Source of the DNA: Actinoplanes oblitus
Lineage (GTDB): Bacteria > Actinomycetota > Actinomycetes > Mycobacteriales > Micromonosporaceae
Length of the DNA: 64,000 bases
Direction of reading: 5' to 3'
NCBI RefSeq assembly: GCF_030252345.1
Contig: NZ_CP126980.1
Span: 8,379,501-8,443,500 of the forward strand
A program made the position numbers and the translations under genes. The notes under the pieces were generated by a model. The model was not told the DNA's origin, made no database searches, and saw only the letters and a list, made by a program, of their open reading frames with translations. Within the stretch, counting starts at the first letter, position 1, and every line of letters starts with the position of its first letter. Shown piece by piece: positions 1 to 64,000 of this stretch.

Positions 1-137
1 ATTCCGCGGACCCTTTCCGGGGTACGCCCTGAGCCGTCCCGGCCGGCGCAAGCGCCGCTCCGGGCCGGCTGAGAGCGGCGAAGCGAAGAGCCGGCTCGCG
101 GGAAGCGAAGGGCGACCGCTCGATTCGTGGAAAAGCC
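1..137. other. Left-edge non-coding stretch
   Basis: No convincing gene. The stretch is rich in short GC hairpins and near-repeats of GCGAAGCGAAG. It lies downstream of the minus-strand gene that ends at 177, so it is probably the 3' flank of that gene and of whatever lies off the left edge. Confidence 0.5.
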
Positions 138-168
138 GAGGGCCGGCACCCACCGGGTGCCGGCCCTC
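138..168 (-). terminator. Rho-independent-like terminator after the Pro/Gln-tailed protein gene
   Basis: A perfect 14-bp inverted repeat (GAGGGCCGGCACCC, 3-nt loop, GGGTGCCGGCCCTC) starts 9 nt past the stop codon at 177. On the minus strand the stem is followed by GGCTTTTCC, a short T run. Confidence 0.75.
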
Positions 169-176
169 CGACGTGC

Positions 177-2036
177 TCAGCGGCGGTCGAAGCCGCCCTC
201 GTCCCGTCCCTGCGGCGGGCGGCCACCGCCGCCGTAGACCCCGGGGCCGGACGGCCGCGGCTGCCCACCGGCCTGCGGCGGCCGCGGCGGGCGCTGCTGG
301 CCCTGCCCCTGGGGCCGCTGACCCTGCCCCTGCGGTCGGCCCTGTCCCTGCGGCCGTTGCTGACCCTGTCCCTGCGGCCGGGGCTGGCCCTGTCCCTGTG
401 GCCGCGGCTGGCCGCCGCCCTGCGGTCGCGGCTGGCCCTGCCCCTGCGGACGCGGCTGGCCGCCGCCCTGCGGACGCTGCTGCCCACCACCCTGCGGACG
501 CTGCTGGCCACCCTGCGGCGGGCGGGGCTGGCCACCACCCGGCTGGCCGCCGTACACACCGCCGCCGGCACCGGCACCGCGGCCGGGCTGCTGCGGACCA
601 CGCGGCGGCTGCTGCGCGCCGCCCCGGCCGGGCTGCTGCCCGCGCTGCGGCTGCTGCGGCGGGCGCTGCTGCGACCCACCGGCCGGCGGACGCTGCTGGG
701 GACCGCGCTGACCCTGCGGCGGCGGGGCGGCGGGGCGCGCGTACTGCGGGGTGGCGGCCGGTGGGCCGGACTTGGCGCCGTACACCGGGCCGTTGCCGCC
801 GCCACCGTTGTAATCGGAGCCGGACCGCTGCGGGAGGCCCCCGCTGCCCACGCCGATCAGCTCGGTCGCCGGGTCACCGGCGGCGATCCCGCCGCTCGGC
901 GCGTCGTCGACGCTCGCCCCGCGCGGGTGCTGCTTGCGGAACCGGACGATGCCGAACACGCCGACCCCGACCAGGAGCAGACCGAGGATGCCGACCCCGG
1001 CGACGGCGTTGGTGATGTCGCTCACCTCGAGGTCCGAGTACCACGATTTCGCAGCGGCGCCGCCGGACTGTTTCTTGGAGACCACCGCGACGGTGGTGGC
1101 CGGCTCGTACGACCGGATGTAGTTGGCCGTCTCCTTGTCCCCGTTCATGTCGGAGACGGTGAGGAAGCTCTTGCCGTCCGCGCTGTACGCGATCGCCTCG
1201 CCGTACTGCTCGTTCGGCAGGCCGGTGGTGCGCGGCTTGCCCTTCAGGGCGCCGACGACGTCACCGTTCTTGACGTCCCACTCCATCGCGTCGGTGTAGG
1301 TGCGCAGCACCACCTTCGACCCGTCGGCGGAGACGGCGCCGCCGGTGACCACCCGGTTGAACGTCTTGGCGAACGCGTTGCTGGCGGTCTCGGTGGCCTG
1401 GATCGACACCTCACCGACCCGGGTCATCGGCACCGGCGTCTTGTTGTTCGCCTTCAGCGGGCCGGACGGCTTGTAGATGAACGCCGCGCCGGACACCTCC
1501 TTGGTGACGAGGTACGGCGTGCCGTCGGGGGCCATCAGCAGCGCCTCGGCGTCGTGCCTGTCGCCCTCCGGGTAGCTGAGCCGATAGATCACCGGCGCCT
1601 TCTTCCCGCTGGCCGGCATGCTCCACAGCGCGACGTGCGGGCGCGGCTCCTCACCCTTGAGGATGGCGTTGTCGCCGGTGTCGGCGATCCAGACGGAGCC
1701 GTCCTTCGGCGAGACGATCATGTCTTCGGTGTCGAGGGGATTGCTCGGGTACGAACGCGGCGTCCCCTTGATGTTGCACGACGAGTCCAGGAAGAAGACC
1801 CTCTTGTGGTCGTCGCTGGTCGAGCTGTCGTCGATGGCGATGAAGCCTCCGCTCTTCGTCGCCACCAGGCCGGAGACCTCGTCGAGCAGGGGGTCCTTGA
1901 CCTTGCAAACCTTCTTACCGGGCGTCGCCTTGGCACTGACCGTCGCCGTCGGGGTCGGGTCAGCGGCGGACGCGCCGGTGCCACCGATCGCCACCAGGCC
2001 CAGACCCAGCACGATCGAGAACACGAGACGCCGCAT
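177..2036 (-). CDS. Secreted, single-pass membrane protein with propeller-like ectodomain and long Pro/Gln/Gly/Arg tail
   Basis: I do not recognise a named family. From ATG 2036 the product is 619 aa: a signal peptide (MRRLVFSIVLGLGLVAIGG...ASA), an ectodomain of about 300 aa with repeated strand-turn motifs (SGGFIAIDDSS, DGSVWIADTGDN, DGTPYLVTKE, DGSKVVLRTY) like SMP-30/NHL-type propellers, one membrane helix at about 342-364, a basic stop-transfer RFRKQH, and a cytoplasmic tail of about 250 aa made of QPRPQGxGQ-type repeats. ATG 2036 is preferred over upstream ATG 2066 because it places the signal peptide at the N terminus and lies downstream of a candidate promoter. The role is unknown; an envelope sensor or scaffold is possible. 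Confidence 0.75.
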   Translation of the reverse strand: MRRLVFSIVLGLGLVAIGGTGASAADPTPTATVSAKATPGKKVCKVKDPLLDEVSGLVATKSGGFIAIDDSSTSDDHKRVFFLDSSCNIKGTPRSYPSNPLDTEDMIVSPKDGSVWIADTGDNAILKGEEPRPHVALWSMPASGKKAPVIYRLSYPEGDRHDAEALLMAPDGTPYLVTKEVSGAAFIYKPSGPLKANNKTPVPMTRVGEVSIQATETASNAFAKTFNRVVTGGAVSADGSKVVLRTYTDAMEWDVKNGDVVGALKGKPRTTGLPNEQYGEAIAYSADGKSFLTVSDMNGDKETANYIRSYEPATTVAVVSKKQSGGAAAKSWYSDLEVSDITNAVAGVGILGLLLVGVGVFGIVRFRKQHPRGASVDDAPSGGIAAGDPATELIGVGSGGLPQRSGSDYNGGGGNGPVYGAKSGPPAATPQYARPAAPPPQGQRGPQQRPPAGGSQQRPPQQPQRGQQPGRGGAQQPPRGPQQPGRGAGAGGGVYGGQPGGGQPRPPQGGQQRPQGGGQQRPQGGGQPRPQGQGQPRPQGGGQPRPQGQGQPRPQGQGQQRPQGQGRPQGQGQRPQGQGQQRPPRPPQAGGQPRPSGPGVYGGGGRPPQGRDEGGFDRR

Positions 2037-2067
2037 CCGCACAGTGTCGCATGCGGCGTCCCCCATC

Positions 2068-2096
2068 GGTGTAACGCGTGGATCAACCCTGGTCAA
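2068..2096 (-). promoter_or_regulatory. Candidate promoter of the Pro/Gln-tailed protein gene
   Basis: On the minus strand TTGACC (2091-2096) and TACACC (2068-2073) are separated by 17 nt. Transcription would begin near 2061, past the upstream ATG at 2066, which supports ATG 2036 as the start. Confidence 0.35.
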
Positions 2097-2139
2097 AGGT
2101 CACCAGGTGTCTGTTTTCACGGCTCGACACAGGTAACTC

Positions 2140-3555
2140 TCAGCAACGGAACTGTTCCAGGTCGGCCGCCAGCCGCTCGTCGACGAGAACGTGGAACTCG
2201 GTGCCGTCGTCGAGGTGCCGGGACTGGAGCACCTTCCCGGTCCGGTGCACCCGGGCGACGAGGTCGGCCCGGTCGTACGGCAGCAGGATGCGCAACTCCA
2301 CCGCCGGGCGGGGCAGCCGCGCCGCGATGGCCGCTTTCAGCTCCTGGACGCCCGAACCGGTGCGCGCCGAGACGAACACCGCGTCCGGCCAGGTCCGCTT
2401 GAGCCGCAGCACGGTCTCCTCGTCGGCCGCGTCCATCTTGTTGATCACCAGCAGCTCGGGGACCCGGTCGGCCTCGACCTCGCCGAGCACCTCGCGGACC
2501 GCGCTGACCTGACCCTCCGGGTCCGGGTGCGAGCCGTCGACGACGTGCACCAGCAGGTCGGCGTCGGCCACCTCCTCCAGCGTCGAGCGGAACGCCTCGA
2601 CGATCTGGTGCGGCAGGTGCCTGACGAACCCGACGGTGTCGGAGAGCGTGTAGACCCGGCCGTCCTCCGCCGAGGTGCGCCGGGTGGTCGGATCCAGGGT
2701 GGCGAACAGCGCGTTCTCCACCAGGACGCCGGCCTCGGTCAGACGGTTCAGCAGGCTGGACTTCCCGGCGTTGGTGTAACCGGCGATGGCCACCGCCGGC
2801 GTGCCGCTGGCCTGCCGGCGGGACCGCTTGGTGTCCCGGGCCGTCCGCATGGCCTTGATCTCGCGCCGCAGCTTGGCGATGCGGTGGTTGATCCGCCGGC
2901 GGTCGGTCTCCAGCTTGGTCTCACCGGGACCGCGCGTGCCCACGCCGCCGCCACCGGAACCGCCGCCACCGGCGCCACCGCCCTGCCGGGAGAGCGACTC
3001 ACCCCAGCCGCGCAGTCGCGGCAGCAGGTATTGCAGCTGGGCCAGCTCGACCTGGGCCTTGCCCTCTTTGCTCTTCGCGTGCTGGGCGAAGATGTCCAGG
3101 ATCAGGGCGGTCCGGTCGACCACCTTGACCTTGATCTGCTGCTCCAGGTTGCGCAGCTGGGACGGGGAGAGTTCGCCGTCGCAGATGACGGTGTCGGCGC
3201 CACTGGCGACGACCGCGTCCCGCAGCTCGTCGACCTTGCCCCGGCCGATGAACGTGGCCGCGTCGGGCTGGCGACGCCGCTGGATCAGGCCCTCGAGGAC
3301 CTGGGAGCCGGCGGTCTCGGCGAGTTGGGCGAGCTCGGTCAGCGAGTTGTCCGCGTCCTCCACGCTGCCCTCGGTCCAGACGCCGACCAGGACGACTCGT
3401 TCGAGTCGCAACTGGCGGTACTCGACCTCGGTGATGTCGGTCAGCTCGGTGGAGAGTCCGGCCACCCGCCTGAGCGAGTGCCGCTCCTCCAGCTCGAGGT
3501 CGCCGGTCGTCAGGTCCGGCTCGTCAAGGACGGGTGTCTGGTACGTGTTTCGCAA
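2140..3555 (-). CDS. hflX: GTPase HflX
   Basis: 471 aa, normal for HflX, a ribosome-associated GTPase that splits stalled or stressed ribosomes. The N-terminal domain (TFIGRGKVDEL, about 100-112) is followed by a Gly-rich loop and the family signature GTRGPGETKLETDRR. The G domain has G1 GYTNAGKSS, G3 DTVGF, G4 NKMD and G5 SAR. The start codon is TTG: a strong GGAGG lies 6-7 nt upstream and no ATG or GTG fits. In Mycobacterium hflX also sits next to dapF and miaA; here a malic enzyme and a GDPD gene intervene. Confidence 0.97.
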   Translation of the reverse strand: MRNTYQTPVLDEPDLTTGDLELEERHSLRRVAGLSTELTDITEVEYRQLRLERVVLVGVWTEGSVEDADNSLTELAQLAETAGSQVLEGLIQRRRQPDAATFIGRGKVDELRDAVVASGADTVICDGELSPSQLRNLEQQIKVKVVDRTALILDIFAQHAKSKEGKAQVELAQLQYLLPRLRGWGESLSRQGGGAGGGGSGGGGVGTRGPGETKLETDRRRINHRIAKLRREIKAMRTARDTKRSRRQASGTPAVAIAGYTNAGKSSLLNRLTEAGVLVENALFATLDPTTRRTSAEDGRVYTLSDTVGFVRHLPHQIVEAFRSTLEEVADADLLVHVVDGSHPDPEGQVSAVREVLGEVEADRVPELLVINKMDAADEETVLRLKRTWPDAVFVSARTGSGVQELKAAIAARLPRPAVELRILLPYDRADLVARVHRTGKVLQSRHLDDGTEFHVLVDERLAADLEQFRC

Positions 3556-3752
3556 AAGTGACCTCCTCGACCCGATCGTGGCACGTCACGGTTGCGAGCG
3601 CATCCACATAACCGGGTCCGACTCACCAGTAACCACCGCACAGGTATCGAACATTCCGGTCGAGCGACAATTCGAGGGTCTGCCCGGCGGGTCACGTGGA
3701 AGCGAGGCGAGGGCAGACCCTCAACTCACCCACCAACGTCGGAGGGACCACC
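3556..3752. promoter_or_regulatory. Divergent promoter region hflX / malic enzyme
   Basis: 197 nt between the TTG start of hflX (SD GGAGG just upstream on the minus strand) and the GTG start of the malic enzyme. The middle part is visibly less GC-rich than the flanks, as expected for promoters. I cannot assign -35/-10 boxes with confidence. Confidence 0.5.
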
Positions 3753-5213
3753 GTGGTGACCACCCGCCTGCCGAGCGCAGGATTCTCGATCACGATCCGC
3801 ATCGCCGTTACCGCGGACGCCTCGTCCATCGGCCGGCTCACCACCTGCGTGGGCGAGGCCGGGGCCATCGTGACGGCACTGGACGTGGTGGACTCCGACC
3901 CCACCCGGGTGCTCGTCGACCTGACCTGCGACACCGCCGACTCCGCACACGCCGACCAGGTCGTCAAGCAGCTCGAGGAGCAGGACGGGGTGGACGTCCG
4001 GAAGGTCTCCGACCGGACCTTCCTGCTGCACCTGGGCGGCAAGATCGAGGTCAACTCGAAGGTCGCGCTGCGTAACCGGGACGAGCTTTCCCGGGCGTAC
4101 ACCCCGGGCGTGGCGCGCGTCTGCATGGCGATCGCGGAGAACCCGGCCGACGCCCGCCGGCTGACCATCAAGCGCAACACGGTGGCCGTGGTCAGCGACG
4201 GCTCCGCGGTGCTCGGCCTGGGCAACATCGGCCCGGCCGCGGCGATGCCGGTGATGGAGGGCAAGGCCGCGCTCTTCAAGCGGTTCGGCGGGGTGGACGC
4301 CTGGCCCGTGGTGCTGGACACCCAGGACACCGACGAGATCGTCAAGATCGTCAAGGCGATCGCCCCGGCCTACGGCGGCATCAACCTGGAGGACATCGCC
4401 GCGCCGCGGTGCTTCGAGATCGAGGCGCGGCTGCGCGAGCAGCTGGACATCCCGGTCTTCCACGACGACCAGCACGGCACCGCGATCTGCGTGCTGGCCG
4501 CGCTCACCAACGCGCTGCGCGTGGTCGGCAAGCGCATGGAGGACGTCACGGTGGTGGTCTCCGGCGCGGGTGCGGCCGGCACCGCGATCATGAAGCTGCT
4601 GATGCGGCAGGGCGTCGGCGACATCATCGCCTACGACCGGAACGGCGCCCTGCACCGCGGCATGCCCGGCCTCAACGAGTCGATGCAGTGGCTCGCCGAC
4701 CACACCAACAAGGCGAACTACTCGGGCGACCTGCCCGGCGCGATCGTCGGCGCCGACGTCTTCATCGGCGTCTCCGCGCCCAACCTGCTGACCGGCGACG
4801 ACATCGCCAAGATGGCGGACAAGTCGATCGTCTTCGCGATGGCCAACCCGGATCCGGAGGTGGACCCGCGGGAGGCCCGCAAGCACGCCGCGGTCGTCGC
4901 CACCGGCCGCTCCGACCAGCCCAACCAGATCAACAACGTGCTGGCCTTCCCCGGCGTCTTCCGCGGCATGCTGGACGTCAGCGCCGAGGAGTTCACCGAG
5001 GAGATGGCTCTGGCGGCCGCCCGCGCGATCGCCGACGTGGTGGGCGAGGACAAGCTCAACCCCACGGTGATCATCCCCAGCGTGTTCGATCCCCGGGTGA
5101 CCCCCGCTGTCGCTGCCGCGATCCGCGCGGTGGTCCGCGGCGTCCCGGCTCCGGCGAACCCGTCCGCCACGCCCGCGTCCGAACTCGACCAGGCGCCGGA
5201 GGGGATCTTCTAG
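3753..5213 (+). CDS. NAD-dependent malic enzyme with N-terminal ACT domain
   Basis: Oxidative decarboxylation of malate to pyruvate (anaplerosis, cytosol). The 486-aa product starts with an ACT-like domain of about 80 aa ([16 protein letters not shown]... to [11 protein letters not shown]), then the malic N domain ([34 protein letters not shown]) and the NAD-binding domain ([19 protein letters not shown]). GTG 3753 is chosen because GGAGG at 3741-3745 sits 7 nt before it; GTG 3756 is the alternative, and the longer open frame from 3696 has no SD. ACT fusion is the usual actinobacterial form and suggests amino-acid or other small-ligand control. Confidence 0.95.
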
Positions 5214-5241
5214 GGCCGACAACGATCACAACCGTCATCGA

Positions 5242-5355
5242 CGCGGGTCCGCGCGGGTGCGGATCGCATGCTCCCGCGCGGGCCGGGCACGGAGATCTGG
5301 CCGCTGGCGCGTCCAGAACGATCTCCGTGCCCTTCACTGCCCGTGGCTGGTCACC
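5242..5355 (+). repeat. Dispersed structured 3' element, copy 1
   Basis: Copy 1 of four. Stem GGGCACGGAGATC (5285-5297) pairs perfectly with GATCTCCGTGCCC (5320-5332) around a 22-nt loop that contains TGGCCGCTGGCGCGTCCA. Conserved flanks are GCGGATCGCATGCTCCCGCG upstream and GCCCGTGGCTGGTCACC downstream. It begins about 28 nt after the malic enzyme stop, in the same orientation as that gene, and ends just before the stop of the convergent GDPD gene. It could act as a terminator or 3'UTR structure. Confidence 0.85.
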
Positions 5356-5357
5356 GT

Positions 5358-6089
5358 CTACATCGCGAGATCAAAGGCCCAACCGGCCAGCTCGCCGACG
5401 TAATCGGTGATCAGGCCGGCCACACCGGCGTCGACCAACGGGCGCCACCGGGTCAGATCGTTGGCGGTCCAGGGCATGACGCCGACACCCACCTCGGTGA
5501 GGGCTGCCATCGTGTCCGGTCCGGTGAGGACGTCGGCGACCGACGGGTTGCAGTAGGTGACGCCGAGCTCGCGGCAGAGCTCGACGGTTTCGGCGTCGAA
5601 GCGGAACAGGAGCAGGCCGCGACGGACCTCGGGGGCGAGCTGGCGGGCCTTGCGGACCACGTCGGCCTCGAAGCTCTGCACGACGGTCCGGTCCAGCAGG
5701 TCGTACTCGGCGAGGGCGGCGATCACCGCTTTCACCTCGTCGAGCGTGGCCGGGGGCTTGATCTCCAGGAGGATCTCGGCACTGGTCGGCTGGAGCAGCG
5801 CCAGCGCCTCGGCGAGGGTGGGCACCCGCAGGCCGGCGTGCCCGGGCCCGAACCAGGAGCCGGCGTCCAGCGTGGCGATCTCGTCGGCGCGCAGGTCCCA
5901 GACCCGGCCGGAGCCGGAGGTGGTGCGGTCCACGGTCCGGTCGTGGATCACCACCGGGACGCCGTCGGCGGTGCACCGCACATCGAACTCGACGAAGGTG
6001 GCACCGGCCCGCGCCGCGGCGGCCAGGGCGGGCAGGGTGTTCTCCGGAGCCACCGCGGAGTATCCACGGTGGGCGACGCGGTGCAGCAT
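5358..6089 (-). CDS. Glycerophosphodiester phosphodiesterase family protein
   Basis: 243 aa from ATG 6089. Family members hydrolyse glycerophosphodiesters to glycerol-3-phosphate and an alcohol. Visible motifs of the TIM-barrel GDPD family are HRGYSAVAPENT at the N terminus, VEFDVRCTADGVPVVIHD with the metal-binding E-x-D and the HD, then LLEIKPP and a C-terminal GVGVMPWTANDL. There is no signal peptide, so it is probably cytosolic. Its ATG overlaps the dapF stop by one base (TGATG), so it is translationally coupled to dapF. A longer upstream open frame exists only as the shadow of dapF. Confidence 0.93.
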   Translation of the reverse strand: MLHRVAHRGYSAVAPENTLPALAAAARAGATFVEFDVRCTADGVPVVIHDRTVDRTTSGSGRVWDLRADEIATLDAGSWFGPGHAGLRVPTLAEALALLQPTSAEILLEIKPPATLDEVKAVIAALAEYDLLDRTVVQSFEADVVRKARQLAPEVRRGLLLFRFDAETVELCRELGVTYCNPSVADVLTGPDTMAALTEVGVGVMPWTANDLTRWRPLVDAGVAGLITDYVGELAGWAFDLAM

Positions 6090-7033
6090 CAGCCGGCCAC
6101 CGCCCGGCCCGCGCCAGCAGTGCCCGGCGCGGTGCCCACTGCTGCGCCCGGCGCGGTGCCCAGTGCGGTGCCCGGAGCTGCCGGGGACGCGGCGCACACC
6201 GCCGGATCCACCTCGCCCGAGGCGACCAGCACGGCGGGACCGGCCAGCCACCAGGCGCCCCGCTCGTCGCAGGTGATCACGAGCCGGCCGCCCAGCACGT
6301 CGACAGCGACCGAGCCGCGCTCCAGGCCCGCCTCGCGCAGCGCGACCGCGCCGACCGCGAGCGCGCCGGTGCCGCAGGACATGGTCTCGCCGGAGCCCCG
6401 CTCGTGCACCCGCATCCGCACGTGCCGGTCCGCCCCGGCCACCGCCTCGGCGGCCTCGACGAACTCCACGTTCACCCCGGCGGCGAACAGCGACCCGTCG
6501 ACCATCGGGGCGACGGTCAGGTCCAGGCCGCCCAGCTCGACCCCGTCGTGCAGGCCGCAAACCAGGTGCGGGTTCCCGCAGTCGACGGCGATGCCGGGGA
6601 CGGTCAGGGCACCCACGGTCGCGGTGCTCGCCGCGTAGACCCGGGGCGTGCTCATGCGTACCGAAATCGTGTCGGTCCCGACCACGGCGACCATGACGCC
6701 GGCCCGGGTCGCCACCGGCAGGCCCGCCGGGTCGGCCGTGGCCAGGCCCCGCTCGACCAGGTAGCGGGCGAAGACGCGGACGCCGTTGCCGCACATCTCG
6801 GCGATGGAGCCGTCGCTGTTCCAGTAGTCCATGAACCACTCGGCCTCGGTGGCGTGCCCGGCCGCCGCGGGGTGTTTCGCCGCGCGCACCACCCGCAGCA
6901 CGCCGTCACCGCCGATCCCGCGCCGCCGGTCGCAGAGGGCGGCGACCAGCGCCGGCGTCAGCTCCAGCTCGCCGTCGAAGTCGGGGAGGATGACGAAGTC
7001 GTTAGCAGTGCCGTGACCCTTGGTGAAAAACAC
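6089..7033 (-). CDS. dapF: Diaminopimelate epimerase
   Basis: Converts LL-DAP to meso-DAP for lysine and peptidoglycan. The start of the family (FFTKGHGTANDFV) and both catalytic-cysteine motifs are present: EMCGNGVR (Cys about 81) and SCGTGA (Cys about 220). I place the start at GTG 7033, which gives the usual family N terminus and 314 aa; TTG 7051 is possible but would overlap miaA. The C terminus carries an unusual Ala/Pro/Gly/Thr tail (GTALGTAPGAAVGTAPGTAG) of about 30 residues beyond the fold. It is cotranscribed with miaA upstream (gap 7 nt) and GDPD downstream. Confidence 0.95.
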   Translation of the reverse strand: MFFTKGHGTANDFVILPDFDGELELTPALVAALCDRRRGIGGDGVLRVVRAAKHPAAAGHATEAEWFMDYWNSDGSIAEMCGNGVRVFARYLVERGLATADPAGLPVATRAGVMVAVVGTDTISVRMSTPRVYAASTATVGALTVPGIAVDCGNPHLVCGLHDGVELGGLDLTVAPMVDGSLFAAGVNVEFVEAAEAVAGADRHVRMRVHERGSGETMSCGTGALAVGAVALREAGLERGSVAVDVLGGRLVITCDERGAWWLAGPAVLVASGEVDPAVCAASPAAPGTALGTAPGAAVGTAPGTAGAGRAVAG

Positions 7034-7040
7034 GCCGCCA

Positions 7041-7952
7041 TCATCCCGCAACCGCCAGCGCGTCGGCTACCAGCGTCGGGGCGGCGCCGTCCAGCCAGGT
7101 GACCGCCGGGTCGCGGCGGAACCAGGAGCGCTGCCGCCGGACGAACCGGCGGGTGCCACGCACCGTCTCCTCCTTCGCCTCCGACTCGGTCATCGTGCCG
7201 TCCAGCTGGGCGATGGCCTGCTGGTAGCCGAGCGCCCGGGAAGCCGTCCGGCCGTCCCGGATCCCGGCCGCGTCCAGCGCGCGCACCTCGTCGAGCAGCC
7301 CGGCCGCCCACATCAGGTCGACCCGCAGCGCGATCCGCTCGTCCAGCTCGGCGACGTCCCGATCCACGCCGATCTGCACCGACGGGTAATGCGGTCGCGG
7401 ATCCGGCAGGGCGGCGGTGAACGGCCGGCCGGTCAGCTCGATCACCTCCAGGGCCCGGACGATCCGCCGGCCGTTGGACGGCAGGATCTTGCCGGCGGCG
7501 ACCGGGTCACGCTCGCTCAGCCGGGCGAAGAGCGGCGCCGGGCCGGTCTCGGCCAGCTCGGCCTCCAGGCGGGCCCGGATCGCCGGATCGGTGCCGGGGA
7601 ACTCGAACTCCTCCAGCACCGCCCGCACGTAGAGCCCGGAGCCGCCGACCAGCAGCGGCACCCGCCCCCGGGCCAGGATGTCGTCGATCGCCGCGCGGGC
7701 CAGCGCCTGATATTCGGCGACGGCGGCGGTGACCGAGACGTCCCAGATGTCGAGCAGATGGTGCGGCACGCCCTCGCGCTCCGGCACGCTCAGCTTGGCG
7801 GTCCCGATGTCCATCCCGCGGTACAACTGCATCGAGTCGGCATTGACCACTTCACCCCCCAAGGCGTGGGCGAGTGCGATGCTCAACGCGGACTTGCCCG
7901 CCGCCGTCGGCCCGACAACGGTGACCACGCGGGGACTGGGACTCGACGGCAC
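7041..7952 (-). CDS. miaA: tRNA dimethylallyltransferase MiaA
   Basis: Adds a dimethylallyl group to A37 of tRNAs reading UNN codons; MiaB, encoded at 13130-14629, then methylthiolates it. The P-loop GPTAAGKS, the substrate motif NADSMQLYRGMDIGTAK, LLVGGSGLYVRA and the C-terminal RRFVRRQRSWFRRD are all present. Size is about 303 aa, as usual. The start is uncertain: GTG 7952 gives a short lead (MPSSPSPRVVTVVG), while TTG 7970 would add six residues, and neither has a clear SD. Confidence 0.95.
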   Translation of the reverse strand: MPSSPSPRVVTVVGPTAAGKSALSIALAHALGGEVVNADSMQLYRGMDIGTAKLSVPEREGVPHHLLDIWDVSVTAAVAEYQALARAAIDDILARGRVPLLVGGSGLYVRAVLEEFEFPGTDPAIRARLEAELAETGPAPLFARLSERDPVAAGKILPSNGRRIVRALEVIELTGRPFTAALPDPRPHYPSVQIGVDRDVAELDERIALRVDLMWAAGLLDEVRALDAAGIRDGRTASRALGYQQAIAQLDGTMTESEAKEETVRGTRRFVRRQRSWFRRDPAVTWLDGAAPTLVADALAVAG

Positions 7953-8131
7953 AAAGCAACCGTAGGACAAGGTTGTGTCACGGTCGTCGGCGGGAGCTTT
8001 CCCCTAACCGGGTTGGACCTGTGACAATGCGCGAGAAAGAATGCCCCTGAGAAGGGTGGCATTCCACTGCGCTGTGGCGGTGGCCGGGGACCGGGCTGGT
8101 CCTTCGGCGCCGGGAGAACGAGGATGAGCTC
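7953..8131. promoter_or_regulatory. Divergent region miaA / DUF349 gene
   Basis: 179 nt without a gene. On the plus strand TTGGAC near 8010 and AAAGAA 17 nt further on could be a weak promoter for the DUF349 gene. The SD GAGGA before 8132 is clear. Confidence 0.35.
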
Positions 8132-9340
8132 ATGAACGACTGGACGGCCTTCGGGCGCGTGGATGCCGACGGCACCGTGTACGTGAAGACCGCCGAGGGC
8201 GACCGGGTGGTCGGCTCGTGGCAGGCCGGGACCCCGGAGGAGGGCCTGGCCCACTTCGCCCGGCGATTCGAGGACCTGGTGACCGAGGTCGACCTCGTCG
8301 AGGCTCGCCTCAAGTCGGGCGCGGCCGACGCGTCGCACTCGCTCACCAGCGTCAAGCGGCTGCGCACGCAGCTGGACGAGGCGCACGTGGTGGGCGACAT
8401 CGACGGTCTCGCCGCCCGGCTCGAGAAACTGGCCGCCCTGGCCGAGGAGAAGGCCGGTGAGGCCCGCGCGGCCCGCGAGGTCGCCCGGACCGAGGCCCTC
8501 GCGCGCAAGACGGCGCTGGTCGAGGAGGCGGAGACGATCGCCGCCGAGGCCACCGGCTGGAAATCGGCGGGTGACCGGCTCAAGGAGATCCTCGACGAGT
8601 GGAAGACCATCCGCGGCGTCGACAAGAAGACCGACGGTGAGCTGTGGAAGCGGTTCGCCGCCGCCCGCGACGGCTTCACCCGCCGCCGGGGTGCGCACTT
8701 CGCCACCCTGGACGGGCAGCGCAAGCAGGCCCAGACGGCGAAGGAGGAGCTGGTCAAGGAGGCCGAGGCGCTCTCCTCCTCGGAGGAGTGGTCCAGCACC
8801 GCCAACCGGCTCAAGGAGCTGATGACCGAGTGGAAGGCGGCGCCGCGCGCCGCCAAGGAGGCCGAGCAGCGCCTCTGGGAACGCTTCCGGGCCGCTCAGG
8901 ACGCGTTCTTCACCCGGCGCAGCGCGGTCTTCTCCGCCCGCGACGCGGAATACCAGGGCAACCTGGAGCGCAAGCAGGCGATCCTGGCCGAGCTGGAGGC
9001 CATCGACGTCGACGCGGACGCCCGCGGCGCGCAGAACAAGCTCCGGGACGCCCAGGCCGCCTGGCACGACGCCGGCCGGGTCCCGCGCGAGGCTGCCGCC
9101 GGCCTGGACCGCCGCTGGCGGGCCGCCGAGGAGCGGATCCGGGTCGCCATGGACTCGGCGTGGCGCAAGACCAGCCCGCAGGACAACCCGCTGCTGCGCC
9201 AGATGCGCGACCAGGTCGCCGAGGCCGAGCAGCGGCTCGAGCGGGCCAAGGCCGCCGGCGACAACCGCCGGATCAAGGAGGCCGAGCAGGCGCTCGCCTC
9301 GAAGAAGCAGTTCCTGGCCCTGGCCGAGCAGGCCAGCTGA
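8132..9340 (+). CDS. DUF349 domain-containing coiled-coil protein
   Basis: 402 aa, cytosolic and strongly charged, rich in Ala/Glu/Lys/Arg helices. Three DUF349-like repeats can be seen (about 135-200, 205-275 and 285-350), each with a W-x5-G/A-W-K or LWxRFxAARDxFxxRR pattern (DEWKTIRG...ELWKRFAAARDGF; TEWKAAPRA...LWERFRAAQDAF; AAWHDAGRV...RWRAAEERI). The C-terminal 50 residues form a coiled coil. The SD GAGGA lies 7 nt before ATG 8132. The family is widespread in actinobacteria and I know of no biochemical role for it. It is monocistronic, closed by a strong hairpin. Confidence 0.9.
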   Translation: MNDWTAFGRVDADGTVYVKTAEGDRVVGSWQAGTPEEGLAHFARRFEDLVTEVDLVEARLKSGAADASHSLTSVKRLRTQLDEAHVVGDIDGLAARLEKLAALAEEKAGEARAAREVARTEALARKTALVEEAETIAAEATGWKSAGDRLKEILDEWKTIRGVDKKTDGELWKRFAAARDGFTRRRGAHFATLDGQRKQAQTAKEELVKEAEALSSSEEWSSTANRLKELMTEWKAAPRAAKEAEQRLWERFRAAQDAFFTRRSAVFSARDAEYQGNLERKQAILAELEAIDVDADARGAQNKLRDAQAAWHDAGRVPREAAAGLDRRWRAAEERIRVAMDSAWRKTSPQDNPLLRQMRDQVAEAEQRLERAKAAGDNRRIKEAEQALASKKQFLALAEQAS

Positions 9341-9355
9341 GCGACGCTCCACAAC

Positions 9356-9388
9356 GGAGGCGGTGGTCCCTGGTGGACCACCGCCTCC
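9356..9388 (+). terminator. Hairpin terminator after the DUF349 gene
   Basis: A perfect 14-bp stem (GGAGGCGGTGGTCC / GGACCACCGCCTCC) with a 5-nt loop begins 16 nt after the stop codon at 9340. It has no T tract, which is common in high-GC actinobacteria. Confidence 0.75.
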
Positions 9389-9412
9389 AGCGTTTCCGGT
9401 GTGCCGCGCCGT

Positions 9413-9428
9413 TATGCTCGCCGGCATG
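9413..9428 (+). promoter_or_regulatory. Leaderless-type -10 of the DAO-like gene
   Basis: TATGCT at 9413-9418 is followed by 7 nt and then ATG 9426. There is no SD. Confidence 0.5.
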
Positions 9429-10385
9429 GCCGCTCAGCAGGCACCCGTCGTCGTGGTCGGTGCCGGGATCATCGGGTTGACCACCGCCGTGCGACTGGCC
9501 GAGCTGGGCCTGCCGGTGCGGATCGTGACCGACCGGCCGCCGGCCCGCACCACCTCCGCGGTGGCCGGCGCGCTCTGGGAGCCCTACCTGGTCGAGCACC
9601 CCGACCAGGATCGCTGGGGCCGGGTGGCGTACCGGCGGTTCGCCGCGGAGGCGGCCGACCCGGGCACCGGGGTCCGGATCGTGAGCGGGGTGGACGCGAT
9701 CCGGCAGCCCCGACCGGCGCCGGCCTGGCTGCGGGCGATGCCGGGTTTCGCCGAGGCGGATCCGGCGGGCCTGCCGGACGGCTTCGCCGGCGGCTGGCGG
9801 TTCACCACCGCGCTCATCGACATGCCGGTCTACCTCGGGTTTCTGGGCGACCGGCTGGCCCGGCTCGGGGTGCCGGTCGACCAGGCGCACGTCACCGACC
9901 TGGGCCTGCTGACCGCTACGGCGCCGGTGGTGGTCAACTGCACCGGGCACCGGGCCGGCGCGCTGACCGGTGACGCCGCGGTACAGCCGGTCCGCGGACA
10001 GATCGTGGTGGTCCGCAATCCCGGGATCACCGAGTTCTTCACCGGCACCGACGCGTCGGGCGGGCTGACCTACCTGCTGCCGCACGGCGACCGGCTGCTG
10101 ATCGGCGGCAGCGCGGAGGCGGGCGCCGACCGGCCGGAGCCGGACGAGCGGCTCGGCCGGGAGATCCTGGACCGGGCGATCGCGCTCTTCCCCGAGCTCG
10201 CCGGGGCGGAGGTGCTCGGGCAGCGGGTCGGGTACCGGCCGTACCGGGCGCCGATCCGGGTGGAGCAGGAGGAGTGCGGCGACGGGCACGTGATCCACAA
10301 CTACGGGCACGGCGGGGCCGGAGTCACCCTGTCCTGGGGGTCGGCCGAGGACGTCTGCGCGATGGCGCGGGAGCTGCTGGGCTAG
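9426..10385 (+). CDS. D-amino-acid oxidase-like FAD-dependent oxidoreductase
   Basis: 319 aa. The N-terminal dinucleotide motif VVVVGAGIIGLTTAVRL binds FAD, followed by SAVAGALWEPY, the GQIVVVRNPGI strand, a central LTYLLPHGDRLLIGGS and the C-terminal RPYRAPIRVE...VIHNYGHGGAGVTLSWG typical of D-amino-acid oxidases, which oxidatively deaminate D-amino acids to imino acids and H2O2. ATG 9426 is chosen over ATG 9414 because a -10-like hexamer overlaps the latter. It is convergent with the SLOG gene, with a gap of 22 nt. A D-aspartate or glycine oxidase role is equally possible. Confidence 0.88.
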   Translation: MAAQQAPVVVVGAGIIGLTTAVRLAELGLPVRIVTDRPPARTTSAVAGALWEPYLVEHPDQDRWGRVAYRRFAAEAADPGTGVRIVSGVDAIRQPRPAPAWLRAMPGFAEADPAGLPDGFAGGWRFTTALIDMPVYLGFLGDRLARLGVPVDQAHVTDLGLLTATAPVVVNCTGHRAGALTGDAAVQPVRGQIVVVRNPGITEFFTGTDASGGLTYLLPHGDRLLIGGSAEAGADRPEPDERLGREILDRAIALFPELAGAEVLGQRVGYRPYRAPIRVEQEECGDGHVIHNYGHGGAGVTLSWGSAEDVCAMARELLG

Positions 10386-10407
10386 GTGCCGTCTCGGGCA
10401 CCGGTGG

Positions 10408-10905
10408 TCAGCCGACCGGGAGCGGGACCGCGGAGAGGGTGCTGCGGCGGGCGCCGGCGGGCCAGACCCGGCGGACCTGCCTGCCGTGGGCGACCGCCCA
10501 GGCGACGGTTTCGGCGGTGCCGCCGCGCAGGCCGACGCCGCTGCCGTCCCAGACCGCGATCAGCAGGTCGCAGCGCTCCACCACCTCGCGGCTGGCCGCC
10601 TCGTAGGAGCCCTCGGGCGGACCGGGGACGGTGAGACGGGTGACGTCGGTGGCGTGCCGGAGCAGGCCGCACAGGTCGCGGTCGTTCTCCGGGGCGGCGG
10701 AGTGCTCCGGCACCGGAAGCACCACCTCGAAGGTGCCGCGGCAGGCCCGGACCGCCTCGGCGAAGATCCGGTCGGCGCCCTCGGCCAGGCAGGTGACCCC
10801 GTGGACGCCCTTGTGCGCGCGCAACTCCTTGACGAGTTCGCGGTAGATCAACCGGCGGGCGGACGGTTCGAGCCGGATGTGGCCCGTCACCCCGATGCGC
10901 ATCAT
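10408..10905 (-). CDS. SLOG-like (predicted nucleotide-binding) protein
   Basis: 165 aa. It starts with RIGVTGHIRL and continues GVTCLAEGADRIFAEAVRACRGTFEVVLPV, then a C-terminal VERCDLLIAVWDGSGVGLRGGTAETVAWA. This Rossmann-like layout with GxTGH, a GAD loop and a terminal GGT...W motif fits the SLOG/LOG superfamily, predicted to bind nucleotides or nucleotide-derived signals. ATG 10905 has GGAG 5 nt upstream; the longer frame overlaps the neighbouring gene and lacks an SD. It lies 29 nt after the RyR/TrkA gene and is probably cotranscribed, which suggests a shared signalling or stress function. The family call is from motifs only. Confidence 0.75.
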   Translation of the reverse strand: MMRIGVTGHIRLEPSARRLIYRELVKELRAHKGVHGVTCLAEGADRIFAEAVRACRGTFEVVLPVPEHSAAPENDRDLCGLLRHATDVTRLTVPGPPEGSYEAASREVVERCDLLIAVWDGSGVGLRGGTAETVAWAVAHGRQVRRVWPAGARRSTLSAVPLPVG

Positions 10906-10934
10906 CGCTTCTCCCTCGCCGTCCCGCCGTCCGT

Positions 10935-12854
10935 TCATGCCGGGAAAAGTGCCCGGTTCGCTCCAGTGTCCGACAAACGGACGACTTGGAAGCCCGCCTC
11001 GCCCAGAATTTCCGGAATGTCGCGAATTGCCGCTCGGCAGCGCTCCTTGCCCTCGGGCGGCAGATCGTCCCATTCTCGCAGGTAGGCGCGGTATCGGGCG
11101 GCCACCGGCAGCCCGGTCGCGGCCGACTCGGCAAGGGTGGCCGCCACCCAGCGCCCGGACTCGCGTCGCGCCAGCTCCTCGACCTCGTCACCGGTGAACC
11201 GGAAATCGTCGCCGGCGGCGTCACGCGGCACTATCGCGCAGTGCACCTGGTGCAACTTCGGGCCGATGTCGGCGGCCTGCAGCAGGTTGGCCCGGCGCAG
11301 CGCGTGATCCAGATCGGACCAGGGTGCCATGGCGGCGGCGGAACCCATCGCGTCGCCGCGGGCCAGCCGGGCCACCAGGTAGCGCTCGTGGATCAGGCGG
11401 GCCAGGCGCTCGGACAGGTCCTCGGTGATCAGCGCGGGATCACCGCCGGCCGCCACCGGGGAGAAGAGCCGGAGCCGGCCGTTGAGCGGGTCCAGCAGCG
11501 GCGGCGCCTGCTCCGGGCGGAACGCGTCGGCCAGCTCGGCCAGCCCGTCCACGGCCACCACCAGGTCACCGTCGACGGCGTGCCAGAGGCGGTACTCGGA
11601 GAGGGCGAGCTGGAGACCGTACTTCTCGTCGGTGAAGCAGAGGAAGGCGTGGTCGTACCGCGGGGTGGCGGCGTCGAGCAGGTCACCGACCGTGCCGTCG
11701 TACGGCGTCACCCGGCAGGCGTCGAGCAGGGCCGGGCGGCGCCGGGCCAGCCGCTCCAGCACCCGGGCGGCGTTCGGGGCGACCAGGTCCACCTCGACCC
11801 GGGCGCCCGGGTCCGGCCGGTGCAGCCGCCAGTGCCGGGCCAGCTCGGCCAGCAGCGCCCGGGCCAGCGTCGAGTCACCGGCCAGCAGCAGCCGGGGCGC
11901 CCCGCCGCCCGGGCGCGACAGCGGCGGCGACGGTCCGGGCGGCACGGATGGTGCAGGCGGCGAGGCCGGCGAGGGGGACGGCGGCCCGGACGCGGCTTCC
12001 GGCGGGGACGGCGGCTCGGAGGCTGATGGCGGCGGGGGCGCGGCGGGAGCGGTCAGCAGGGGGCGTTCGGCGAGCAGCACGCGGACGGCGAGGTCGTCGA
12101 GGTGGAAGAAGTCGAGCCGGTGGGCGGTCGCCTCCGGCACGCTGAGCCGGCGGGCCTGCAGGGTGAGCGCCCAGTCCGGCTCGTGGATCTGGGCGTAGAC
12201 GGCCATGCCCGGCCTGCTCGACGGGGCCAGGCGGGCGACCGCGGCGGCGATGGTCAGGTTGGCGGCGCTCTCGCCGGTGCACGCGTACACCACCGCGGCC
12301 CGGCCGGCGGCGGCACCGCGCAGCACGTCCGGGTCGCGCGGATCGCCCTGCACGCCGAGCAGGGCGCGGTGGCGCAGCTCGAGGGGGCCGATCGGCCGGC
12401 TGCGCACCCAGACCACCCGCTGTCCCGCCTGGTACAGCCGGTCGGCGAGGGTCCGGGCCACCGAGGTGTCCCCGCAGATCACCACGTGGTCGCGGGAGCG
12501 GCGGGCGCGCCACCGGCGCCACTCGGTGGCCAGCAGCAGGCGGCCGGCCTCGAAGAGCGCGTAGAGGGTGACCGCCGGCGCGACGAACCGGGCGACCTGG
12601 AGGGCCGGCGGCAGCCGCACCGCCTCCTGGAGCGGGTCGGCGCCGAGCACGAAGAGCTGGAGCGTGTGGTACGTCAGGTTGAGCGGGTCCCGGGTGGCCG
12701 GGTCGGGGGCGGCGGCCAGGTACTGATCGAAGCCGAGGTAACCCAGCGCCAGCGCGGCGAGGCCGGCCAGGGCGAACAGCAGCCGGGTGGCGGTCACCGC
12801 CGGCTGGCGCTGCTCACCGCGGAACGGCCGGGACGCGCGGGGGAAGCTGGCCAT
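10935..12854 (-). CDS. Two-TM membrane protein with two TrkA-N (RCK) domains and C-terminal RyR domain
   Basis: 639 aa. Domain order: basic N terminus; TM1 about 22-44; a short re-entrant-like segment about 62-72; TM2 about 88-108; first NAD-binding TrkA-N fold from 122 (HVVICGDTSVARTLADRL); Pro/Ser linker 270-320; second TrkA-N-like fold from 320 (RLLLAGDSTLARALLAEL); C-terminal RyR domain about 480-628 (RRANLLQAADIGPKL, EELARRESGRWVAATL, DDLPPEGKERCRAAIRDIPEIL). The layout resembles a ligand-gated K+ channel or channel-like sensor, but I see no TVGYG filter, so transport is unproven. ATG 12854 has GAGAGG 5 nt upstream. It probably forms an operon with the SLOG gene. Confidence 0.85.
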   Translation of the reverse strand: MASFPRASRPFRGEQRQPAVTATRLLFALAGLAALALGYLGFDQYLAAAPDPATRDPLNLTYHTLQLFVLGADPLQEAVRLPPALQVARFVAPAVTLYALFEAGRLLLATEWRRWRARRSRDHVVICGDTSVARTLADRLYQAGQRVVWVRSRPIGPLELRHRALLGVQGDPRDPDVLRGAAAGRAAVVYACTGESAANLTIAAAVARLAPSSRPGMAVYAQIHEPDWALTLQARRLSVPEATAHRLDFFHLDDLAVRVLLAERPLLTAPAAPPPPSASEPPSPPEAASGPPSPSPASPPAPSVPPGPSPPLSRPGGGAPRLLLAGDSTLARALLAELARHWRLHRPDPGARVEVDLVAPNAARVLERLARRRPALLDACRVTPYDGTVGDLLDAATPRYDHAFLCFTDEKYGLQLALSEYRLWHAVDGDLVVAVDGLAELADAFRPEQAPPLLDPLNGRLRLFSPVAAGGDPALITEDLSERLARLIHERYLVARLARGDAMGSAAAMAPWSDLDHALRRANLLQAADIGPKLHQVHCAIVPRDAAGDDFRFTGDEVEELARRESGRWVAATLAESAATGLPVAARYRAYLREWDDLPPEGKERCRAAIRDIPEILGEAGFQVVRLSDTGANRALFPA

Positions 12855-13129
12855 CGACACCTCTCGACGAGTCCGACGGCCCCAGTGTGGCACGTCGATC
12901 ACTCATCGCGACGACTGCGGTACTCCCGGCGCACGCGTCCGCCGTCTCCCGGCCCGGCCCACCGAGCGGGGCACCACCGCCATGCCGGCGAAGTCCGTAC
13001 CGGGCGGCGCCGCGGCGGGCGGGCGCTGGGCGGTTCCGGACGGCGGGCGGCTCCCCGGCGTACCGAAAGCGGGGTCTGAGGTGGCCGGGCGAACCGGCAC
13101 GCGGCAGGCGTGCCGGACCACAGCGGATC
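12855..13129. other. Gap between the RyR/TrkA gene and miaB
   Basis: 275 nt on the 3' side of miaB and upstream of the RyR/TrkA gene. I see no gene. It contains a weak hairpin CCCCG...CGGGG at about 13053-13074 and presumably the promoter of the RyR/SLOG unit. Confidence 0.4.
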
Positions 13130-14629
13130 TCAGAGGGCGCAGCCGTCGGCGGCCGGCGGCAGCGGAGCGGGGACGCCGATCGTGGGCAGGCCCAGCGAGA
13201 CACCCTTGAGTTTCGGGGTCCGGCCGGCCGCGAAGGCGTCGCCGGCGCGGGTGCGGCGGTGCGCGAGCGGGGCGCCGTCGGCGTTGAGGTGGTGCGGCGC
13301 GGCGTAGGTGATCACGGTCTCGACGATGTCGCCGGGGCGCGGGGCCCGGTCGCCGACGAGGTCGCCGGTGGCGAAGTGGACCAGGCGGCCGTCGCGGGCG
13401 CGGCCGCTCATCCGGCCGGTGCGCTCGTCCTTGCGGCCCTCGCCGACAGCGACCAGGACCTCGACCCTCTCCCCGACGAGTTTCTTGTTCTCGGCCCAGG
13501 TGATCTCTTCGAGGGTGCTGATCAGGCGGTCGTAACGCTCCTGGACGACCTTTTTCGGCACCTGCTCGTCCATCGTCGCGGCGGGGGTGCCGGGACGCTT
13601 CGAATACTGGAACGTGAAGGCGCTGGAGAAACGGGCCTGACGGACCACCTCGAGGGTCTGCTCGAAGTCCTCGTCGGTCTCGCCGGGGAAGCCGACGATG
13701 ATGTCGGTGGTGATCGCGGCGTCCGGCATGGCGGCCCGGACCTTCTCGATGATGCCCAGGTATTTCTCCTGGCGGTAGCTGCGGCGCATGGCCTTGAGCA
13801 CCCGGTCGGAGCCGGACTGCAGCGGCATGTGCAGCGAGTGGCAGACATTCGGCGTCTCGGCCATCGCGGCGATCACGTCGTCGGTGAAGTCCTTCGGGTG
13901 CGGGCTGGTGAAGCGGACCCGCTCCAGGCCCTCCACCTCGCCGCAGGCGCGCAGCAGCTTGCCGAAGGCGAGCCGGTCGCCGAACTCGACGCCGTAGGAG
14001 TTCACGTTCTGCCCGAGCAGGGTCACCTCGAGAACGCCCTCGGCGACCAGGGCGCGCACCTCGGCCAGGATGTCGCCGGGGCGGCGGTCCTTCTCCTTGC
14101 CGCGCAGCGCCGGGACGATGCAGAACGTGCAGGTGTTGTTGCAGCCCACCGAGATGGAGACCCAGCCGGCGTAGGTCGACTCGCGCTTGGTGGGCAGGGT
14201 GGACGGGAAGACCTCGAGCGCCTCGAGGATCTCGACCTGCGCCTCCTCGTTGTGCCGGGCGCGCTCCAGCAGCGCCGGCAGCGAGCCGATGTTGTGGGTG
14301 CCGAAGACCACGTCGACCCAGGGCGCCTTCTTGACGATGTCGCCCTGGTCCTTCTGCGCCAGGCAGCCGCCGACGGCGATCTGCATGCCGGGGTTCTTCA
14401 GCTTGGTCGGGCGCAGGTGGCCGAGGTTGCCGTAGAGGCGGTTGTCGGCGTTCTCCCGGACCGCGCAGGTGTTGAAGACCACGACGTCGGCCGCCTCGGG
14501 GTCGGCGGCCCGCACGTAGCCCGCGTCCTCCATCAGGCCGGAGATCCGCTCGCTGTCGTGCACGTTCATCTGGCAGCCGTAGGTGCGCACGTCGTACGTG
14601 CGGGAGGCGCCCGGGATTTCAACAGTCAT
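13130..14629 (-). CDS. miaB: tRNA-2-methylthio-N6-dimethylallyladenosine synthase MiaB
   Basis: Radical-SAM enzyme that adds the 2-methylthio group to i6A37 made by MiaA. 499 aa with the N-terminal UPF0004 domain ([33 protein letters not shown]), which supplies three Cys of the second cluster; the radical-[11 protein letters not shown] motif; the [12 protein letters not shown] and [11 protein letters not shown] motifs; and a TRAM-like C terminus. Start ATG 14629 has no SD. Upstream TACCCT lies 11 nt away, too far for a typical leaderless start. It lies 21 nt after the small hypothetical gene and may be cotranscribed with it. Confidence 0.97.
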
Positions 14630-14650
14630 GGCAATTGACCAGGGTACTGC

Positions 14651-15127
14651 TTACGCCGCGGCGGGTCGCTCGGGCGTCGGGGCGGGTTTCCAGCGCGATC
14701 GGTGGCAACCGGGGTGGGCCGCGCAGGCCGGATCGTCGCCGGTGCACGGGCGCAGGTGCCGCCGCTCGGCGCCGTCGTCGGTCTCCCGTTCGTCGACGTG
14801 CACCGGGCGCAGGGTGCCGTCCGGCTCGGCACAGATGTACCGGGAGGGGTTGAGGGTGTCGTCGGGAACCAGGACCGCGGCCGCCAGCCGGACCGCGACG
14901 GCGCTCGCGACGGTCTCCTCGGCGATCTCCTCGGGCGCCAGGTACACGTCGACGAGTGTCGGAAAGTCGCCACCGACGTGATACACGTCGCAGAGCATGG
15001 CGTCCGGGCCGGCCTGTCCGATCTCGGTCACACCGCGTTCCAGCGCCCCGGCCAGGGCATCCCGCACCCGCTCGGGCTCGATCCGGCTCGCGACGGACCA
15101 GTTCCAGAGGCCAGTCATACCTGCCAT
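14651..15127 (-). CDS. Hypothetical protein with Cys/His-containing C terminus
   Basis: 158 aa with no family that I can name. The first 100 residues look like a compact alpha/beta fold (GLWNWSVASRIEPERVRDALAGALERG, MLCDVYHVGGDFPTLVDVYLAPEEIAEE). The last 40 are loop-like with four Cys and two His (RHLRPCTGDDPACAAHPGCHRSRW), possibly a small metal site. ATG 15127 and ATG 15118 are both possible. Third-position GC is high, which supports coding. It is placed immediately upstream of miaB on the same strand. Confidence 0.65.
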   Translation of the reverse strand: MAGMTGLWNWSVASRIEPERVRDALAGALERGVTEIGQAGPDAMLCDVYHVGGDFPTLVDVYLAPEEIAEETVASAVAVRLAAAVLVPDDTLNPSRYICAEPDGTLRPVHVDERETDDGAERRHLRPCTGDDPACAAHPGCHRSRWKPAPTPERPAAA

Positions 15128-15208
15128 CGTGTCCGTTTCTCTCCCTGGGTGGCGACTGCGTTACTGCTCCGTGACCATTCTCGTCACTATCCGATACCTA
15201 GGCCGTCC

Positions 15209-15229
15209 TAGGGTGTCTCCCATCGAGTG
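15209..15229 (+). promoter_or_regulatory. gluA: Candidate -10 and CCTAGG repeat upstream of gluA
   Basis: Two CCTAGG palindromes 4 nt apart (about 15197-15212) precede the gene. TAGGGT at 15209-15214 could be a -10 for a very short leader before GTG 15227. Confidence 0.3.
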
Positions 15230-15997
15230 ACCCGACTAGCGGATGGACACGGGGTGGCAGGCGAGGCTCTCATCGTTCTGGAGAACGTGAACAAGTGGTT
15301 CGGCCCGCTGCACGTGCTGCAGGATGTGGATCTGTCTGTCGCGCGCGGCGAGGTGGTCGTCGTGATCGGACCGTCCGGGTCGGGCAAGTCCACGCTGTGC
15401 CGGGCGATCAACCGGCTGGAGCCGATCGACTCCGGGACGATCACTTTCGACGGCCGGCTGCTGCCCGCCGAGGGCCGGCCGCTCGCGCAGCTGCGCAGCG
15501 AGGTCGGCATGGTCTTCCAGTCCTTCAACCTGTTCGCGCACAAGACCATCCTGCAGAACGTGATGCTGGGCCCGGTCAAGGTGCGCAAGGAGAAGGCGGC
15601 CACCGCCCGGGACCGCGCGATGTCCCTGCTGGAGCGGGTCGGCATCGCCAGCCAGGCGGACAAGTTCCCGGCTCAGCTCTCCGGCGGCCAGCAGCAGCGG
15701 GTGGCGATCGCCCGGGCGCTCGCCATGCAGCCCAAGGCGCTGCTCTTCGACGAGCCGACCAGCGCGCTCGACCCGGAGATGGTCGGTGAGGTGCTGGACG
15801 TGATGACCTCGCTGGCCAAAGAGGGGATGACCATGGTGGTGGTCACCCACGAGATGGGCTTCGCCCGGCACGCGGCGAACCGGGTGGTCTTCATGGCCGA
15901 CGGCCAGCTGATCGAGCAGGCGCCTCCGGCGGAGTTCTTCGCGAACCCGAAGAGCGACCGGGCCAAGGACTTCCTTTCCAAGATCTTGACGCACTGA
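15227..15997 (+). CDS. gluA: Glutamate/amino-acid ABC transporter ATP-binding protein GluA
   Basis: ATPase of a polar amino-acid importer, first gene of gluABCD. Walker A GPSGSGKS, the Q-loop [10 protein letters not shown], signature LSGGQQQR, Walker [14 protein letters not shown] and the H-switch THEMGF are intact. The sequence [19 protein letters not shown] is typical of actinobacterial GluA. Start is GTG 15227 (256 aa) or GTG 15254 (247 aa); neither has an SD, and the shorter form starts closer to the ABC fold. The operon sits next to the recA-recX-rny region, as in other actinobacteria. Confidence 0.95.
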
Positions 15998-16064
15998 ACA
16001 CCCCCGATGACCGGCCCCCAAGCCAATTCCAGGGTCTGAACTGGAGCAGAGGAGAGAGTTGATC

Positions 16065-17003
16065 ATGGGTATCAAGCGGGTAGCGGTGTTCGCCGCCACG
16101 GCGGCGTTCGCCTTCACGCTTACCGCATGTGGTGAGGAGGGCACCCCGACTCCGAGCGGCGCCGGTAACGGCAGCGGCGCGGCGCCGGCCTCGGACACCT
16201 GTAAGTCCTCGGGCGTCACGTTCACCGCCGACACCGCCGCCGCGGTGAAGGGCAGCCCGACCTTCGACAAGATCAAGTCGGCCGGCAAGGTGACCGTCGG
16301 GGTCAAGTTCGACCAGCCCAACCTGGGCTACAAGGACACCTCCGGCACCCGGTGCGGCTTCGACATCGAGACCGCCCAGTACATCGCGTCGAAGCTGGGC
16401 GTCGACCCGGCGAAGATCGAGTACAAGGAGATCCCGTCGGCCAACCGGGAGACGGCGATCAAGGGTGGGGAGATCGACTACTACGTCGGCACCTACTCGA
16501 TCACCGACAAGCGCAAGGCGGACGTCTCGTTCGCCGGGCCGTACTTCGTCGCCGGCCAGGACCTGCTGGTCCGCAAGGACGAGACGGCGATCACCGGCAA
16601 GGACACCCTCAAGGGCAAGAAGGTCTGCTCGGCCCAGGGCTCCACGCCGATCCAGCGGGTCCGCGACGAGGGCCTGACCGAGCCGGAGAACATCGTCGAG
16701 TTCAAGACCTACTCGGAGTGCGTGTCGCAGCTGCTGGACAAGAAGGTCGACGCCGTCACCACCGACGACGCGATCCTCAAGGGCTACGCCGCGCAGAACC
16801 CGACCGACCTCAAGGTCGTCGGCAAGCCGTTCAGCACCGAGAAGTACGGCATCGGCCTGCCGCGCGACGACAAGGCGCTGCGTGACTACGTGAACAACCA
16901 GCTGGAGGCCGCGTTCAAGGACGGCACCTGGCAGAAGATCTACGACGGCACGCTGGGCAAGTCGGGCTCGACGGCCACGCCGCCGGCGCTCGAGCGCTAC
17001 TGA
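16065..17003 (+). CDS. gluB: Glutamate-binding lipoprotein GluB
   Basis: Extracellular solute-binding component of the Glu importer. 312 aa with a lipoprotein signal peptide ending in the lipobox LTAC, a Ser/Gly linker, then an SBP family 3 fold (GKVTVGVKFDQPNLGY, GFDIETAQYIASKLG, SANRETAIKGGEIDYYVGTYSITDKR, KKVCSAQGSTPIQR, VDAVTTDDAIL). ATG 16065 is preferred because GGAGAG at 16051-16056 lies 8 nt upstream; TTG 16059 is too close. The gap to gluA is 67 nt and the gap to gluC holds a strong hairpin, which should favour more GluB than permease. Confidence 0.96.
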   Translation: MGIKRVAVFAATAAFAFTLTACGEEGTPTPSGAGNGSGAAPASDTCKSSGVTFTADTAAAVKGSPTFDKIKSAGKVTVGVKFDQPNLGYKDTSGTRCGFDIETAQYIASKLGVDPAKIEYKEIPSANRETAIKGGEIDYYVGTYSITDKRKADVSFAGPYFVAGQDLLVRKDETAITGKDTLKGKKVCSAQGSTPIQRVRDEGLTEPENIVEFKTYSECVSQLLDKKVDAVTTDDAILKGYAAQNPTDLKVVGKPFSTEKYGIGLPRDDKALRDYVNNQLEAAFKDGTWQKIYDGTLGKSGSTATPPALERY

Positions 17004-17018
17004 TCCACATCTGCTGAA

Positions 17019-17051
17019 CCGAGGCCGGGCGGATGATCCGCCCGGCCTCGG
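17019..17051 (+). terminator. Intercistronic hairpin between gluB and gluC
   Basis: A perfect 15-bp stem (CCGAGGCCGGGCGGA / TCCGCCCGGCCTCGG, 3-nt loop) begins 16 nt after the gluB stop, inside the operon. It is likely a partial terminator or an mRNA-stabilising 3' end that raises the binding protein relative to the permeases. Confidence 0.7.
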
Positions 17052-17073
17052 CCGGTACGGCTTAGGACGGGGA

Positions 17074-17730
17074 ATGACGGAGTTCCTGCACGTACTGACC
17101 GACCACTGGGACCTGTTCCTCAAAGGTTTCGGGAACACGGTGAAGCTGTTCCTCGTCGCGGCGGTCGGGAGCCTGCTGCTGGGCACGCTGCTCGGCGCGT
17201 TCCGGGTGTCACCGATCCCGGCGCTGCGCTGGTTCGGCGGGGCCTACGTGAACATCGTGCGCAACACGCCGTTGACGCTGGTCTTCGCGTTCCTGGTCTT
17301 CGCCGTCCCGAAACTGGACGTCAACCTCGAGTACCAGACCGCCGCCTTCACGGCGCTGACCGTCTACACCGCCGCGTTCATCTGCGAGGTGGTGCGGTCC
17401 GGCGTCAACACGGTCGCCCCCGGGCAGGCCGAGGCGGCGCGCGCCCTGGGTCTCACCTTCGACCAGGTGCTCCTGCAGGTGGTGCTGCCGCAGGCGTTCC
17501 GCTCGATGGTGCCGCCGCTGATGAGCGTGCTGATCGCGATGCTGAAGAACACCACGGTGGCGGCAGGCTTCTCGGTGCTGGAGGCCGGTGCGATTCCGTC
17601 GTACATGTCGGAGTTCGGTGAGCCGCAGTTCTACGTGCTGATCTGGATCGTCGTCGGCTTCCTGATCCTGATCACTCCCCTGGTCCTGCTGCAGCGGTTC
17701 CTCGAGCGGAAGTTGACGGTGGCGCGATGA
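17074..17730 (+). CDS. gluC: Glutamate ABC transporter permease GluC
   Basis: 218 aa, HisM-type inner-membrane permease with about five helices. The EAA loop that docks the ATPase is EAARALGLTFDQVLLQVVLPQA. The N-terminal NTVKLFLVAAVGSLLLGTLLGAFRVSP is the usual first span. AGGACGGGG just before ATG 17074 can serve as the SD. It overlaps gluD by four bases (ATGA), so the permeases are coupled. Confidence 0.95.
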   Translation: MTEFLHVLTDHWDLFLKGFGNTVKLFLVAAVGSLLLGTLLGAFRVSPIPALRWFGGAYVNIVRNTPLTLVFAFLVFAVPKLDVNLEYQTAAFTALTVYTAAFICEVVRSGVNTVAPGQAEAARALGLTFDQVLLQVVLPQAFRSMVPPLMSVLIAMLKNTTVAAGFSVLEAGAIPSYMSEFGEPQFYVLIWIVVGFLILITPLVLLQRFLERKLTVAR

Positions 17731-18584
17731 GTTCCTCGGTGCTGTACGACCTGCCCGGCCCGCGCGGCCGCCGGCGCAACCAGATCATCGGTGTGCTCGC
17801 CACGCTGGCGATCATCGGCCTGCTCGCCTGGGTGATCTACCGGTTCTACAAGACCGGCCAGTTCGAGCCGCGGCGCTGGGACCAGTTCAAGTTCAAGGCC
17901 GTCCAGCTGGAGATCGTCCACGGCCTGGTCGCCACGCTGAAGGCGGCCGGCCTCGCGACGCTGCTGGCGGTGCCGTTCGGAGCGATCTTCGCGGCCGGCC
18001 GGCTCAGCGACCACCGGATCCTGCGGGTGCCGTCCAGCTGGGTGGTGGAGCTGTTCCGGGCCATCCCGCTACTGATCCTGATCTTCTTCGGGTACTACGT
18101 CCCGCTGCAATACGGCTGGTCGATCAGCAACCTGTGGGCGCTGGTGATCGGCCTGACGCTGTACAACGGGTCGGTGCTCGCCGAGATCTTCCGGGCCGGC
18201 GTCAACGCGGTGCCGCGCGGGCAGTCCGAGGCGGCCTACGCGATCGGCATGCGCAAGAACCAGGTGCTCCGGCTGATCCTGCTGCCGCAGGCGGTGCGCT
18301 CGATGCTGCCGGCGATCGTGAGCCAGCTCGTGGTGCTGCTCAAGGACACCGCGCTCGGCTTCATCATCACCTACCCGGAGCTGCTGACGGTCGGCAAGAC
18401 GATCGGCGGGCGGCTGGCGTTCGGGTTCCCCTACGTGCCGGCGTACCTGGTGATCGGCACGATCTACATCAGCATCTGCGGGATGCTCTCGTTCTTCGCG
18501 TGGTGGCTGCAGCGGCGGATGACCCGGGTGCGGACCACGGCGGCCAAGCCGCTGCCGCTGACCGATGTGAACCGGCAGGTCTGA
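17727..18584 (+). CDS. gluD: Glutamate ABC transporter permease GluD
   Basis: 285 aa, partner of GluC. It has a longer cytoplasmic N terminus (SSVLYDLPGPRGRRRNQ), then membrane spans and the EAA loop SEAAYAIGMRKNQVLRLILLPQA. It ends in a basic tail. The start ATG overlaps the gluC stop (ATGA). It is the last gene of the operon, closed by a bidirectional terminator 22 nt downstream. Confidence 0.95.
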   Translation: MSSSVLYDLPGPRGRRRNQIIGVLATLAIIGLLAWVIYRFYKTGQFEPRRWDQFKFKAVQLEIVHGLVATLKAAGLATLLAVPFGAIFAAGRLSDHRILRVPSSWVVELFRAIPLLILIFFGYYVPLQYGWSISNLWALVIGLTLYNGSVLAEIFRAGVNAVPRGQSEAAYAIGMRKNQVLRLILLPQAVRSMLPAIVSQLVVLLKDTALGFIITYPELLTVGKTIGGRLAFGFPYVPAYLVIGTIYISICGMLSFFAWWLQRRMTRVRTTAAKPLPLTDVNRQV

Positions 18585-18605
18585 GGCCGGTCACGACCGC
18601 CGCTT

Positions 18606-18637
18606 CACGGTACGACGGGATCTCCCGTCGTACCGTG
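18606..18637. terminator. Bidirectional terminator gluD / rny
   Basis: A perfect 15-bp inverted repeat (CACGGTACGACGGGA / TCCCGTCGTACCGTG, 2-nt spacer) lies between the convergent gluD and rny genes. Its symmetric position suits termination of both. Confidence 0.85.
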
Positions 18638-18659
18638 ATCGGGTCTTGATCGTGATGGT

Positions 18660-20384
18660 CTAGCGGGCCAGCTCGGTGACGCGGGATTCGCGGACGACCG
18701 TGACGCGGATCTGACCGGGGTAGGTGAGCTCCTCCTCGATCTGCTTGGCCACGTCGCGGGCCAGGACGGCGGCGCCGATGTCGTCGATGTCGTCGGGGCG
18801 GACCATGACGCGGATCTCCCGGCCGGCCTGCATGGCGAAGACCTTCTCGACGCCGAGCTTGCCGCCGGCGATCTCCTCGATCCGCTCCAGGCGCTTGACG
18901 TAGGCCTCCAGGCTCTCCCGGCGCGCACCGGGCCGGCCGCCCGAGCAGGCGTCCGAGGCCTGGGTGAGCACGGCCTCGATGGTCTGCGGCGGCACCTCGT
19001 TGTGATGGGCCTCGATGGCATGCACGATGTCCTCGTGCTCGCCGTACTTGCGAGCGAGGTCCGCGCCGATCAGCGCGTGACTGCCCTCCACCTCGTGGGT
19101 CAGCGCCTTGCCGATGTCGTGCAGGAACGCCGCACGTTTCATGGTCGGCACGTCCAGGCCCAGCTCGGCGGCCATGATCCCGGCGATGTGCGCGGTCTCC
19201 ACCAGGTGCTTGAGCACGTTCTGGCCGTAACTCGTGCGGTAGCGCAGCCGGCCCAGCAGTTTCGCCAGCTCCGGGTGGATGCTGGTGATCCCGACGTCGA
19301 CCAGCGCCTCCTCGGCGGCGCGGTCACAGAGCCGCTCCACCTCGTTCTTCGCCGAGTCGAAGACCTCCTCGATCCGGTGCGGATGGATGCGGCCGTCCAG
19401 CACCAGCTTCTCCAGCGTCAGCCGGCCCACCTCGCGGCGCACCGGGTCGAAGCAGGAGAGCAGCACCGCCTCCGGGGTGTCGTCGATGATCAGGTTGACC
19501 CCGGTGGTCGACTCGAAGGCCCGGATGTTGCGACCCTCCCGGCCGATGATCCGGCCCTTCATCTCGTCACTGGGCAGGTGCAGCACGCTGACCACGCTCT
19601 CCGCGGTCTGCTCGCTGGCGATCCGCTGGATGGCGTCGACAACGATGTGCCGGGCCCGGGTGTCGGCGGTGTTCCGGGCGTCCTGCTCGATGTCCCGGAT
19701 CAGGATCGCCGCCTCGCGCTTCGCCTGCCCCTCGATCGCGTCGATCAGCTCGGTCTTCGCGGTCTCCGAGGTGAGCCCGGCGATCCGCTCCAGCTCGCGG
19801 CGCTTCGTCTCCTCGGCCGCCTTGATCTCCGCCTCGCGGGCCCGCAGGTTCGCCTCCCGCTTCGTCAGGTCGGCTTCCAGCGCGCCCAGCCGGCGCTCCC
19901 GCTCGACCAGCCGCTCGACCTCCTCGGCGTGCAGCCGCTCCCGCTCGTCGATCCGGGCGGCACGCCGCTCCACCTCCGCCGACTGCTCCTTGACCGTGGC
20001 GTTGAGCAGCGCGATCTCCCGCTCGCCGGAGCGGCGGGCGGCGGTCCGCAACTGCTCGACATCCGCCTCGGCCTGCCGGTGGGCGTGCTCCAGGATGGTG
20101 TCGGCCTCGCTGTGCGCGTTCTCCAGCACCCGGCGGGCCTCGGCCCGGGCGGCGGCGGCCTCGGCCTTCGCGGCGGCTGCCTCGGCACGCACCGAAGCGG
20201 CCTTGGCGTTCGCGTCGGCGACCTTCGCCTGAGCGTCACCGACCTCCTGCTCGTGCCGATCGTGGGCATCCTGCCGTTCGGTCCGCAGCTGACGCAGCGC
20301 GCGGGCGCCCAGCGTCATCCCGACGATCACCGACACGGCGAGCACGACGATCGCTACTACCAGCACCCATTCTTGGGGGGCCAT
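18660..20384 (-). CDS. rny: Ribonuclease Y
   Basis: Membrane-anchored endoribonuclease that starts mRNA decay. 574 aa: TM helix at about 7-27, a long coiled coil to about 215 (AEAAAAKAEAAAARAEARRVLE...), a KH domain (MKGRIIGREGRNIRAFE), then an HD domain (FLHDIGKALTHEVEGSHALIG) with metal-binding His-Asp, and EAHHNE. ATG 20384 gives the family-typical hydrophobic N terminus; a GGGAG lies about 10 nt upstream. RNase J and PNPase are encoded in the same window. It follows recA-recX, as in Streptomyces, but after an unusually long gap. Confidence 0.96.
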   Translation of the reverse strand: MAPQEWVLVVAIVVLAVSVIVGMTLGARALRQLRTERQDAHDRHEQEVGDAQAKVADANAKAASVRAEAAAAKAEAAAARAEARRVLENAHSEADTILEHAHRQAEADVEQLRTAARRSGEREIALLNATVKEQSAEVERRAARIDERERLHAEEVERLVERERRLGALEADLTKREANLRAREAEIKAAEETKRRELERIAGLTSETAKTELIDAIEGQAKREAAILIRDIEQDARNTADTRARHIVVDAIQRIASEQTAESVVSVLHLPSDEMKGRIIGREGRNIRAFESTTGVNLIIDDTPEAVLLSCFDPVRREVGRLTLEKLVLDGRIHPHRIEEVFDSAKNEVERLCDRAAEEALVDVGITSIHPELAKLLGRLRYRTSYGQNVLKHLVETAHIAGIMAAELGLDVPTMKRAAFLHDIGKALTHEVEGSHALIGADLARKYGEHEDIVHAIEAHHNEVPPQTIEAVLTQASDACSGGRPGARRESLEAYVKRLERIEEIAGGKLGVEKVFAMQAGREIRVMVRPDDIDDIGAAVLARDVAKQIEEELTYPGQIRVTVVRESRVTELAR

Positions 20385-21719
20385 CTCGCCGCGTCTCCCT
20401 TCGCCGCCGGCGCGGTGTGCACGCGCGCGGGCTCTCTGCGGGATGCCCGACCAAGGCAGATGACCACAGGCGGCACCGGGCCCCGGCTCACACGCTCCGC
20501 CGTACGGCTACCAGCTTCGCCTTTCGGGAAGGCTGGATGCCGCCTGTTCCGGCTTCCTGACCTCTCCGGGCCGGCAAACGGGGTGGCTTTCGGCCTCCCG
20601 GTCCGGTTCGGCGACTCAGTGGTCCGGATCGTCGGTTCTGGTCCGGGCCCTTCGACGGTGCGGGATCGCCGCGGGCCCGGCCCTGGTGGGGTCGGGTCCA
20701 TGGGTCATCGGCATCGGGGGTGGCTGACGGGGCGGCGGCATCGGGGAAGCGCTGGCTCGGCCGGCTCCCCGCGTGGTTCCGCATTGCCGGTCGGGTCACT
20801 CCCGCTGCCCGTCGCTGTCCGCTCCGCGCCGTCCCTCGGCCTGTGGCGCCTCGGCGAACCGGCATCGTCGCGGCCGATTCGGGTGCCTCGGCCGGCTCGC
20901 GAATGTCGACGGAGTGTGACAACACCGGGAACGGTCCTCGTCCCTCAGGCTCTGTCGGTCCGCCGGCGCCGCGGTCGGCCTCCGCATCCGGGTCAGCCGC
21001 TGATGGCTCGGATCAGAGTGTGTGTAGTTGTGGGGTCGACCGCTGCTATGTCGCGCCGCCCACCGCGCGGTCAGCGGTCGGCGGAGCCTGCGGCGGGCGG
21101 GACCCGCCAAGTGATGCCGTAATGTAATGCGATCTATGTTGTGTGTGTTGCTTGCGATGGTCGAGCAAACCTTGTGTAACGCGAGGCTAGGTCGCAAGTG
21201 CCGCTTCGGTCAAGGACTCATGATTCGGCAGCGGATAGGACGTACGGCACAGACGTGCTTACGCCCAGCTCACGATAACGCCCGGATATTTCCGACGTGC
21301 CGGGGCATCGAGCACTTTCATCCCCGGGTCGTGGTCGGCGGTTTCCGGGCGCCGATCCCATTATCCGCCCGCCGACAACCGGACAGCCACCGCACGGTGC
21401 GTGACGATGGCCGGCCTGGCGAGTGCCGATCAGGAGAATCTCGTCGAATGGGGGGCGTCCTCACATCAGGACTATATCGGGGTGAGTGGGTGCGATCCGG
21501 ACCAATGCCATCAGGAGGTTTCGCGGTTCGCGGGGTGGTGGAGCGGGCCGCACCAGTGGTCCGGCGGGTTCTCGCCGTTCATGGGACGTTGTTACCAAGC
21601 GCAACCATGGGCGGGCTCGCGGCCGGCCGCGAGTCGGCGGGCCTCGCCGGGCACGCCGCGCAGCCAGGTGCGGGCGTGCTGGGGTGGCTCCCTGTGCCGC
21701 CGGGATCCTGTGCCGGCGG
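20385..21719. other. 1.3-kb gap between recX and rny
   Basis: No convincing gene on either strand. Open frames here are shadows with poor third-position GC. Positions 21120-21320 are clearly more AT-rich than the surroundings and may hold promoters for rny, giving a long leader, or a small RNA. I see no strong terminator or tRNA fold. Confidence 0.5.
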
Positions 21720-22775
21720 TCAGGAGGTGGCGTCCTCGGCCTGGTCGGCCAAGGCGTCGGCGTCCACGCCGTCGGCGAACTCGGCGGCTTCCGCGTCGCG
21801 GGCGGCCAGCGCGTCCTTCACCGCGCGGATGGCGACACCGGCCGGATAGCCCTTGCGGGCGAGCATCGCCACGAGCCGCCGGAAGACCGCCTCCGGCGTC
21901 CCGGTGGCCGTGCGCAGCTTGCGATCGACCAGGGCACGTGCGGCCTCGGCCTCCGCCTCCTCGTCGACGGCCTCCAGCGCCTCGCCGGCCACCTCGGCAT
22001 CGACCCCGCGCTGCCGCAGCTCGTTGGCCAGGGCTCGGCGGGCCAGGCCACGGCCGTGATGCCGGCTGGACACCCAGGCCCGGGCGAACGCCGCGTCGTC
22101 GATGATGCCGACCTCGTCGTAGCGGTCCAGCACCTCCGCGATCACTTCCTCGGAGATCTCTTTCCGGGCCAGCACCCTGGCCAGCTCGGCTCGCGTGCGC
22201 GGACGGGCGGCAAGCTGCCGCAAGCAGATCTCCCGGGCCCGCTCGGACTCGCTCTGCCGCGGACCGGCTCGCCGGGGCTCCTCGCCACCACCGCCGAACC
22301 CCGCGGGGCCGCCGCGCTCCCGACCGGCTCGCCGGGGCTCCTCGCCACCACCGCCGAACCCCACCGGGCCGCCGCGCTCCCCCGCACGGCCCGGACCGGC
22401 TCGCCGGGGCTCCTCGCCACCGTCACCACCGCTGCCGAACCCCGCCAGGCCGCCACGCTCTCTCGCCCGGCCCGGACCGCCTCGGCGGCCCCAGGCACCG
22501 GTGGCACCCGAGGGCTGCTCACCAGGTGCGTCATCGGCACCCACCGGCTCCTCCGGCTCCGGCGGGCCCTCGCTGGAGGAACCGAAGGTCTGCCAGAGAC
22601 CTTCGTCGCTCTCGGAACGGCTCCGGCGCGCATAGCCGCCCCGCCGGCCACCACCCCGGCGAGCGGAGCCCGGGGCACGGTCGTCCGGAGTGCCGTCATC
22701 CGGCACGTCGGCGCCGGCCCGGGGCGGGATGGCATCCCACCCGCGCCCGGACCGGGCACCACGTCGTCCGGCCAT
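21720..22775 (-). CDS. recX: Regulatory protein RecX with long Gly/Arg/Glu-rich N-terminal extension
   Basis: RecX binds RecA filaments and restrains them. The RecX core is about 175-351 (EICLRQLAARPRTRAELARVLARKEISEEVIAEVLDRYDEVGIIDDAAFARAWVSSR split across helices, then GLARRALANELRQRGVDAEV). It is preceded by about 173 disordered residues, with three imperfect copies of GFGGGGEEPRRAG at about 113-172 encoded by 60-bp DNA repeats. Ordinary RecX is about 150-190 aa, so the extension doubles it. It starts 14 nt after the recA stop and is an operon partner. Confidence 0.93.
   Translation of the reverse strand: MAGRRGARSGRGWDAIPPRAGADVPDDGTPDDRAPGSARRGGGRRGGYARRSRSESDEGLWQTFGSSSEGPPEPEEPVGADDAPGEQPSGATGAWGRRGGPGRARERGGLAGFGSGGDGGEEPRRAGPGRAGERGGPVGFGGGGEEPRRAGRERGGPAGFGGGGEEPRRAGPRQSESERAREICLRQLAARPRTRAELARVLARKEISEEVIAEVLDRYDEVGIIDDAAFARAWVSSRHHGRGLARRALANELRQRGVDAEVAGEALEAVDEEAEAEAARALVDRKLRTATGTPEAVFRRLVAMLARKGYPAGVAIRAVKDALAARDAEAAEFADGVDADALADQAEDATS
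22261..22463 (-). repeat. 60-bp tandem repeats in recX
   Basis: Two head-to-tail 60-bp units (22261-22320 and 22321-22380) differ at only a few bases. A third, slightly longer copy starts near 22393. All are in frame, encoding the GGGEEPRRAG repeats. Confidence 0.85.
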
Positions 22776-22789
22776 CGTGGCTTACCGGA

Positions 22790-23836
22790 TCAGAAGTCGA
22801 CCGGCGGCAGCTCGGGGCCACCGGCGGCGTCCCCGGTGGTCTGGCCGACACCGAGTTTCTCGAGGATCTTCTTCTCGATCTCAGCGGCGACGTCCGGGTT
22901 CTCCTTGAGGAACTCCCGGGCCTTCTCCTTGCCCTGGCCGAGCTGGTCGCCGTCGTAGGTGTACCAGGCGCCGGACTTGCGGATGATGCTCTGCTCGACG
23001 CCGACATCGATGAGCGAGCCCTCGCGGGAGATGCCCTTGCCGTACATGATGTCGAACTCGGCCTGCTTGAACGGCGCGGCCACCTTGTTCTTCACGACCT
23101 TGACCCGGGTGCGGTTACCGACCACGTCGGTGCCGTCCTTCAGGCTCTCGATGCGGCGCACGTCGAGCCGGACCGAGGCGTAGAACTTGAGCGCGCGACC
23201 ACCGGTCGTGGTCTCCGGCGAGCCGAACATGACGCCGATCTTCTCGCGGAGCTGGTTGATGAAGATCGCGGTGGTGCCGGTGTTGTTCAGCACGCCGGTG
23301 ATCTTGCGGAGCGCCTGGCTCATCAGGCGGGCCTGCAGACCGACGTGGCTGTCACCCATCTCGCCCTCGATCTCGGCACGCGGCACCAGGGCCGCCACCG
23401 AGTCGATGACGATGATGTCCAGCGCGCCCGAGCGGATCAGCATGTCCGCGATCTCCAGCGCCTGCTCACCGGTGTCCGGCTGGGACACCAGCAGCGCGTC
23501 GGTGTCGACGCCGAGAGCCCGTGCGTACTCCGGGTCGAGCGCGTGCTCGGCGTCGATGAACGCCGCGACACCGCCGGCCTTCTGCGCGTTCGCCACAGCG
23601 TGCAGGGCGACCGTGGTCTTACCACTGGACTCCGGCCCGTAGACCTCGATGACCCGGCCGCGCGGCAGGCCGCCGACGCCGAGGGCCACGTCCAGCGCGA
23701 TCGAGCTGGTCGGGATGACGGCGGTCTGCACCACCGGCCGCTCCCCCAGCCGCATCACGGAGCCCTTGCCGAACTGCTTGTCGATCTGTGCCAGCGCCAG
23801 TTCGAGCGCCTTTTCCCGGTCCGGTCCTGCCACCAT
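22790..23836 (-). CDS. recA: Recombinase RecA
   Basis: Strand-exchange ATPase and SOS co-protease. 348 aa from ATG 23836, the typical actinobacterial length ([27 protein letters not shown]). Walker A GPESSGKT, the AEHALD segment, Walker [11 protein letters not shown] and loop-2 region [15 protein letters not shown] are normal. No intein is present, unlike in M. tuberculosis. An in-frame TTG at 23905 with GGAGG 4 nt upstream could give a 23-residue N-terminal extension; I prefer 23836 because it matches the family. The upstream region holds two LexA-like dyads. Cotranscribed with recX. Confidence 0.97.
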
Positions 23837-23928
23837 TGCCGCCACCCCTGTATTCGACTTCGCGTTCTTCGCCACGGCCGACACGGTATGCGGTGGGTAT
23901 GACAAAAATCCTCCGCCCTACCGAGAGC

Positions 23929-23955
23929 TGTGGATAGCCGAGCCGCTGTGGACAA
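23929..23955. promoter_or_regulatory. Two DnaA-box-like nonamers upstream of recA
   Basis: TGTGGATAG (23929-23937) and TGTGGACAA (23947-23955) each differ by one base from the reverse complement of the DnaA box TTATCCACA. They are 18 bp apart, in the same orientation. Confidence 0.3.
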
Positions 23956-23960
23956 TAGCC

Positions 23961-24003
23961 GAACACTTGTACGACATCGAGCGACACGCCAGAACAAGCG
24001 TAC
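23961..24003. promoter_or_regulatory. Two LexA/SOS-box-like dyads upstream of recA
   Basis: GAACACTTGTAC (23961-23972) and GAACAAGCGTAC (23992-24003) match the actinobacterial SOS pattern GAAC-N4-GTTC with one mismatch, the same one in both (GTAC for GTTC). They are 31 bp apart, three helical turns. Repressed, damage-inducible recA is likely; whether LexA reads this variant is inference. Confidence 0.45.
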
Positions 24004-24013
24004 GAAAAATGAC

Positions 24014-24214
24014 TCAGTGCAGCTGGGCGGGCACCCGATCGGGGTACGTGGCGACCACCGCGCGCCAGATCGTAGCGGTGTCGACACCCTGCGCGATCGC
24101 CTGATCAATGGTCCGGCCACCCAGCGCCGCGAAAGCGTGATCGGCCGCGATGCTGTGGGCGTAGGCCGCCCCGAACGCCTGCTCCAGGCGCCCCCAGAAG
24201 TCCGTCAATCGCAC
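24014..24214 (-). CDS. DUF3046 family small protein
   Basis: 66 aa (RLTDFWGRLEQAFG...FAALGGRTIDQAIAQG... IWRAV...PDRVPAQLH). This is the short actinobacterial DUF3046 family, commonly encoded next to recA; its function is unknown to me. The GTG start 24214 has no SD but has TACGCT six bases upstream, so it is probably leaderless. It ends 107 nt before ATG 23836 of recA. Confidence 0.9.
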   Translation of the reverse strand: MRLTDFWGRLEQAFGAAYAHSIAADHAFAALGGRTIDQAIAQGVDTATIWRAVVATYPDRVPAQLH

Positions 24215-24226
24215 GTCACGAGCGTA
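24212..24226 (-). promoter_or_regulatory. Leaderless-type -10 of the DUF3046 gene
   Basis: TACGCT on the minus strand (24221-24226), 6 nt before GTG 24214. Confidence 0.45.
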
Positions 24227-24356
24227 CCCATGCGGTAGGGGGACGGCCCGCTTCGCGAAGCCGGCCGCCGTACGGAAATCGGTTTGTGACGTGCGGCACG
24301 GGCCGCTGGGCCGTCGGCCGTTCGATCGGTGGGGAAAGGCGATCGGCTCGGAGAAC

Positions 24357-25022
24357 TCAGGCGGTGATCGCCGCGGCCGCCACCTTCAGGTCGTCGACCA
24401 GACCCTGATAGGCGATGTCCCGGTTGTCCGCGCGCAACACCGCCGACGGATGGATGGTGGCCAGCGCCCGGATCTCGGCGACCGGGAAGTCCGCCGGGTG
24501 CTCGGCCGAGGCCGGCCACGGCATCAGCTGGCCCCGGGATCGGGTGACCCGGAACGACGGGCCCAGCAGCGCCTTGCCCGCCGTCGCTCCGAGCAGCACC
24601 ACCAGCCGCGGTTTCAGCAACGCGAACTCGGCGACCAGCCATGGGCGGCAGGCGGTGATGTGCGCCGGGCCGGGCGTCTGGTGGATGCGGCGCTTCCCCC
24701 GCAGCTCGAAACGGAAGTGCTTGACCGCGTTGGTGATGTAGAGGTCGCCGGGGTCGATCCCGGCGTCGTCCACGGCGTCGCGCAGCAACCGCCCGGCCGG
24801 GCCGACGAACGGCAGGCCCTTCTGGTCCTCGACATCGCCGGGCTGCTCGCCGACGAAGACGATCTTGGAGTGCGGGGCACCCCGGCCGAAGACCGTCTGG
24901 GTGGCGTCCTCGTAGAGCTCACAGCCCCGACAACCGGACGCGGCCTGCTTGAGCTCATCGATGCTGTGCGGCTGCGGCGGCACCCACTGCTGCGCGCCGA
25001 CCGGTGCTTCGGTCCCTGGCAT
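24357..25022 (-). CDS. udgX: UdgX-type uracil-DNA glycosylase (covalent DNA-binding)
   Basis: 221 aa, family-4-like uracil-DNA glycosylase fold: motif A GEQPGDVED (58-66), AGRLLRD, TNAVKHFRFE and motif B region HPSAVLR. It carries the UdgX hallmark insert KRRIH (110-114), whose His forms the covalent bond to the abasic site in the mycobacterial enzyme. Cys31, Cys34 and Cys125 sit where the Fe-S ligands are expected; I see no fourth Cys at the usual place, where the sequence is KHF. ATG 25022 opens the frame with no clear SD. It stands alone between DUF3046 and the MocR gene. Confidence 0.92.
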   Translation of the reverse strand: MPGTEAPVGAQQWVPPQPHSIDELKQAASGCRGCELYEDATQTVFGRGAPHSKIVFVGEQPGDVEDQKGLPFVGPAGRLLRDAVDDAGIDPGDLYITNAVKHFRFELRGKRRIHQTPGPAHITACRPWLVAEFALLKPRLVVLLGATAGKALLGPSFRVTRSRGQLMPWPASAEHPADFPVAEIRALATIHPSAVLRADNRDIAYQGLVDDLKVAAAAITA

Positions 25023-25180
25023 GACTACGTTCTACCCGCGGGCACCATGGTCACGCCGACCGGGCCACCCTCCCGGAGGACGGCCGCTCTCGCCCTCAAC
25101 CGCGGCGGGCCCTCCCCGCGAGATCGCGATCTCCTGGTCACCATCGCACCCCAGCAGCGCGGCCGGCGCGGTGGCGTCGC

Positions 25181-26524
25181 TCATCGCATCAGCCCGGCGG
25201 CGGTGGGCCGGATCGCGGCCGCGACGGCCTGGGCCAGCGCCGGCAGCTCCGGCTCGGTGAGGGTGCTGATGGTGATCCGGATGCCGGGCGGCGAGGCGAC
25301 GCGGAACAGCGCGCCGGGCGCCACCGCGTAACCCGCGTCGCGAAGCACCGCGACAGCGTGGGTCTCGTCGGGCACCGGCACCCAGACGTTGATGCCGGTG
25401 TCACCGAACGCCGGGACGCCGCGCTCCCGGAGCCGGTCGCGCAGTGCGGTGCGCCGGGTCGCATAGGACCGGGCCGCGGCCGTCACCAGCTCGGTGACCT
25501 CGGGATCGCGCCAGAGCTGGAGGAGCAGCCGCTGCGACAGGGTGGAGACCCAGCCCATGCCGATCCGCATCCGGCCGGCGACCCGGGCCACCGAGGTCTC
25601 GTCGCCGGCCAGCACGGCGATGCGCAGGTCCGGCCCGAAGGGTTTCGAGGCCGACCTGATGAAGGCCCACCGTCTGGTCACCGGGCCGACGCAGCACGGC
25701 GGCTGCTCGGCCAGCTCGGCGGCGTGATCATCCTCCATCAGCAGCACCTCGGGATGCGCCGCGAGCAGCTCGCGGAGGACCGCGGCCCGGGTGGCGCCGA
25801 CCGCCGCACCGGTCGGATTCTGTGCGCGCACGGTGATGACCACGGCCCGCGCCCCGGCCCGCAGGGCGGCGGCGAGCGACTCCGGGTCGGGACCCTGCTC
25901 GTCCATCGCGACCGGCAGTGGCCGCATGCCCAGGGCGGCGATCAGATCCAGCAGATTGGCCCAGCCGGGATCCTCGACGGCGACCGCGTCACCCGGTTTC
26001 AGGTGGGCGACCAGCAATCGCTCGATCGAGTCCAGCGTGCCGGCGGTGACGGCGATCGCCGCGTCGCCGACCGGGACGCCCTCGGCGAGCAGGCGCGGAC
26101 GCGTCGCCTCGATCAGCTCCGGCATGGTGACCGCCGCGGTGTAGCCCTGCGGCGGGCCCACCCGCTCGGCCACCGCTCGCAGCGCCGGTCCCAGCGGGGG
26201 CAGAAGCCCGAGGTCGGGCTCGCCGGTGGAGAGATCTCGCAGGCCGGCCGGCACCGGAAGCCGCAGCGCGGACCGGGAGGGGGCCACCGGGGGACGGGAC
26301 CGGATCCGGGTGCCGCGCCGGCCCTCGGTCTCGACCACCCCTCGCTGCCGCAGCTCCTGATAGGCCTTGGCGACCGTGGCGGGGCTGACATGCAGAGCGC
26401 CGGCGAGGACCCGCACCGGCGGGAGCGCCGCGCCGAAGACCCAGTCGCCACGCACCACGCCGGCCTCGATGCTCGCCGAAATCGCGGCGGCGGTCTCACC
26501 GGTGACCTGATATTGTTCTGCCAC
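25181..26524 (-). CDS. MocR-type GntR regulator with aminotransferase-like PLP domain
   Basis: 447 aa. The N-terminal winged helix (about 10-75: GDWVFGAALPPVRVLAGALHVSPATVAKAYQELRQRGVV with family residues) is followed by a fold-type-I aminotransferase domain with the NPTGAAV turn and a PLP-binding lysine in RSASKPFGPDLRIAVLAGD. Such proteins sense PLP or pathway intermediates and control B6 or amino-acid genes. It is divergent from a flavin-barrel/GNAT gene, and a perfect 12-bp palindrome lies between the two. GTG 26524 is the start; there is no SD. Confidence 0.92.
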   Translation of the reverse strand: MAEQYQVTGETAAAISASIEAGVVRGDWVFGAALPPVRVLAGALHVSPATVAKAYQELRQRGVVETEGRRGTRIRSRPPVAPSRSALRLPVPAGLRDLSTGEPDLGLLPPLGPALRAVAERVGPPQGYTAAVTMPELIEATRPRLLAEGVPVGDAAIAVTAGTLDSIERLLVAHLKPGDAVAVEDPGWANLLDLIAALGMRPLPVAMDEQGPDPESLAAALRAGARAVVITVRAQNPTGAAVGATRAAVLRELLAAHPEVLLMEDDHAAELAEQPPCCVGPVTRRWAFIRSASKPFGPDLRIAVLAGDETSVARVAGRMRIGMGWVSTLSQRLLLQLWRDPEVTELVTAAARSYATRRTALRDRLRERGVPAFGDTGINVWVPVPDETHAVAVLRDAGYAVAPGALFRVASPPGIRITISTLTEPELPALAQAVAAAIRPTAAGLMR

Positions 26525-26535
26525 AGCTCTTATTT

Positions 26536-26547
26536 TGTACTAGTACA
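26536..26547. promoter_or_regulatory. Palindromic operator TGTACTAGTACA
   Basis: A perfect 12-bp palindrome in an AT-rich island between the divergent MocR gene and the flavin-barrel/GNAT gene (64 nt apart). The TGT...ACA form fits GntR-family sites. It probably controls both genes. Confidence 0.65.
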
Positions 26548-26588
26548 CGATCGAGCGCAAGCCGAGCGGCGCCACCGGGGAGGCCCTG

Positions 26589-27830
26589 ATGACCGACGTC
26601 TACACCAAGACCGACCGCACCACCGCGACCCGCTATCGCGACCGCATGCACTACGACCGGGACAAGGCGCACGCCATCCTCGACGAGGCGTTCGACTGCT
26701 CGGTCGCCTTCGTGGTGGACGGCGAGCCCCGCCTGCTGCCCACCCTGCACGTGCGGGTCGGCGAGACGCTCTACATCCACGGTTCCACCGGCGGCCGGAT
26801 GGCGCTGGCGGCACGGGCCGACGGCATCCCGGTCTGCGTGAGCGTCACCCTCCTCGACGGCCTGGTGTTCGGGCGATCCCAGTTCCACCACAGCGCCAAC
26901 TACCGCTCGGTGGTCGCCCACGGTGTCGCCCGGCCGGTCACCGACCCGGCGGAGAAGTCGGAGGCCATGCGCGCCCTGGTGGAAAAGGTCGGCACCGGCC
27001 GGGCCGCGGACAGCCGGCCACCGACCAGGCAGGAGCTGGCGCAGACCAGTGTGCTGGCGCTGCCCCTGGTGGAGGTGTCGGTCCGGACCCGCGAGGGCGG
27101 GGTGGTGGACGACCCAGCCGATCTGGCCCTGCCGCACTGGGCCGGCGTGCTGCCGCTCCGCCGGGTCGCCGGCCCGCCGGAGACCGACGCCGGCGTCCCG
27201 GTCCCGCCCCCGGCCTATCTACCCGGCCGCACGTCGGCCGAGTGGCAGACGCCGGTCCGGCTCGAGGGCCGGCACGTCCGGCTGGAGCCGCTCGCCCCGT
27301 CGCACGCCGAGGGCATGTTCGAGGCGCTGGACGACGAGGAGGTCTGGCGGCACATCCCGATGCCGCGGGCGCGCACCGTGGCGGACATGGCGGCGGACAT
27401 CGCCGAGGTGATCCGCGGGCAGTGGCGCGGCGACCGGGCCGGGTGGGCCCAGGTGGACCCGACGACCGGGGCCGTCATGGGGATGACCACCTACCACGAC
27501 GTCGATCCGGACCGGCGTTCGGTCGGGATCGGGCACACCATGCTCGGCCGCAAGTGGTGGCGGACCGGCGTCAACACCGAGGCGAAACTGCTGTTGCTGG
27601 AGCACGCCTTCGACGTGCTGGGCGCGGTCAAGGTGTTCTGGTACACGGACATCCGCAACGAGCGTTCCCAGGCGGCGATCGCCCGGCTCGGGGCCAGCCG
27701 GGACGGGGTGATCCGCCGGCAGCGGCTGCGTCCGGACGGCAGCTGGCGCGACACCGTCGTGTTCGCGATGACCGCGGACGAGTGGCCGGCCGCAGCTCAG
27801 CGGCTGCGGGATCGCCTGGCCGCCGGTTGA
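26589..27830 (+). CDS. Fusion of pyridoxamine-oxidase-like flavin split barrel with GNAT acetyltransferase
   Basis: 413 aa. The N-terminal half (1-205) is a flavin-binding split barrel of the pyridoxamine 5'-phosphate oxidase-like type (VAFVVDGEPRLLPTLHVRVGETLYIHGS, YRSVVAHGVARPV, LPHWAGVLPLRR). After a Pro-rich linker, the C-terminal half (about 220-413) is a RimJ/RimL-like GNAT (VRLEGRHVRLEPLAPSHAEG..., VGIGHTMLGRKWWRTGVNTEAKLLLLEHAF, RNERSQAAIARLGA). SD GGGGAGG lies 5 nt before ATG. Divergent from the MocR regulator, which suggests a B6-related or detoxifying role; the substrate is unknown. Confidence 0.9.
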   Translation: MTDVYTKTDRTTATRYRDRMHYDRDKAHAILDEAFDCSVAFVVDGEPRLLPTLHVRVGETLYIHGSTGGRMALAARADGIPVCVSVTLLDGLVFGRSQFHHSANYRSVVAHGVARPVTDPAEKSEAMRALVEKVGTGRAADSRPPTRQELAQTSVLALPLVEVSVRTREGGVVDDPADLALPHWAGVLPLRRVAGPPETDAGVPVPPPAYLPGRTSAEWQTPVRLEGRHVRLEPLAPSHAEGMFEALDDEEVWRHIPMPRARTVADMAADIAEVIRGQWRGDRAGWAQVDPTTGAVMGMTTYHDVDPDRRSVGIGHTMLGRKWWRTGVNTEAKLLLLEHAFDVLGAVKVFWYTDIRNERSQAAIARLGASRDGVIRRQRLRPDGSWRDTVVFAMTADEWPAAAQRLRDRLAAG

Positions 27831-27911
27831 TCGCGGGCGGGACGGACGCTGTCCGCCGGGGTCAGGCCGGGGCTGGGCGCTGGTTCCGGCGGGATCGACC
27901 GGGGGACGGCC

Positions 27912-28001
27912 GCGGGTGCCCGGCGGGATGGGCCAGGACCGGCAGCGGGTGCCGACGGGATGAGCCGGGGCGACAGCGGGTGCCGACGGGATGAGCCGGG
28001 C
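27912..28001. repeat. Short tandem repeat downstream of the fusion gene
   Basis: Three imperfect units of 31-33 bp, each beginning GCGGGTGCC and containing CGGGATG(A/G)GCC. It lies between the convergent fusion gene and kinase gene. Non-coding. Confidence 0.7.
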
Positions 28002-28023
28002 GCGGGTTCTCTGCTGGATCGGG

Positions 28024-30846
28024 TCAGCTGCGGCGGGCGGCGTTTGACGGGGTGTGCGTGTCGGCGTAAAAGGTGCTCCGGACCATTTGGACTTTGCTGA
28101 ACTCGGCGGCCCAGACCGCGTCCGGGGTGGACCAGCCGAGGGCATAGGGGCGGCCGCCGGCCGTGAACCAGCGGGTGGTGGCGCGGCGGAGGATCCCGGT
28201 GTCGCCGCGGTACCGGTACTCCCAGTCGGCGGCCTTGTGCAACAGCGTGACCGGGCCGATCGCGATCAGGGCGTAGTCACGGACCCGGCCGCTCAGCCGG
28301 AGGCGGCGATCCTCCGCCCGGCATCCCTTGAGCGGGTCGGTCCGGGGTTCGCGGCCCACGTCCAGGCTCAGCACCCGAGCCGTACGCGGGTCCCGGAAGC
28401 AGTAGGTGCTGCCCAGTCGCTGGTACGTCCAGCCGTCCGGGACCGGGAGGTGAAACCCGGTCCCGTCGGTGAAGTAGGACCACCCGGCCTGCAGGGTCCA
28501 GCCGTTGACGCCGCGGGCCGCGCCGTCCTTCGGGGCGACCGGTACGCCGGCGGGTGGCGGCGCGTCGCAGACGATCGGGGAGAAACCGCCCGGCCGAGGC
28601 GCGGCGGGAGTCACCGGCGAGGCGCGGGACGTGGACGGGGAGACCGCCGGGACATGGACCACCCCGGGCGCGGAGTCGCTCAGCCGGATGAGGTGGACCC
28701 CGAGCAGGGTGCCGCCGACCATCGCGACCAGGAGCAGGCCGGCGATCACCAACCGGGTCCGGGTGCGGTTCATCACCGGGGACCGCAGGTTCCAGCGGGG
28801 CGGCATCCGGTCGCCGGCCAGCCGTCCGGAGAGCGGCTGGCGGGGTGCCGGGATCACCCGCGCCGGCGCCTGGTTGCCGCGCCGGAACGATCGGCCGGCG
28901 GCGGCCGGTGCGCGGTTCGGCCGGAACCGGGACGATCCCGAGCCGGTCGAGCCACGGTTGCGGCCGGGGCCCGGACCCGTGGCGGCACGGTTGCCGGTGG
29001 AGGCCAGGCCCGGGGCACGGTTGCCGTCGGCCGGGGCGCGGTTGCCGTCGCCGACCGGGCCGGCCGGGGTCCGGCTGCCGTCGGTATTCCGCTCGTCGGT
29101 GTCGTAGTGGCCGCGTCCCGCGGAGACCGGCGAGGCGTGGTGCTGGTCCTCGTCGTCGTTCGTGGTGAAGGTGCCCTCGATGTAGCCGCGGTCGGCGAAC
29201 TCGCTGATCGGGCCGCTGTCCTCCGGGTCGTTCGCGGCGTATCCGGAAGTGACGGCGGACGGTGGACGGGTCTTCGGATCCGGTTTCCGGCTGTCGCCGG
29301 GCGGCCAGTGTCCGGACGGAAGCCACCAGCCACCGGAGTCCTGGAGGTCACCCGTGTCCGCGGCGTCCGCGGTGTCCGCCTTGTTCCCGGTGTCCGTAGT
29401 CGCCGCGGTGTCCGGCTTGTTCTCGGTGTTCGTTGTCGCCGCGGTGTCCTCCGTGTCTCCCTCGTCTCCCGGCAGGTCCTTGCCAGGCATCGCCGGCTCG
29501 CCGTCCGTCATCGGTGGCAAGGGCACCGCGCGGGGCGAGCCGCCGGCGACCGGGGCGGTGTCGACCAGCAGCGGATCAGAGGCCGGCGGACTCGTCCCGG
29601 GTGCCGCCTCCAGCCTCGGCCGGTCGGCCGGCGGGCTGGTCCGGCGATCGATCTCGGTCAGGTTCGGGGTATCTCCGTCGTCCGTCGACGGTGCGGACCG
29701 ATCCGGCGAATCACGAGCGACCGTCGGCCCCGGGGAGATCGGCCACGTGGCGGAAGCCGGCGACGGAGAAGGTGCGGCAGCGCCGGCCGGCGGACCGTGC
29801 CGCTCCGCTGCCGTCGACCCGGTGATCGCAGGTCGATGCCGCCCCGGCAGGCCCTGCTCGGCGTGCGCGGAATGCCGCTCCGGTGCGACCGGCTCCGCGG
29901 CTGGCCGACCATGCCGCTCGTGCTCGGCCGCACGCCGCTCCCGCGCGGCAGGTGCGGGAACAGGCCGCGCCGGGCTGACCGGGTTGGCCGGCGCGGGCCG
30001 GTGACGCTGCGCGGGCACCACGGGTTCGGCGTCTTCGAGGATCCGGCGGAGCTGCCGTTCCGTCTGCTCGGCGGTGAGGCGCTCCTTGGGTTCGTACCGA
30101 AGAAGGGCTTGCAGGACGGGGGCGAGCGGTCCGGCGCGGGACGGCGGATCCGGTGGCTCGGTGGCCAGCGCGGCGAGCGTCGCCATCGCGCTGTCGCGGG
30201 CATATGGCGACTGGCCCTCGACCGCCGCGTACAGCGTCGCCCCGAACGACCACAGGTCGGACTCCACGGTGGAGGCGCCGTCGCGGGCGCGTTCCGGCGA
30301 GACGTACTGCGGCGAGCCGACGATCAGGCCGGGCGTGGTGACCAGCCCGTCGTCGACGAAGGTGGCCAGACCGAAATCGGTCAGCAGCACGCGACCGTCG
30401 GAGCCGATCAGCACGTTGTGCGGCTTCACGTCGCGGTGCAGCACGCCGGCCCGGTGGGCGGCGGTGAGCGCGTCGAGCACCGCCAGGCCGATCCGGGCCG
30501 CCTCCACCGGCGGGTACGGACCCTTGGTGAGCAGCACCTGGTAGAGCGAGCGGGAGGCGACGTACTCCATGACGATCCAGGACAGCCCCTCGGCGTGGAC
30601 CACGTCGTAGACCCGGACCACGTGCGGATGCGTCAGCCGGGCCGCACTGCGGGCCTCGCGCAGGGTCCGGTTGTGCAGCCGGTCCTTCTCCGCGTCGCTC
30701 ATCCAGTCCGGCGGGACGATCTCCTTGATCGCGACGTCCCGGTCCAGCATCTGATCCCGGGCCAGCCAGACCCGTCCCATCCCACCCGCGCCGACCGGTT
30801 CCAGCAGACGGTACCGGCCGGCGACGAGCATCTGCCTGACCGCCAT
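28024..30846 (-). CDS. Membrane Ser/Thr protein kinase with long disordered linker
   Basis: 940 aa. Kinase domain about 10-270: Gly loop GAGGMG (19-24), Lys41 in AIK, HRDVKPHN (137-144), DFG (157-159), SPERA. Then about 420 residues of low-complexity Pro/Ala/Asp/Asn/Thr-rich linker, one membrane helix at about 697-717 (LVIAGLLLVAMVGGTLLGV), and an extracellular C-terminal domain of about 200 aa (CDAPPPAGVPVAPKDG..., with three or more Cys) that is not PASTA and that I do not recognise. ATG 30846 has GTAGGTG just upstream. It is divergent from lhr. Probably a PknB-like sensor of an external signal. Confidence 0.93.
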   Translation of the reverse strand: MAVRQMLVAGRYRLLEPVGAGGMGRVWLARDQMLDRDVAIKEIVPPDWMSDAEKDRLHNRTLREARSAARLTHPHVVRVYDVVHAEGLSWIVMEYVASRSLYQVLLTKGPYPPVEAARIGLAVLDALTAAHRAGVLHRDVKPHNVLIGSDGRVLLTDFGLATFVDDGLVTTPGLIVGSPQYVSPERARDGASTVESDLWSFGATLYAAVEGQSPYARDSAMATLAALATEPPDPPSRAGPLAPVLQALLRYEPKERLTAEQTERQLRRILEDAEPVVPAQRHRPAPANPVSPARPVPAPAARERRAAEHERHGRPAAEPVAPERHSAHAEQGLPGRHRPAITGSTAAERHGPPAGAAAPSPSPASATWPISPGPTVARDSPDRSAPSTDDGDTPNLTEIDRRTSPPADRPRLEAAPGTSPPASDPLLVDTAPVAGGSPRAVPLPPMTDGEPAMPGKDLPGDEGDTEDTAATTNTENKPDTAATTDTGNKADTADAADTGDLQDSGGWWLPSGHWPPGDSRKPDPKTRPPSAVTSGYAANDPEDSGPISEFADRGYIEGTFTTNDDEDQHHASPVSAGRGHYDTDERNTDGSRTPAGPVGDGNRAPADGNRAPGLASTGNRAATGPGPGRNRGSTGSGSSRFRPNRAPAAAGRSFRRGNQAPARVIPAPRQPLSGRLAGDRMPPRWNLRSPVMNRTRTRLVIAGLLLVAMVGGTLLGVHLIRLSDSAPGVVHVPAVSPSTSRASPVTPAAPRPGGFSPIVCDAPPPAGVPVAPKDGAARGVNGWTLQAGWSYFTDGTGFHLPVPDGWTYQRLGSTYCFRDPRTARVLSLDVGREPRTDPLKGCRAEDRRLRLSGRVRDYALIAIGPVTLLHKAADWEYRYRGDTGILRRATTRWFTAGGRPYALGWSTPDAVWAAEFSKVQMVRSTFYADTHTPSNAARRS

Positions 30847-30975
30847 CGGCACCTACCCATCACGTCGGCTATCAGGATAATCACGTACAGACCGCCCAAG
30901 GAATGACGATCACCCGGTGCCCGCGTGGGTCGCGGCGGCGGTTTTCTGTCGTACCCCCGGGGGAGGATGGGTGAC
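30847..30975. promoter_or_regulatory. Divergent promoter region kinase / lhr
   Basis: 129 nt; the left part (30860-30905) is the most AT-rich stretch locally. A minus-strand TATCCT in GATTATCCTGATAG could be a -10 for the kinase. The lhr SD (GGGGAGG) is at its right end. Confidence 0.4.
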
Positions 30976-33900
30976 GTGCGAGAGGTGCTCGAGAGATTCG
31001 GACCGGCCACCCGGGAGTGGTTCACTGCCGCGTTCGCCGCGCCCACCGCCGCCCAGGACGGCGCGTGGCGGGCGATCGGCGCCGGTCGGCACGCGCTCGT
31101 GGTCGCACCCACCGGTTCCGGCAAGACGCTTGCCGCCTTCCTCTGGTCGCTCGACCGGCTGGCCCGCGAGCCGGTGCCCGAGCAGGTGCGGCGCCGCTGC
31201 CGGGTGCTCTACGTGAGCCCGCTGAAGGCGCTGGCGGTCGACGTCGAGCGCAACCTGCGGGCGCCGCTGACCGGCATCCGCCAGGCAGCGGGCCGGCTCG
31301 GCCTGCCACCGCCGGAGATCACCGTCGGGATGCGGACCGGGGACACGCCCGCTGACGAGCGGCGCGGGTTCGCCCGCACGCCGCCGGACATCCTGATCAC
31401 CACGCCGGAGTCGCTGTTCCTGCTGCTCACGTCGGCGGCGCGGGAGTCGCTGCGGGGCGTCGAGACGGTGATCATCGACGAGGTGCACGCCGTCGCGGCC
31501 ACCAAGCGGGGCGCGCATCTGGCGCTCTCCCTGGAGCGGCTGGACGCGCTGCTGGAGCGGCCGGCGCAGCGGATCGGCCTGTCCGCGACGGTGCGGCCGA
31601 TCGAGGAGACGGCCCGGTTCCTCGGCGGGTCGCAGCCCGTCGAGATCGTCCGGCCGCCGAGCGCCAAGACGATCGAGGTGTCCGTCGAGGTGCCGGTGGA
31701 GGACATGACCCGGCTCGACGAGGCGCCCGCCGGCGACGACCTGGAGGGTGGGCGGCACACGCCGTCGATCTGGCCGGCGGTCGAGGAGCGGGTGCTCGAC
31801 CTGATCGAGGGGCACCGGTCGACGATCGTCTTCACCAATTCGCGGCGCGGGGCGGAGCGGCTGTGTGCCCGGCTCAACGAACTGGCGGCGGAGCGGGCCG
31901 AGCTGGCCCGGCTCAACGAGCAGGCCGCCGCGCTCGGGCAGCCGGTCTGGCGCGGAGATCCGGAGGGCGCGGAGCGGGACGGCCACGGAGGCCCGGGAGC
32001 GGACGGCGGCCGGGACTCCGAGGCGACGGAGGGCGACGGAGGGCGGGACGACCACGGAGGCCCGGGAGCGGACGGCGGCTGGGACTCCGAGGCGACGGAG
32101 GGCGACGGCGGGCCGGGCTCCGGGCGTACCCCAAGAGGGGTCTCGGCCGGCGGCGACCCGGCGGCGATCGGCGATCTCCTGGCCGGCGGACCGCCGGGGT
32201 TCCCGCGGCGGTCCGGCGCGATCCGGGGAAACGGCGACGGCGGGATGCCGGCCGCGGTCATGGCGCAGTCCGGCGCGGCGTCGGGAGCGCCCGCGGTGAT
32301 CGCCCGGGCGCACCACGGCAGCGTCTCGCGGGAGGAGCGCAAGCAGATCGAGGAGGCGCTGAAATCCGGCCGGCTGCCGGCCGTGGTCGCGACCTCCAGC
32401 CTGGAGCTGGGCATCGACATGGGCGCTGTCGACCTGGTGGTGCAGATCGAGGCGCCGCCGACGGTCGCGGCCGGGCTGCAGCGGATCGGGCGGGCCGGGC
32501 ACCAGGTGGGTGCCGTCTCGCGCGGCGTGGTCTTTCCCAAGCATCGCGGTGACCTGCTCTCCTGCGCGGTGGTCGCGGAGCGGATGGCCGACGGCGCGAT
32601 CGAGGAGCTGCGCTACCCGCGGAACCCGCTCGACGTGCTGGCCCAGCACGTGGTGGCGATGGTGGCGCTGGATCCGTGGCCGGTGGACGAGCTGGCCGCG
32701 CTGGTCCGGCGGGCCGCGCCGTTCGGCGAGTTGCCCGAGTCGGCGCTGCACGCGGTGCTGGACATGCTGTCCGGGCGGTACCCGTCGACGGCCTTCGCCG
32801 AGCTGCGGCCGCGGCTGGTCTGGGATCGCGGCACCGACCTGCTCACCGGCCGGCCGGGGGCCCAGCGGCTCGCGGTGACCAGCGGCGGCACCATTCCGGA
32901 CCGGGGCATGTTCGGTGTCTTCCTGGCCGGTTCGGAGCGCGCCTCCCGGGTCGGCGAGCTGGACGAGGAGATGGTCTACGAGTCGCGGGTCGGTGACGTC
33001 TTCCTGCTCGGCTCCACCTCGTGGCGGATCGAGGACATCACCCCGGACCGGGTGCTGGTCTCCCCCGCCCCGGGCGCGCCGGCCCGGATGCCGTTCTGGA
33101 AAGGCGACTCGCCGGGCCGGCCGATCGAGCTGGGCCGGGCGATCGGGGCGCGGCTGCGCGCGCTGGCCAAGGCCGGTGACGAGCCGGCCACCGCCGCGCT
33201 GCGCGAGTCCGGCCTGGACGAGTGGGCCGCCGGCAACCTGGTGAACTACCTGCGCGAGCAGCGGGAGTCGACACGTCACCTGCCCGACGACCGGACGATC
33301 GTGGTGGAGAAATTCCGCGACGAGCTCGGTGACTGGCGGATGACCGTGCACTGCGTGCTCGGCGCCCGGGTGAACGCGCCGTGGGCGCTGGCGATCGGCC
33401 GGCGGCTCAGCGAGCGCTACGGCGTGGACGGCCAGGTGATGCCCTCCGACGACGGCATCGTGGTGCGGCTGCCGGACACCGCCGACGAGCCGCCCGGCGC
33501 CGACCTGGTCGCCTTCGAGCCGGAGGAGATCGCGCAGCTGGTCGAGGAGTCGGTGGGCACGTCGGCGCTGTTCGCCTCACGGTTCCGGGAGTGCGCGGCC
33601 CGGTCGCTGCTGCTGCCGCGCCGGGACCCGCGCCGCCGCCAGCCGCTCTGGCAGCAGCGGCAGCGGTCGGCGCAGCTGCTCGACGTGGCCCGCGAGTTCG
33701 CCGACTTCCCGGTCACCCTGGAGGCGGCCCGCGAGTGCCTGCAGGACGTCTTCGACGTGCCCGGCCTGACCGGGCTGATGCGGGAGATCGCGGGGCGCAA
33801 GGTCCGCCTGGTCGAGGCGGAGACCCAGCGACCGTCCCCGTTCGCCCGATCGCTGCTGTTCGGATACGTCGGCGCTTTCCTGTACGAGGGAGACGCCCCC

Positions 33901-35829
33901 CTGGCCGAGCGGCGCGCCGCCGCCCTGGCCCTGGACGCCACCCTGCTCGGCGAGCTGCTCGGCCGGGTCGACCTGCGGGAGCTGCTCGACCCGGCGGTGG
34001 TGACCGAGACCGAGGCGCAGCTGCAGTGGCTCACCACGCAGCGCGCCCCGCGGGACGCCGAGGACGCCGCCGAGCTGCTCCGGCTGCTCGGCGACCTCTC
34101 CGCCGCCGAGCTGGCCGAGCGCGGCGTGCCGGAGGACTGGGCGCGCTCGCTGGAGGCGGCCCGCCGGGCGATCCGGGTGCGGGTGGCCGGCGAGGAGCGC
34201 TGGATCGGCATCGACGACGCGGGACGTTATCGGGACGCGCTCGGCGTGGCGTTGCCGGTCGGGGTGCCGGAGGCGTACCTGGAACCGGTCACCGATCCGC
34301 TCGGTGACCTGGTCGCCCGCTACGCCCGGACGCACGGGCCGTTCCCGGCGGCGACCTGCGCGGCCCGGTTCGGGCTCGGCGTCTTCGTGGTGGAGCAGGC
34401 GCTCAAGCGACTCAGCGCGACCGGCCGGGTCACCTCCGGCGAGTTCTCCCCGGAGGGCGCCGGCACCGAGTGGTGCGACGCCGAGGTGCTGCGGATGCTG
34501 CGCCGGCGCTCCCTCGCGGCGCTGCGCCGGGAGATCGAGCCGGTGCCGCCGCGGGTGCTCGCCGCGTTCCTGCCCCGCTGGCACCAGGTGGGCGGCAACG
34601 CGCGCGGGGTGGACGCCCTAGCCGCCACGATCGAGCAGGTCCAGGGCGTGGCGGTGCCGGCCTCGGCGTGGGAGCGGCTGGTGCTGCCGGCCCGGGTCGC
34701 CGACTACACGCCGCCACAGCTCGACGAGCTGTGCGCGAGCGGTGAGGTGTTGTGGGCCGGGTCCGGCTCGATCGCCGGTGGCGACGGCTGGGTCACCCTG
34801 GCGTACGCGGACAGCGCTCCCCTGCTGCTGCCCCCACCGGACGAGGAGCTGGCGCTCACCCCCGCACACCAGGCGGTGCTGGACGCGCTCGCCGGTGGGC
34901 AGGCGCTGTTCTTCCGATCACTGTCGGACCGGGTCGGCTCCACCGACGACACCGAGCTGGCCGCGACCGTGTGGGACCTGGTCTGGGCCGGGCACCTGAC
35001 CAACGACACGTTCGCCCCGCTGCGGGCGCTGCTCGGCGGGGCCGGCGCGCACAAGGCGAAGGCGACGCCGGCCCGTACCCGCTATCGGCGGCCGGGTCGC
35101 CCGAACATGCCGTCCCGGACCGGGCCGCTGCACATGGCCGGCCGCTGGTCCCGGCTGCCGGACCGGGACCTGGACCCGACCCGGCGGGCGGCGGCGCTCG
35201 CCGACCTGCTGCTGGAGCGGCACGGGGTGGTGACCCGCGGCGCGGTGCTGGCGGAGGGGGTGACCGGTGGCTTCGCCGCGGTCTACCCGGTGCTCGGCGC
35301 GCTGGAGGAGCGCGGGGCGGCGCGGCGCGGCTACTTCGTGGAGGGTCTCGGGGCGGCACAGTTCGCGGTGCCCGGCGCGGTGGATCGGCTGCGGGCCCTG
35401 GCCGAGCCCGCCGAGCTGGCCAAACGCACCGGGACGGGTGCGCTGGTGCTGGCCGCCGCGGATCCGGCCAACCCGTACGGCGCGGCGCTGCCGTGGCCGG
35501 AGCGGATCGTGGACAGCGGCGACGGGGAGCCGGTGGCCAAGGCCGGTCATCGGGCCGGCCGCAAGGCGGGGGCGCTGGTCGTGCTGGTCGGTGGCGAGCT
35601 GGTGCTCTATGTGGAGCGGGGCGGGCGGACCCTGCTGTCGTTCGCGGACGACCCGGAGGCGCTGACCGCCGCCGGGCAGGCGCTGGCGGCGTCGGTGCGA
35701 TCCGGGGCGCTGGGCACGATGTCGGTGGAGCGGGCCGACGGGGAGTCGGTGCATTCGTCGCCGCTGCGGGAGGCGCTGACCGCGGCGGGGTTCCGGGCGA
35801 CGCCACGGGGGCTGCGGCTGCGCGGGTGA
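30976..35829 (+). CDS. lhr: Lhr-type ATP-dependent helicase
   Basis: Long 3'-5' DNA/RNA helicase of actinobacteria with roles in DNA repair. 1617 aa: Walker A APTGSGKT (about 44-51), the DEVH box (about 169-172), GLSATVRP, the second RecA domain with TSSLELGIDMG and QRIGRAGH, a winged helix/beta-barrel core, and a long C-terminal extension. An acidic, Gly-rich insertion of about 115 residues (about 323-438) interrupts the second RecA domain, after RRGAERLCARLNELAAERAEL, and contains a 69-bp-period duplication. GTG 30976 is chosen because GGGGAGG overlaps ATG 30967 and leaves 9 nt before the GTG. Confidence 0.94.
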   Translation: MREVLERFGPATREWFTAAFAAPTAAQDGAWRAIGAGRHALVVAPTGSGKTLAAFLWSLDRLAREPVPEQVRRRCRVLYVSPLKALAVDVERNLRAPLTGIRQAAGRLGLPPPEITVGMRTGDTPADERRGFARTPPDILITTPESLFLLLTSAARESLRGVETVIIDEVHAVAATKRGAHLALSLERLDALLERPAQRIGLSATVRPIEETARFLGGSQPVEIVRPPSAKTIEVSVEVPVEDMTRLDEAPAGDDLEGGRHTPSIWPAVEERVLDLIEGHRSTIVFTNSRRGAERLCARLNELAAERAELARLNEQAAALGQPVWRGDPEGAERDGHGGPGADGGRDSEATEGDGGRDDHGGPGADGGWDSEATEGDGGPGSGRTPRGVSAGGDPAAIGDLLAGGPPGFPRRSGAIRGNGDGGMPAAVMAQSGAASGAPAVIARAHHGSVSREERKQIEEALKSGRLPAVVATSSLELGIDMGAVDLVVQIEAPPTVAAGLQRIGRAGHQVGAVSRGVVFPKHRGDLLSCAVVAERMADGAIEELRYPRNPLDVLAQHVVAMVALDPWPVDELAALVRRAAPFGELPESALHAVLDMLSGRYPSTAFAELRPRLVWDRGTDLLTGRPGAQRLAVTSGGTIPDRGMFGVFLAGSERASRVGELDEEMVYESRVGDVFLLGSTSWRIEDITPDRVLVSPAPGAPARMPFWKGDSPGRPIELGRAIGARLRALAKAGDEPATAALRESGLDEWAAGNLVNYLREQRESTRHLPDDRTIVVEKFRDELGDWRMTVHCVLGARVNAPWALAIGRRLSERYGVDGQVMPSDDGIVVRLPDTADEPPGADLVAFEPEEIAQLVEESVGTSALFASRFRECAARSLLLPRRDPRRRQPLWQQRQRSAQLLDVAREFADFPVTLEAARECLQDVFDVPGLTGLMREIAGRKVRLVEAETQRPSPFARSLLFGYVGAFLYEGDAPLAERRAAALALDATLLGELLGRVDLRELLDPAVVTETEAQLQWLTTQRAPRDAEDAAELLRLLGDLSAAELAERGVPEDWARSLEAARRAIRVRVAGEERWIGIDDAGRYRDALGVALPVGVPEAYLEPVTDPLGDLVARYARTHGPFPAATCAARFGLGVFVVEQALKRLSATGRVTSGEFSPEGAGTEWCDAEVLRMLRRRSLAALRREIEPVPPRVLAAFLPRWHQVGGNARGVDALAATIEQVQGVAVPASAWERLVLPARVADYTPPQLDELCASGEVLWAGSGSIAGGDGWVTLAYADSAPLLLPPPDEELALTPAHQAVLDALAGGQALFFRSLSDRVGSTDDTELAATVWDLVWAGHLTNDTFAPLRALLGGAGAHKAKATPARTRYRRPGRPNMPSRTGPLHMAGRWSRLPDRDLDPTRRAAALADLLLERHGVVTRGAVLAEGVTGGFAAVYPVLGALEERGAARRGYFVEGLGAAQFAVPGAVDRLRALAEPAELAKRTGTGALVLAAADPANPYGAALPWPERIVDSGDGEPVAKAGHRAGRKAGALVVLVGGELVLYVERGGRTLLSFADDPEALTAAGQALAASVRSGALGTMSVERADGESVHSSPLREALTAAGFRATPRGLRLRG
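31983..32108 (+). repeat. 69-bp-period duplication inside lhr
   Basis: 57 bases at 31983-32039 recur at 32052-32108 with one mismatch. The offset is 69 bp (23 codons), so the frame is kept. It lies inside the Gly/Asp/Glu-rich insertion. Confidence 0.9.
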
Positions 35830-35882
35830 GCGGCGGCCGCCACCCGGGGCGGCCACCACCCGGGGCGGCCGCCACCCGGCGC
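35830..35882. terminator. GC-rich convergent spacer, possible terminator
   Basis: Three direct repeats of CACCCGGGGCGGCC-like sequence and a GAGCG...CGCTC outer pairing lie between the convergent lhr and LLM oxidoreductase genes. Confidence 0.35.
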
Positions 35883-36809
35883 TCAGAGCTGCGGCAGGAC
35901 TTCCGCCGCGACGAGGTTCACGTGATCGATGTCGGACAGGTCCAGGACCTGCGTGAAGAGCCGGGAAGCGCCCGCCTCGGCGTACCGCCCGATCGTCTCG
36001 ACGACCTCTCCCGGGGTGCCCACGATCCCGCCGTTCTCCCGCATCTCCTCGACCTCGCGGCCGATCGCCGCGGCCCGGCGCCGCACCTCGGCGTCGTCGC
36101 GGCCGACGCAGAGCACCGCCGCCGCGGAGAACGCCGGCGGCTCGGCACGGCCGACGGCCTCGCTGGCCGCGCGGACCCGCGCGAACTGCGCCGGAAGGTC
36201 CTCGATCTTGGAGAACGGCACGTTGAACTCGGCGGCGAACCGGGCCGCCAGGTCCGGCGTCCGCTTCTTGCCGTGCCCGCCGATGATCACCGGGACCGGC
36301 GACTGCACCGGTTTCGGCAGCGCCGGCGAGTCACTGAGCTGGTAGAACTTGCCGTCGAAGTCGAAGGTCGAGCCGACCGGCGTCTTCCACAGCCCGGTGA
36401 TGATCTCGAGCTGCTCCGTCAGCCGGTCGAAGCGCTCGCCGACCGCCGGGAACGGGATGCCGTACGCCTTGTGCTCCGCGTCGAACCAGCCCCCGCCGAG
36501 CCCGAACTCGATCCGCCCGCCGCTCATCGCGTCGACCTGGGCGACCGCGACGGCCAGCGGCCCGGGCAGCCGGAACGTCGCCGAGCTGACCAGCGTGCCG
36601 AGCCGGATCCGGGAGGTCTGCACGGCCAGCGCGGCCAGGGTGATCCAGGCGTCGCTCGGGCCGGGCCGGCCGGACACGTCGCCCATCTTGAGGTAGTGGT
36701 CGGATCGGAAGAAACCGTCGAACCCGCCGTCCTCGGCGGCCTTGGCGACCCGCAGGAGGTCATCGTGGCTGGCGCCCTGCTGGGGTTCGGTGAAGATCAC
36801 GAGACGCAT
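35883..36809 (-). CDS. LLM-class F420-dependent oxidoreductase
   Basis: 308 aa, luciferase-like TIM barrel. Typical segments are FTEPQQGASHDDLLRVAKAAEDGGFDGFFRSDHY as split strands and helices, PSDAWITLAALAVQTSRIRLGTLVSSATFR, GGRIEFGLGGGW and a C-terminal GTPGEVVETIGRYAEAGASRLF. Actinobacterial members often use coenzyme F420, and TIGR03560-like proteins are the closest style that I recognise. Substrate unknown. ATG 36809 has GCAGGG 8 nt upstream. Confidence 0.88.
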   Translation of the reverse strand: MRLVIFTEPQQGASHDDLLRVAKAAEDGGFDGFFRSDHYLKMGDVSGRPGPSDAWITLAALAVQTSRIRLGTLVSSATFRLPGPLAVAVAQVDAMSGGRIEFGLGGGWFDAEHKAYGIPFPAVGERFDRLTEQLEIITGLWKTPVGSTFDFDGKFYQLSDSPALPKPVQSPVPVIIGGHGKKRTPDLAARFAAEFNVPFSKIEDLPAQFARVRAASEAVGRAEPPAFSAAAVLCVGRDDAEVRRRAAAIGREVEEMRENGGIVGTPGEVVETIGRYAEAGASRLFTQVLDLSDIDHVNLVAAEVLPQL

Positions 36810-36869
36810 GCGATCAACCCTGCCAGATCGGCGCGGCGTGCCCGGGCCGCATCCGGCGACAACTCGCAG

Positions 36870-36886
36870 TAACGTTGGCCACCATG
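36870..36886 (+). promoter_or_regulatory. Leaderless-type -10 of the SAM hydrolase gene
   Basis: TAACGT at 36870-36875, 8 nt before ATG 36884; no SD. Confidence 0.5.
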
Positions 36887-37675
36887 GGCGGCTATGGATG
36901 GGTCAGCTTCACCACCGACTACGGCACCTTCGACGGCTTCGTCGCGGCCTGCCACGGCTCGATCGCCCGGATCGCGCCCGGTCTTCGCGTGATCGACGTC
37001 ACGCATCACGTGCCGCCCGCCGACGTGACCCGCGGTGCCGCCGTGCTGGCCCAGACCGCGCCGTACCTTCCGCCGTCGGTGCACCTCGCGGTCGTCGACC
37101 CCGGTGTCGGCACGGCCCGCCGCGGCGTGGTGCTGACCACCCCGGACGGGCTGCTCGTCGGCCCGGACAACGGCCTGCTGATCTGGGCGGCCGAGGCGCT
37201 CGGCGGCATCGTCGCGGCGCACGAGCTGAGCAACAAGGACTGGATGCTGGGCGACGTGTCGCGCACGTTCCACGGGCGGGACGTGTTCGCCCCCGCCGCG
37301 GCCCGGCTGGCTGCCGGTGCGCAACCGGCCGAGGCCGGCCCGCCGGTCGACCCGGCCTCGCTGGTCCGCCTGCCCGACCCGGTGGCAGCGGTCGGTGACG
37401 GCTGGCTCGAGGCCGAGGTGCTGACCGTGGACCGGTTCGGCAACGTGCAGCTGGCCGCCGAGGGCGCCACGCTCACCGGGCTCGGACCGGAGCTCGTGGT
37501 CAACGGGACCGTGCGGGCCCGCCGTGGTGGCACCTTCGCCGACGTCAACGCGGGTGAGCTGCTGGTCTACGCCGACTCCGCGGACCGGGTGGCGATCGCG
37601 GTGAACAACGGCCGCGCCGTTGTCGTCCTCTCCGTCGTCCCCGGCGACGTCGTCCGGATCGCCGAGCGCCGGTAA
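36884..37675 (+). CDS. SAM hydrolase / SAM hydroxide adenosyltransferase (DUF62 family)
   Basis: 263 aa. Family relatives of chlorinase and fluorinase split S-adenosylmethionine with water into adenosine and methionine. Hallmarks: N-terminal SFTTDYG with the catalytic Asp, THHVPPADV, HLAVVDPGVGT, LLVGPDNGLL, SRTFHGRDVFAPAAARLA and VLTVDRFGNVQL. The residues expected for the hydroxide-generating Asp-Arg-His triad are in FTTDYG, VGTARRG and FHGRD. ATG 36884 is preferred over 36875, which overlaps the -10. It stands alone and is followed by copy 2 of the dispersed element. Confidence 0.92.
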   Translation: MGGYGWVSFTTDYGTFDGFVAACHGSIARIAPGLRVIDVTHHVPPADVTRGAAVLAQTAPYLPPSVHLAVVDPGVGTARRGVVLTTPDGLLVGPDNGLLIWAAEALGGIVAAHELSNKDWMLGDVSRTFHGRDVFAPAAARLAAGAQPAEAGPPVDPASLVRLPDPVAAVGDGWLEAEVLTVDRFGNVQLAAEGATLTGLGPELVVNGTVRARRGGTFADVNAGELLVYADSADRVAIAVNNGRAVVVLSVVPGDVVRIAERR

Positions 37676-37865
37676 GGAGCCGGACGCCGCCGTTTCCGGG
37701 GATCCGCGCGCCCGGCGGCGGGTCCGCCCGCCGGATCCGGCGTACCGGTCGCGGGATCTCCCGCTCGCCACCGAGCCCGCCGGCACGCCGCGGAGGGGAT
37801 CGGGACAGGCGAATCCCGCCATGAAACGCCGTGCCGCTCCATTCCAAGATCAAGACATTCCTTCA
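37676..37865. other. Gap after the SAM hydrolase gene
   Basis: No gene. Contains short palindromes such as GCGGGATCTCCCGC near 37751. Confidence 0.4.
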
Positions 37866-37980
37866 CGCCGGTCCGCCGGGGTACGGATCGCCTGCTCCCG
37901 CGCGGGCCGGGCACGGCGATCTGGCCGCTGGCGCGTCCAAAGCGATCGCCGCGCCCTTCGTTGCCCGTGGGTGGTTGCGG
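37866..37980 (+). repeat. Dispersed structured 3' element, copy 2
   Basis: Stem GGGCACGGCGATC (37909-37921) pairs with GATCGCCGCGCCC (37944-37956) with one G-T/U-type pair, around a 22-nt loop with TGGCCGCTGGCGCGTCCA. Same orientation as the upstream SAM hydrolase gene (stop 37675), but about 190 nt away from it. It ends about 32 nt before the Nei-type gene, so it could also sit in that gene's leader. Confidence 0.85.
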
Positions 37981-38012
37981 AAGATCAAACCCGCGCACGG
38001 CAGGATGGAACC

Positions 38013-39002
38013 ATGCCGGAAGGGGACACCGTCTGGAACACCGCCCGCGTCGTGGAGCGAGCTCTCACCGGCGAGGTGCTGACCGGCTCGGACTTCCGGG
38101 TGCCGCAACTGGCCACCACCGACCTGACCGGTTGGACCGTCGCCGAATCCGCGAGCCGTGGCAAACACCTCCTCCTCCGCCTCACCCGGGACACTCCTCG
38201 GGCCGCCGCGGAGCCGCCGAGCAACGCCGAGCCCGCACGCGGGACGGAACCGCGACGCGGACAGGACGGGCCGCGCCGGATGCAGCCATCACGCGGAGCC
38301 GAACCGCCGCACGCAGTGGAGTCTTCACGCGGGGCCGAGCCGCCGCGCGGGATGGCATCGCTCACGTTGCATTCGCATCTGCGGATGGACGGGGCCTGGC
38401 GCGTCTATGCGCCAGGTGAGCGGTGGACCGGACGGCCGGCGCATCTGATCCGGGTGGTGTTGCGGACCGCGCGCTCGGTCGCCGTCGGCTACCACCTGCA
38501 CGACCTGGCGCTGATCCCGACCGAGCAGGAGGATCGGCTGGTCGGGCACCTGGGACCGGACCTGCTGGGTGCGGACTGGGATCCGGCTGAGGCGGTCCGC
38601 CGGATCGCCGCCCACCCGGACGTCACCATCGCCGACGCGCTGCTCGACCAGCGGAACCTGGCCGGGGTCGGCAACCTCTACAAGGCGGAGACGCTCTTTC
38701 TCCGCGGGCTCTGGCCGTGGACCCGGGTGGCCGACGTCCCCGACCTGACCGGGACCGTCGAGCTGGCCCAGCGGCTGGTCGCCTCCAACCGGGGCCGGTG
38801 GACCCAGACCACCACCGGCTCGCTGCGCCGAGGCGAGACCAGCTACGTCTACGGCCGGCGCGGCCAGCCCTGCCGACGCTGCCGGACACCGGTCCGCAAG
38901 GTCGAACGCGACCCGACCCGTGACCGCGCGGAGGTGGAGGACCGCATCACGTATTGGTGCCCACGCTGCCAACCGCAGCCCGCCGGCACCGCACCGCTCT
39001 GA
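38013..39002 (+). CDS. Fpg/Nei-family DNA glycosylase (Nei2-like)
   Basis: Removes oxidised bases by an N-terminal proline and cuts the abasic strand. Starts PEGDTVW with Pro2/Glu3, then GKHLLLR with the beta-clamp Lys, LTLHSHLRMDGAWRV, the helix-2-turn-helix LLDQRNLAGVGNLYKAE and a C-terminal zinc finger (CRRC...CPRC). 329 aa, longer than usual because residues 61-115 are a Pro/Arg/Glu insertion with repeated SRGAEPP. The start lies far inside a longer open frame; it is fixed by Pro2 and by AGGA 7 nt upstream. Confidence 0.93.
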   Translation: MPEGDTVWNTARVVERALTGEVLTGSDFRVPQLATTDLTGWTVAESASRGKHLLLRLTRDTPRAAAEPPSNAEPARGTEPRRGQDGPRRMQPSRGAEPPHAVESSRGAEPPRGMASLTLHSHLRMDGAWRVYAPGERWTGRPAHLIRVVLRTARSVAVGYHLHDLALIPTEQEDRLVGHLGPDLLGADWDPAEAVRRIAAHPDVTIADALLDQRNLAGVGNLYKAETLFLRGLWPWTRVADVPDLTGTVELAQRLVASNRGRWTQTTTGSLRRGETSYVYGRRGQPCRRCRTPVRKVERDPTRDRAEVEDRITYWCPRCQPQPAGTAPL

Positions 39003-39185
39003 CCCCACCGCAACGACCGGAGCCGCGCGGCGGGATCGGCGCCGGCCGAGGCCGCTCGGCGCGGTGAACTGACGCGCACCCGCCATGCGGTCCGCTCGGA
39101 CGTAACCGGGCCGCGAGCGGCCGAGGCCACCAGGTCCGCCCCGACCAGCCGAGCCGGCGAGGAGCGGCCGAAGCACGAGGTCCGA
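39003..39185. other. Convergent gap Nei-type gene / pspM
   Basis: 183 nt; no gene and no clear hairpin terminator. Confidence 0.4.
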
Positions 39186-40007
39186 TCAGCCGAGCTGGCG
39201 GGAACGACCCGGGGTCAGGTCGCTCGGCTCGGTGGGCTGGCGAGGTGGGGTCGAGGCGAAGCGGGCCGTCTGGTCGCGGAGCTCGGCCAGGCCCTCGGCG
39301 ATGCCGCGCAACCGCTCGGTGGCCTCGACCAGGCCGAAGTAGGCCGGGTGGCGGGTGTCGGTCATCGGCTGGCCGTCCTCGGCCACGTAGCCCGCGGCGG
39401 CGGCGACCAGCTCCTCGAAGGCGGTGACGCCCTCGGTGAACTGCTCCGCCAGCGCGGCGTGGGACTGCTCCAGGGCGGCACGCCGGTCGGGCTGGCCGAG
39501 CGGGATGGCGCGCTCCACACTGGCCACCCGCTGACCGAGGTCGCGGAGCCAGCGCTCGGCGGTGGCCGCCTCCAGAGCCGCGGTCTCGCCGGCGCCGCTG
39601 AGCCGGCCGGCCAGGCCGGTCATGGTGGCCGACGCGCGCTCCAGCCGGTCCCAGGCGTCGGCGATCACCGAGCCGCGCAGCACATACCGGTTCTTCTGCC
39701 GGCGGACCTCGTTGAGCACCGTGCGGCCCACCTCGGTGCGCTCCAGTGCCTTGGCCAGCCGCGGGCCGGACAGGCTGGGCTCCGGCGTGGGCTGCGCGTC
39801 CAGCTCGCGATAGTCCCGCCAGCGCCAGCGGGCCAGGACCACCGAGGCGCCCGCCCCGGCGGCCCAGACCGCGTCCGCGACGCCGAGACCGGAGTAGGGC
39901 ACGAGCACGATCGTCGCCGCGGTCAGGCCGCCGCCCAGCACGCTCCACCGACGCGCTGAGCCGCGCAACCGCTTCAACCGGCGGAGGTATTTCCCGCGTT
40001 CGTCCAC
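39186..40007 (-). CDS. pspM: Envelope-stress protein PspM
   Basis: 273 aa. Short basic N terminus (MDERGKYLRRLKRLRG), two close membrane helices at about 20-62, and a helical cytosolic domain (EVGRTVLNEVRRQKNRYVLRGSVIADAWDRLERA...). This is the membrane partner of PspA in the actinobacterial clgR-pspA-pspM system. It lies 37 nt after pspA, as the last gene of the cluster. No PspN-like gene follows. Confidence 0.88.
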   Translation of the reverse strand: MDERGKYLRRLKRLRGSARRWSVLGGGLTAATIVLVPYSGLGVADAVWAAGAGASVVLARWRWRDYRELDAQPTPEPSLSGPRLAKALERTEVGRTVLNEVRRQKNRYVLRGSVIADAWDRLERASATMTGLAGRLSGAGETAALEAATAERWLRDLGQRVASVERAIPLGQPDRRAALEQSHAALAEQFTEGVTAFEELVAAAAGYVAEDGQPMTDTRHPAYFGLVEATERLRGIAEGLAELRDQTARFASTPPRQPTEPSDLTPGRSRQLG

Positions 40008-40044
40008 GTCTCGCCTCCCGCCGCTCGGAGCTGTTCGAAAGGGG

Positions 40045-40908
40045 TCAGCCGGCCGCTGTGGTGTCGCCGCGCTTCTGGTTCATGCTGGCGCGGATCTCGT
40101 CCAGCCGGGCCACGCTGGCCGGGTCGGCGGCCGGCGCCGCGGAGCCCTGGCCGACGGCGGGCTGCGCCGGGCTGCCGCCCAGCTTCTCCCCCGCCATGCT
40201 GGCCCGGATCTGCTCCAGCCGGGACGAGCCGGCCAGGTCCAGACTGGACTTCTGCACCTCGAGCATGCGGCCCTCGACCGAGTTGGAGGCCAGCTCGGCG
40301 CGACCCATCGCGTTCGCGTACCGCTGCTCGATCTTGTCGCGGACCTGGTCCAGCGACGGCGTGTTGCCGGGCGCCGCGAGCTCCGACATGGACTCCAGCG
40401 ACCTGGCCACGGTCTCCTGCATCTTGGCCTGCTCGAGCTGGCTGAGCAGGCGGGAGCGCTCGGCGATGCGCTGCTGGAGCACCATCGCGTTGTTCTCCAC
40501 CGCCTTGCGGGCCTGGCCGGCGGCCGCGAGAGCCTGGTCGTGCAGGGTCTTCAGGTCCTCCATCGACTGCTCGCCGGAGACCAGCTGGGTGGCCAGGGTC
40601 TGCGCGGTCTGCTCATACTTCTGGGCCTCGGCCTCGTCGCCGCCGGACCGGGCACGATCGGCCAGCACCAGCGCCTGACGCGCCATGCCCTGCAGTTTCT
40701 CGACCTCGGACATCTGCCGGGACAGCTTCATCTCGAGCTGCCGCTGGTTGCCGATGACGGCGGCAGCCTGCTGCACGAGCGCCTGGTGCTGTCGCTGGGC
40801 GTCCTCGATGGCCTGCTGGATCTGCACCTTCGGGTCGGCGTACTCGTCGATTTTCGCGCCGAAGAGCGCCATCATGTAATGCCAGCCCTTGACGAACGGG
40901 TTCGCCAT
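40045..40908 (-). CDS. pspA: Phage shock protein A homolog (PspA)
   Basis: 287 aa; ESCRT-III-like membrane-repair protein (35-kDa antigen in M. tuberculosis). [38 protein letters not shown] forms the amphipathic start and first helix in consecutive parts, followed by long coiled-coil helices to about 225 and a Ser/Ala/Pro tail with a second [17 protein letters not shown] repeat (also [14 protein letters not shown]). ATG 40908 is chosen from this family N terminus; GAGGGG lies about 10 nt upstream. Confidence 0.95.
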
Positions 40909-41230
40909 CTCGCGGTATCCCCTCAATGTCGCTCGGTCGGACGCGTCGTTGCCGAGGCAATCTCGTCGCCGACGCGAAACCATCGTGTCAGCCCGACGCC
41001 AACGGCGTCACGTGACCTACGGGGGATCTCAGGGTCTCCCCTGGCATCGAGCCTGAGAACGAGGCTACGCCCCGGAGGGGTACAGCCGCGACAGCACGGG
41101 ACCCGGAACGATCCCGGGGCCGCGGCGCGACGACGGCGAAGGCCCGGAGCGACCGGCATGGTGCGGCCGGATCCGGGCCTTGCGAAGTGGCACGCCGAAG
41201 ACCGGCGGGAGATCGCTGGACGGTGAGCAG
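40909..41230. promoter_or_regulatory. clgR-pspA intergenic region
   Basis: 322 nt between clgR and pspA, no gene. An imperfect hairpin around GGAACGATCCCGG (41104-41116) is visible. In mycobacteria ClgR activates its own operon; a site in the clgR upstream region (41630-41788) or here is plausible but I cannot identify it. Confidence 0.35.
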
Positions 41231-41629
41231 CTAGGCCGCGTAGACCACGTCACGTTTCTTGTTGCGGGTGGCGTGCAGTGTCGCCTTGAGCGGCGAATCC
41301 TGGCGGACCGACACCGAGACGCTGCCGTCGGTGGCGACCTGGCGCGCGGGCTCGGCCGGCTGGCCGTCGACCGGGACGAGCACACCCTCCATGTTCTCCG
41401 CCAGGGAGAGGGTGTTGCTCACCTCACCGAGCAACTCGGAGAGGCGGGCGCCGAGCGCGTCGCAGATGGCCGCGAGCAGTTCGCTGGAGGCCTCTTTCTG
41501 TCCACGCTCGATCTCGGACAGATAACCCAGGCTGACGTTCGCGGCGGTCGACACCTCGCGCAGCGTGCGGTGCTGTCCCTGCCGGCGCGCGCGAAGTGCG
41601 TCGCCGATAACCCGGCGTAGCAGGACCAT
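41231..41629 (-). CDS. clgR: ClgR-type HTH transcriptional activator
   Basis: 132 aa. XRE-type helix-turn-helix ([26 protein letters not shown], about 20-48), then a C-terminal domain ending KKRDVVYAA. ClgR activates clp protease and psp genes in actinobacteria; the terminal Ala-Ala is the known ClpP-degradation signal of ClgR proteins. Start ATG 41629 has a strong GGAGGAGG 4 nt upstream. Positioned, as in other actinobacteria, between cinA and pspA. Confidence 0.94.
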
Positions 41630-41788
41630 GGCACCTCCTCCTGCGGGCGGGGCCGCCGGCACACGCCGGAGGCTTCCCGCAACCGTACCTGCCGCGAGCG
41701 ACGGCGACATCCCGCCCCGCCGAATTCCTCGGCGGGCCCACCCGCGGCACCATCCGGCAACCACTCCGGTCCCGGTGGTATTCCCAGG

Positions 41789-42274
41789 TCACACCGGAGC
41801 CGGTGCACTACGGAGAACGTCGGTGAACAATTGCAGGACGGCCGTCACACTTTCGGTACGGATTGCCGCCCGGTTACCGGTCAGTGTCAGTTCCCGCACC
41901 TCCGTCCGGTCCGGCCCGGCAACCGCCACATAGACCAGCCCGACCGGTTTGCCGGCCTGCGGCTCCGGACCCGCGACGCCGGTGGTGGCCAGGCCCCAGT
42001 CGGCACCGCACCGCTCCCGGGCGCCCTCGGCCAGTTTCCCCGCGACGTCCCCGTCCACCGGGCCTCGCTCGGCGAGCAGATCCTCCGGTACGCCGGCCAG
42101 CACCGCCTTCAGCTCGGTGGCGTACACCACCAGCCCGCCCCGATAGACAGCGCTCACTCCGGGGATCTCCACGATCGTCGCGGCCACCAGCCCACCGGTC
42201 AGCGACTCCGCCGTCGCCACCGACTCGCGCCGCTCGACCAGCATGTGGACGGCCGCCGCGGCGGCCACCTCCAT
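41789..42274 (-). CDS. cinA: CinA C-terminal domain (PncC-type) amidohydrolase
   Basis: 161 aa; nicotinamide-nucleotide amidohydrolase domain that recycles NMN to NaMN. Signature: ERRESVATAESLTGGLVAA with the catalytic Ser, PGVSAVYRGGLVVYATELKA, then GADWGLATTGVAGP and GLVYVAVAGPD. No N-terminal MoCF domain, so it is the short form. ATG 42274 gives 9 nt from GGAGGAG; GTG 42280 is too close to it. It precedes clgR on the same strand. Confidence 0.92.
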   Translation of the reverse strand: MEVAAAAAVHMLVERRESVATAESLTGGLVAATIVEIPGVSAVYRGGLVVYATELKAVLAGVPEDLLAERGPVDGDVAGKLAEGARERCGADWGLATTGVAGPEPQAGKPVGLVYVAVAGPDRTEVRELTLTGNRAAIRTESVTAVLQLFTDVLRSAPAPV

Positions 42275-42445
42275 CTCCACCGGCTCCTCCTCAGACGCAC
42301 ACACTGCGGACCCCGCCGAGGGTGCCCGTTTCGACGGCATTCATGCAGCCCCGAGCTGATCGCTCCCGCCGCCGGAACCGGCGAGTCGGCCGGGACCCCG
42401 CGAGCCGGGCGACGGAGACCGCCACAGCGGGCGGCCGCCGAGCGG

Positions 42446-43042
42446 TCACGAGCCGGACCGGGCCACCCGTCGCAGGCGCAGCGCCTCGATCACGTAGTCG
42501 GCGCCGGTGACCACCGTCACGATCAGGGCGGCGTACATCACCCAGGTGCCGACCACGTCGAAGGGCTCCGGAACGGGCCACAGGTACCAGGCGATCGCCA
42601 GGGTCTGCAGCCCGGTCTTGAGCTTGCCGCCCCGGGAGGCCGGAATCACGCCGTAGCGGATCACCCAGAAGCGGAGCGCGGTGACGCCCCACTCCCGGGC
42701 CAGGATCACCACGGTGACCCACCAGGGCAGCTGGTCGTAGGCGGAGAGCAGGACCAGCGCGGTGCCGGTCAGCGCCTTGTCCGCGATCGGATCGGCGATC
42801 TTGCCGAACGAGGTGACCAGCTGCCAGCGCCGGGCGATCCAGCCGTCCACGAAGTCGGTCGCCGAGGCCACGCAGAACGCCAGGCAGGCGCCGATCCGCC
42901 AGTCGTGGTCGGTCATCTGCGAGGCGACCACCAGGGCCAGGAAGACCGGGACGAGAATGAGCCGGAGCACGGTCAGCGCGTTGGCCGCGTTGTAGAGCGA
43001 CACCACTCGGGGTGCGGCCACCGGAACCGGCTCGTCGGTCAC
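42446..43042 (-). CDS. pgsA: CDP-diacylglycerol-glycerol-3-phosphate phosphatidyltransferase family
   Basis: 198 aa integral membrane protein of the CDP-alcohol phosphatidyltransferase family, making phosphatidylglycerophosphate. The motif D-G-x2-A-R-x8-G-x3-D-x3-D is [23 protein letters not shown] when read across two lines of the fold. Four or more hydrophobic spans. GTG 43042 overlaps the rimO stop by four bases (GTGA). The neighbours rimO, cinA and clgR give the conserved actinobacterial order (pgsA3 in M. tuberculosis). Confidence 0.94.
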
Positions 43043-44499
43043 CGGTCGACCCGCGCTGCGGAGATCATCTCGATCGGAACGGCGACCAGGTCGACGCCCT
43101 CGGTGCCGGTGACCCGGGCGCGGACGAGGTCACCGGGGCGCAGCGCGGCCAGGTCGACACCGTGCTCGCCGGCCACCAGCGTGGTGGAACCGTCGACCTC
43201 GGGGGCCTGGTGCTCGGCACGGCCCTCGATCTCGCCGTCCTCGATCGTGTCGACCAGCACCTCGACGGTGCTGCCCAGCCGGTCCTCGGCACGCTGGGCG
43301 CAAAGCTCCTCGGCGAGCGCGACGACCTTGTCGTACCGCCGCTTGATGGTGTCCGGGCGGACCTTGCCGGACAGGCCGGCCGCCTCGGTGCCGTCCTCGT
43401 CGGAGTAGTCGAAGATGCCGATCGCGTCGAGCCGGGCCTCGGTCAGGAAGCGGATCAGCTCGTCCACGTCCTGCCGGGTCTCGCCGGGGAAGCCGACGAT
43501 GAAGTTGCTCCGGGCGCCGGCCTCCGGGGCCAGCTGGCGGGCCGAGGCGAGCAGCTCCAGGAACCGCTCGGTGGAACCGAACCGGCGCATCCGGCGCAGC
43601 ACCGGCTCGCTGGAGTGCTGGAACGACAGGTCGTAGTAGGCCGCGACGCCGGGCGTGGTGGCGATCGCCTCGACCAGGCCGGGGCGGGTCTCGGCGGGCT
43701 GCAGGTAACTGGCCCGGACCCGGACGATGCCGTCGACCGCGGCCAGCTGCGGGAGCAGTTTCTCCAGCAGGCGCGGGTCGCCCAGATCCTTTCCGTACGA
43801 CGTGCTGTTCTCACTCACCAGCACCAGCTCGCGCACGCCGGTCTTGGCCAGCCACTCCGCCTCGGCGAGCAGCTCCTGCGGGTCGCGGGAGACGAACGCC
43901 CCGCGGAACGCCGGGATGGCGCAGAACGCGCAGCGCCGGTCGCACCCGCTGGCCAGCTTGAGCGAGGCCACCGGGCCGGAGTCGAGCCGGCGGCGCAGCA
44001 CCTTGCGCAGGTGGGCCGGGGTGTGCTCGTCGACGGTGGCGTGCCCGGGCACCACCACCTTGCTGGTGTGCCGCTGCACCGGGGTGATCGGGAGCAGCTC
44101 GCGGCGGTCCCGCGGGGTGTGCGCGTCGAACGTCTCACCGTTCAGCACACCGGTGAGCCGGTCGCCGATGTCGGTGTAGTCGTCGAAGCCGAGCACGGCG
44201 TCGGCCTCGGGCAGGCTCTCGGCGAGCTCCTTGCCGTAGCGCTCGGCCATGCAGCCGGCGGCGACCACCTTGGCACCGGTGTCGGCGGCGGCCAGCAGCG
44301 TGTCGATCGAGTCCTGTTTCGCCTTCTCCACGAAGCCGCAGGTGTTGACGAGGACCACGTCGGCCTGGGCGGCGTCGGTGCCGACCTGCCAGCCGTCGGC
44401 GTCGAGGCGGGCGGCGAGCTCCTCGGAGTCGACCTCGTTTCGGGCACAGCCCAGGGTGAGAAGAGCGACACGGCGAGAAGGCGGAGGAGTCACTGACAC
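43039..44499 (-). CDS. rimO: Ribosomal protein uS12 methylthiotransferase RimO
   Basis: Radical-SAM methylthiotransferase acting on an Asp of ribosomal protein S12. 486 aa: UPF0004 domain ([40 protein letters not shown]), radical-[36 protein letters not shown], and a C-terminal TRAM domain. The [11 protein letters not shown] stretch distinguishes RimO from MiaB. GTG 44499 has TAACCT six bases upstream and no SD. Overlaps pgsA by 4 nt. Confidence 0.96.
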
Positions 44500-44511
44500 G
44501 CTGCAAGGTTA
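44497..44511 (-). promoter_or_regulatory. Leaderless-type -10 of rimO
   Basis: TAACCT on the minus strand (44506-44511), 6 nt before GTG 44499. Divergent from the GT-C promoter within a 143-nt spacer. Confidence 0.5.
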
Positions 44512-44627
44512 CCGGGCTCGGGTGGGACGGCCTTCCACCGCTCGGCCGGTACCCCGTCGCCCGTACTTCACCATCTGTTCAGCGAATCCGGCAGTGGAGA
44601 GGGAAACTCGCGTACACCTCGGGTCGT

Positions 44628-44645
44628 TACGATCCGGCGCTCGTG
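44628..44645 (+). promoter_or_regulatory. Leaderless-type -10 of the GT-C gene
   Basis: TACGAT at 44628-44633, 9 nt before GTG 44643. Confidence 0.4.
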
Positions 44646-45878
44646 ACGAGATTCCGTACACGGGGGTTGAATCCCGATTCACTGCTCATCGTGGCCCTGA
44701 TCATCGTGGCCGCGCTGTTGCGGTTCGCCGGACGGGACTGGGTGGCCGGGGACTTCGCGAAGTTCATCAGGCCGTGGAGCCAGTACATCGCGACGCACGG
44801 CTACTTCGCGTCGATGGGCGACGACTTCGCCAACTACAACGTCCCGTACCTCTATCTGCTGAGCGTGCTGACCTGGCTGCACGCGCACACCTCGATCAGC
44901 CTGCTGCACCTGGTGAAGGGCCTGTCGGTGGTGTTCGACGCGCTGCTCGCCTGGTACGCCGCCCGGCTCGTCGGCCTGCGCTGGTCCGACCGGCGGATCG
45001 TGGCGCTGGCCGGCGTCCTGGTGCTGCTGCTGCCGACCGTGGTGCTGAACAGCGCGTACTGGGCGCAGTGCGACTCGATCTACACCACGTTCACCATGGC
45101 CGGGCTGTACTACCTGCTGCGCGAGCGGCCCTGGGTGTCGATGGCCCTCTTCGGGCTGGCGATCACCGTCAAGCTGCAGGCGATCTTCGTGTTCCCGGTG
45201 CTGTTCGTGCTGCTGCTGGCCGGCCGGATCAAGCTGCGCCACCTGGCGCCGATCCCGGCCGTCTACGTCGCCCTGGCGATACCGGCCTGGGTGGCCGGCC
45301 GGCCGCTCCGGGACCTGATGCTGATCTACGCGAACCAGAGCGACCAGTACACGTCGCTGTCGATGAACGCGCCGACCATCTACACGTTCATCCGGCCGCG
45401 GACCGAGGTGATCGCCGACTTCCGCACCGCCGGGGTGCTGTTCACCGCCGCCGCCGTGCTGGTGCTCGCCTACCTGGTGCGGGTCCGGCGGATCCCGCTC
45501 GACCGGGAGCGGATCGTCCTGCTCGCCACCGCGTACAGCATCCTGGTGCCGTTCCTGCTGCCCGGGATGCACGAGCGGTACTTCATGCAGGCCGAGGTGC
45601 TGGCCGTGGTGGCGGCGCTGTACCTGCCGCGGCGGCTGTGGCCGGTGCCGGCGCTGGTGCAGATCGCCTCGCTGATGAGTTACCTGCCGTACTTCCTCGG
45701 CGCCAAGCGACCACAGCCGATGGACTTCCGGCTGCTCGCCGTGCTGATGGTCGCCGCGCTGCTGCTGACCGGGTGGCAGCTGCTGCGTCCGCCTCCGGCG
45801 CCGGAGGTGGAGCGGGCGGAACGCGACGAGACAGCCTTTCTAGTGCCAAATCAGGTTGGCAATACGATTGCCGTGTGA
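44643..45878 (+). CDS. GT-C-type membrane glycosyltransferase (mannosyltransferase-like)
   Basis: 411 aa with about 10-11 membrane helices. Early motif GRDWVAGDFAKFIRPWSQYIATHG carries an acidic loop residue typical of polyprenyl-phosphate-dependent GT-C enzymes. The segment LNSAYWAQCDSIYTTFTMAGLY and the late GMHERYFMQAE resemble the ALG/PIG-M-like and DUF2029 groups. It would use a lipid-linked sugar outside the membrane; the acceptor is unknown. GTG 44643 has no SD. The last codons overlap the start of the SufR-like regulator. Confidence 0.85.
   Translation: MTRFRTRGLNPDSLLIVALIIVAALLRFAGRDWVAGDFAKFIRPWSQYIATHGYFASMGDDFANYNVPYLYLLSVLTWLHAHTSISLLHLVKGLSVVFDALLAWYAARLVGLRWSDRRIVALAGVLVLLLPTVVLNSAYWAQCDSIYTTFTMAGLYYLLRERPWVSMALFGLAITVKLQAIFVFPVLFVLLLAGRIKLRHLAPIPAVYVALAIPAWVAGRPLRDLMLIYANQSDQYTSLSMNAPTIYTFIRPRTEVIADFRTAGVLFTAAAVLVLAYLVRVRRIPLDRERIVLLATAYSILVPFLLPGMHERYFMQAEVLAVVAALYLPRRLWPVPALVQIASLMSYLPYFLGAKRPQPMDFRLLAVLMVAALLLTGWQLLRPPPAPEVERAERDETAFLVPNQVGNTIAV
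45836..45865 (+). promoter_or_regulatory. Operator-like 30-mer, copy A, with TGCCAA-N6-TTGGCA dyad
   Basis: A perfect inverted repeat (TGCCAA at 45843-45848, TTGGCA at 45855-45860) just upstream of the -10 TACGAT (45863-45868) of the SufR-like regulator, inside the 3' end of the GT-C gene. The surrounding 30-mer, starting CCTTTCTA and ending CAATA, recurs after the regulator gene. Confidence 0.6.
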
Positions 45879-46624
45879 CGACTTCGAAAGACCTGGACGA
45901 CCTGGACGACCTGGACGCCCTCACCGCTCTCGCCGACGGCGTGCGGCGGCGGGCGTACCGGGTGGTGGCCGACGGGGCCGGGCCGGTCGGGCGGGACGAG
46001 GTGGCCGAGGCGCTCGGCATCGGCCGCACGCTGGCCGCGTTCCACCTGGACAAGCTGGTCGCCGCCGGGCTGCTGGCGACGTCCTACGCGCGACGGTCGG
46101 GCCGCAGCGGGCCGGGCGCCGGGCGGCCGGCCAAGCTGTACCACCTGGCGCCGGCGGAGCACGCGGTCAGCGTGCCGCCGCGGGCCTATCGCACCGCCGC
46201 CGAACTGCTGGCCGAGACGCTCGACGAGCTCGGCGCGGAGAACGCGCTGAACGAGGTGGCCCGGCGGCACGGCCGGCGAGCCGGCGCGGCGGGAGGCGGG
46301 CAGCGAGCCGTCGTGGCCGACGGCGGGCCACCGGACGCCGGCACGGGCGGGGACGGGCCACGAGACGCCGGCGAGCAGGGCGTGCACGCGCTGCTCGCCG
46401 GGCACGGGTACGCGCCGGTGGCAGCCGGGCCGGGTCGGATCGAGCTGCGCAACTGCCCCTTCCACCGGCTGGCCGAGCAGTTCCCCCCGGTGGTCTGCGG
46501 GATGAACCTGGCGCTGGTCAGCGGCCTGCTGACCGGAGCGGGCCAGGACACGGCGTGGACCGCCCGGATGGACGCGGCGCCCGGCCGGTGCTGCGTCAGC
46601 CTTTCTAAAACAAATCTTGATTGA
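45875..46624 (+). CDS. SufR-like winged-helix regulator with C-terminal cysteines
   Basis: 249 aa. N-terminal acidic repeat (KDLDDLDDLDALTALADGVRRRAY), a winged HTH (GRDEVAEALGIGRTLAAFHLDKLVAAGLLATSY, GRPAKLYHLA), and a C-terminal domain with four Cys: NCPFH, VVCGMNLAL and RCCVSL. This Cys set is typical of the COG2345/SufR-like group that can bind an Fe-S cluster. A Gly-rich loop (about 150-170) looks inserted. GTG 45875 overlaps the GT-C stop by 4 nt, yet it has its own TACGAT -10 six bases upstream. Probably autoregulated and controlling the DUF3291 gene; that is inference. Confidence 0.85.
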   Translation: MTTSKDLDDLDDLDALTALADGVRRRAYRVVADGAGPVGRDEVAEALGIGRTLAAFHLDKLVAAGLLATSYARRSGRSGPGAGRPAKLYHLAPAEHAVSVPPRAYRTAAELLAETLDELGAENALNEVARRHGRRAGAAGGGQRAVVADGGPPDAGTGGDGPRDAGEQGVHALLAGHGYAPVAAGPGRIELRNCPFHRLAEQFPPVVCGMNLALVSGLLTGAGQDTAWTARMDAAPGRCCVSLSKTNLD

Positions 46625-46632
46625 CAATAGAG
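46603..46632 (+). promoter_or_regulatory. Operator-like 30-mer, copy B, upstream of the DUF3291 gene
   Basis: Begins CCTTTCTA and ends CAATA like copy A, about 20 of 30 bases identical without gaps. It contains TTGACA; 17 nt later TGAGCT lies about 6 nt before ATG 46656, which makes a promoter. The AT-rich content is striking in this genome. Confidence 0.55.
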
Positions 46633-46655
46633 ACGGGAGTTGGTGAGCTGGTGCC

Positions 46656-47117
46656 ATGAGCGCCTTCCACCTCGCCCAGATCAACACCGCCCGTCTGAGA
46701 GCCCCGCTGGACGATCCGTCGATGGCCGAGTTCGTGGCCGGCCTGACCCTGATGAACGAGCTGGCCGACCGCTCACCCGGCTTCGTCTGGCGGCTGGCCG
46801 GCGACGACGGGGACGGCACGATCGCCGCCCCCGCCGATCCGAGCCGGATCTACACGCTCTCGGTCTGGGAGTCCCCCGCGCACCTGCGCGCCTACGCCTA
46901 CCAGAGCCAGCACCTCGACTACCTGCGCCGCCGCCGCGAGTGGTTCCACCCCAACGGCCCGGAGGCCGCCCTGGTCCTCTGGTGGCTCCCGGCCGGCGAG
47001 ATCCCCACCCTGGACGAGTCCATCGCCCGCCTGGACCGGCTGCGCGCGGACGGCCCCACTCCCGAAGCGTTCACGTTCCGTGACGTCTTCCCGGCCCCGG
47101 CGTCAGTGGCGCGCTGA
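46656..47117 (+). CDS. DUF3291 domain-containing protein
   Basis: 153 aa. Starts FHLAQINTARLRAPLDDPSMAEFV; has the dimeric alpha/beta-barrel (ABM-like) pattern PGFVWRLAGDDGDG...IYTLSVWESPAHLRAYAYQSQHLDYLRRRREWF; ends in a helical tail. DUF3291 proteins resemble heme-degrading or monooxygenase-like barrels; no function is known to me. It sits right after the SufR-like regulator and behind operator copy B, so it is the likely target of that regulator. Confidence 0.9.
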   Translation: MSAFHLAQINTARLRAPLDDPSMAEFVAGLTLMNELADRSPGFVWRLAGDDGDGTIAAPADPSRIYTLSVWESPAHLRAYAYQSQHLDYLRRRREWFHPNGPEAALVLWWLPAGEIPTLDESIARLDRLRADGPTPEAFTFRDVFPAPASVAR

Positions 47118-47137
47118 CACGCCGGTCTTGATCTCCG

Positions 47138-47250
47138 GAACCACCCACGGACAGTAAAGGGGCCGGCGATCGCTTTGGACGCGCAGCGGCCAGATCGCCG
47201 GCCCCGGCCCGCGCGGGAGCATGCGATCCGCACCCCAGCGGACCCGCGCA
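47138..47250 (-). repeat. Dispersed structured 3' element, copy 3
   Basis: On the plus strand GGGGCCGGCGATC (47159-47171) and GATCGCCGGCCCC (47193-47205) pair perfectly around 21 nt. Read on the minus strand the loop is TGGCCGCTGCGCGTCCAAAGC, as in the other copies. It lies about 30 nt past the ftsK stop, in ftsK orientation, between convergent ftsK and the DUF3291 gene. Confidence 0.85.
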
Positions 47251-47280
47251 CATCAAGAATTTGATCTTCATCGGGGAAGA

Positions 47281-49770
47281 TCAGTCGACGCGCAGGGCTG
47301 CCAGCGATTCTTCCAGTTCGTCCGGCTTGATGAGAACGTCGCGCGCCTTCGACCCCTCGGAGGGGCCGACGATGCCCCTGGTCTCCATCAGGTCCATCAG
47401 GCGGCCGGCCTTGGCGAACCCCACCCGCAGCTTGCGCTGCAGCATCGACGTCGAGCCGAACTGGCTGGTCACCACCAGCTCGATCGCCTGGATCAGCAGC
47501 TGCAGATCGTCGCCGATCTCCTCGTCGATCTCCTTCTTCTTGCTCGGCGGCGCGTCGGTGACGCCCTCCTGGAACTCCGGCTCGCGCTGGTCCTTGCAGA
47601 ACTTGACGACCTTGGCGATCTCTTTCTCGTCGACCCAGGCGCCCTGGATACGGGTCGGTTTCGAGGCGCCCATCGGCAGGAAGAGACCGTCGCCGCGGCC
47701 GAGCAGTTTCTCCGCGCCCGGCTGGTCCAGGATGACCCGGGAGTCGGCCAGCGACGAGGTCGCGAAGGCCAGCCGGGACGGCACGTTCGCCTTGATCAGG
47801 CCGGTCACCACGTCCACCGAGGGGCGCTGGGTGGCGAGGACCAGGTGGATGCCGGCCGCGCGGGCCAGCTGGGTGATCCGGACGACCGAGTCCTCGACGT
47901 CGCGCGGGGCGACCATCATCAGGTCGGCCAGCTCGTCGACGATCACCAGGAGGTACGGGTACGGCTTCATCACCCGCTCGCTGCCCGGCGGCGCGGTGAT
48001 CTCGCCGCTGCGGACCTTGCGGTTGAAGTCGTCGACGTGGCGCACCCCGTTGGCGGCCAGGTCGTCGTAGCGCATGTCCATCTCGCGGACCACCCACTCC
48101 AGGGCGTCCGCCGCCTTCTTCGGGTTGGTGACGATCGGCGTGACGAGGTGCGGGATCCCCTCGTACGCCGTCATCTCCACCCGTTTCGGGTCGACCAGCA
48201 GCAACCGGACCTGCTCCGGGGTGGCCCGGGTGAGCAGCGACACCAGCAGCGAGTTCAGACAGGAGCTCTTGCCCGCGCCGGTGGCGCCGGCGATCAGGAT
48301 GTGCGGCATCTTGGCGAGGTTCGCCACCACGAAGCCGCCCTCGATGTCCTTGCCGAGCGCGACGACCATCGGGTGGTGGTCGGCGGTGGCCGCACGGGAG
48401 CGCAGCACGTCGCCGAGCGCGACGTTCTCCGGGTCGGTGTTCGGGATCTCCACGCCGACCGCGCTCTTGCCCGGGATCGGGGAGAGGATGCGGACGTCGG
48501 GGGACTTCACCGCATACGCGATGTTGCGCGACAGCTGGGTGATCCGCTCGACCTTGGTGCCCGGGCCGATCTCCACCTCGTACCTGGTGACTGTCGGGCC
48601 ACGGGTGAAGCCGGTGACCGCGGCGTCCACGTTGAACTGGTCGAAGACGCCGGTGAGCGCCGCCATGATCTCGTCGTTGGCGCGGCTGCGGGATTTCGGC
48701 GGCGTGCCGGTGCCGAGCAGGTTCGCCGGGGGCAGGCGGTAGTCGCCGCTGTCCACCGACGAGATGTCCAGCTGCTCGGCGCGCACCGGCGGCTCAGAGT
48801 GCTCCGGCGGCGGCGGCTTCTTGCGGGTGGCCGGCAGTTTCGGCAGGGCGACCGTGTCGTGCAGGATGAGGTCCTCGTCCGGCTCGACCGGCTCGACCGG
48901 CTCGTCCCCGGGTGCCGGGATCGGGATCGGCGACGGCCGGCGACGGCGCGGCTTGACCGGCGCCACCACCTCCTCCACCTCGTCGATCTCGTCCGGGAGG
49001 ATCGCCGGGGCGCGCGGGGCGGACCGGCCGAGGACCAGGTCGCCGAGGAGCGCGAACCGCTCCGGGATCTTCGCGATCGGCGTCGCCGTGATCACCAGAA
49101 GACCGAAGACGAAGAGCAGGATCAGCAACGGTACGGCCACCCAGGCGCTCACCGCTCGCTCCAGCACCGAGCCCACGCCGTAACCGAGCAGGCCGCCGTT
49201 GCCGGTCAGCGCGACGTCCGGGGTGGGGTCGTCGGAGAGGTAGAGCAGGCTGGCGGTGGCGACGATGACCGCCGACCAGCCGACCGGGTTGCGGCCCCGG
49301 TGGTCCGGGTCGACCGGCTCGCGCATCAGCCGCACCGCGCCGTAGAAGAACAGCAGCGGCAGGAAGACGCCCAGCCCGCCGAAGAACAGGTGGATCGCGT
49401 CGGCCAGGCGCTGGCCGAGCGGGCCGGCGCCGTGCGCCCAGACGGCGACCGCGGTCAGGATCGAGAAGCCCAGCATGAGCAGCCCGGCGCCGTCGCGGCG
49501 GTGCTCCGGGCCGATGTTGCGGGCGTTACGCCCGGCGCCCCGGGCCACCCAGCCGACGCTGTGCGCCAGGCCCATCCAGAGGGCGCTGACACCGCGGCTC
49601 ACGCCGGGCCCGATCGCCGGCGGCCGGTTCGCCGCGGCACGCTTGCGGGCGGCCGGCTTGGCGGCCGCCTTCTTGACCGGCCGGGCCGGTTGCCGGGCAC
49701 GCGAGGTCGCGGCGCCGCGCGACGTGGACGCGGCACGGCCCCGGCTCGCCGGAGGAGTTCGGCCCGCCAT
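47281..49770 (-). CDS. ftsK: DNA translocase FtsK
   Basis: 829 aa. Basic Ala/Arg/Lys-rich N terminus, four membrane helices at about 90-235 ([32 protein letters not shown], ...), a linker, then the alpha, beta and gamma domains. Walker [11 protein letters not shown] is near 493-502, [10 protein letters not shown], Walker [13 protein letters not shown], and the C-terminal winged helix [26 protein letters not shown]. It pumps DNA at the septum and activates XerCD dimer resolution. ATG 49770 lies 7 nt after TACGGT and has no SD; the longer frame includes the promoter. Confidence 0.96.
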
Positions 49771-49783
49771 GGATGACACCGTA
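49768..49783 (-). promoter_or_regulatory. Leaderless-type -10 of ftsK
   Basis: TACGGT on the minus strand (49778-49783), 7 nt before ATG 49770. Confidence 0.5.
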
Positions 49784-49853
49784 TCGGTAAGGATCCAAAG
49801 CATCGAGCAGGCGCACCGTGACCCATCCTCGCTTTTGCCGGGTGCCCGGCGCT

Positions 49854-49868
49854 TAAGCTCACCACGTG
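49854..49868 (+). promoter_or_regulatory. Leaderless-type -10 of the YbjN gene
   Basis: TAAGCT at 49854-49859, 6 nt before GTG 49866. Confidence 0.5.
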
Positions 49869-50273
49869 CAACCACTCGACAACGAGATGATCAAGGCAGC
49901 CCTGGACGCGCGCGGGTTCGCGTACTTCGTCGACGCGGACGGTGACATCGCCGGGAACTTCCAGGGGAACCTGATCTATTTCTTCCGGCTCGGCGAGAAC
50001 AAGGAGATGCTGCAGATCCGGGCGATGATGCAGCATGTCTTCACTGTCGAGGACGTGCCGAGACTCTACGAGTTCTGCAACACCTGGAACCGCGACCAGC
50101 TCTGGCCGAAAGCGTATGTGCAGGTCACCGACGACGGCGCGGTCGTGGTGGTGGGCGAGGTGTCGACCGACTGGGAGCGCGGCGTGACCCCGGAACAGCT
50201 CGACCAGGTGCTGATCTGCGGGATCGCGACAGGGTGCCGGCTCGGCGAGGCGCTCGGCGAGCTGAAGAACTAG
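49866..50273 (+). CDS. YbjN domain-containing protein
   Basis: 135 aa. Pattern [45 protein letters not shown] (as consecutive strands), [18 protein letters not shown] and a C-terminal helix [18 protein letters not shown]. The YbjN fold is related to type III secretion chaperones; in actinobacteria these small cytosolic proteins have no settled role. GTG 49866 has no SD but a -10 hexamer close by. It is monocistronic and closed by a strong terminator. Confidence 0.9.
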
Positions 50274-50303
50274 AGACCACCCGTCGCCCGTCCGGAAAGA
50301 CGG

Positions 50304-50340
50304 AAAGGACCGGGGCCGCTGCCGGCCCCGGTCCTTTTTC
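50304..50340. terminator. Bidirectional intrinsic terminator YbjN gene / protease gene
   Basis: A perfect 14-bp stem (AAGGACCGGGGCCG / CGGCCCCGGTCCTT, 4-nt loop) is flanked by A and T runs (GAAA...CTTTTT), the best classical terminator in the window. It lies between the convergent YbjN gene and the protease gene. Confidence 0.92.
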
Positions 50341-50353
50341 GCGTACGCCGTGA

Positions 50354-51931
50354 CTACCGCACGTCGAAGCCCAGCGAGTAGGCGCCGCTGCCGGAGGTGG
50401 CTACCACCACGTACCGGAAGGTGCCGGAGCCCTGCTCGACGCTGAGCGTCTTGACGCCGTCGCCGGTGGCCTGCGCCACGGTGCGGAAACCGTTGCGGGT
50501 CAGCCGCTGCAGGACCAGGCCGAAGTCGGCGCCGTCGGGCGACTGGAGGCAGGCGGTGTGGGTGCCGGCCCGGGCCCGGAAGCTACCGCCGTCCGGCTGC
50601 GCCTGCGCCTTGCCCGCCTTGCTGAGCGAGCCGTCGCGCTGCACCGGCAGGTCGCCGCAGGCGGCCGCGTCGCCACCGTCACCGGCGTCGCCGCCGTCGC
50701 CGGCCGCCGGAGCGCTCGCCGCCGGATCGGCGGTGTCCCCGGCCGCGCCCCCGCCGCCGCTGGTCACCAGCGTCAGGTTGTTCGCCGCCAGGATCTCGTT
50801 GACCGGCTGGAAGAACGTCTCGCCGCCGGCCGTGCAGTCGCCGGAGCCACCCGAGGTGACGCCCTGCGCCTGGTCGCCGGAGAGCCACGGGCCACCCGAG
50901 TCGCCGCCCTCGGCGCAGACGTCGGTGCGGGTCAGGCCGGTCACGGCGCCCTCCGGGTACCGGACGGTCTGGTTCTTGGCCAGGATGGTGCCGCAGAACG
51001 TGCCGGTGGTGGAGCCGGACCGGCAGACCGCGGCGCCGACCGGCGCCTCGGTGTTGCCGGCCACCGGGAGCTCGTTGCCCTTGAAGTCGTTGACCACCGG
51101 GCGCGGCGTCCAGTCGCCGTTCACCTCGACGAAGCCCATGTCGGCGTTGCCCGGGAAGACCGAGGCCTTCACCACGCCCTGGGCCTTCTGGTTGAAGCCG
51201 GTGGTCGTGGTGCCCGGCGTGCCGCAGTGGCCGGCGGTCACGAAGCCGCCCTCCACCGAGAAGCCGATCGAGCAGCGGGCGGTGCCGCCGTCCAGCGAGA
51301 TGAAGTACGGGTCCGCGCCGCGCACGTCGAACAGCGGCTTCGGCTGCCGGTTGCTGACCTTCACGGTGACCGCGTCGGCCGGGATGCCCGCCCGGCGCGC
51401 GAACGCCGCCGGATCGGTCTTGGCGTCCGGCTGCGCGACGATGACCAGCTTGTTGGTCGGGGCGTCGACGTACCAGCCGGTCAGCCCGCTGGCCGACTTC
51501 ACCTTCGCGTCCAGCTTGCTCTTGGCCTGGTCCAGGTCGGCCTCGCTGCGCTCGACCAGCACCGGTACCGCGCCGGCCTTCTTGACCTGGGCGGCCGCGC
51601 CGGAATCGGTCACCGCGACCTTCAGCGTGGTGCCGTCCTTGGCGAGCCACGCGCCGGCGTAGCTGTCGCCGGTGGCCGCGGCCAGGGTCGCGGTGACCCC
51701 GCCGGCCCACTTCGACCGGTTCAGCCGGGTCGTCGCCTGCTGCGCGTCGAGGCCCAGGTCACGCTTCATCGCCGCGAGCAACTGCGGGGACACACCCCCG
51801 TCTCCGCCCGCTCTCGTCGTGCCGCGGTCGCCGGCCGGCGTGGTGCCGGCCAGCGACGGCAGGGTGAAGGCGACAGCTGCCGCGGTCGCCGCCACCACCG
51901 CTGCGGCAACGGCGATCGATCTGCGCTGCAT
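50354..51931 (-). CDS. Secreted trypsin-like serine protease (streptogrisin/alpha-lytic type) with prodomain and C-terminal domain
   Basis: 525 aa. Signal peptide (QRRSIAVAAAVVAATAAAVAFTL...A), pro-region about 45-195 with the alpha-lytic propeptide pattern, mature S1E protease with the catalytic His in TAGHC, Asp in NADMGFVEV and Ser in GGDSGGPW, and paired Cys. A Gly/Asp/Ala linker then leads to a C-terminal beta domain of about 110 aa (pre-peptidase-C-like: FRARAGTHTACLQSPDGADFGLVLQ). ATG 51931 has GGGAG 8 nt upstream; the seven-codon longer GTG start would bury the SD. Exported, self-processing protease. Confidence 0.93.
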   Translation of the reverse strand: MQRRSIAVAAAVVAATAAAVAFTLPSLAGTTPAGDRGTTRAGGDGGVSPQLLAAMKRDLGLDAQQATTRLNRSKWAGGVTATLAAATGDSYAGAWLAKDGTTLKVAVTDSGAAAQVKKAGAVPVLVERSEADLDQAKSKLDAKVKSASGLTGWYVDAPTNKLVIVAQPDAKTDPAAFARRAGIPADAVTVKVSNRQPKPLFDVRGADPYFISLDGGTARCSIGFSVEGGFVTAGHCGTPGTTTTGFNQKAQGVVKASVFPGNADMGFVEVNGDWTPRPVVNDFKGNELPVAGNTEAPVGAAVCRSGSTTGTFCGTILAKNQTVRYPEGAVTGLTRTDVCAEGGDSGGPWLSGDQAQGVTSGGSGDCTAGGETFFQPVNEILAANNLTLVTSGGGGAAGDTADPAASAPAAGDGGDAGDGGDAAACGDLPVQRDGSLSKAGKAQAQPDGGSFRARAGTHTACLQSPDGADFGLVLQRLTRNGFRTVAQATGDGVKTLSVEQGSGTFRYVVVATSGSGAYSLGFDVR

Positions 51932-52025
51932 CTGGAGTACTCCCTCCGCCACGGGTGCCGTGGGGGCGGCACCGTGCCCAGGAGTACGCAGTCTGACCGA
52001 AAACGGTTGAGTCGTTAAGCCAGCC

Positions 52026-53714
52026 TTAAACCTCGACCACCGTCGGGACGATCATCGGGCGGCGCCGGTACGCGTCGTTCACCCAGCGGCCGACCGTCCG
52101 GCGGACCACCTGCTGGAGCTGGTGGGTGTCGGTGATGCCGTCCTCGGCCGACCGGTGCAGGGCGGCGGTGAGCAGCGGGATCACCGGGTTGAACGCGTCC
52201 GGGTCCTCGGAGAAGCCCTTGGCCGACACGCTCGGCTCGCCGACCACCTTGCCGGTCACCGAGTCGATCACCACGGTGGCCGCGATGAACCCGCCGTCGC
52301 CGAGGATCCGGCGCTCGGTGAGCAGCGACTCACTGACGTCGCCGACCGCGAGGCCGTCCACGTAGACGTACCGGCTGCGGACCCGGCCGACCACCCGGGC
52401 GTGGCCCTCGACCAGGTCGACCACGTCGCCGTCCTCGCAGAGCACCACCCGGTCCGGCGCGACGCCGGTCTCGATGCCGAGCTGGGCGTGGGCGCGCAGG
52501 TGCCGCCACTCGCCGTGCACCGGCATCAGGTTGCTGGGCCGGGTCACGTTCAGCAGGTAGCGCAGCTCGCCGGCCGGGGCGTGCCCGGAGACGTGCACCT
52601 TGGCGGTCTCCTTGTGGACCACCGTGGCGCCGGCCCGGGACAGCTGGTTGATCACCCGGTAGACCGAGGTCTCGTTGCCCGGCACCAGCGAGCTGGCCAG
52701 CACGACGGTGTCCCCCGGCGCGATGGTGATGTGCCGGTGATCACCGGTGGACATCCGGCCCAGGGCGCTCATCGGCTCGCCCTGCGACCCGGTGGACATG
52801 AAGACGATCTCGTCGGGCGGCAGGTGGGTGGCCTCGTCCAGGCCGACCAGCAGGCCGTCCGGGATGCGCAGCAGTCCCAGGTCACGGGCGATGCCCATGT
52901 TCCTGACCATGGACCGGCCGATCAGCGCGACCTTGCGCTCGTACTCCCAGGCGGCGTCCATGACCTGCTGGACCCGGTGCACGTGGGAGGCGAAGCTGGC
53001 CACGATGATCCGGCCCTTGGCCTTGCCGAAGATCGAGCTGAGCACCGGGCCGATGTCCCGCTCCGGCGCCACGAACCCGGGCACCTCGGCGTTCGTCGAG
53101 TCGGACAGCAGCAGGTCGATGCCCTCGGCGCCGAGCCTGGCGAAACCGGCCAGGTCGGTGATCCGGCCGTCCAGCGGGACCTGGTCCATCTTGAAGTCGC
53201 CGGTGTGCAGGACCAGCCCGGCCGGGGTACGCACGGCGACCGCCAGCGCGTCCGGGATCGAGTGGTTCACCGCGAAGAACTCGCACTCGAACGGGCCGAG
53301 CCGCTCGATGCCACCCTCGCGCACGGTGAGGGTGTACGGGTCCAGGCGGCGCTCGGCCAGTTTCGCCTCGACCAGCGCCAGGGTGAACTCCGAGCCGACC
53401 AGCGGGATGTCCGCCTTGTGCGCGAGCAGGTAGGGCACCGCGCCGATGTGGTCCTCGTGCCCGTGGGTCAGCACGATGGCCTGAATGTCGTCGAGCCGGT
53501 CCAGGATCGGCGCGAAGTCCGGCAGGATCAGGTCGACACCGGGCTGCTCGACGTCGGGGAAGAGCACCCCGCAGTCGATCACCAGCAGTTTGCCGTCGAA
53601 CTCGAGGACCGTCATGTTGCGGCCGATGGCGCCGAGCCCGCCGAGCGGGATGACGCGCAGGGCGCCCTCCGGCAGCGGCGGCGGCGGACCCAGCTCCACG
53701 TGAGCGTTAGTCAT
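52026..53714 (-). CDS. rnj: Ribonuclease J
   Basis: 562 aa, metallo-beta-lactamase/beta-CASP ribonuclease with endo- and 5'-3' exo-activity. Metal ligands are in LTHGHEDHIGAVPY and VLHTGDFKMD; the beta-CASP region has SDSTNAEVPG, ASFASHVHRVQQ, STGSQGEPMSAL, HVSGHA and MPVHGEWRHLRAH. ATG 53714 has AGGA about 8 nt upstream. It lies 13 nt after dapA, the same dapA-RNase J pair as in M. tuberculosis. Together with RNase Y and PNPase it covers the main mRNA-decay enzymes. Confidence 0.97.
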   Translation of the reverse strand: MTNAHVELGPPPPLPEGALRVIPLGGLGAIGRNMTVLEFDGKLLVIDCGVLFPDVEQPGVDLILPDFAPILDRLDDIQAIVLTHGHEDHIGAVPYLLAHKADIPLVGSEFTLALVEAKLAERRLDPYTLTVREGGIERLGPFECEFFAVNHSIPDALAVAVRTPAGLVLHTGDFKMDQVPLDGRITDLAGFARLGAEGIDLLLSDSTNAEVPGFVAPERDIGPVLSSIFGKAKGRIIVASFASHVHRVQQVMDAAWEYERKVALIGRSMVRNMGIARDLGLLRIPDGLLVGLDEATHLPPDEIVFMSTGSQGEPMSALGRMSTGDHRHITIAPGDTVVLASSLVPGNETSVYRVINQLSRAGATVVHKETAKVHVSGHAPAGELRYLLNVTRPSNLMPVHGEWRHLRAHAQLGIETGVAPDRVVLCEDGDVVDLVEGHARVVGRVRSRYVYVDGLAVGDVSESLLTERRILGDGGFIAATVVIDSVTGKVVGEPSVSAKGFSEDPDAFNPVIPLLTAALHRSAEDGITDTHQLQQVVRRTVGRWVNDAYRRRPMIVPTVVEV

Positions 53715-53727
53715 TCGCCTCTTCCTG

Positions 53728-54621
53728 TCAGAGCACGATGCCGGCCGCGGCGGCGTCCTGGCGAAGTTGGTTCAACTCGTCGTCGCTCGCGTCGACCAGT
53801 GGGGACCGGACCGGGCCGGCGGGCAGTCCGGACGCGTTCAGCCCGGCCTTCACCAGGATCGTCCCCGGGGACCGGAAGATGCCGGTGAACAGCGGCAAAG
53901 CCTGGCGGTGCAGGCGCAGCGCGGTGGCCGTGTCACCGGACTCGTACGCCTCGATCAGGCTTTTCGCCAGCACACCGGTGAAGTGCGAGGAGGTGCCGAC
54001 CAGGCCGACGCCGCCGATCGACAGCAGCGGCAGGGTGGCCGCGTCGTCGCCGGAGTAGAACGCCAGGTCGGTCCGGCTGAGCACCCACGAGCTGGCGATC
54101 AGGTCACCCTTGGCGTCCTTGACCGCGACGATCCGCTCGTGCTCGGCCAGCCGCACCAGAGTCTCGGTGGCGATCGCCGTGCCGGCCCGGTGCGGGATGT
54201 CGTAGGCCATGATCGGCAGGCCGGACGCGTCGGCCACCGCCAGGAAGTGCCGCAGCACGCCGGCCTGCGGGGGCTTGTTGTAATACGGCGTCACGACCAG
54301 CAGGCCGTGCGCGCCGGCTTTCTCCGCGGCGTGCGCCAGCTCGATGGTGTGCGCGGTGTTGTTGGTGCCGACCCCGGCGATCACCTTGGCCCGGTCGCCG
54401 ACGGCCTCCACCACGGCCCGCAGGAGCGTCTCCTTCTCCGCGTCGGTCGTGGTCGGGGACTCGCCGGTGGTGCCGCTGATCACGAGCGCGTCGTTGCGCT
54501 GCTCGTCGACGAGGTGGACGGCCAGGCGGGCCGCGCCCTCGGTGTCCAGGGAGCCGTCCGGGGTGAACGGTGTCACCATGGCGGTCAGCAGCCGGCCGAA
54601 GGGCCGCGGGTCGTGCGTCAT
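53728..54621 (-). CDS. dapA: 4-hydroxy-tetrahydrodipicolinate synthase
   Basis: First enzyme of the DAP/lysine branch: condenses pyruvate with aspartate semialdehyde. 297 aa TIM barrel: GTTGESPTTTDAEK, TPYYNKPPQ, the catalytic Tyr in AYDIPHRAG and the Schiff-base Lys in VAVKDAKGD. ATG 54621 is chosen over the longer frame because TAGGTT lies 7 nt upstream with no SD. dapB and dapF are elsewhere in the window. Followed by the RNase J gene. Confidence 0.97.
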   Translation of the reverse strand: MTHDPRPFGRLLTAMVTPFTPDGSLDTEGAARLAVHLVDEQRNDALVISGTTGESPTTTDAEKETLLRAVVEAVGDRAKVIAGVGTNNTAHTIELAHAAEKAGAHGLLVVTPYYNKPPQAGVLRHFLAVADASGLPIMAYDIPHRAGTAIATETLVRLAEHERIVAVKDAKGDLIASSWVLSRTDLAFYSGDDAATLPLLSIGGVGLVGTSSHFTGVLAKSLIEAYESGDTATALRLHRQALPLFTGIFRSPGTILVKAGLNASGLPAGPVRSPLVDASDDELNQLRQDAAAAGIVL

Positions 54622-54634
54622 ACCTGACAACCTA
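54619..54634 (-). promoter_or_regulatory. Leaderless-type -10 of dapA
   Basis: TAGGTT on the minus strand (54629-54634), 7 nt before ATG 54621. Confidence 0.5.
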
Positions 54635-54647
54635 TCGGACGCGCTCG

Positions 54648-55193
54648 TCACACGTAGAAAGCGGTGAACGGGGCCCAGGGGAGGTTACGCAGGATGCTCC
54701 AGACGCCCCAGACCGCCATGAATGTGATCATGACGGCCGGACTGATCGTGAGTTGCCGGATCCGCCACCCGAAGAGCTTGCGGCCGGCCCAGGACAGGTA
54801 CATGTACAGCAGGAACGGCACCGCGAAGACGAAGACGGCGTGGTGCCGGGCGGCCGCCGGCAGGTCGCCGTGCAGCAGGAACCACGCGGCGCGGGTGCCG
54901 CCGCAGCCCGGGCAGACGAAACCGGTGACATATTTCAGCAGGCAGGTGGGCTCGGCGCCGGCCTCGGCCCGGGTCGGGTCGGTGAGCAGGGTGTAACCCA
55001 CCGCGCCGCCCATGCAGGCCAGCACGGCCAGCGGGGCGAGCCAGGCCGGCGAGCGGGTGGCCAGCCGGTCGAAGAAACGGGTCAGCCGGTCCGGGTGGGC
55101 GGGCTGGTAGGCCCGATAGGCCGGCCAGTCCGGGGGCACCTGCGGGCCCTGCGTCGGCTGGCTCTCCAGCCAGGGCGGGAGGGCGGTGCTCAT
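54648..55193 (-). CDS. DUF2752 membrane protein
   Basis: 181 aa. Pro-rich N terminus, then three or four hydrophobic helices, with the family motif CPGCGGTRA after a Cys-containing loop (LLKYVTGFVCPGCGGTRAAWFLLHGD, the His in HGD). Likely an inner-membrane protein; the CxxCG motif hints at metal binding, but no function is known to me. ATG 55193 follows TACCGT by 7 nt, and the in-frame GTG 55202 overlaps that hexamer. It lies 26 nt before dapA. Confidence 0.88.
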   Translation of the reverse strand: MSTALPPWLESQPTQGPQVPPDWPAYRAYQPAHPDRLTRFFDRLATRSPAWLAPLAVLACMGGAVGYTLLTDPTRAEAGAEPTCLLKYVTGFVCPGCGGTRAAWFLLHGDLPAAARHHAVFVFAVPFLLYMYLSWAGRKLFGWRIRQLTISPAVMITFMAVWGVWSILRNLPWAPFTAFYV

Positions 55194-55206
55194 GGCCGTC
55201 ACGGTA
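55191..55206 (-). promoter_or_regulatory. Leaderless-type -10 of the DUF2752 gene
   Basis: TACCGT on the minus strand (55201-55206), 7 nt before ATG 55193. Confidence 0.45.
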
Positions 55207-55210
55207 CACC

Positions 55211-56428
55211 TCAGGGCGCTTTCAACGCCGCTGTCAGCGGGCCGGCGAAGTCACCCGCCGCCGGGGCCGCGATGGTGTCCAGCCCCAGCCAGCCGGCCAG
55301 CCGGCGCAGCTCGGCGGCCAGCGCCTCGGCGGTCTCGTCCTGGTCGGCGGACGGCTCCAGCCAGGCGGCCGGCACCTCCAGCACCCCGGTCTGCCGGTTC
55401 GCCTTGAGGTCGAGGCGGGCGGCGAACCGGTCGCCGAGCAGGAACGGCAGCACGTAGTAGCCGTAGAGCCGCTGCGGCTTGGGCACGTAGATCTCGATCC
55501 GGTACGTCATGTCGAAGAGCCGCTCGGTGCGCTCCCGCTGCCAGATCAACGGATCGAACGGGCTGATCAGGGTGGCCACGTCGACCCGGCGCGGCAGTTT
55601 CGCCTCGTGGTGCAGGTAGGCCACCGGTTTCCAGCCGGGGACGGCCACCGGGCGCAGCACACCCGCCTCGACCAGCTCGGCGATGGCGGCGCGGCACTCC
55701 CTGGTCGGCAGCCGGAAATAGTCGCGCAGCTCCGGCTCGGCGGCCACGCCCAGTGCCCGCGCGGAGAGCTCGACCAGGGCGCGGAAGGCATCCGCCGGCT
55801 CCGGGGTGGGCGCGTCGACGATGGCGGCCGGCAGCACCCGCTCGGTCAGGTCGTAACGCCTGGCGAAGGAGGTGGTGCGCTCCGCGGCGCTCACCTGGCC
55901 GGTGTAGAACAACCACTCCAGCGCCTGCTTGACCACCGACCAGTTCCACCCCCAGTGGTCCTTGCGGCGCGGCACGTCGTGCTCGATCTCGGCCGCGGTG
56001 AGCGGACCCCGGCCGCGGACCTCGTCGAGCACCCAGGCCACCAGGTCGGGCTGCTCGGCGGCGACCCGGCGCATGCCGCCCCAGGCCAGCTCGTGCGCCT
56101 TGGCCATCCGCCAGCGGAAAAGCGGCTGCAGGTCGACCCGGATCAGCGAGGCCTCGTGGCCCCAGAACTCGAACAGCTCCCGGGGCTTGCGATAGGCCGC
56201 GCGCTCCAGCAGGGCCGGCGGGTAGGGGCCGAGGCGGCTGTAGAGCGGCATGAAGTGGGCGCGACGCAACACGTTCACCGAGTCCATCTGGATCAGGTGC
56301 AGGCGGCGCAGCACCCGGCGCAGGTGGCGCAGGTCGGTGGCGCCGCCCGGCTTGGGATCGGTGAAACCCTGCGCGGCCAGGGTGACCCGGCGGGCCTGGG
56401 CGACGGAGAGCGTCTCGAGACTGGTCAT
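55211..56428 (-). CDS. YcaQ-type winged-helix DNA glycosylase (interstrand-crosslink repair)
   Basis: 405 aa, HTH_42 superfamily. Related enzymes (YcaQ/AlkX, AlkZ) remove crosslinked or alkylated bases. Segments: RRVLRRLHLIQMDSVNVLRRAHFMPLYSRLG in which the QMDSV pair is the expected catalytic area, ELFEFWGHEASLI, HWGWNWSVVKQALEWLFYTG, LISPFDPLIWQRERTERLF and the C-terminal YVLPFLLGDRFAARLDLK. ATG 56428 follows TAGTCT by 8 nt. Divergent from the first GNAT gene. Confidence 0.92.
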   Translation of the reverse strand: MTSLETLSVAQARRVTLAAQGFTDPKPGGATDLRHLRRVLRRLHLIQMDSVNVLRRAHFMPLYSRLGPYPPALLERAAYRKPRELFEFWGHEASLIRVDLQPLFRWRMAKAHELAWGGMRRVAAEQPDLVAWVLDEVRGRGPLTAAEIEHDVPRRKDHWGWNWSVVKQALEWLFYTGQVSAAERTTSFARRYDLTERVLPAAIVDAPTPEPADAFRALVELSARALGVAAEPELRDYFRLPTRECRAAIAELVEAGVLRPVAVPGWKPVAYLHHEAKLPRRVDVATLISPFDPLIWQRERTERLFDMTYRIEIYVPKPQRLYGYYVLPFLLGDRFAARLDLKANRQTGVLEVPAAWLEPSADQDETAEALAAELRRLAGWLGLDTIAAPAAGDFAGPLTAALKAP

Positions 56429-56442
56429 CGATCAGCAGACTA
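56426..56442 (-). promoter_or_regulatory. Leaderless-type -10 of the YcaQ-type gene
   Basis: TAGTCT on the minus strand (56437-56442), 8 nt before ATG 56428. Confidence 0.5.
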
Positions 56443-56469
56443 GGACAGGGGTATGACAGAGTTTCGCGG

Positions 56470-56973
56470 GTGGGGACCGTGATCCGGGCACAGACCGCGG
56501 ACGACATCGACGCGGTCGCCGCCGTGCACGTGCGCAGCACCCGGGCCGGCTATGCCGGCATCATGCCGGCCGGGCACCTCGCGGCCCTGGACCCGGCGGT
56601 CTTCGCCGCCCGGCGCCGCAGCGTGCTGGCCGAGAGCGACCGGCACACCCTGGTGGCCGAGCGGGACGGGCGGATCGTCGGCTTCGTCAGCTTCGGGCCG
56701 GACCGGGAGGTGGCGACGCTCGGCGAGCTCTACGCGATCTACGTGGCACCGGATGCGTGGGGCACCGAGGCGGGCCGGCTGCTCTTCGAGGCCGCGCGGG
56801 ACGCGCTGCGGGACCGGCACTACCCGGAGATGCGGTTGTGGGTGCTGGCCGCGAACGAGCGGGCCCGGCGGTTCTACGAGCGGGCCGGGATGACCACCGA
56901 CGGGGTGGCCGTGACACACCGCGCGGCGGCCGGGATCGAGCTGCCGAAGCTGCGCTACCGGCGTCCTCTGTAG
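56470..56973 (+). CDS. GNAT-family N-acetyltransferase (first of a pair)
   Basis: 167 aa. VIRAQTADDIDAVAAVHVRS..., the acetyl-CoA strand LYAIYVAPDAWGTEAGRLLFEAARDALR (a degenerate Q/RxxGxG/A loop, WGTEAG) and LWVLAANERARRFYERAGM. Starts are GTG 56470 or GTG 56479; the candidate -10 TATGAC at 56451-56456 does not decide. Substrate unknown. Adjacent to a second, divergent-in-sequence GNAT gene. Confidence 0.88.
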   Translation: MGTVIRAQTADDIDAVAAVHVRSTRAGYAGIMPAGHLAALDPAVFAARRRSVLAESDRHTLVAERDGRIVGFVSFGPDREVATLGELYAIYVAPDAWGTEAGRLLFEAARDALRDRHYPEMRLWVLAANERARRFYERAGMTTDGVAVTHRAAAGIELPKLRYRRPL

Positions 56974-56985
56974 GCTGCCGCCATG
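56971..56985 (+). promoter_or_regulatory. Leaderless-type -10 of the second GNAT gene
   Basis: TAGGCT at 56971-56976 overlaps the TAG stop of the first GNAT gene; 6 nt then ATG 56983. Confidence 0.45.
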
Positions 56986-57552
56986 GCTCTCGGCTTCGTC
57001 CGTACCGCGCGTCCCGAGGACGCCCCGGAGATCGCTCGCATCCAGCTGACCACCTGGCGCAGCGCGTATCGGCGCATGTTCCCGGCGCACGTGCTGGCCC
57101 AGCTCGACGAGGGGATGCTCGCCGCGGGCTGGGCCGAGGCGGTCACCGCCCCGCCGTCGCCGCGGCACCGGGTGCTGATCGCTGTCGAGCAGGGGGAGAC
57201 CGCCGAGCACGTGGTCGGCTTCGCGGCCGCCGGGCCGGCCGACGAGCAGGCCCTGGCACCCGAGGAGCCGCCGCTGCCGCCCTCGGTCGCGGCGGTCACC
57301 GACCTGCTGGTCGAGCCGCGCTGGGGTCGCCGCGGGCACGGCAGCCGGCTGCTCGCCGCCGCCGTCGACCTGTGGCGCGAGGACGGCTTCACCTCGGCCG
57401 TGGCCTGGGCTTACGACTCGGACGCGGTGATGCGGAAGTTCCTGGGATCGGCGGGCTGGGAGCCGGACGGCGCGGGCCGCGCCCTGGACGTCGAGGACCT
57501 GCTGGTCCCCCAGTTGCGCCTGCACGTCGACCTCACCCCGGTGAGCGTCTGA
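56983..57552 (+). CDS. GNAT-family N-acetyltransferase (second of a pair)
   Basis: 189 aa. FVRTARPEDAPEIARIQLTTWRSAYRRMFP, then DLLVEPRWGRRGHGSRLLAAAVDLW with the RxxGxG/A acetyl-CoA loop (RRGHGS) and AWAYDSDAVMRKFLGSAGWEPDG. The N-terminal TWRSAYRRMFP resembles that of the first GNAT (STRAGYAGIMP), so the two may be an ancient duplication. Substrate unknown. Followed by a long non-coding stretch. Confidence 0.9.
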   Translation: MALGFVRTARPEDAPEIARIQLTTWRSAYRRMFPAHVLAQLDEGMLAAGWAEAVTAPPSPRHRVLIAVEQGETAEHVVGFAAAGPADEQALAPEEPPLPPSVAAVTDLLVEPRWGRRGHGSRLLAAAVDLWREDGFTSAVAWAYDSDAVMRKFLGSAGWEPDGAGRALDVEDLLVPQLRLHVDLTPVSV

Positions 57553-57580
57553 GAGGCAGCGGCTCGCCCGGGACGTTGAC

Positions 57581-57716
57581 GGCAGTCGCGCTCACGGCCG
57601 TTCCGCATGCTGGCGGCAGTGGCGCTGATGGCCGTTCCGCATGCTGGCGGCAGTGGCGCTGATGGCCGTTCCGCATGCTGGTGGCAGTGGCGCTCCCGGC
57701 CGTTCCGCGCGCAATC
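57581..57716. repeat. 34-bp tandem repeat, four copies
   Basis: Units start at 57581, 57615, 57649 and 57683. The inner two differ at one base (TGGC/TGGT end), while the outer two are more divergent. Core GGCAGTGGCGCTGATGGCCG. A fifth degenerate trace follows. 34 is not a multiple of three, against coding. Confidence 0.9.
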
Positions 57717-57830
57717 GTGCTCACCCGCCCGCTCCGCACGCTGACCGCAGCCGCGCTCACGGCCCGCCCTCCCTAGGGGGATCCCCCTCGGACAGTGTGA
57801 CGGATTCCGGAGTGGCTCGGCGGGAGGGCT

Positions 57831-57839
57831 GTGGATAAC
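57831..57839 (-). other. Perfect DnaA-box sequence
   Basis: TGTGGATAA on the plus strand, which is TTATCCACA on the minus strand. A single site between the two repeat arrays. Confidence 0.45.
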
Positions 57840-58160
57840 CCGGATGGGTGCGTTTCCTCCGGAGGAGATCGTCGAGGCGACTCGTCCCCGTAAGCCGAGG
57901 TCCGCTGCTCGTCGGCGCTGCCGCCGGTAGCGGTATTCGCCGGCTCTGGTTGCGGTGTGTGCTGGCCGCGGTTGCGCCCCGGGCCAGGGGTGCCGCAGCC
58001 GCGGTCGCGGCTGCCGCTGCCATCCGCCGATGATCACGGTCAATGCGGGTCTGCGGCCGGTCATGGTCCGCGGTCCGCTCCGGGCCGTGGTCCGCTTTCC
58101 GGTACGCCCGCAGCACCCAGTCCCGAGTAACCAACCCCGCCCCGTCAAGATCAGTCCCGG

Positions 58161-58536
58161 CTGGCCGTGACGGTGGTATCCGGAGTGCTGACACCACCAT
58201 GAACGCCAGCCCCGAGATCCGAGCTGGCCGTGACGGTGGTATCCGGGGTGCTGACACCACCATGAACGCCAGCCCCGAGATCCGAGCTGGCCGTGACGGT
58301 GGCATCCGGGGTGCTGACACCACCACGAACGCCAGCCCCGAGATCCGAGCTGGCCGTGACGGTGGCATCCAGGGCACGGACACCACCACGAACGCCAGCC
58401 CCCACACCCTGGCTGGCCGCGACGGTGGCATCCACGGCACGGACACCACCACGAACGCCAGCCGCGAGACCCGGCTGGCCGTGACGGTGGCATCCGGGGT
58501 GCTGACACCACCATGAGCGCCAGCCACGGTTTTCTG
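58161..58536. repeat. 63-bp tandem repeat, six copies
   Basis: Units begin CTGGCCGTGACGG at 58161, 58224, 58287, 58350, 58413 and about 58475, period 63 (one 62). Copies 2 and 3 are almost identical; the GTGCTGACACC part alternates with GCACGGACACC in copies 4 and 5. The period keeps frame, so long repetitive open frames exist on both strands, but no SD or typical codon pattern supports them. Confidence 0.9.
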
Positions 58537-58857
58537 GCTTGCGCTGGCCGGGGCCGGCACCGCCCTGGGCATCAGTGGACCGCGACCCGAACCGCGTGCC
58601 GTGGCGACCAGCCACCGGCCGCAGGGGCGGCCACCGACCCGGGGGACCACCGACCACGGGGGCGGCCGCGACGGTGGCCGACAAGCCCCGCGGCTGGCAC
58701 GCCCACGACCGCTACCAGCCACCGAGCGCGATGACGCGACATCCGCAGCTTGCCGGAGCCGGTCAGCGGTGCCGCCCTATGCGCCCCGGCCAGCAAGGAC
58801 ACGAACCGGCCAGGCGCGCTCGCCGGCCCACGCGGTGACGCGGACGACGGGGTTTCG

Positions 58858-58972
58858 GTGACCACCCGCGGACAGTGCAGGGCGGGCTGATCGTTCTGGA
58901 CGCGCAGCGGCCAGATCAGCCCGCCCGGCCCGCGCGGGAGCATGCGATCCGCACCACAGCGGACGCGCGTAA
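58858..58972 (-). repeat. Dispersed structured 3' element, copy 4
   Basis: On the plus strand GGGCGGGCTGATC (58880-58892) pairs perfectly with GATCAGCCCGCCC (58914-58926) around 21 nt. The minus-strand loop is TGGCCGCTGCGCGTCCAGAAC. Starts about 33 nt after the dapB stop, in dapB orientation. Confidence 0.85.
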
Positions 58973-59004
58973 ATGAAGATCTTGAAAGGAGGTGCGGGCC
59001 GGGA

Positions 59005-60694
<1,690 letters not shown>

Positions 60695-60697
<3 letters not shown>

Positions 60698-60711
60698 GGG
60701 TCCCAAGGTTA
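60695..60711 (-). promoter_or_regulatory. Leaderless-type -10 of the PAP2 gene
   Basis: TAACCT on the minus strand (60706-60711), 8 nt before GTG 60697; overlaps the pepR stop. Confidence 0.5.
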
Positions 60712-62043
60712 ACCAGGGGGAAACGCGCCCTCGTCGAACGGCCCCACCACTGCCAGGGAGTGTCGATGTGCGAGGAGGTCGGCGGCGACCCGGCCGACAT
60801 CGGCGACGGTCACCGCGTCCACCCGGCCGAGCAGCTCGTCCACGCCCATGAGATGGCCGTGCAGCAGCTCCGACTTGGCCAGCCGGCTCATCCGGGAGCC
60901 GGTGTCCTCCAGGCCCAGGACGTACGACCCCTTGACCATGCCCTTGCCCCGGACCAGTTCCTCGGCGGTGATCCCGCTCTCCGCCACCCGTGCGAGCTCG
61001 GTGCGGATCAGGTCGAGCACCTCGCCGGCCTTGCCCGGGGCACAGCCGGCGTAGACGCCGAACAGGCCGGAGTCGGCGTACTGGGCGGCGTACGAGTACA
61101 CCGAGTAGGCCAGGCCCCGCTTCTCCCGGATCTCCTGGAAGAGACGGCTGGACATGCCGCCGCCGAGGATGTTGTTGAGCACGCCCATGGCGAAGCGGCG
61201 TTCGTCGTACCGGCTCAGGCCGGGACCGCCGAGCACGATGTGCGCCTGCTCGGTGTCCCGGTGCAGCACCACGGTGTGCGCTTTCTGCACCCGGACCCGC
61301 TTGTCGCCGTCCCGCGGCCCGGCGGGCGCGGCGGTACCGGTGTCCAGCGGGCTGCCGGCCAGCGCCTTGCGCACCAGCCGGACCACCGTGGCGTGGTCCA
61401 GGTTGCCGGCCGCCGCGATCACGATCTCCGGCGGCTGGTACCGCTTCCGGTAGAAGTTGTTGATCTGGTTCCGGGTCATCGGGGTGACCGACTCCGGGCT
61501 GCCCGAGATCAGCCGGCCCAGCGGGTGGTTGCCGTAGATCGCCTCGGCGAAGACGTCGTGCACCTCGTCGCCCGGCTCGTCCTCGTGCATGGCGATCTCC
61601 TCGAGGATCACGCCACGTTCGGTCTCCACGTCCGCCGGGTCGAGGATCGAGTCGGCCACCGCGTCCACCAGCACGTCCACCGCGAGCGGCAGGTCGGCGT
61701 CGAGCACCCGCGCGTAGTAGCAGGTGTATTCCTTGGTGGTGAAGGCGTTGGTCTCGCCGCCCACCGCCTCGATCTGCGCGGAGATCTCCAGCGCGGTGCG
61801 CTTGTGGGTGCCCTTGAAGAGCAGGTGCTCCAGGAAGTGCGAGGCGCCGGACATGGCCGGGGTCTCGTCCCGGGAACCGATACCGACCCAGACGCCCAAC
61901 GCGGCGCTGCGGGTGGTCGGGATCGCCTCGGTGATGATGCGCAGGCCGCTGGGCAGGACGGTCTTCTTCACGCCGTCCTGCAGCGTCGTGGTAAGGGAAC
62001 GGGCCGGCCGCGAGGCCGGCCCGTTCACACTCTGCGAGATCAC
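60709..62043 (-). CDS. pepR: M16-family zinc protease (PepR)
   Basis: 444 aa processing-protease-like metallopeptidase. Inverted zinc motif HFLEH in SGASHFLEHLLFKGT with the downstream Glu in ERGVILEEIAMHEDEP. The second half has NILGGGMSSRLFQEIREKRGLAYSVYS, the M16 substrate-binding pair. GTG 62043 follows the pnp stop directly (TAAGTG); no SD, so probably read by coupling with pnp. The pnp-pepR order is conserved in actinobacteria. Confidence 0.95.
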   Translation of the reverse strand: MISQSVNGPASRPARSLTTTLQDGVKKTVLPSGLRIITEAIPTTRSAALGVWVGIGSRDETPAMSGASHFLEHLLFKGTHKRTALEISAQIEAVGGETNAFTTKEYTCYYARVLDADLPLAVDVLVDAVADSILDPADVETERGVILEEIAMHEDEPGDEVHDVFAEAIYGNHPLGRLISGSPESVTPMTRNQINNFYRKRYQPPEIVIAAAGNLDHATVVRLVRKALAGSPLDTGTAAPAGPRDGDKRVRVQKAHTVVLHRDTEQAHIVLGGPGLSRYDERRFAMGVLNNILGGGMSSRLFQEIREKRGLAYSVYSYAAQYADSGLFGVYAGCAPGKAGEVLDLIRTELARVAESGITAEELVRGKGMVKGSYVLGLEDTGSRMSRLAKSELLHGHLMGVDELLGRVDAVTVADVGRVAADLLAHRHSLAVVGPFDEGAFPPG

Positions 62044-64000
62044 TTAGTCGCGGCGCTCGCCACGGTCACCGGACGGCCGGGACCGGCGGCGACGGGGCTC
62101 GCCGCCACCCTCCCGGTTCTCCCGGGGGGCGCGCTCCTCGCGCGGCTTGCCCTCGGCGTCGGCGGCGGCCGGCGCGGCGGCCGGGGCCTCCTCGCCCTCC
62201 GGGCGGACCTTGTCCAGGTAGATCTTGCCGCGCGCGTCGATGTCCGCGATCTGGACCTCGACCTTGTCGCCGACGTTGAGGAAGTCCTCGACCTTGTCGA
62301 CCCGCTTGCCGTCGCCCACCTTGGAGATGTGCAGCAGGCCGTCGCGGCCGGGCAGCAGCGAGATGAACGCGCCGAACGCGGCCGTCTTCACCACGGTGCC
62401 GAGGAACTTGTCGCCCATCTTCGGCAGGGTCGGGTTGGCGATCGCGTTGATCCGCTCGACCGCGGCCTCGGCGGCCGGACCGTTGGTCGCGCCGACGTAG
62501 ATCGTGCCGTCGTCCTCGATGGAGATGTCGGCGCCGGTCTCGTCCTGGATCGCGTTGATGGTCTGACCCTTGGGGCCGATCACCATGCCGATCTTGTCGA
62601 CCGGGATCTTCACGGTGGTGACCCGCGGGGCGTGCTCGCTCATCGCGGCCGGGGCCTCGATCGCGGCGGTCATCACGCCCAGGATGGTCGCCCGGGCCTC
62701 GTGCGCCTGCTGCAGCGCGCCGGCCAGCACGTCCGACGGGATGCCGTCGAGCTTGGTGTCCAGCTGCAGGGCGGTGACGAACTCGCTGGTGCCGGCGACC
62801 TTGAAGTCCATGTCGCCGAACGCGTCCTCGGCGCCCAGGATGTCGGTCAGCGCGATGTACTGCGTCTTGCCGTCGACCTCGTCGGAGATCAGGCCCATCG
62901 CGATGCCGGCGACCGGCGCCTTCAGCGGCACACCGGCGGCGAGCAGGGACAGCGTCGAGGCGCAGACCGAGCCCATCGAGGTGGAGCCGTTGGAACCGAG
63001 GGCCTCGGAGACCTGGCGGATCGCGTACGGGAACTCCTCGCGCGAGGGCAGCACCGGGACCAGCGCGCGCTCGGCCAGCGCACCGTGGCCGATCTCACGC
63101 CGCTTCGGCGAGCCCACCCGGCCGGTCTCACCGGTCGAGTACGGCGGGAAGTTGTAGTTGTGCATGTAGCGCTTGGTCTTCTCGGGGGCGAGAGTGTCCA
63201 GCGCCTGCTCCATGCGCAGCATGTTCAGCGTGGTGACGCCCAGGATCTGGGTCTCGCCACGCTCGAACAGCGCCGAGCCGTGCACCCGCGGCAGCACGCC
63301 GATCTGCGCGGTCAGCGGGCGGATGTCCCGCGGGCCGCGGCCGTCGATGCGGATCTGCTCGCGCAGCACCCGCTGCCGGACCTCGGACTTGGTGATCGAG
63401 CGGAACGCCGCGCTGATCTCCTTCTCCCGGCCCTCGAACCGCTCGCCGAGCAGCTCGTGCGCCTTCGCCTTGACCAGGTCGAGGGCTTCCTCGCGCTCCT
63501 GCTTGCCGGCGATCTTCAGGGCCTCGGCGGTCTCGCCGCGGACCGCGTCGCTGACCGCCGCGAGCACGTCGTCCTGGTAGTCCAGGAAGACCGGGAACTC
63601 GGCGACCGGCTTGGCGGCGACGTCGGCCAGCTCGCTCTGCGCGCGGCAGAGCTCGCGGATCGCCGGCTTGGCGGCCTCCAGGCCGCTGGCCACGATCTCC
63701 TCGGTCGGCGCGACGGCACCGGCCGCGATCAGCTTGACCGCCTGCGGGGTGGCCTCGGCCTCGACCATCATGATCGCGACGTCGCCCTCGGCGGTGACGC
63801 GACCGGCGACCACCATGTCGAAGGTGGCCCGCTCCAGCTCCTCGATGGTCGGGAAGGCCACCCACTGGCCGTCGATGTGCGCGACCCGGGTCGAGCCGAC
63901 CGGGCCGCTGAACGGCAGGCCGGAGAGCTTGGTGGACATCGACGCGGCGTTCATCGCGACGACGTCGTACGGGTGCGCGGGGTCGAGGGCCAGCACGGTC
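62044..64000 (-). CDS. pnp: Polyribonucleotide nucleotidyltransferase, 5' end missing
   Basis: 3'-5' phosphorolytic exoribonuclease and RNA polymerase. Runs off the right edge, so the N-terminal part of the first RNase PH domain is absent. Present: the rest of PH1, the helical domain ([21 protein letters not shown]), PH2 with RRIDGRG-type [13 protein letters not shown] and [19 protein letters not shown]-like IAMGLI, the KH domain ([16 protein letters not shown]), the S1 domain ([31 protein letters not shown]) and an Arg/Glu/Gly-rich tail. 650 or more residues visible. Confidence 0.97.

Follow-up and report, generated by a model that had tools for sequence, protein, structure and literature searches.

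The window, a stretch of 64,000 nucleotides from contig NZ_CP126980.1 of Actinoplanes oblitus, carries four members of a large REP-like repeat family that is undescribed in the open-access literature we searched. The best explanation, to which we give a probability of about 60 %, is an interspersed, REP-like DNA repeat of Micromonosporaceae, long for its kind (~150 bp), that is kept at gene 3′ ends; an RNA reading is possible and not favoured. Much of the initial annotation of these copies stands, namely a dispersed intergenic family with structure-preserving stem changes, a bias to 3′ ends and a likeness to REPs. Its proposal of a 3′UTR RNA acting on one strand is not supported, as orientation in tandem gene pairs is even, G·U is almost absent from the covarying stem and, by eye, no T run follows the stem.

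Four copies in the window and architecture of the repeat

The copies were delimited with model R1 (built from 33 copies); a wider model, R2, was built from 74 elements of nine species. The features of the four copies are listed below; bit scores refer to R1.

5219..5374, +: copy 1 at site S1, whole model match (153.8 bits), in the convergent gap between the malic enzyme gene (3753-5213, +) and a GDPD gene (5358-6089, -), by gene calls and Pfam
5247..5264, +: copy 1, first hairpin (hp1)
5285..5297, +: copy 1, main stem 5′ arm
5298..5315, +: copy 1, apical hairpin
5316-5319, +: copy 1, 4-nt bulge between the apical hairpin and the main-stem 3′ arm
5320..5332, +: copy 1, main stem 3′ arm
37843..37998, +: copy 2 at site S2 (153.1 bits), in a tandem setting, with the SAM_HAT gene (36884-37675, +) before it and a weakly Fpg/Nei-like gene behind it (about 38019-39002, +; the start was set by eye)
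37871-37888, +: copy 2, hp1
37909..37921, +: copy 2, main stem 5′ arm, with one A·C mismatch
37944..37956, +: copy 2, main stem 3′ arm
47117..47271, -: copy 3 at site S3 (169.7 bits), in a convergent gap with ftsK (47281-49770, -) on one side and a DUF3291 gene (46656-47117, +) on the other, by Pfam
47226-47243, -: copy 3, hp1
47193..47205, -: copy 3, main stem 5′ arm
47159..47171, -: copy 3, main stem 3′ arm
58838..58992, -: copy 4 at site S4, 3′ of dapB (59005-59709, -) (162.9 bits)
58947-58964, -: copy 4, hp1
58914..58926, -: copy 4, main stem 5′ arm
58880..58892, -: copy 4, main stem 3′ arm

All four copies first reported are present in the window at the same places and on the same strands, and their 13-nt stem arms are complementary, as had been claimed. 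The odd pair of copy 2 (37866-37980 in the earlier delimitation) was given as G-T and is in fact A·C on the given strand and G·T on the opposite one. Pfam agrees with the upstream genes named at the time (malic enzyme, SAM hydrolase (SAM_HAT), FtsK and DapB); at S2 the SAM_HAT match is strong, and one of three Pfam matches of the Fpg/Nei-like gene lies above the cut-off.

The repeat is longer than was first noted. Conservation starts about 23 nt further 5′ with an A/T-rich dyad, the consensus of which (by eye) is TGAAGATC-AACTTCAA-GATCTTCA, and the conserved unit takes up about 155 positions, the span of R1. The A/T-rich dyad is followed by the first hairpin and then by a long, bulged hairpin whose stem varies. 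The hairpin is absent in two copies (L091 and L097) and doubled in a third (L114). By eye, we found no T run 3′ of the main stem in alignment A2 and noticed no terminal inverted repeat in the alignments.

No Rfam family scored above its gathering score in the window, the best sub-threshold match being at copy 3 (E 0.06), and a known RNA family was rejected. A multicopy small-RNA gene family with its own transcription is very improbable: structural conservation over the full length and across several helices would suit it, but the position at gene ends, the roughly 80 copies and the lack of any Rfam match all count against it.

Copy number and distribution

In the host genome (G000; 9,807,870 bases in one contig) the core pattern, allowing up to three mismatches, occurs at 51 places, 48 of them exact, against 0 for the reversed control, so the repeat is not a product of chance. 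The R1 search, with 150 candidates scored and 87 matches at E up to 1, gave 51 copies of at least 110 bits and 29 weaker ones at 24.9-83.1 bits; the border between strong and weaker copies is our own, and seven matches of 24.8 bits or less were not counted as elements. Most of the weaker copies belong to subfamily B, which has a different first hairpin and stem and a similar apical hairpin, while a few are truncated or degenerate members of type A. As the strong copies are split evenly between the strands (25 forward, 26 reverse), we rejected a strand-polar chromosome signal. The contig half around position 1 holds an excess of copies (37 of 51 type A and 19 of 29 weaker copies) and lies near oriC, judging by eye from the RecF-, GyrB- and GyrA-like proteins encoded there; the excess also fits old core-gene sites.

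Under strict filters R1 matches 30 of the 36 genomes of the genus, the host's own included, and none of 24 genomes from other families of the order. A 21-base pattern matches A. cyaneus and A. liguriensis; three of its 24 matches fall in unrelated organisms and are, by eye, due to chance. R2 matched 37 of the 150 Micromonosporaceae genomes in our sample, from 10 of 44 genera (E-values are rough), and gave at least 150 copies in the congener G016 (150 candidates scored). Members outside the genus reach at most 62 bits among the matches listed, and some are without parts of the unit. Distant members nevertheless keep, by eye, the order of first hairpin, CTCCCGC block, long hairpin and CCGYGG-like block. 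A plasmid or phage origin was rejected, as neither collection gave a match (distant mode, one copy as query).

Position and orientation relative to genes

Gene calls were made with a codon-usage script and are not a curated annotation. None of the 51 strong copies and two of the 29 weaker ones overlap a predicted gene. The 79 gaps that hold copies comprise 46 convergent, 30 tandem and 3 divergent ones, and the convergent share is much larger than among copy-free gaps of at least 20 nt (46/79 vs 55/357; Fisher 3.7e-14), which come from the loci around the copies and from the window and not from the genome at large. A sample of 60 copies in G016 has 32 in convergent and 2 in divergent gaps.

Regarding orientation, the situation is less uniform. 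The copies had been described as always 3′ of a gene and co-oriented with it, which is true of the four in the window but not genome-wide: between tandem genes the host has 14 sense and 15 antisense copies, and the G016 sample 14 and 12. In convergent gaps the 5′ side of the repeat is nearer to the co-oriented stop in 34 cases and to the other stop in 11, with one tie; the G016 sample gives 21 vs 11 (p 0.11 alone), and the pooled counts are 55 vs 22 (p 0.0002). Random orientation, which the initial annotation took as a sign of a mobile or neutral repeat, is thus seen in tandem pairs and not in convergent ones. The bias in convergent gaps is not expected of an orientation-free repeat and counts against our best explanation. 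Of the sense copies, 21 of 49 start no more than 30 nt from the stop, and of the antisense ones 15 of 26.

These positions bear on a first alternative, a cis-acting 3′UTR RNA structure on one strand, either an unusual terminator or a protector of the mRNA end, which we regard as unlikely. The bias to 3′ ends speaks for it and the even orientation in tandem pairs against it. Hairpins at the malic site, scanned in 29 of 30 loci, cut both ways. In several repeat-free species (e.g. G087, G014, G026 and G065) an ordinary strong hairpin directly follows the stop codon, and the repeat is the only structure nearby in G000 and G073. However, in the repeat-free G083, G090, G075 and G078 no hairpin within the 60 nt searched is stronger than -17 kcal/mol, and two repeat-bearing species (G023 and G032) keep another strong hairpin before the repeat. 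With this mixed pattern, a terminator role of the repeat is not established.

Stem covariation and pair types

Stem covariation was examined mainly in alignment A2, for which 75 rows were selected and 74 used, leaving out the copy with tandem hairpins (L114). Changes on both sides occur in 13 of the 14 main-stem pairs, which bears out the covariation originally proposed from four copies. Over the whole structure we counted 257 both-side cells vs 93.7 (sd 6.1) in shuffled alignments, a value reached by 0 of 500 shuffles, and the covariation score was 0.286 vs 0.095 shuffled and higher than in every slid register. The count of further pair types was not above the controls (67 of 500 shuffles reach it, and a slide of +2 gives 38 vs 37). 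A second alignment, A3, has 29 distinct rows that were fitted to the model and is biased towards it; its both-side cells number 98 vs 33.7. Both-side changes in hp1 affect none of six pairs in A2 and four of six in the model-fitted A3. The outer-helix register given by RNAalifold was replaced by an alternative one that also fits type B. In an arm-swap test, with 109 of 120 extracted elements parsed and 11 dropped, type A arms formed 12.48 of 13 pairs with their own partner vs 10.45 when swapped (0/2000); mismatch counts of type B were not used, as the parsing shifted some type B arms by one base.

Selected RNA helices usually tolerate G·U pairs. The main stem contains only four G·U cells vs 31.7 (sd 3.7) expected, which suggests that exact complementarity of the arms is maintained; hairpin DNA accounts for this near-absence more readily than a selected mRNA helix does. 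The strong covariation itself, together with the conserved apical hairpin and its 4-nt bulge, would also suit the 3′UTR RNA. Moreover, A·C cells (32 vs 53 expected) outnumber G·U in the main stem, and since they would be G·U wobbles if the RNA were made from the opposite strand, the excess might reflect an RNA helix there. Against this, the counts in hp1 (G·U 42, A·C 38) and in the outer helix (G·U 37, A·C 15) indicate no single strand, and the inner nine pairs show five A·C column-types vs two of G·U, with A·C events that are few and inherited by descent. For the DNA repeat that we prefer, arms would be kept matching at the DNA level, in a hairpin or cruciform, possibly via template switching between the arms or by selection on the hairpin DNA.

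Search for mobile partners

REP-type repeats are best described in Proteobacteria, where they are tied to RAYT transposases. We searched for the corresponding family, Y1_Tnp (PF01797), and found it absent from four single-contig, copy-rich genomes (G000, G073, G016 and G023) and from the drafts G083 and G005. Matches were present in G010 (five; also single-contig and copy-rich), G014 (three), G032 (four) and G066 (two). No R2 match lay near the four Y1_Tnp genes examined (L342-L345), out of 14 matches. We therefore rejected a RAYT-driven REP for the four genomes that lack Y1_Tnp; the enzyme is not needed for abundance, and it may still be involved elsewhere, given the five matches in G010.

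Under a second alternative the repeat would be mobile but non-autonomous, either MITE-like or a REP that some enzyme moves; it would have no host function and sit at 3′ ends only because it is tolerated there. We consider it quite unlikely. The missing Y1 transposase in these four genomes and the lack of repeats near the four Y1 genes are at odds with it, as is the one clean empty site (S3 in G073), where no target duplication is seen by eye. The two signs of mobility named in the initial annotation thus did not appear, with the qualification that they concern one transposase family, Y1_Tnp, for which no gene with the repeat as its ends was found, and a single empty site. That neither a dedicated transposase nor an insertion with target duplication turned up also counts against our best explanation.

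The repeat does serve as an insertion target. An IS110 element in G010 carries PF01548 and PF02371, and all 34 IS110 ends listed there have repeat sequence on the left, at the CTCCCG/CGCGGG block; the listing scored 40 of 104 candidates, and the other six are repeats without the IS. In G023 no link between IS and repeat was seen: in its two related IS ends (81 % identity) the match takes in no more of the query's repeat sequence than the final two bases. One weak, partial IS match was found in each of G083, G023 and G014.

Shared sites and species-specific sequence

Within the window-syntenic regions of five congeners, all 14 elements lie at the window's four sites, which argues against the mobile element. 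The result was obtained with R1 and again with R2, whose training set includes several copies from these regions; eight R1 matches of at most 21.1 bits and two R2 matches of at most 16.6 bits were not counted. With the host included, S1 (malic) is occupied in 6 of 6 species, S2 in 2, S3 (ftsK) in 5 and S4 (dapB) in 5. A decayed copy found by neither model is visible by eye at S4 of G023, as is a dyad remnant at S2 of G016, and the absence at S3 of G073 is clean, with 6 nt between two stop codons. More distant congeners are, by eye, mostly without the repeat at the dapB and malic sites.

On the genome scale, 13 of the 60 sampled G016 copies share a flanking gene with one of the host's 80 copies, after one of 14 was dropped as a malic-enzyme paralogue. 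This is well above the ~1 that we would roughly guess for 80 sites scattered at random over thousands of gene ends, and so disfavours the mobile element; the same low fraction means that gains or losses are common, which favours it. Further points in its favour are the range of copies in congeners, from none detected (stricter filters) to at least 150, and the presence of subfamilies A and B in one genome. Nine of the 13 shared sites agree in side and strand and four do not. Close pairs number four among the 150 listed G016 copies, all in +/- orientation, and since three of the four discordant sites are in close +/- pairs, a change of orientation is not established.

To compare sequences we used 16 elements, leaving out two split by an IS, from two clades that we set ourselves (G000, G073 and G010 vs G016, G066 and G023). 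Identity was 0.803 within species (16 pairs); between the clades it was 0.595 at the same site (16 pairs) and 0.583 at different sites (48 pairs). Same-site copies in distant clades are thus no more alike than different-site ones, which points to concerted evolution or replacement, and judging from these identities the sequence follows species, not site, across the two clades. Close species retain a resemblance by site (0.91 for S4 in G000 vs G073). On the preferred reading of a REP-like DNA repeat, copies would be spread or rewritten by gene conversion or some enzyme.

Comparison with known systems

REPs are extragenic, GC-rich imperfect palindromes with many copies and complementary stem changes, with proposed roles in termination and chromosome organisation (PMC2817692). 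The present repeat resembles the GTAG superfamily in being dispersed, extragenic and present in many copies (80 places in the host genome, with scores from 24.9 bits upwards), and its palindromic stem likewise preserves complementarity. It differs from REPs and BIMEs in its length of ~150 bp with several hairpins. It also differs in the tag: GT[AG]G/CGTC within 6 nt 5′ of the main stem was found in 0 of 74 copies on the given strand and before hp1 in 1 of 74, while on the minus strand, and there alone, 22 of 74 copies have a CGTC or GT[AG]G tetranucleotide (tags pooled) adjoining the main stem. None of the four Y1_Tnp genes examined is flanked by the repeat, and four single-contig copy-rich genomes are without Y1_Tnp. 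CGTC-tagged REPs are palindromic and are said to have no dedicated transposase (PMC3733652), which makes them similar, but length and architecture set our repeat apart; the main text of that paper does not contain the words Actinobacteria, Actinoplanes, Frankia, Streptomyces or Micromonospora.

REPs are also targets of IS110-family insertion (PMC1525189; PMC11208160). The use of the repeat as a target by IS110 in G010 resembles that of REPs by IS621/IS110 (bridge-RNA systems), with the difference that the repeat is the target and not the IS end. Intrinsic terminators share the stable hairpin just after the stop, and 21 of 49 sense copies lie that close (30 nt or less), but the repeat is long, bulged and multi-hairpin, has a sequence common genome-wide and is without a T run (A2, by eye). 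In Actinoplanes sp. SE50/110, many stable high-GC secondary structures hindered genome sequencing (PMC3364876), and by analogy these may include such repeats. The relevant passages of PMC1525189, PMC2817692, PMC6006769, PMC11208160, PMC3733652 and PMC3364876 do not describe the repeat, and no description was found in the open-access listings searched.

Implications

A possible role that could retain the repeat at gene ends would be to end or insulate transcription between converging genes, roughly as proposed for REPs. We tentatively suggest a fuller picture, doubtful as it still is, of hairpin elements present in several genera and long held at particular gene ends, the copies of which would be continually rewritten species by species, with both arms exchanged together and without a known transposase, and which may serve converging genes as two-way ends or insulators. 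Whatever their role, these copies form a large structured repeat family in Actinobacteria that combines shared positions with species-specific sequence, and four single-contig genomes that lack the RAYT family carry it in abundance. The repeat family provides a natural setting in which to test how dispersed palindromes maintain matching arms, and its copies are candidate 3′-end elements for high-GC actinomycetes.

Distribution of the repeat

Copies of the repeat lie more densely in the contig half that surrounds position 1, which holds 37 of the 51 type A (close) copies in the host genome, G000, and 102 of the 150 copies listed for the congener genome G016. At several loci of A. liguriensis (G032: L181, L189, L195, L201, L207, L212 and L213), runs of N start within repeats, and the number of repeats in draft genomes is therefore probably too low.

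Main stem and rearranged copies

In the main-stem columns of the alignment of 74 elements from nine species (A2), A·C cells greatly outnumber G·U cells on the strand on which the repeat is written (32 vs 4).

Several copies in G000 are rearranged. The copy at L111:3981-4160 (C1:8530238) has kept its first hairpin whole, while the place of the main hairpin is taken by an unrelated one with a paired run of about 28 pairs. Near locus position 4000 of L091 (C1:7678935) and L097 (C1:6710220), the main hairpin is mostly or wholly gone, as if by a hairpin-mediated deletion. A tandem duplication of the long hairpin unit is seen in a copy of the second subfamily, type B, at L114:4001-4200 (C1:1414273).

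Neighbouring and inserted sequences

After the dapB copy in the congener genome G073 (L150) lies a tandem repeat that is unrelated to the element. In another congener, G010, the element itself is the target of an IS110-family insertion sequence (L191:1561 onward, L151 and L203), and 34 of the 34 IS110 ends among the matches listed for this genome are joined to the repeat.
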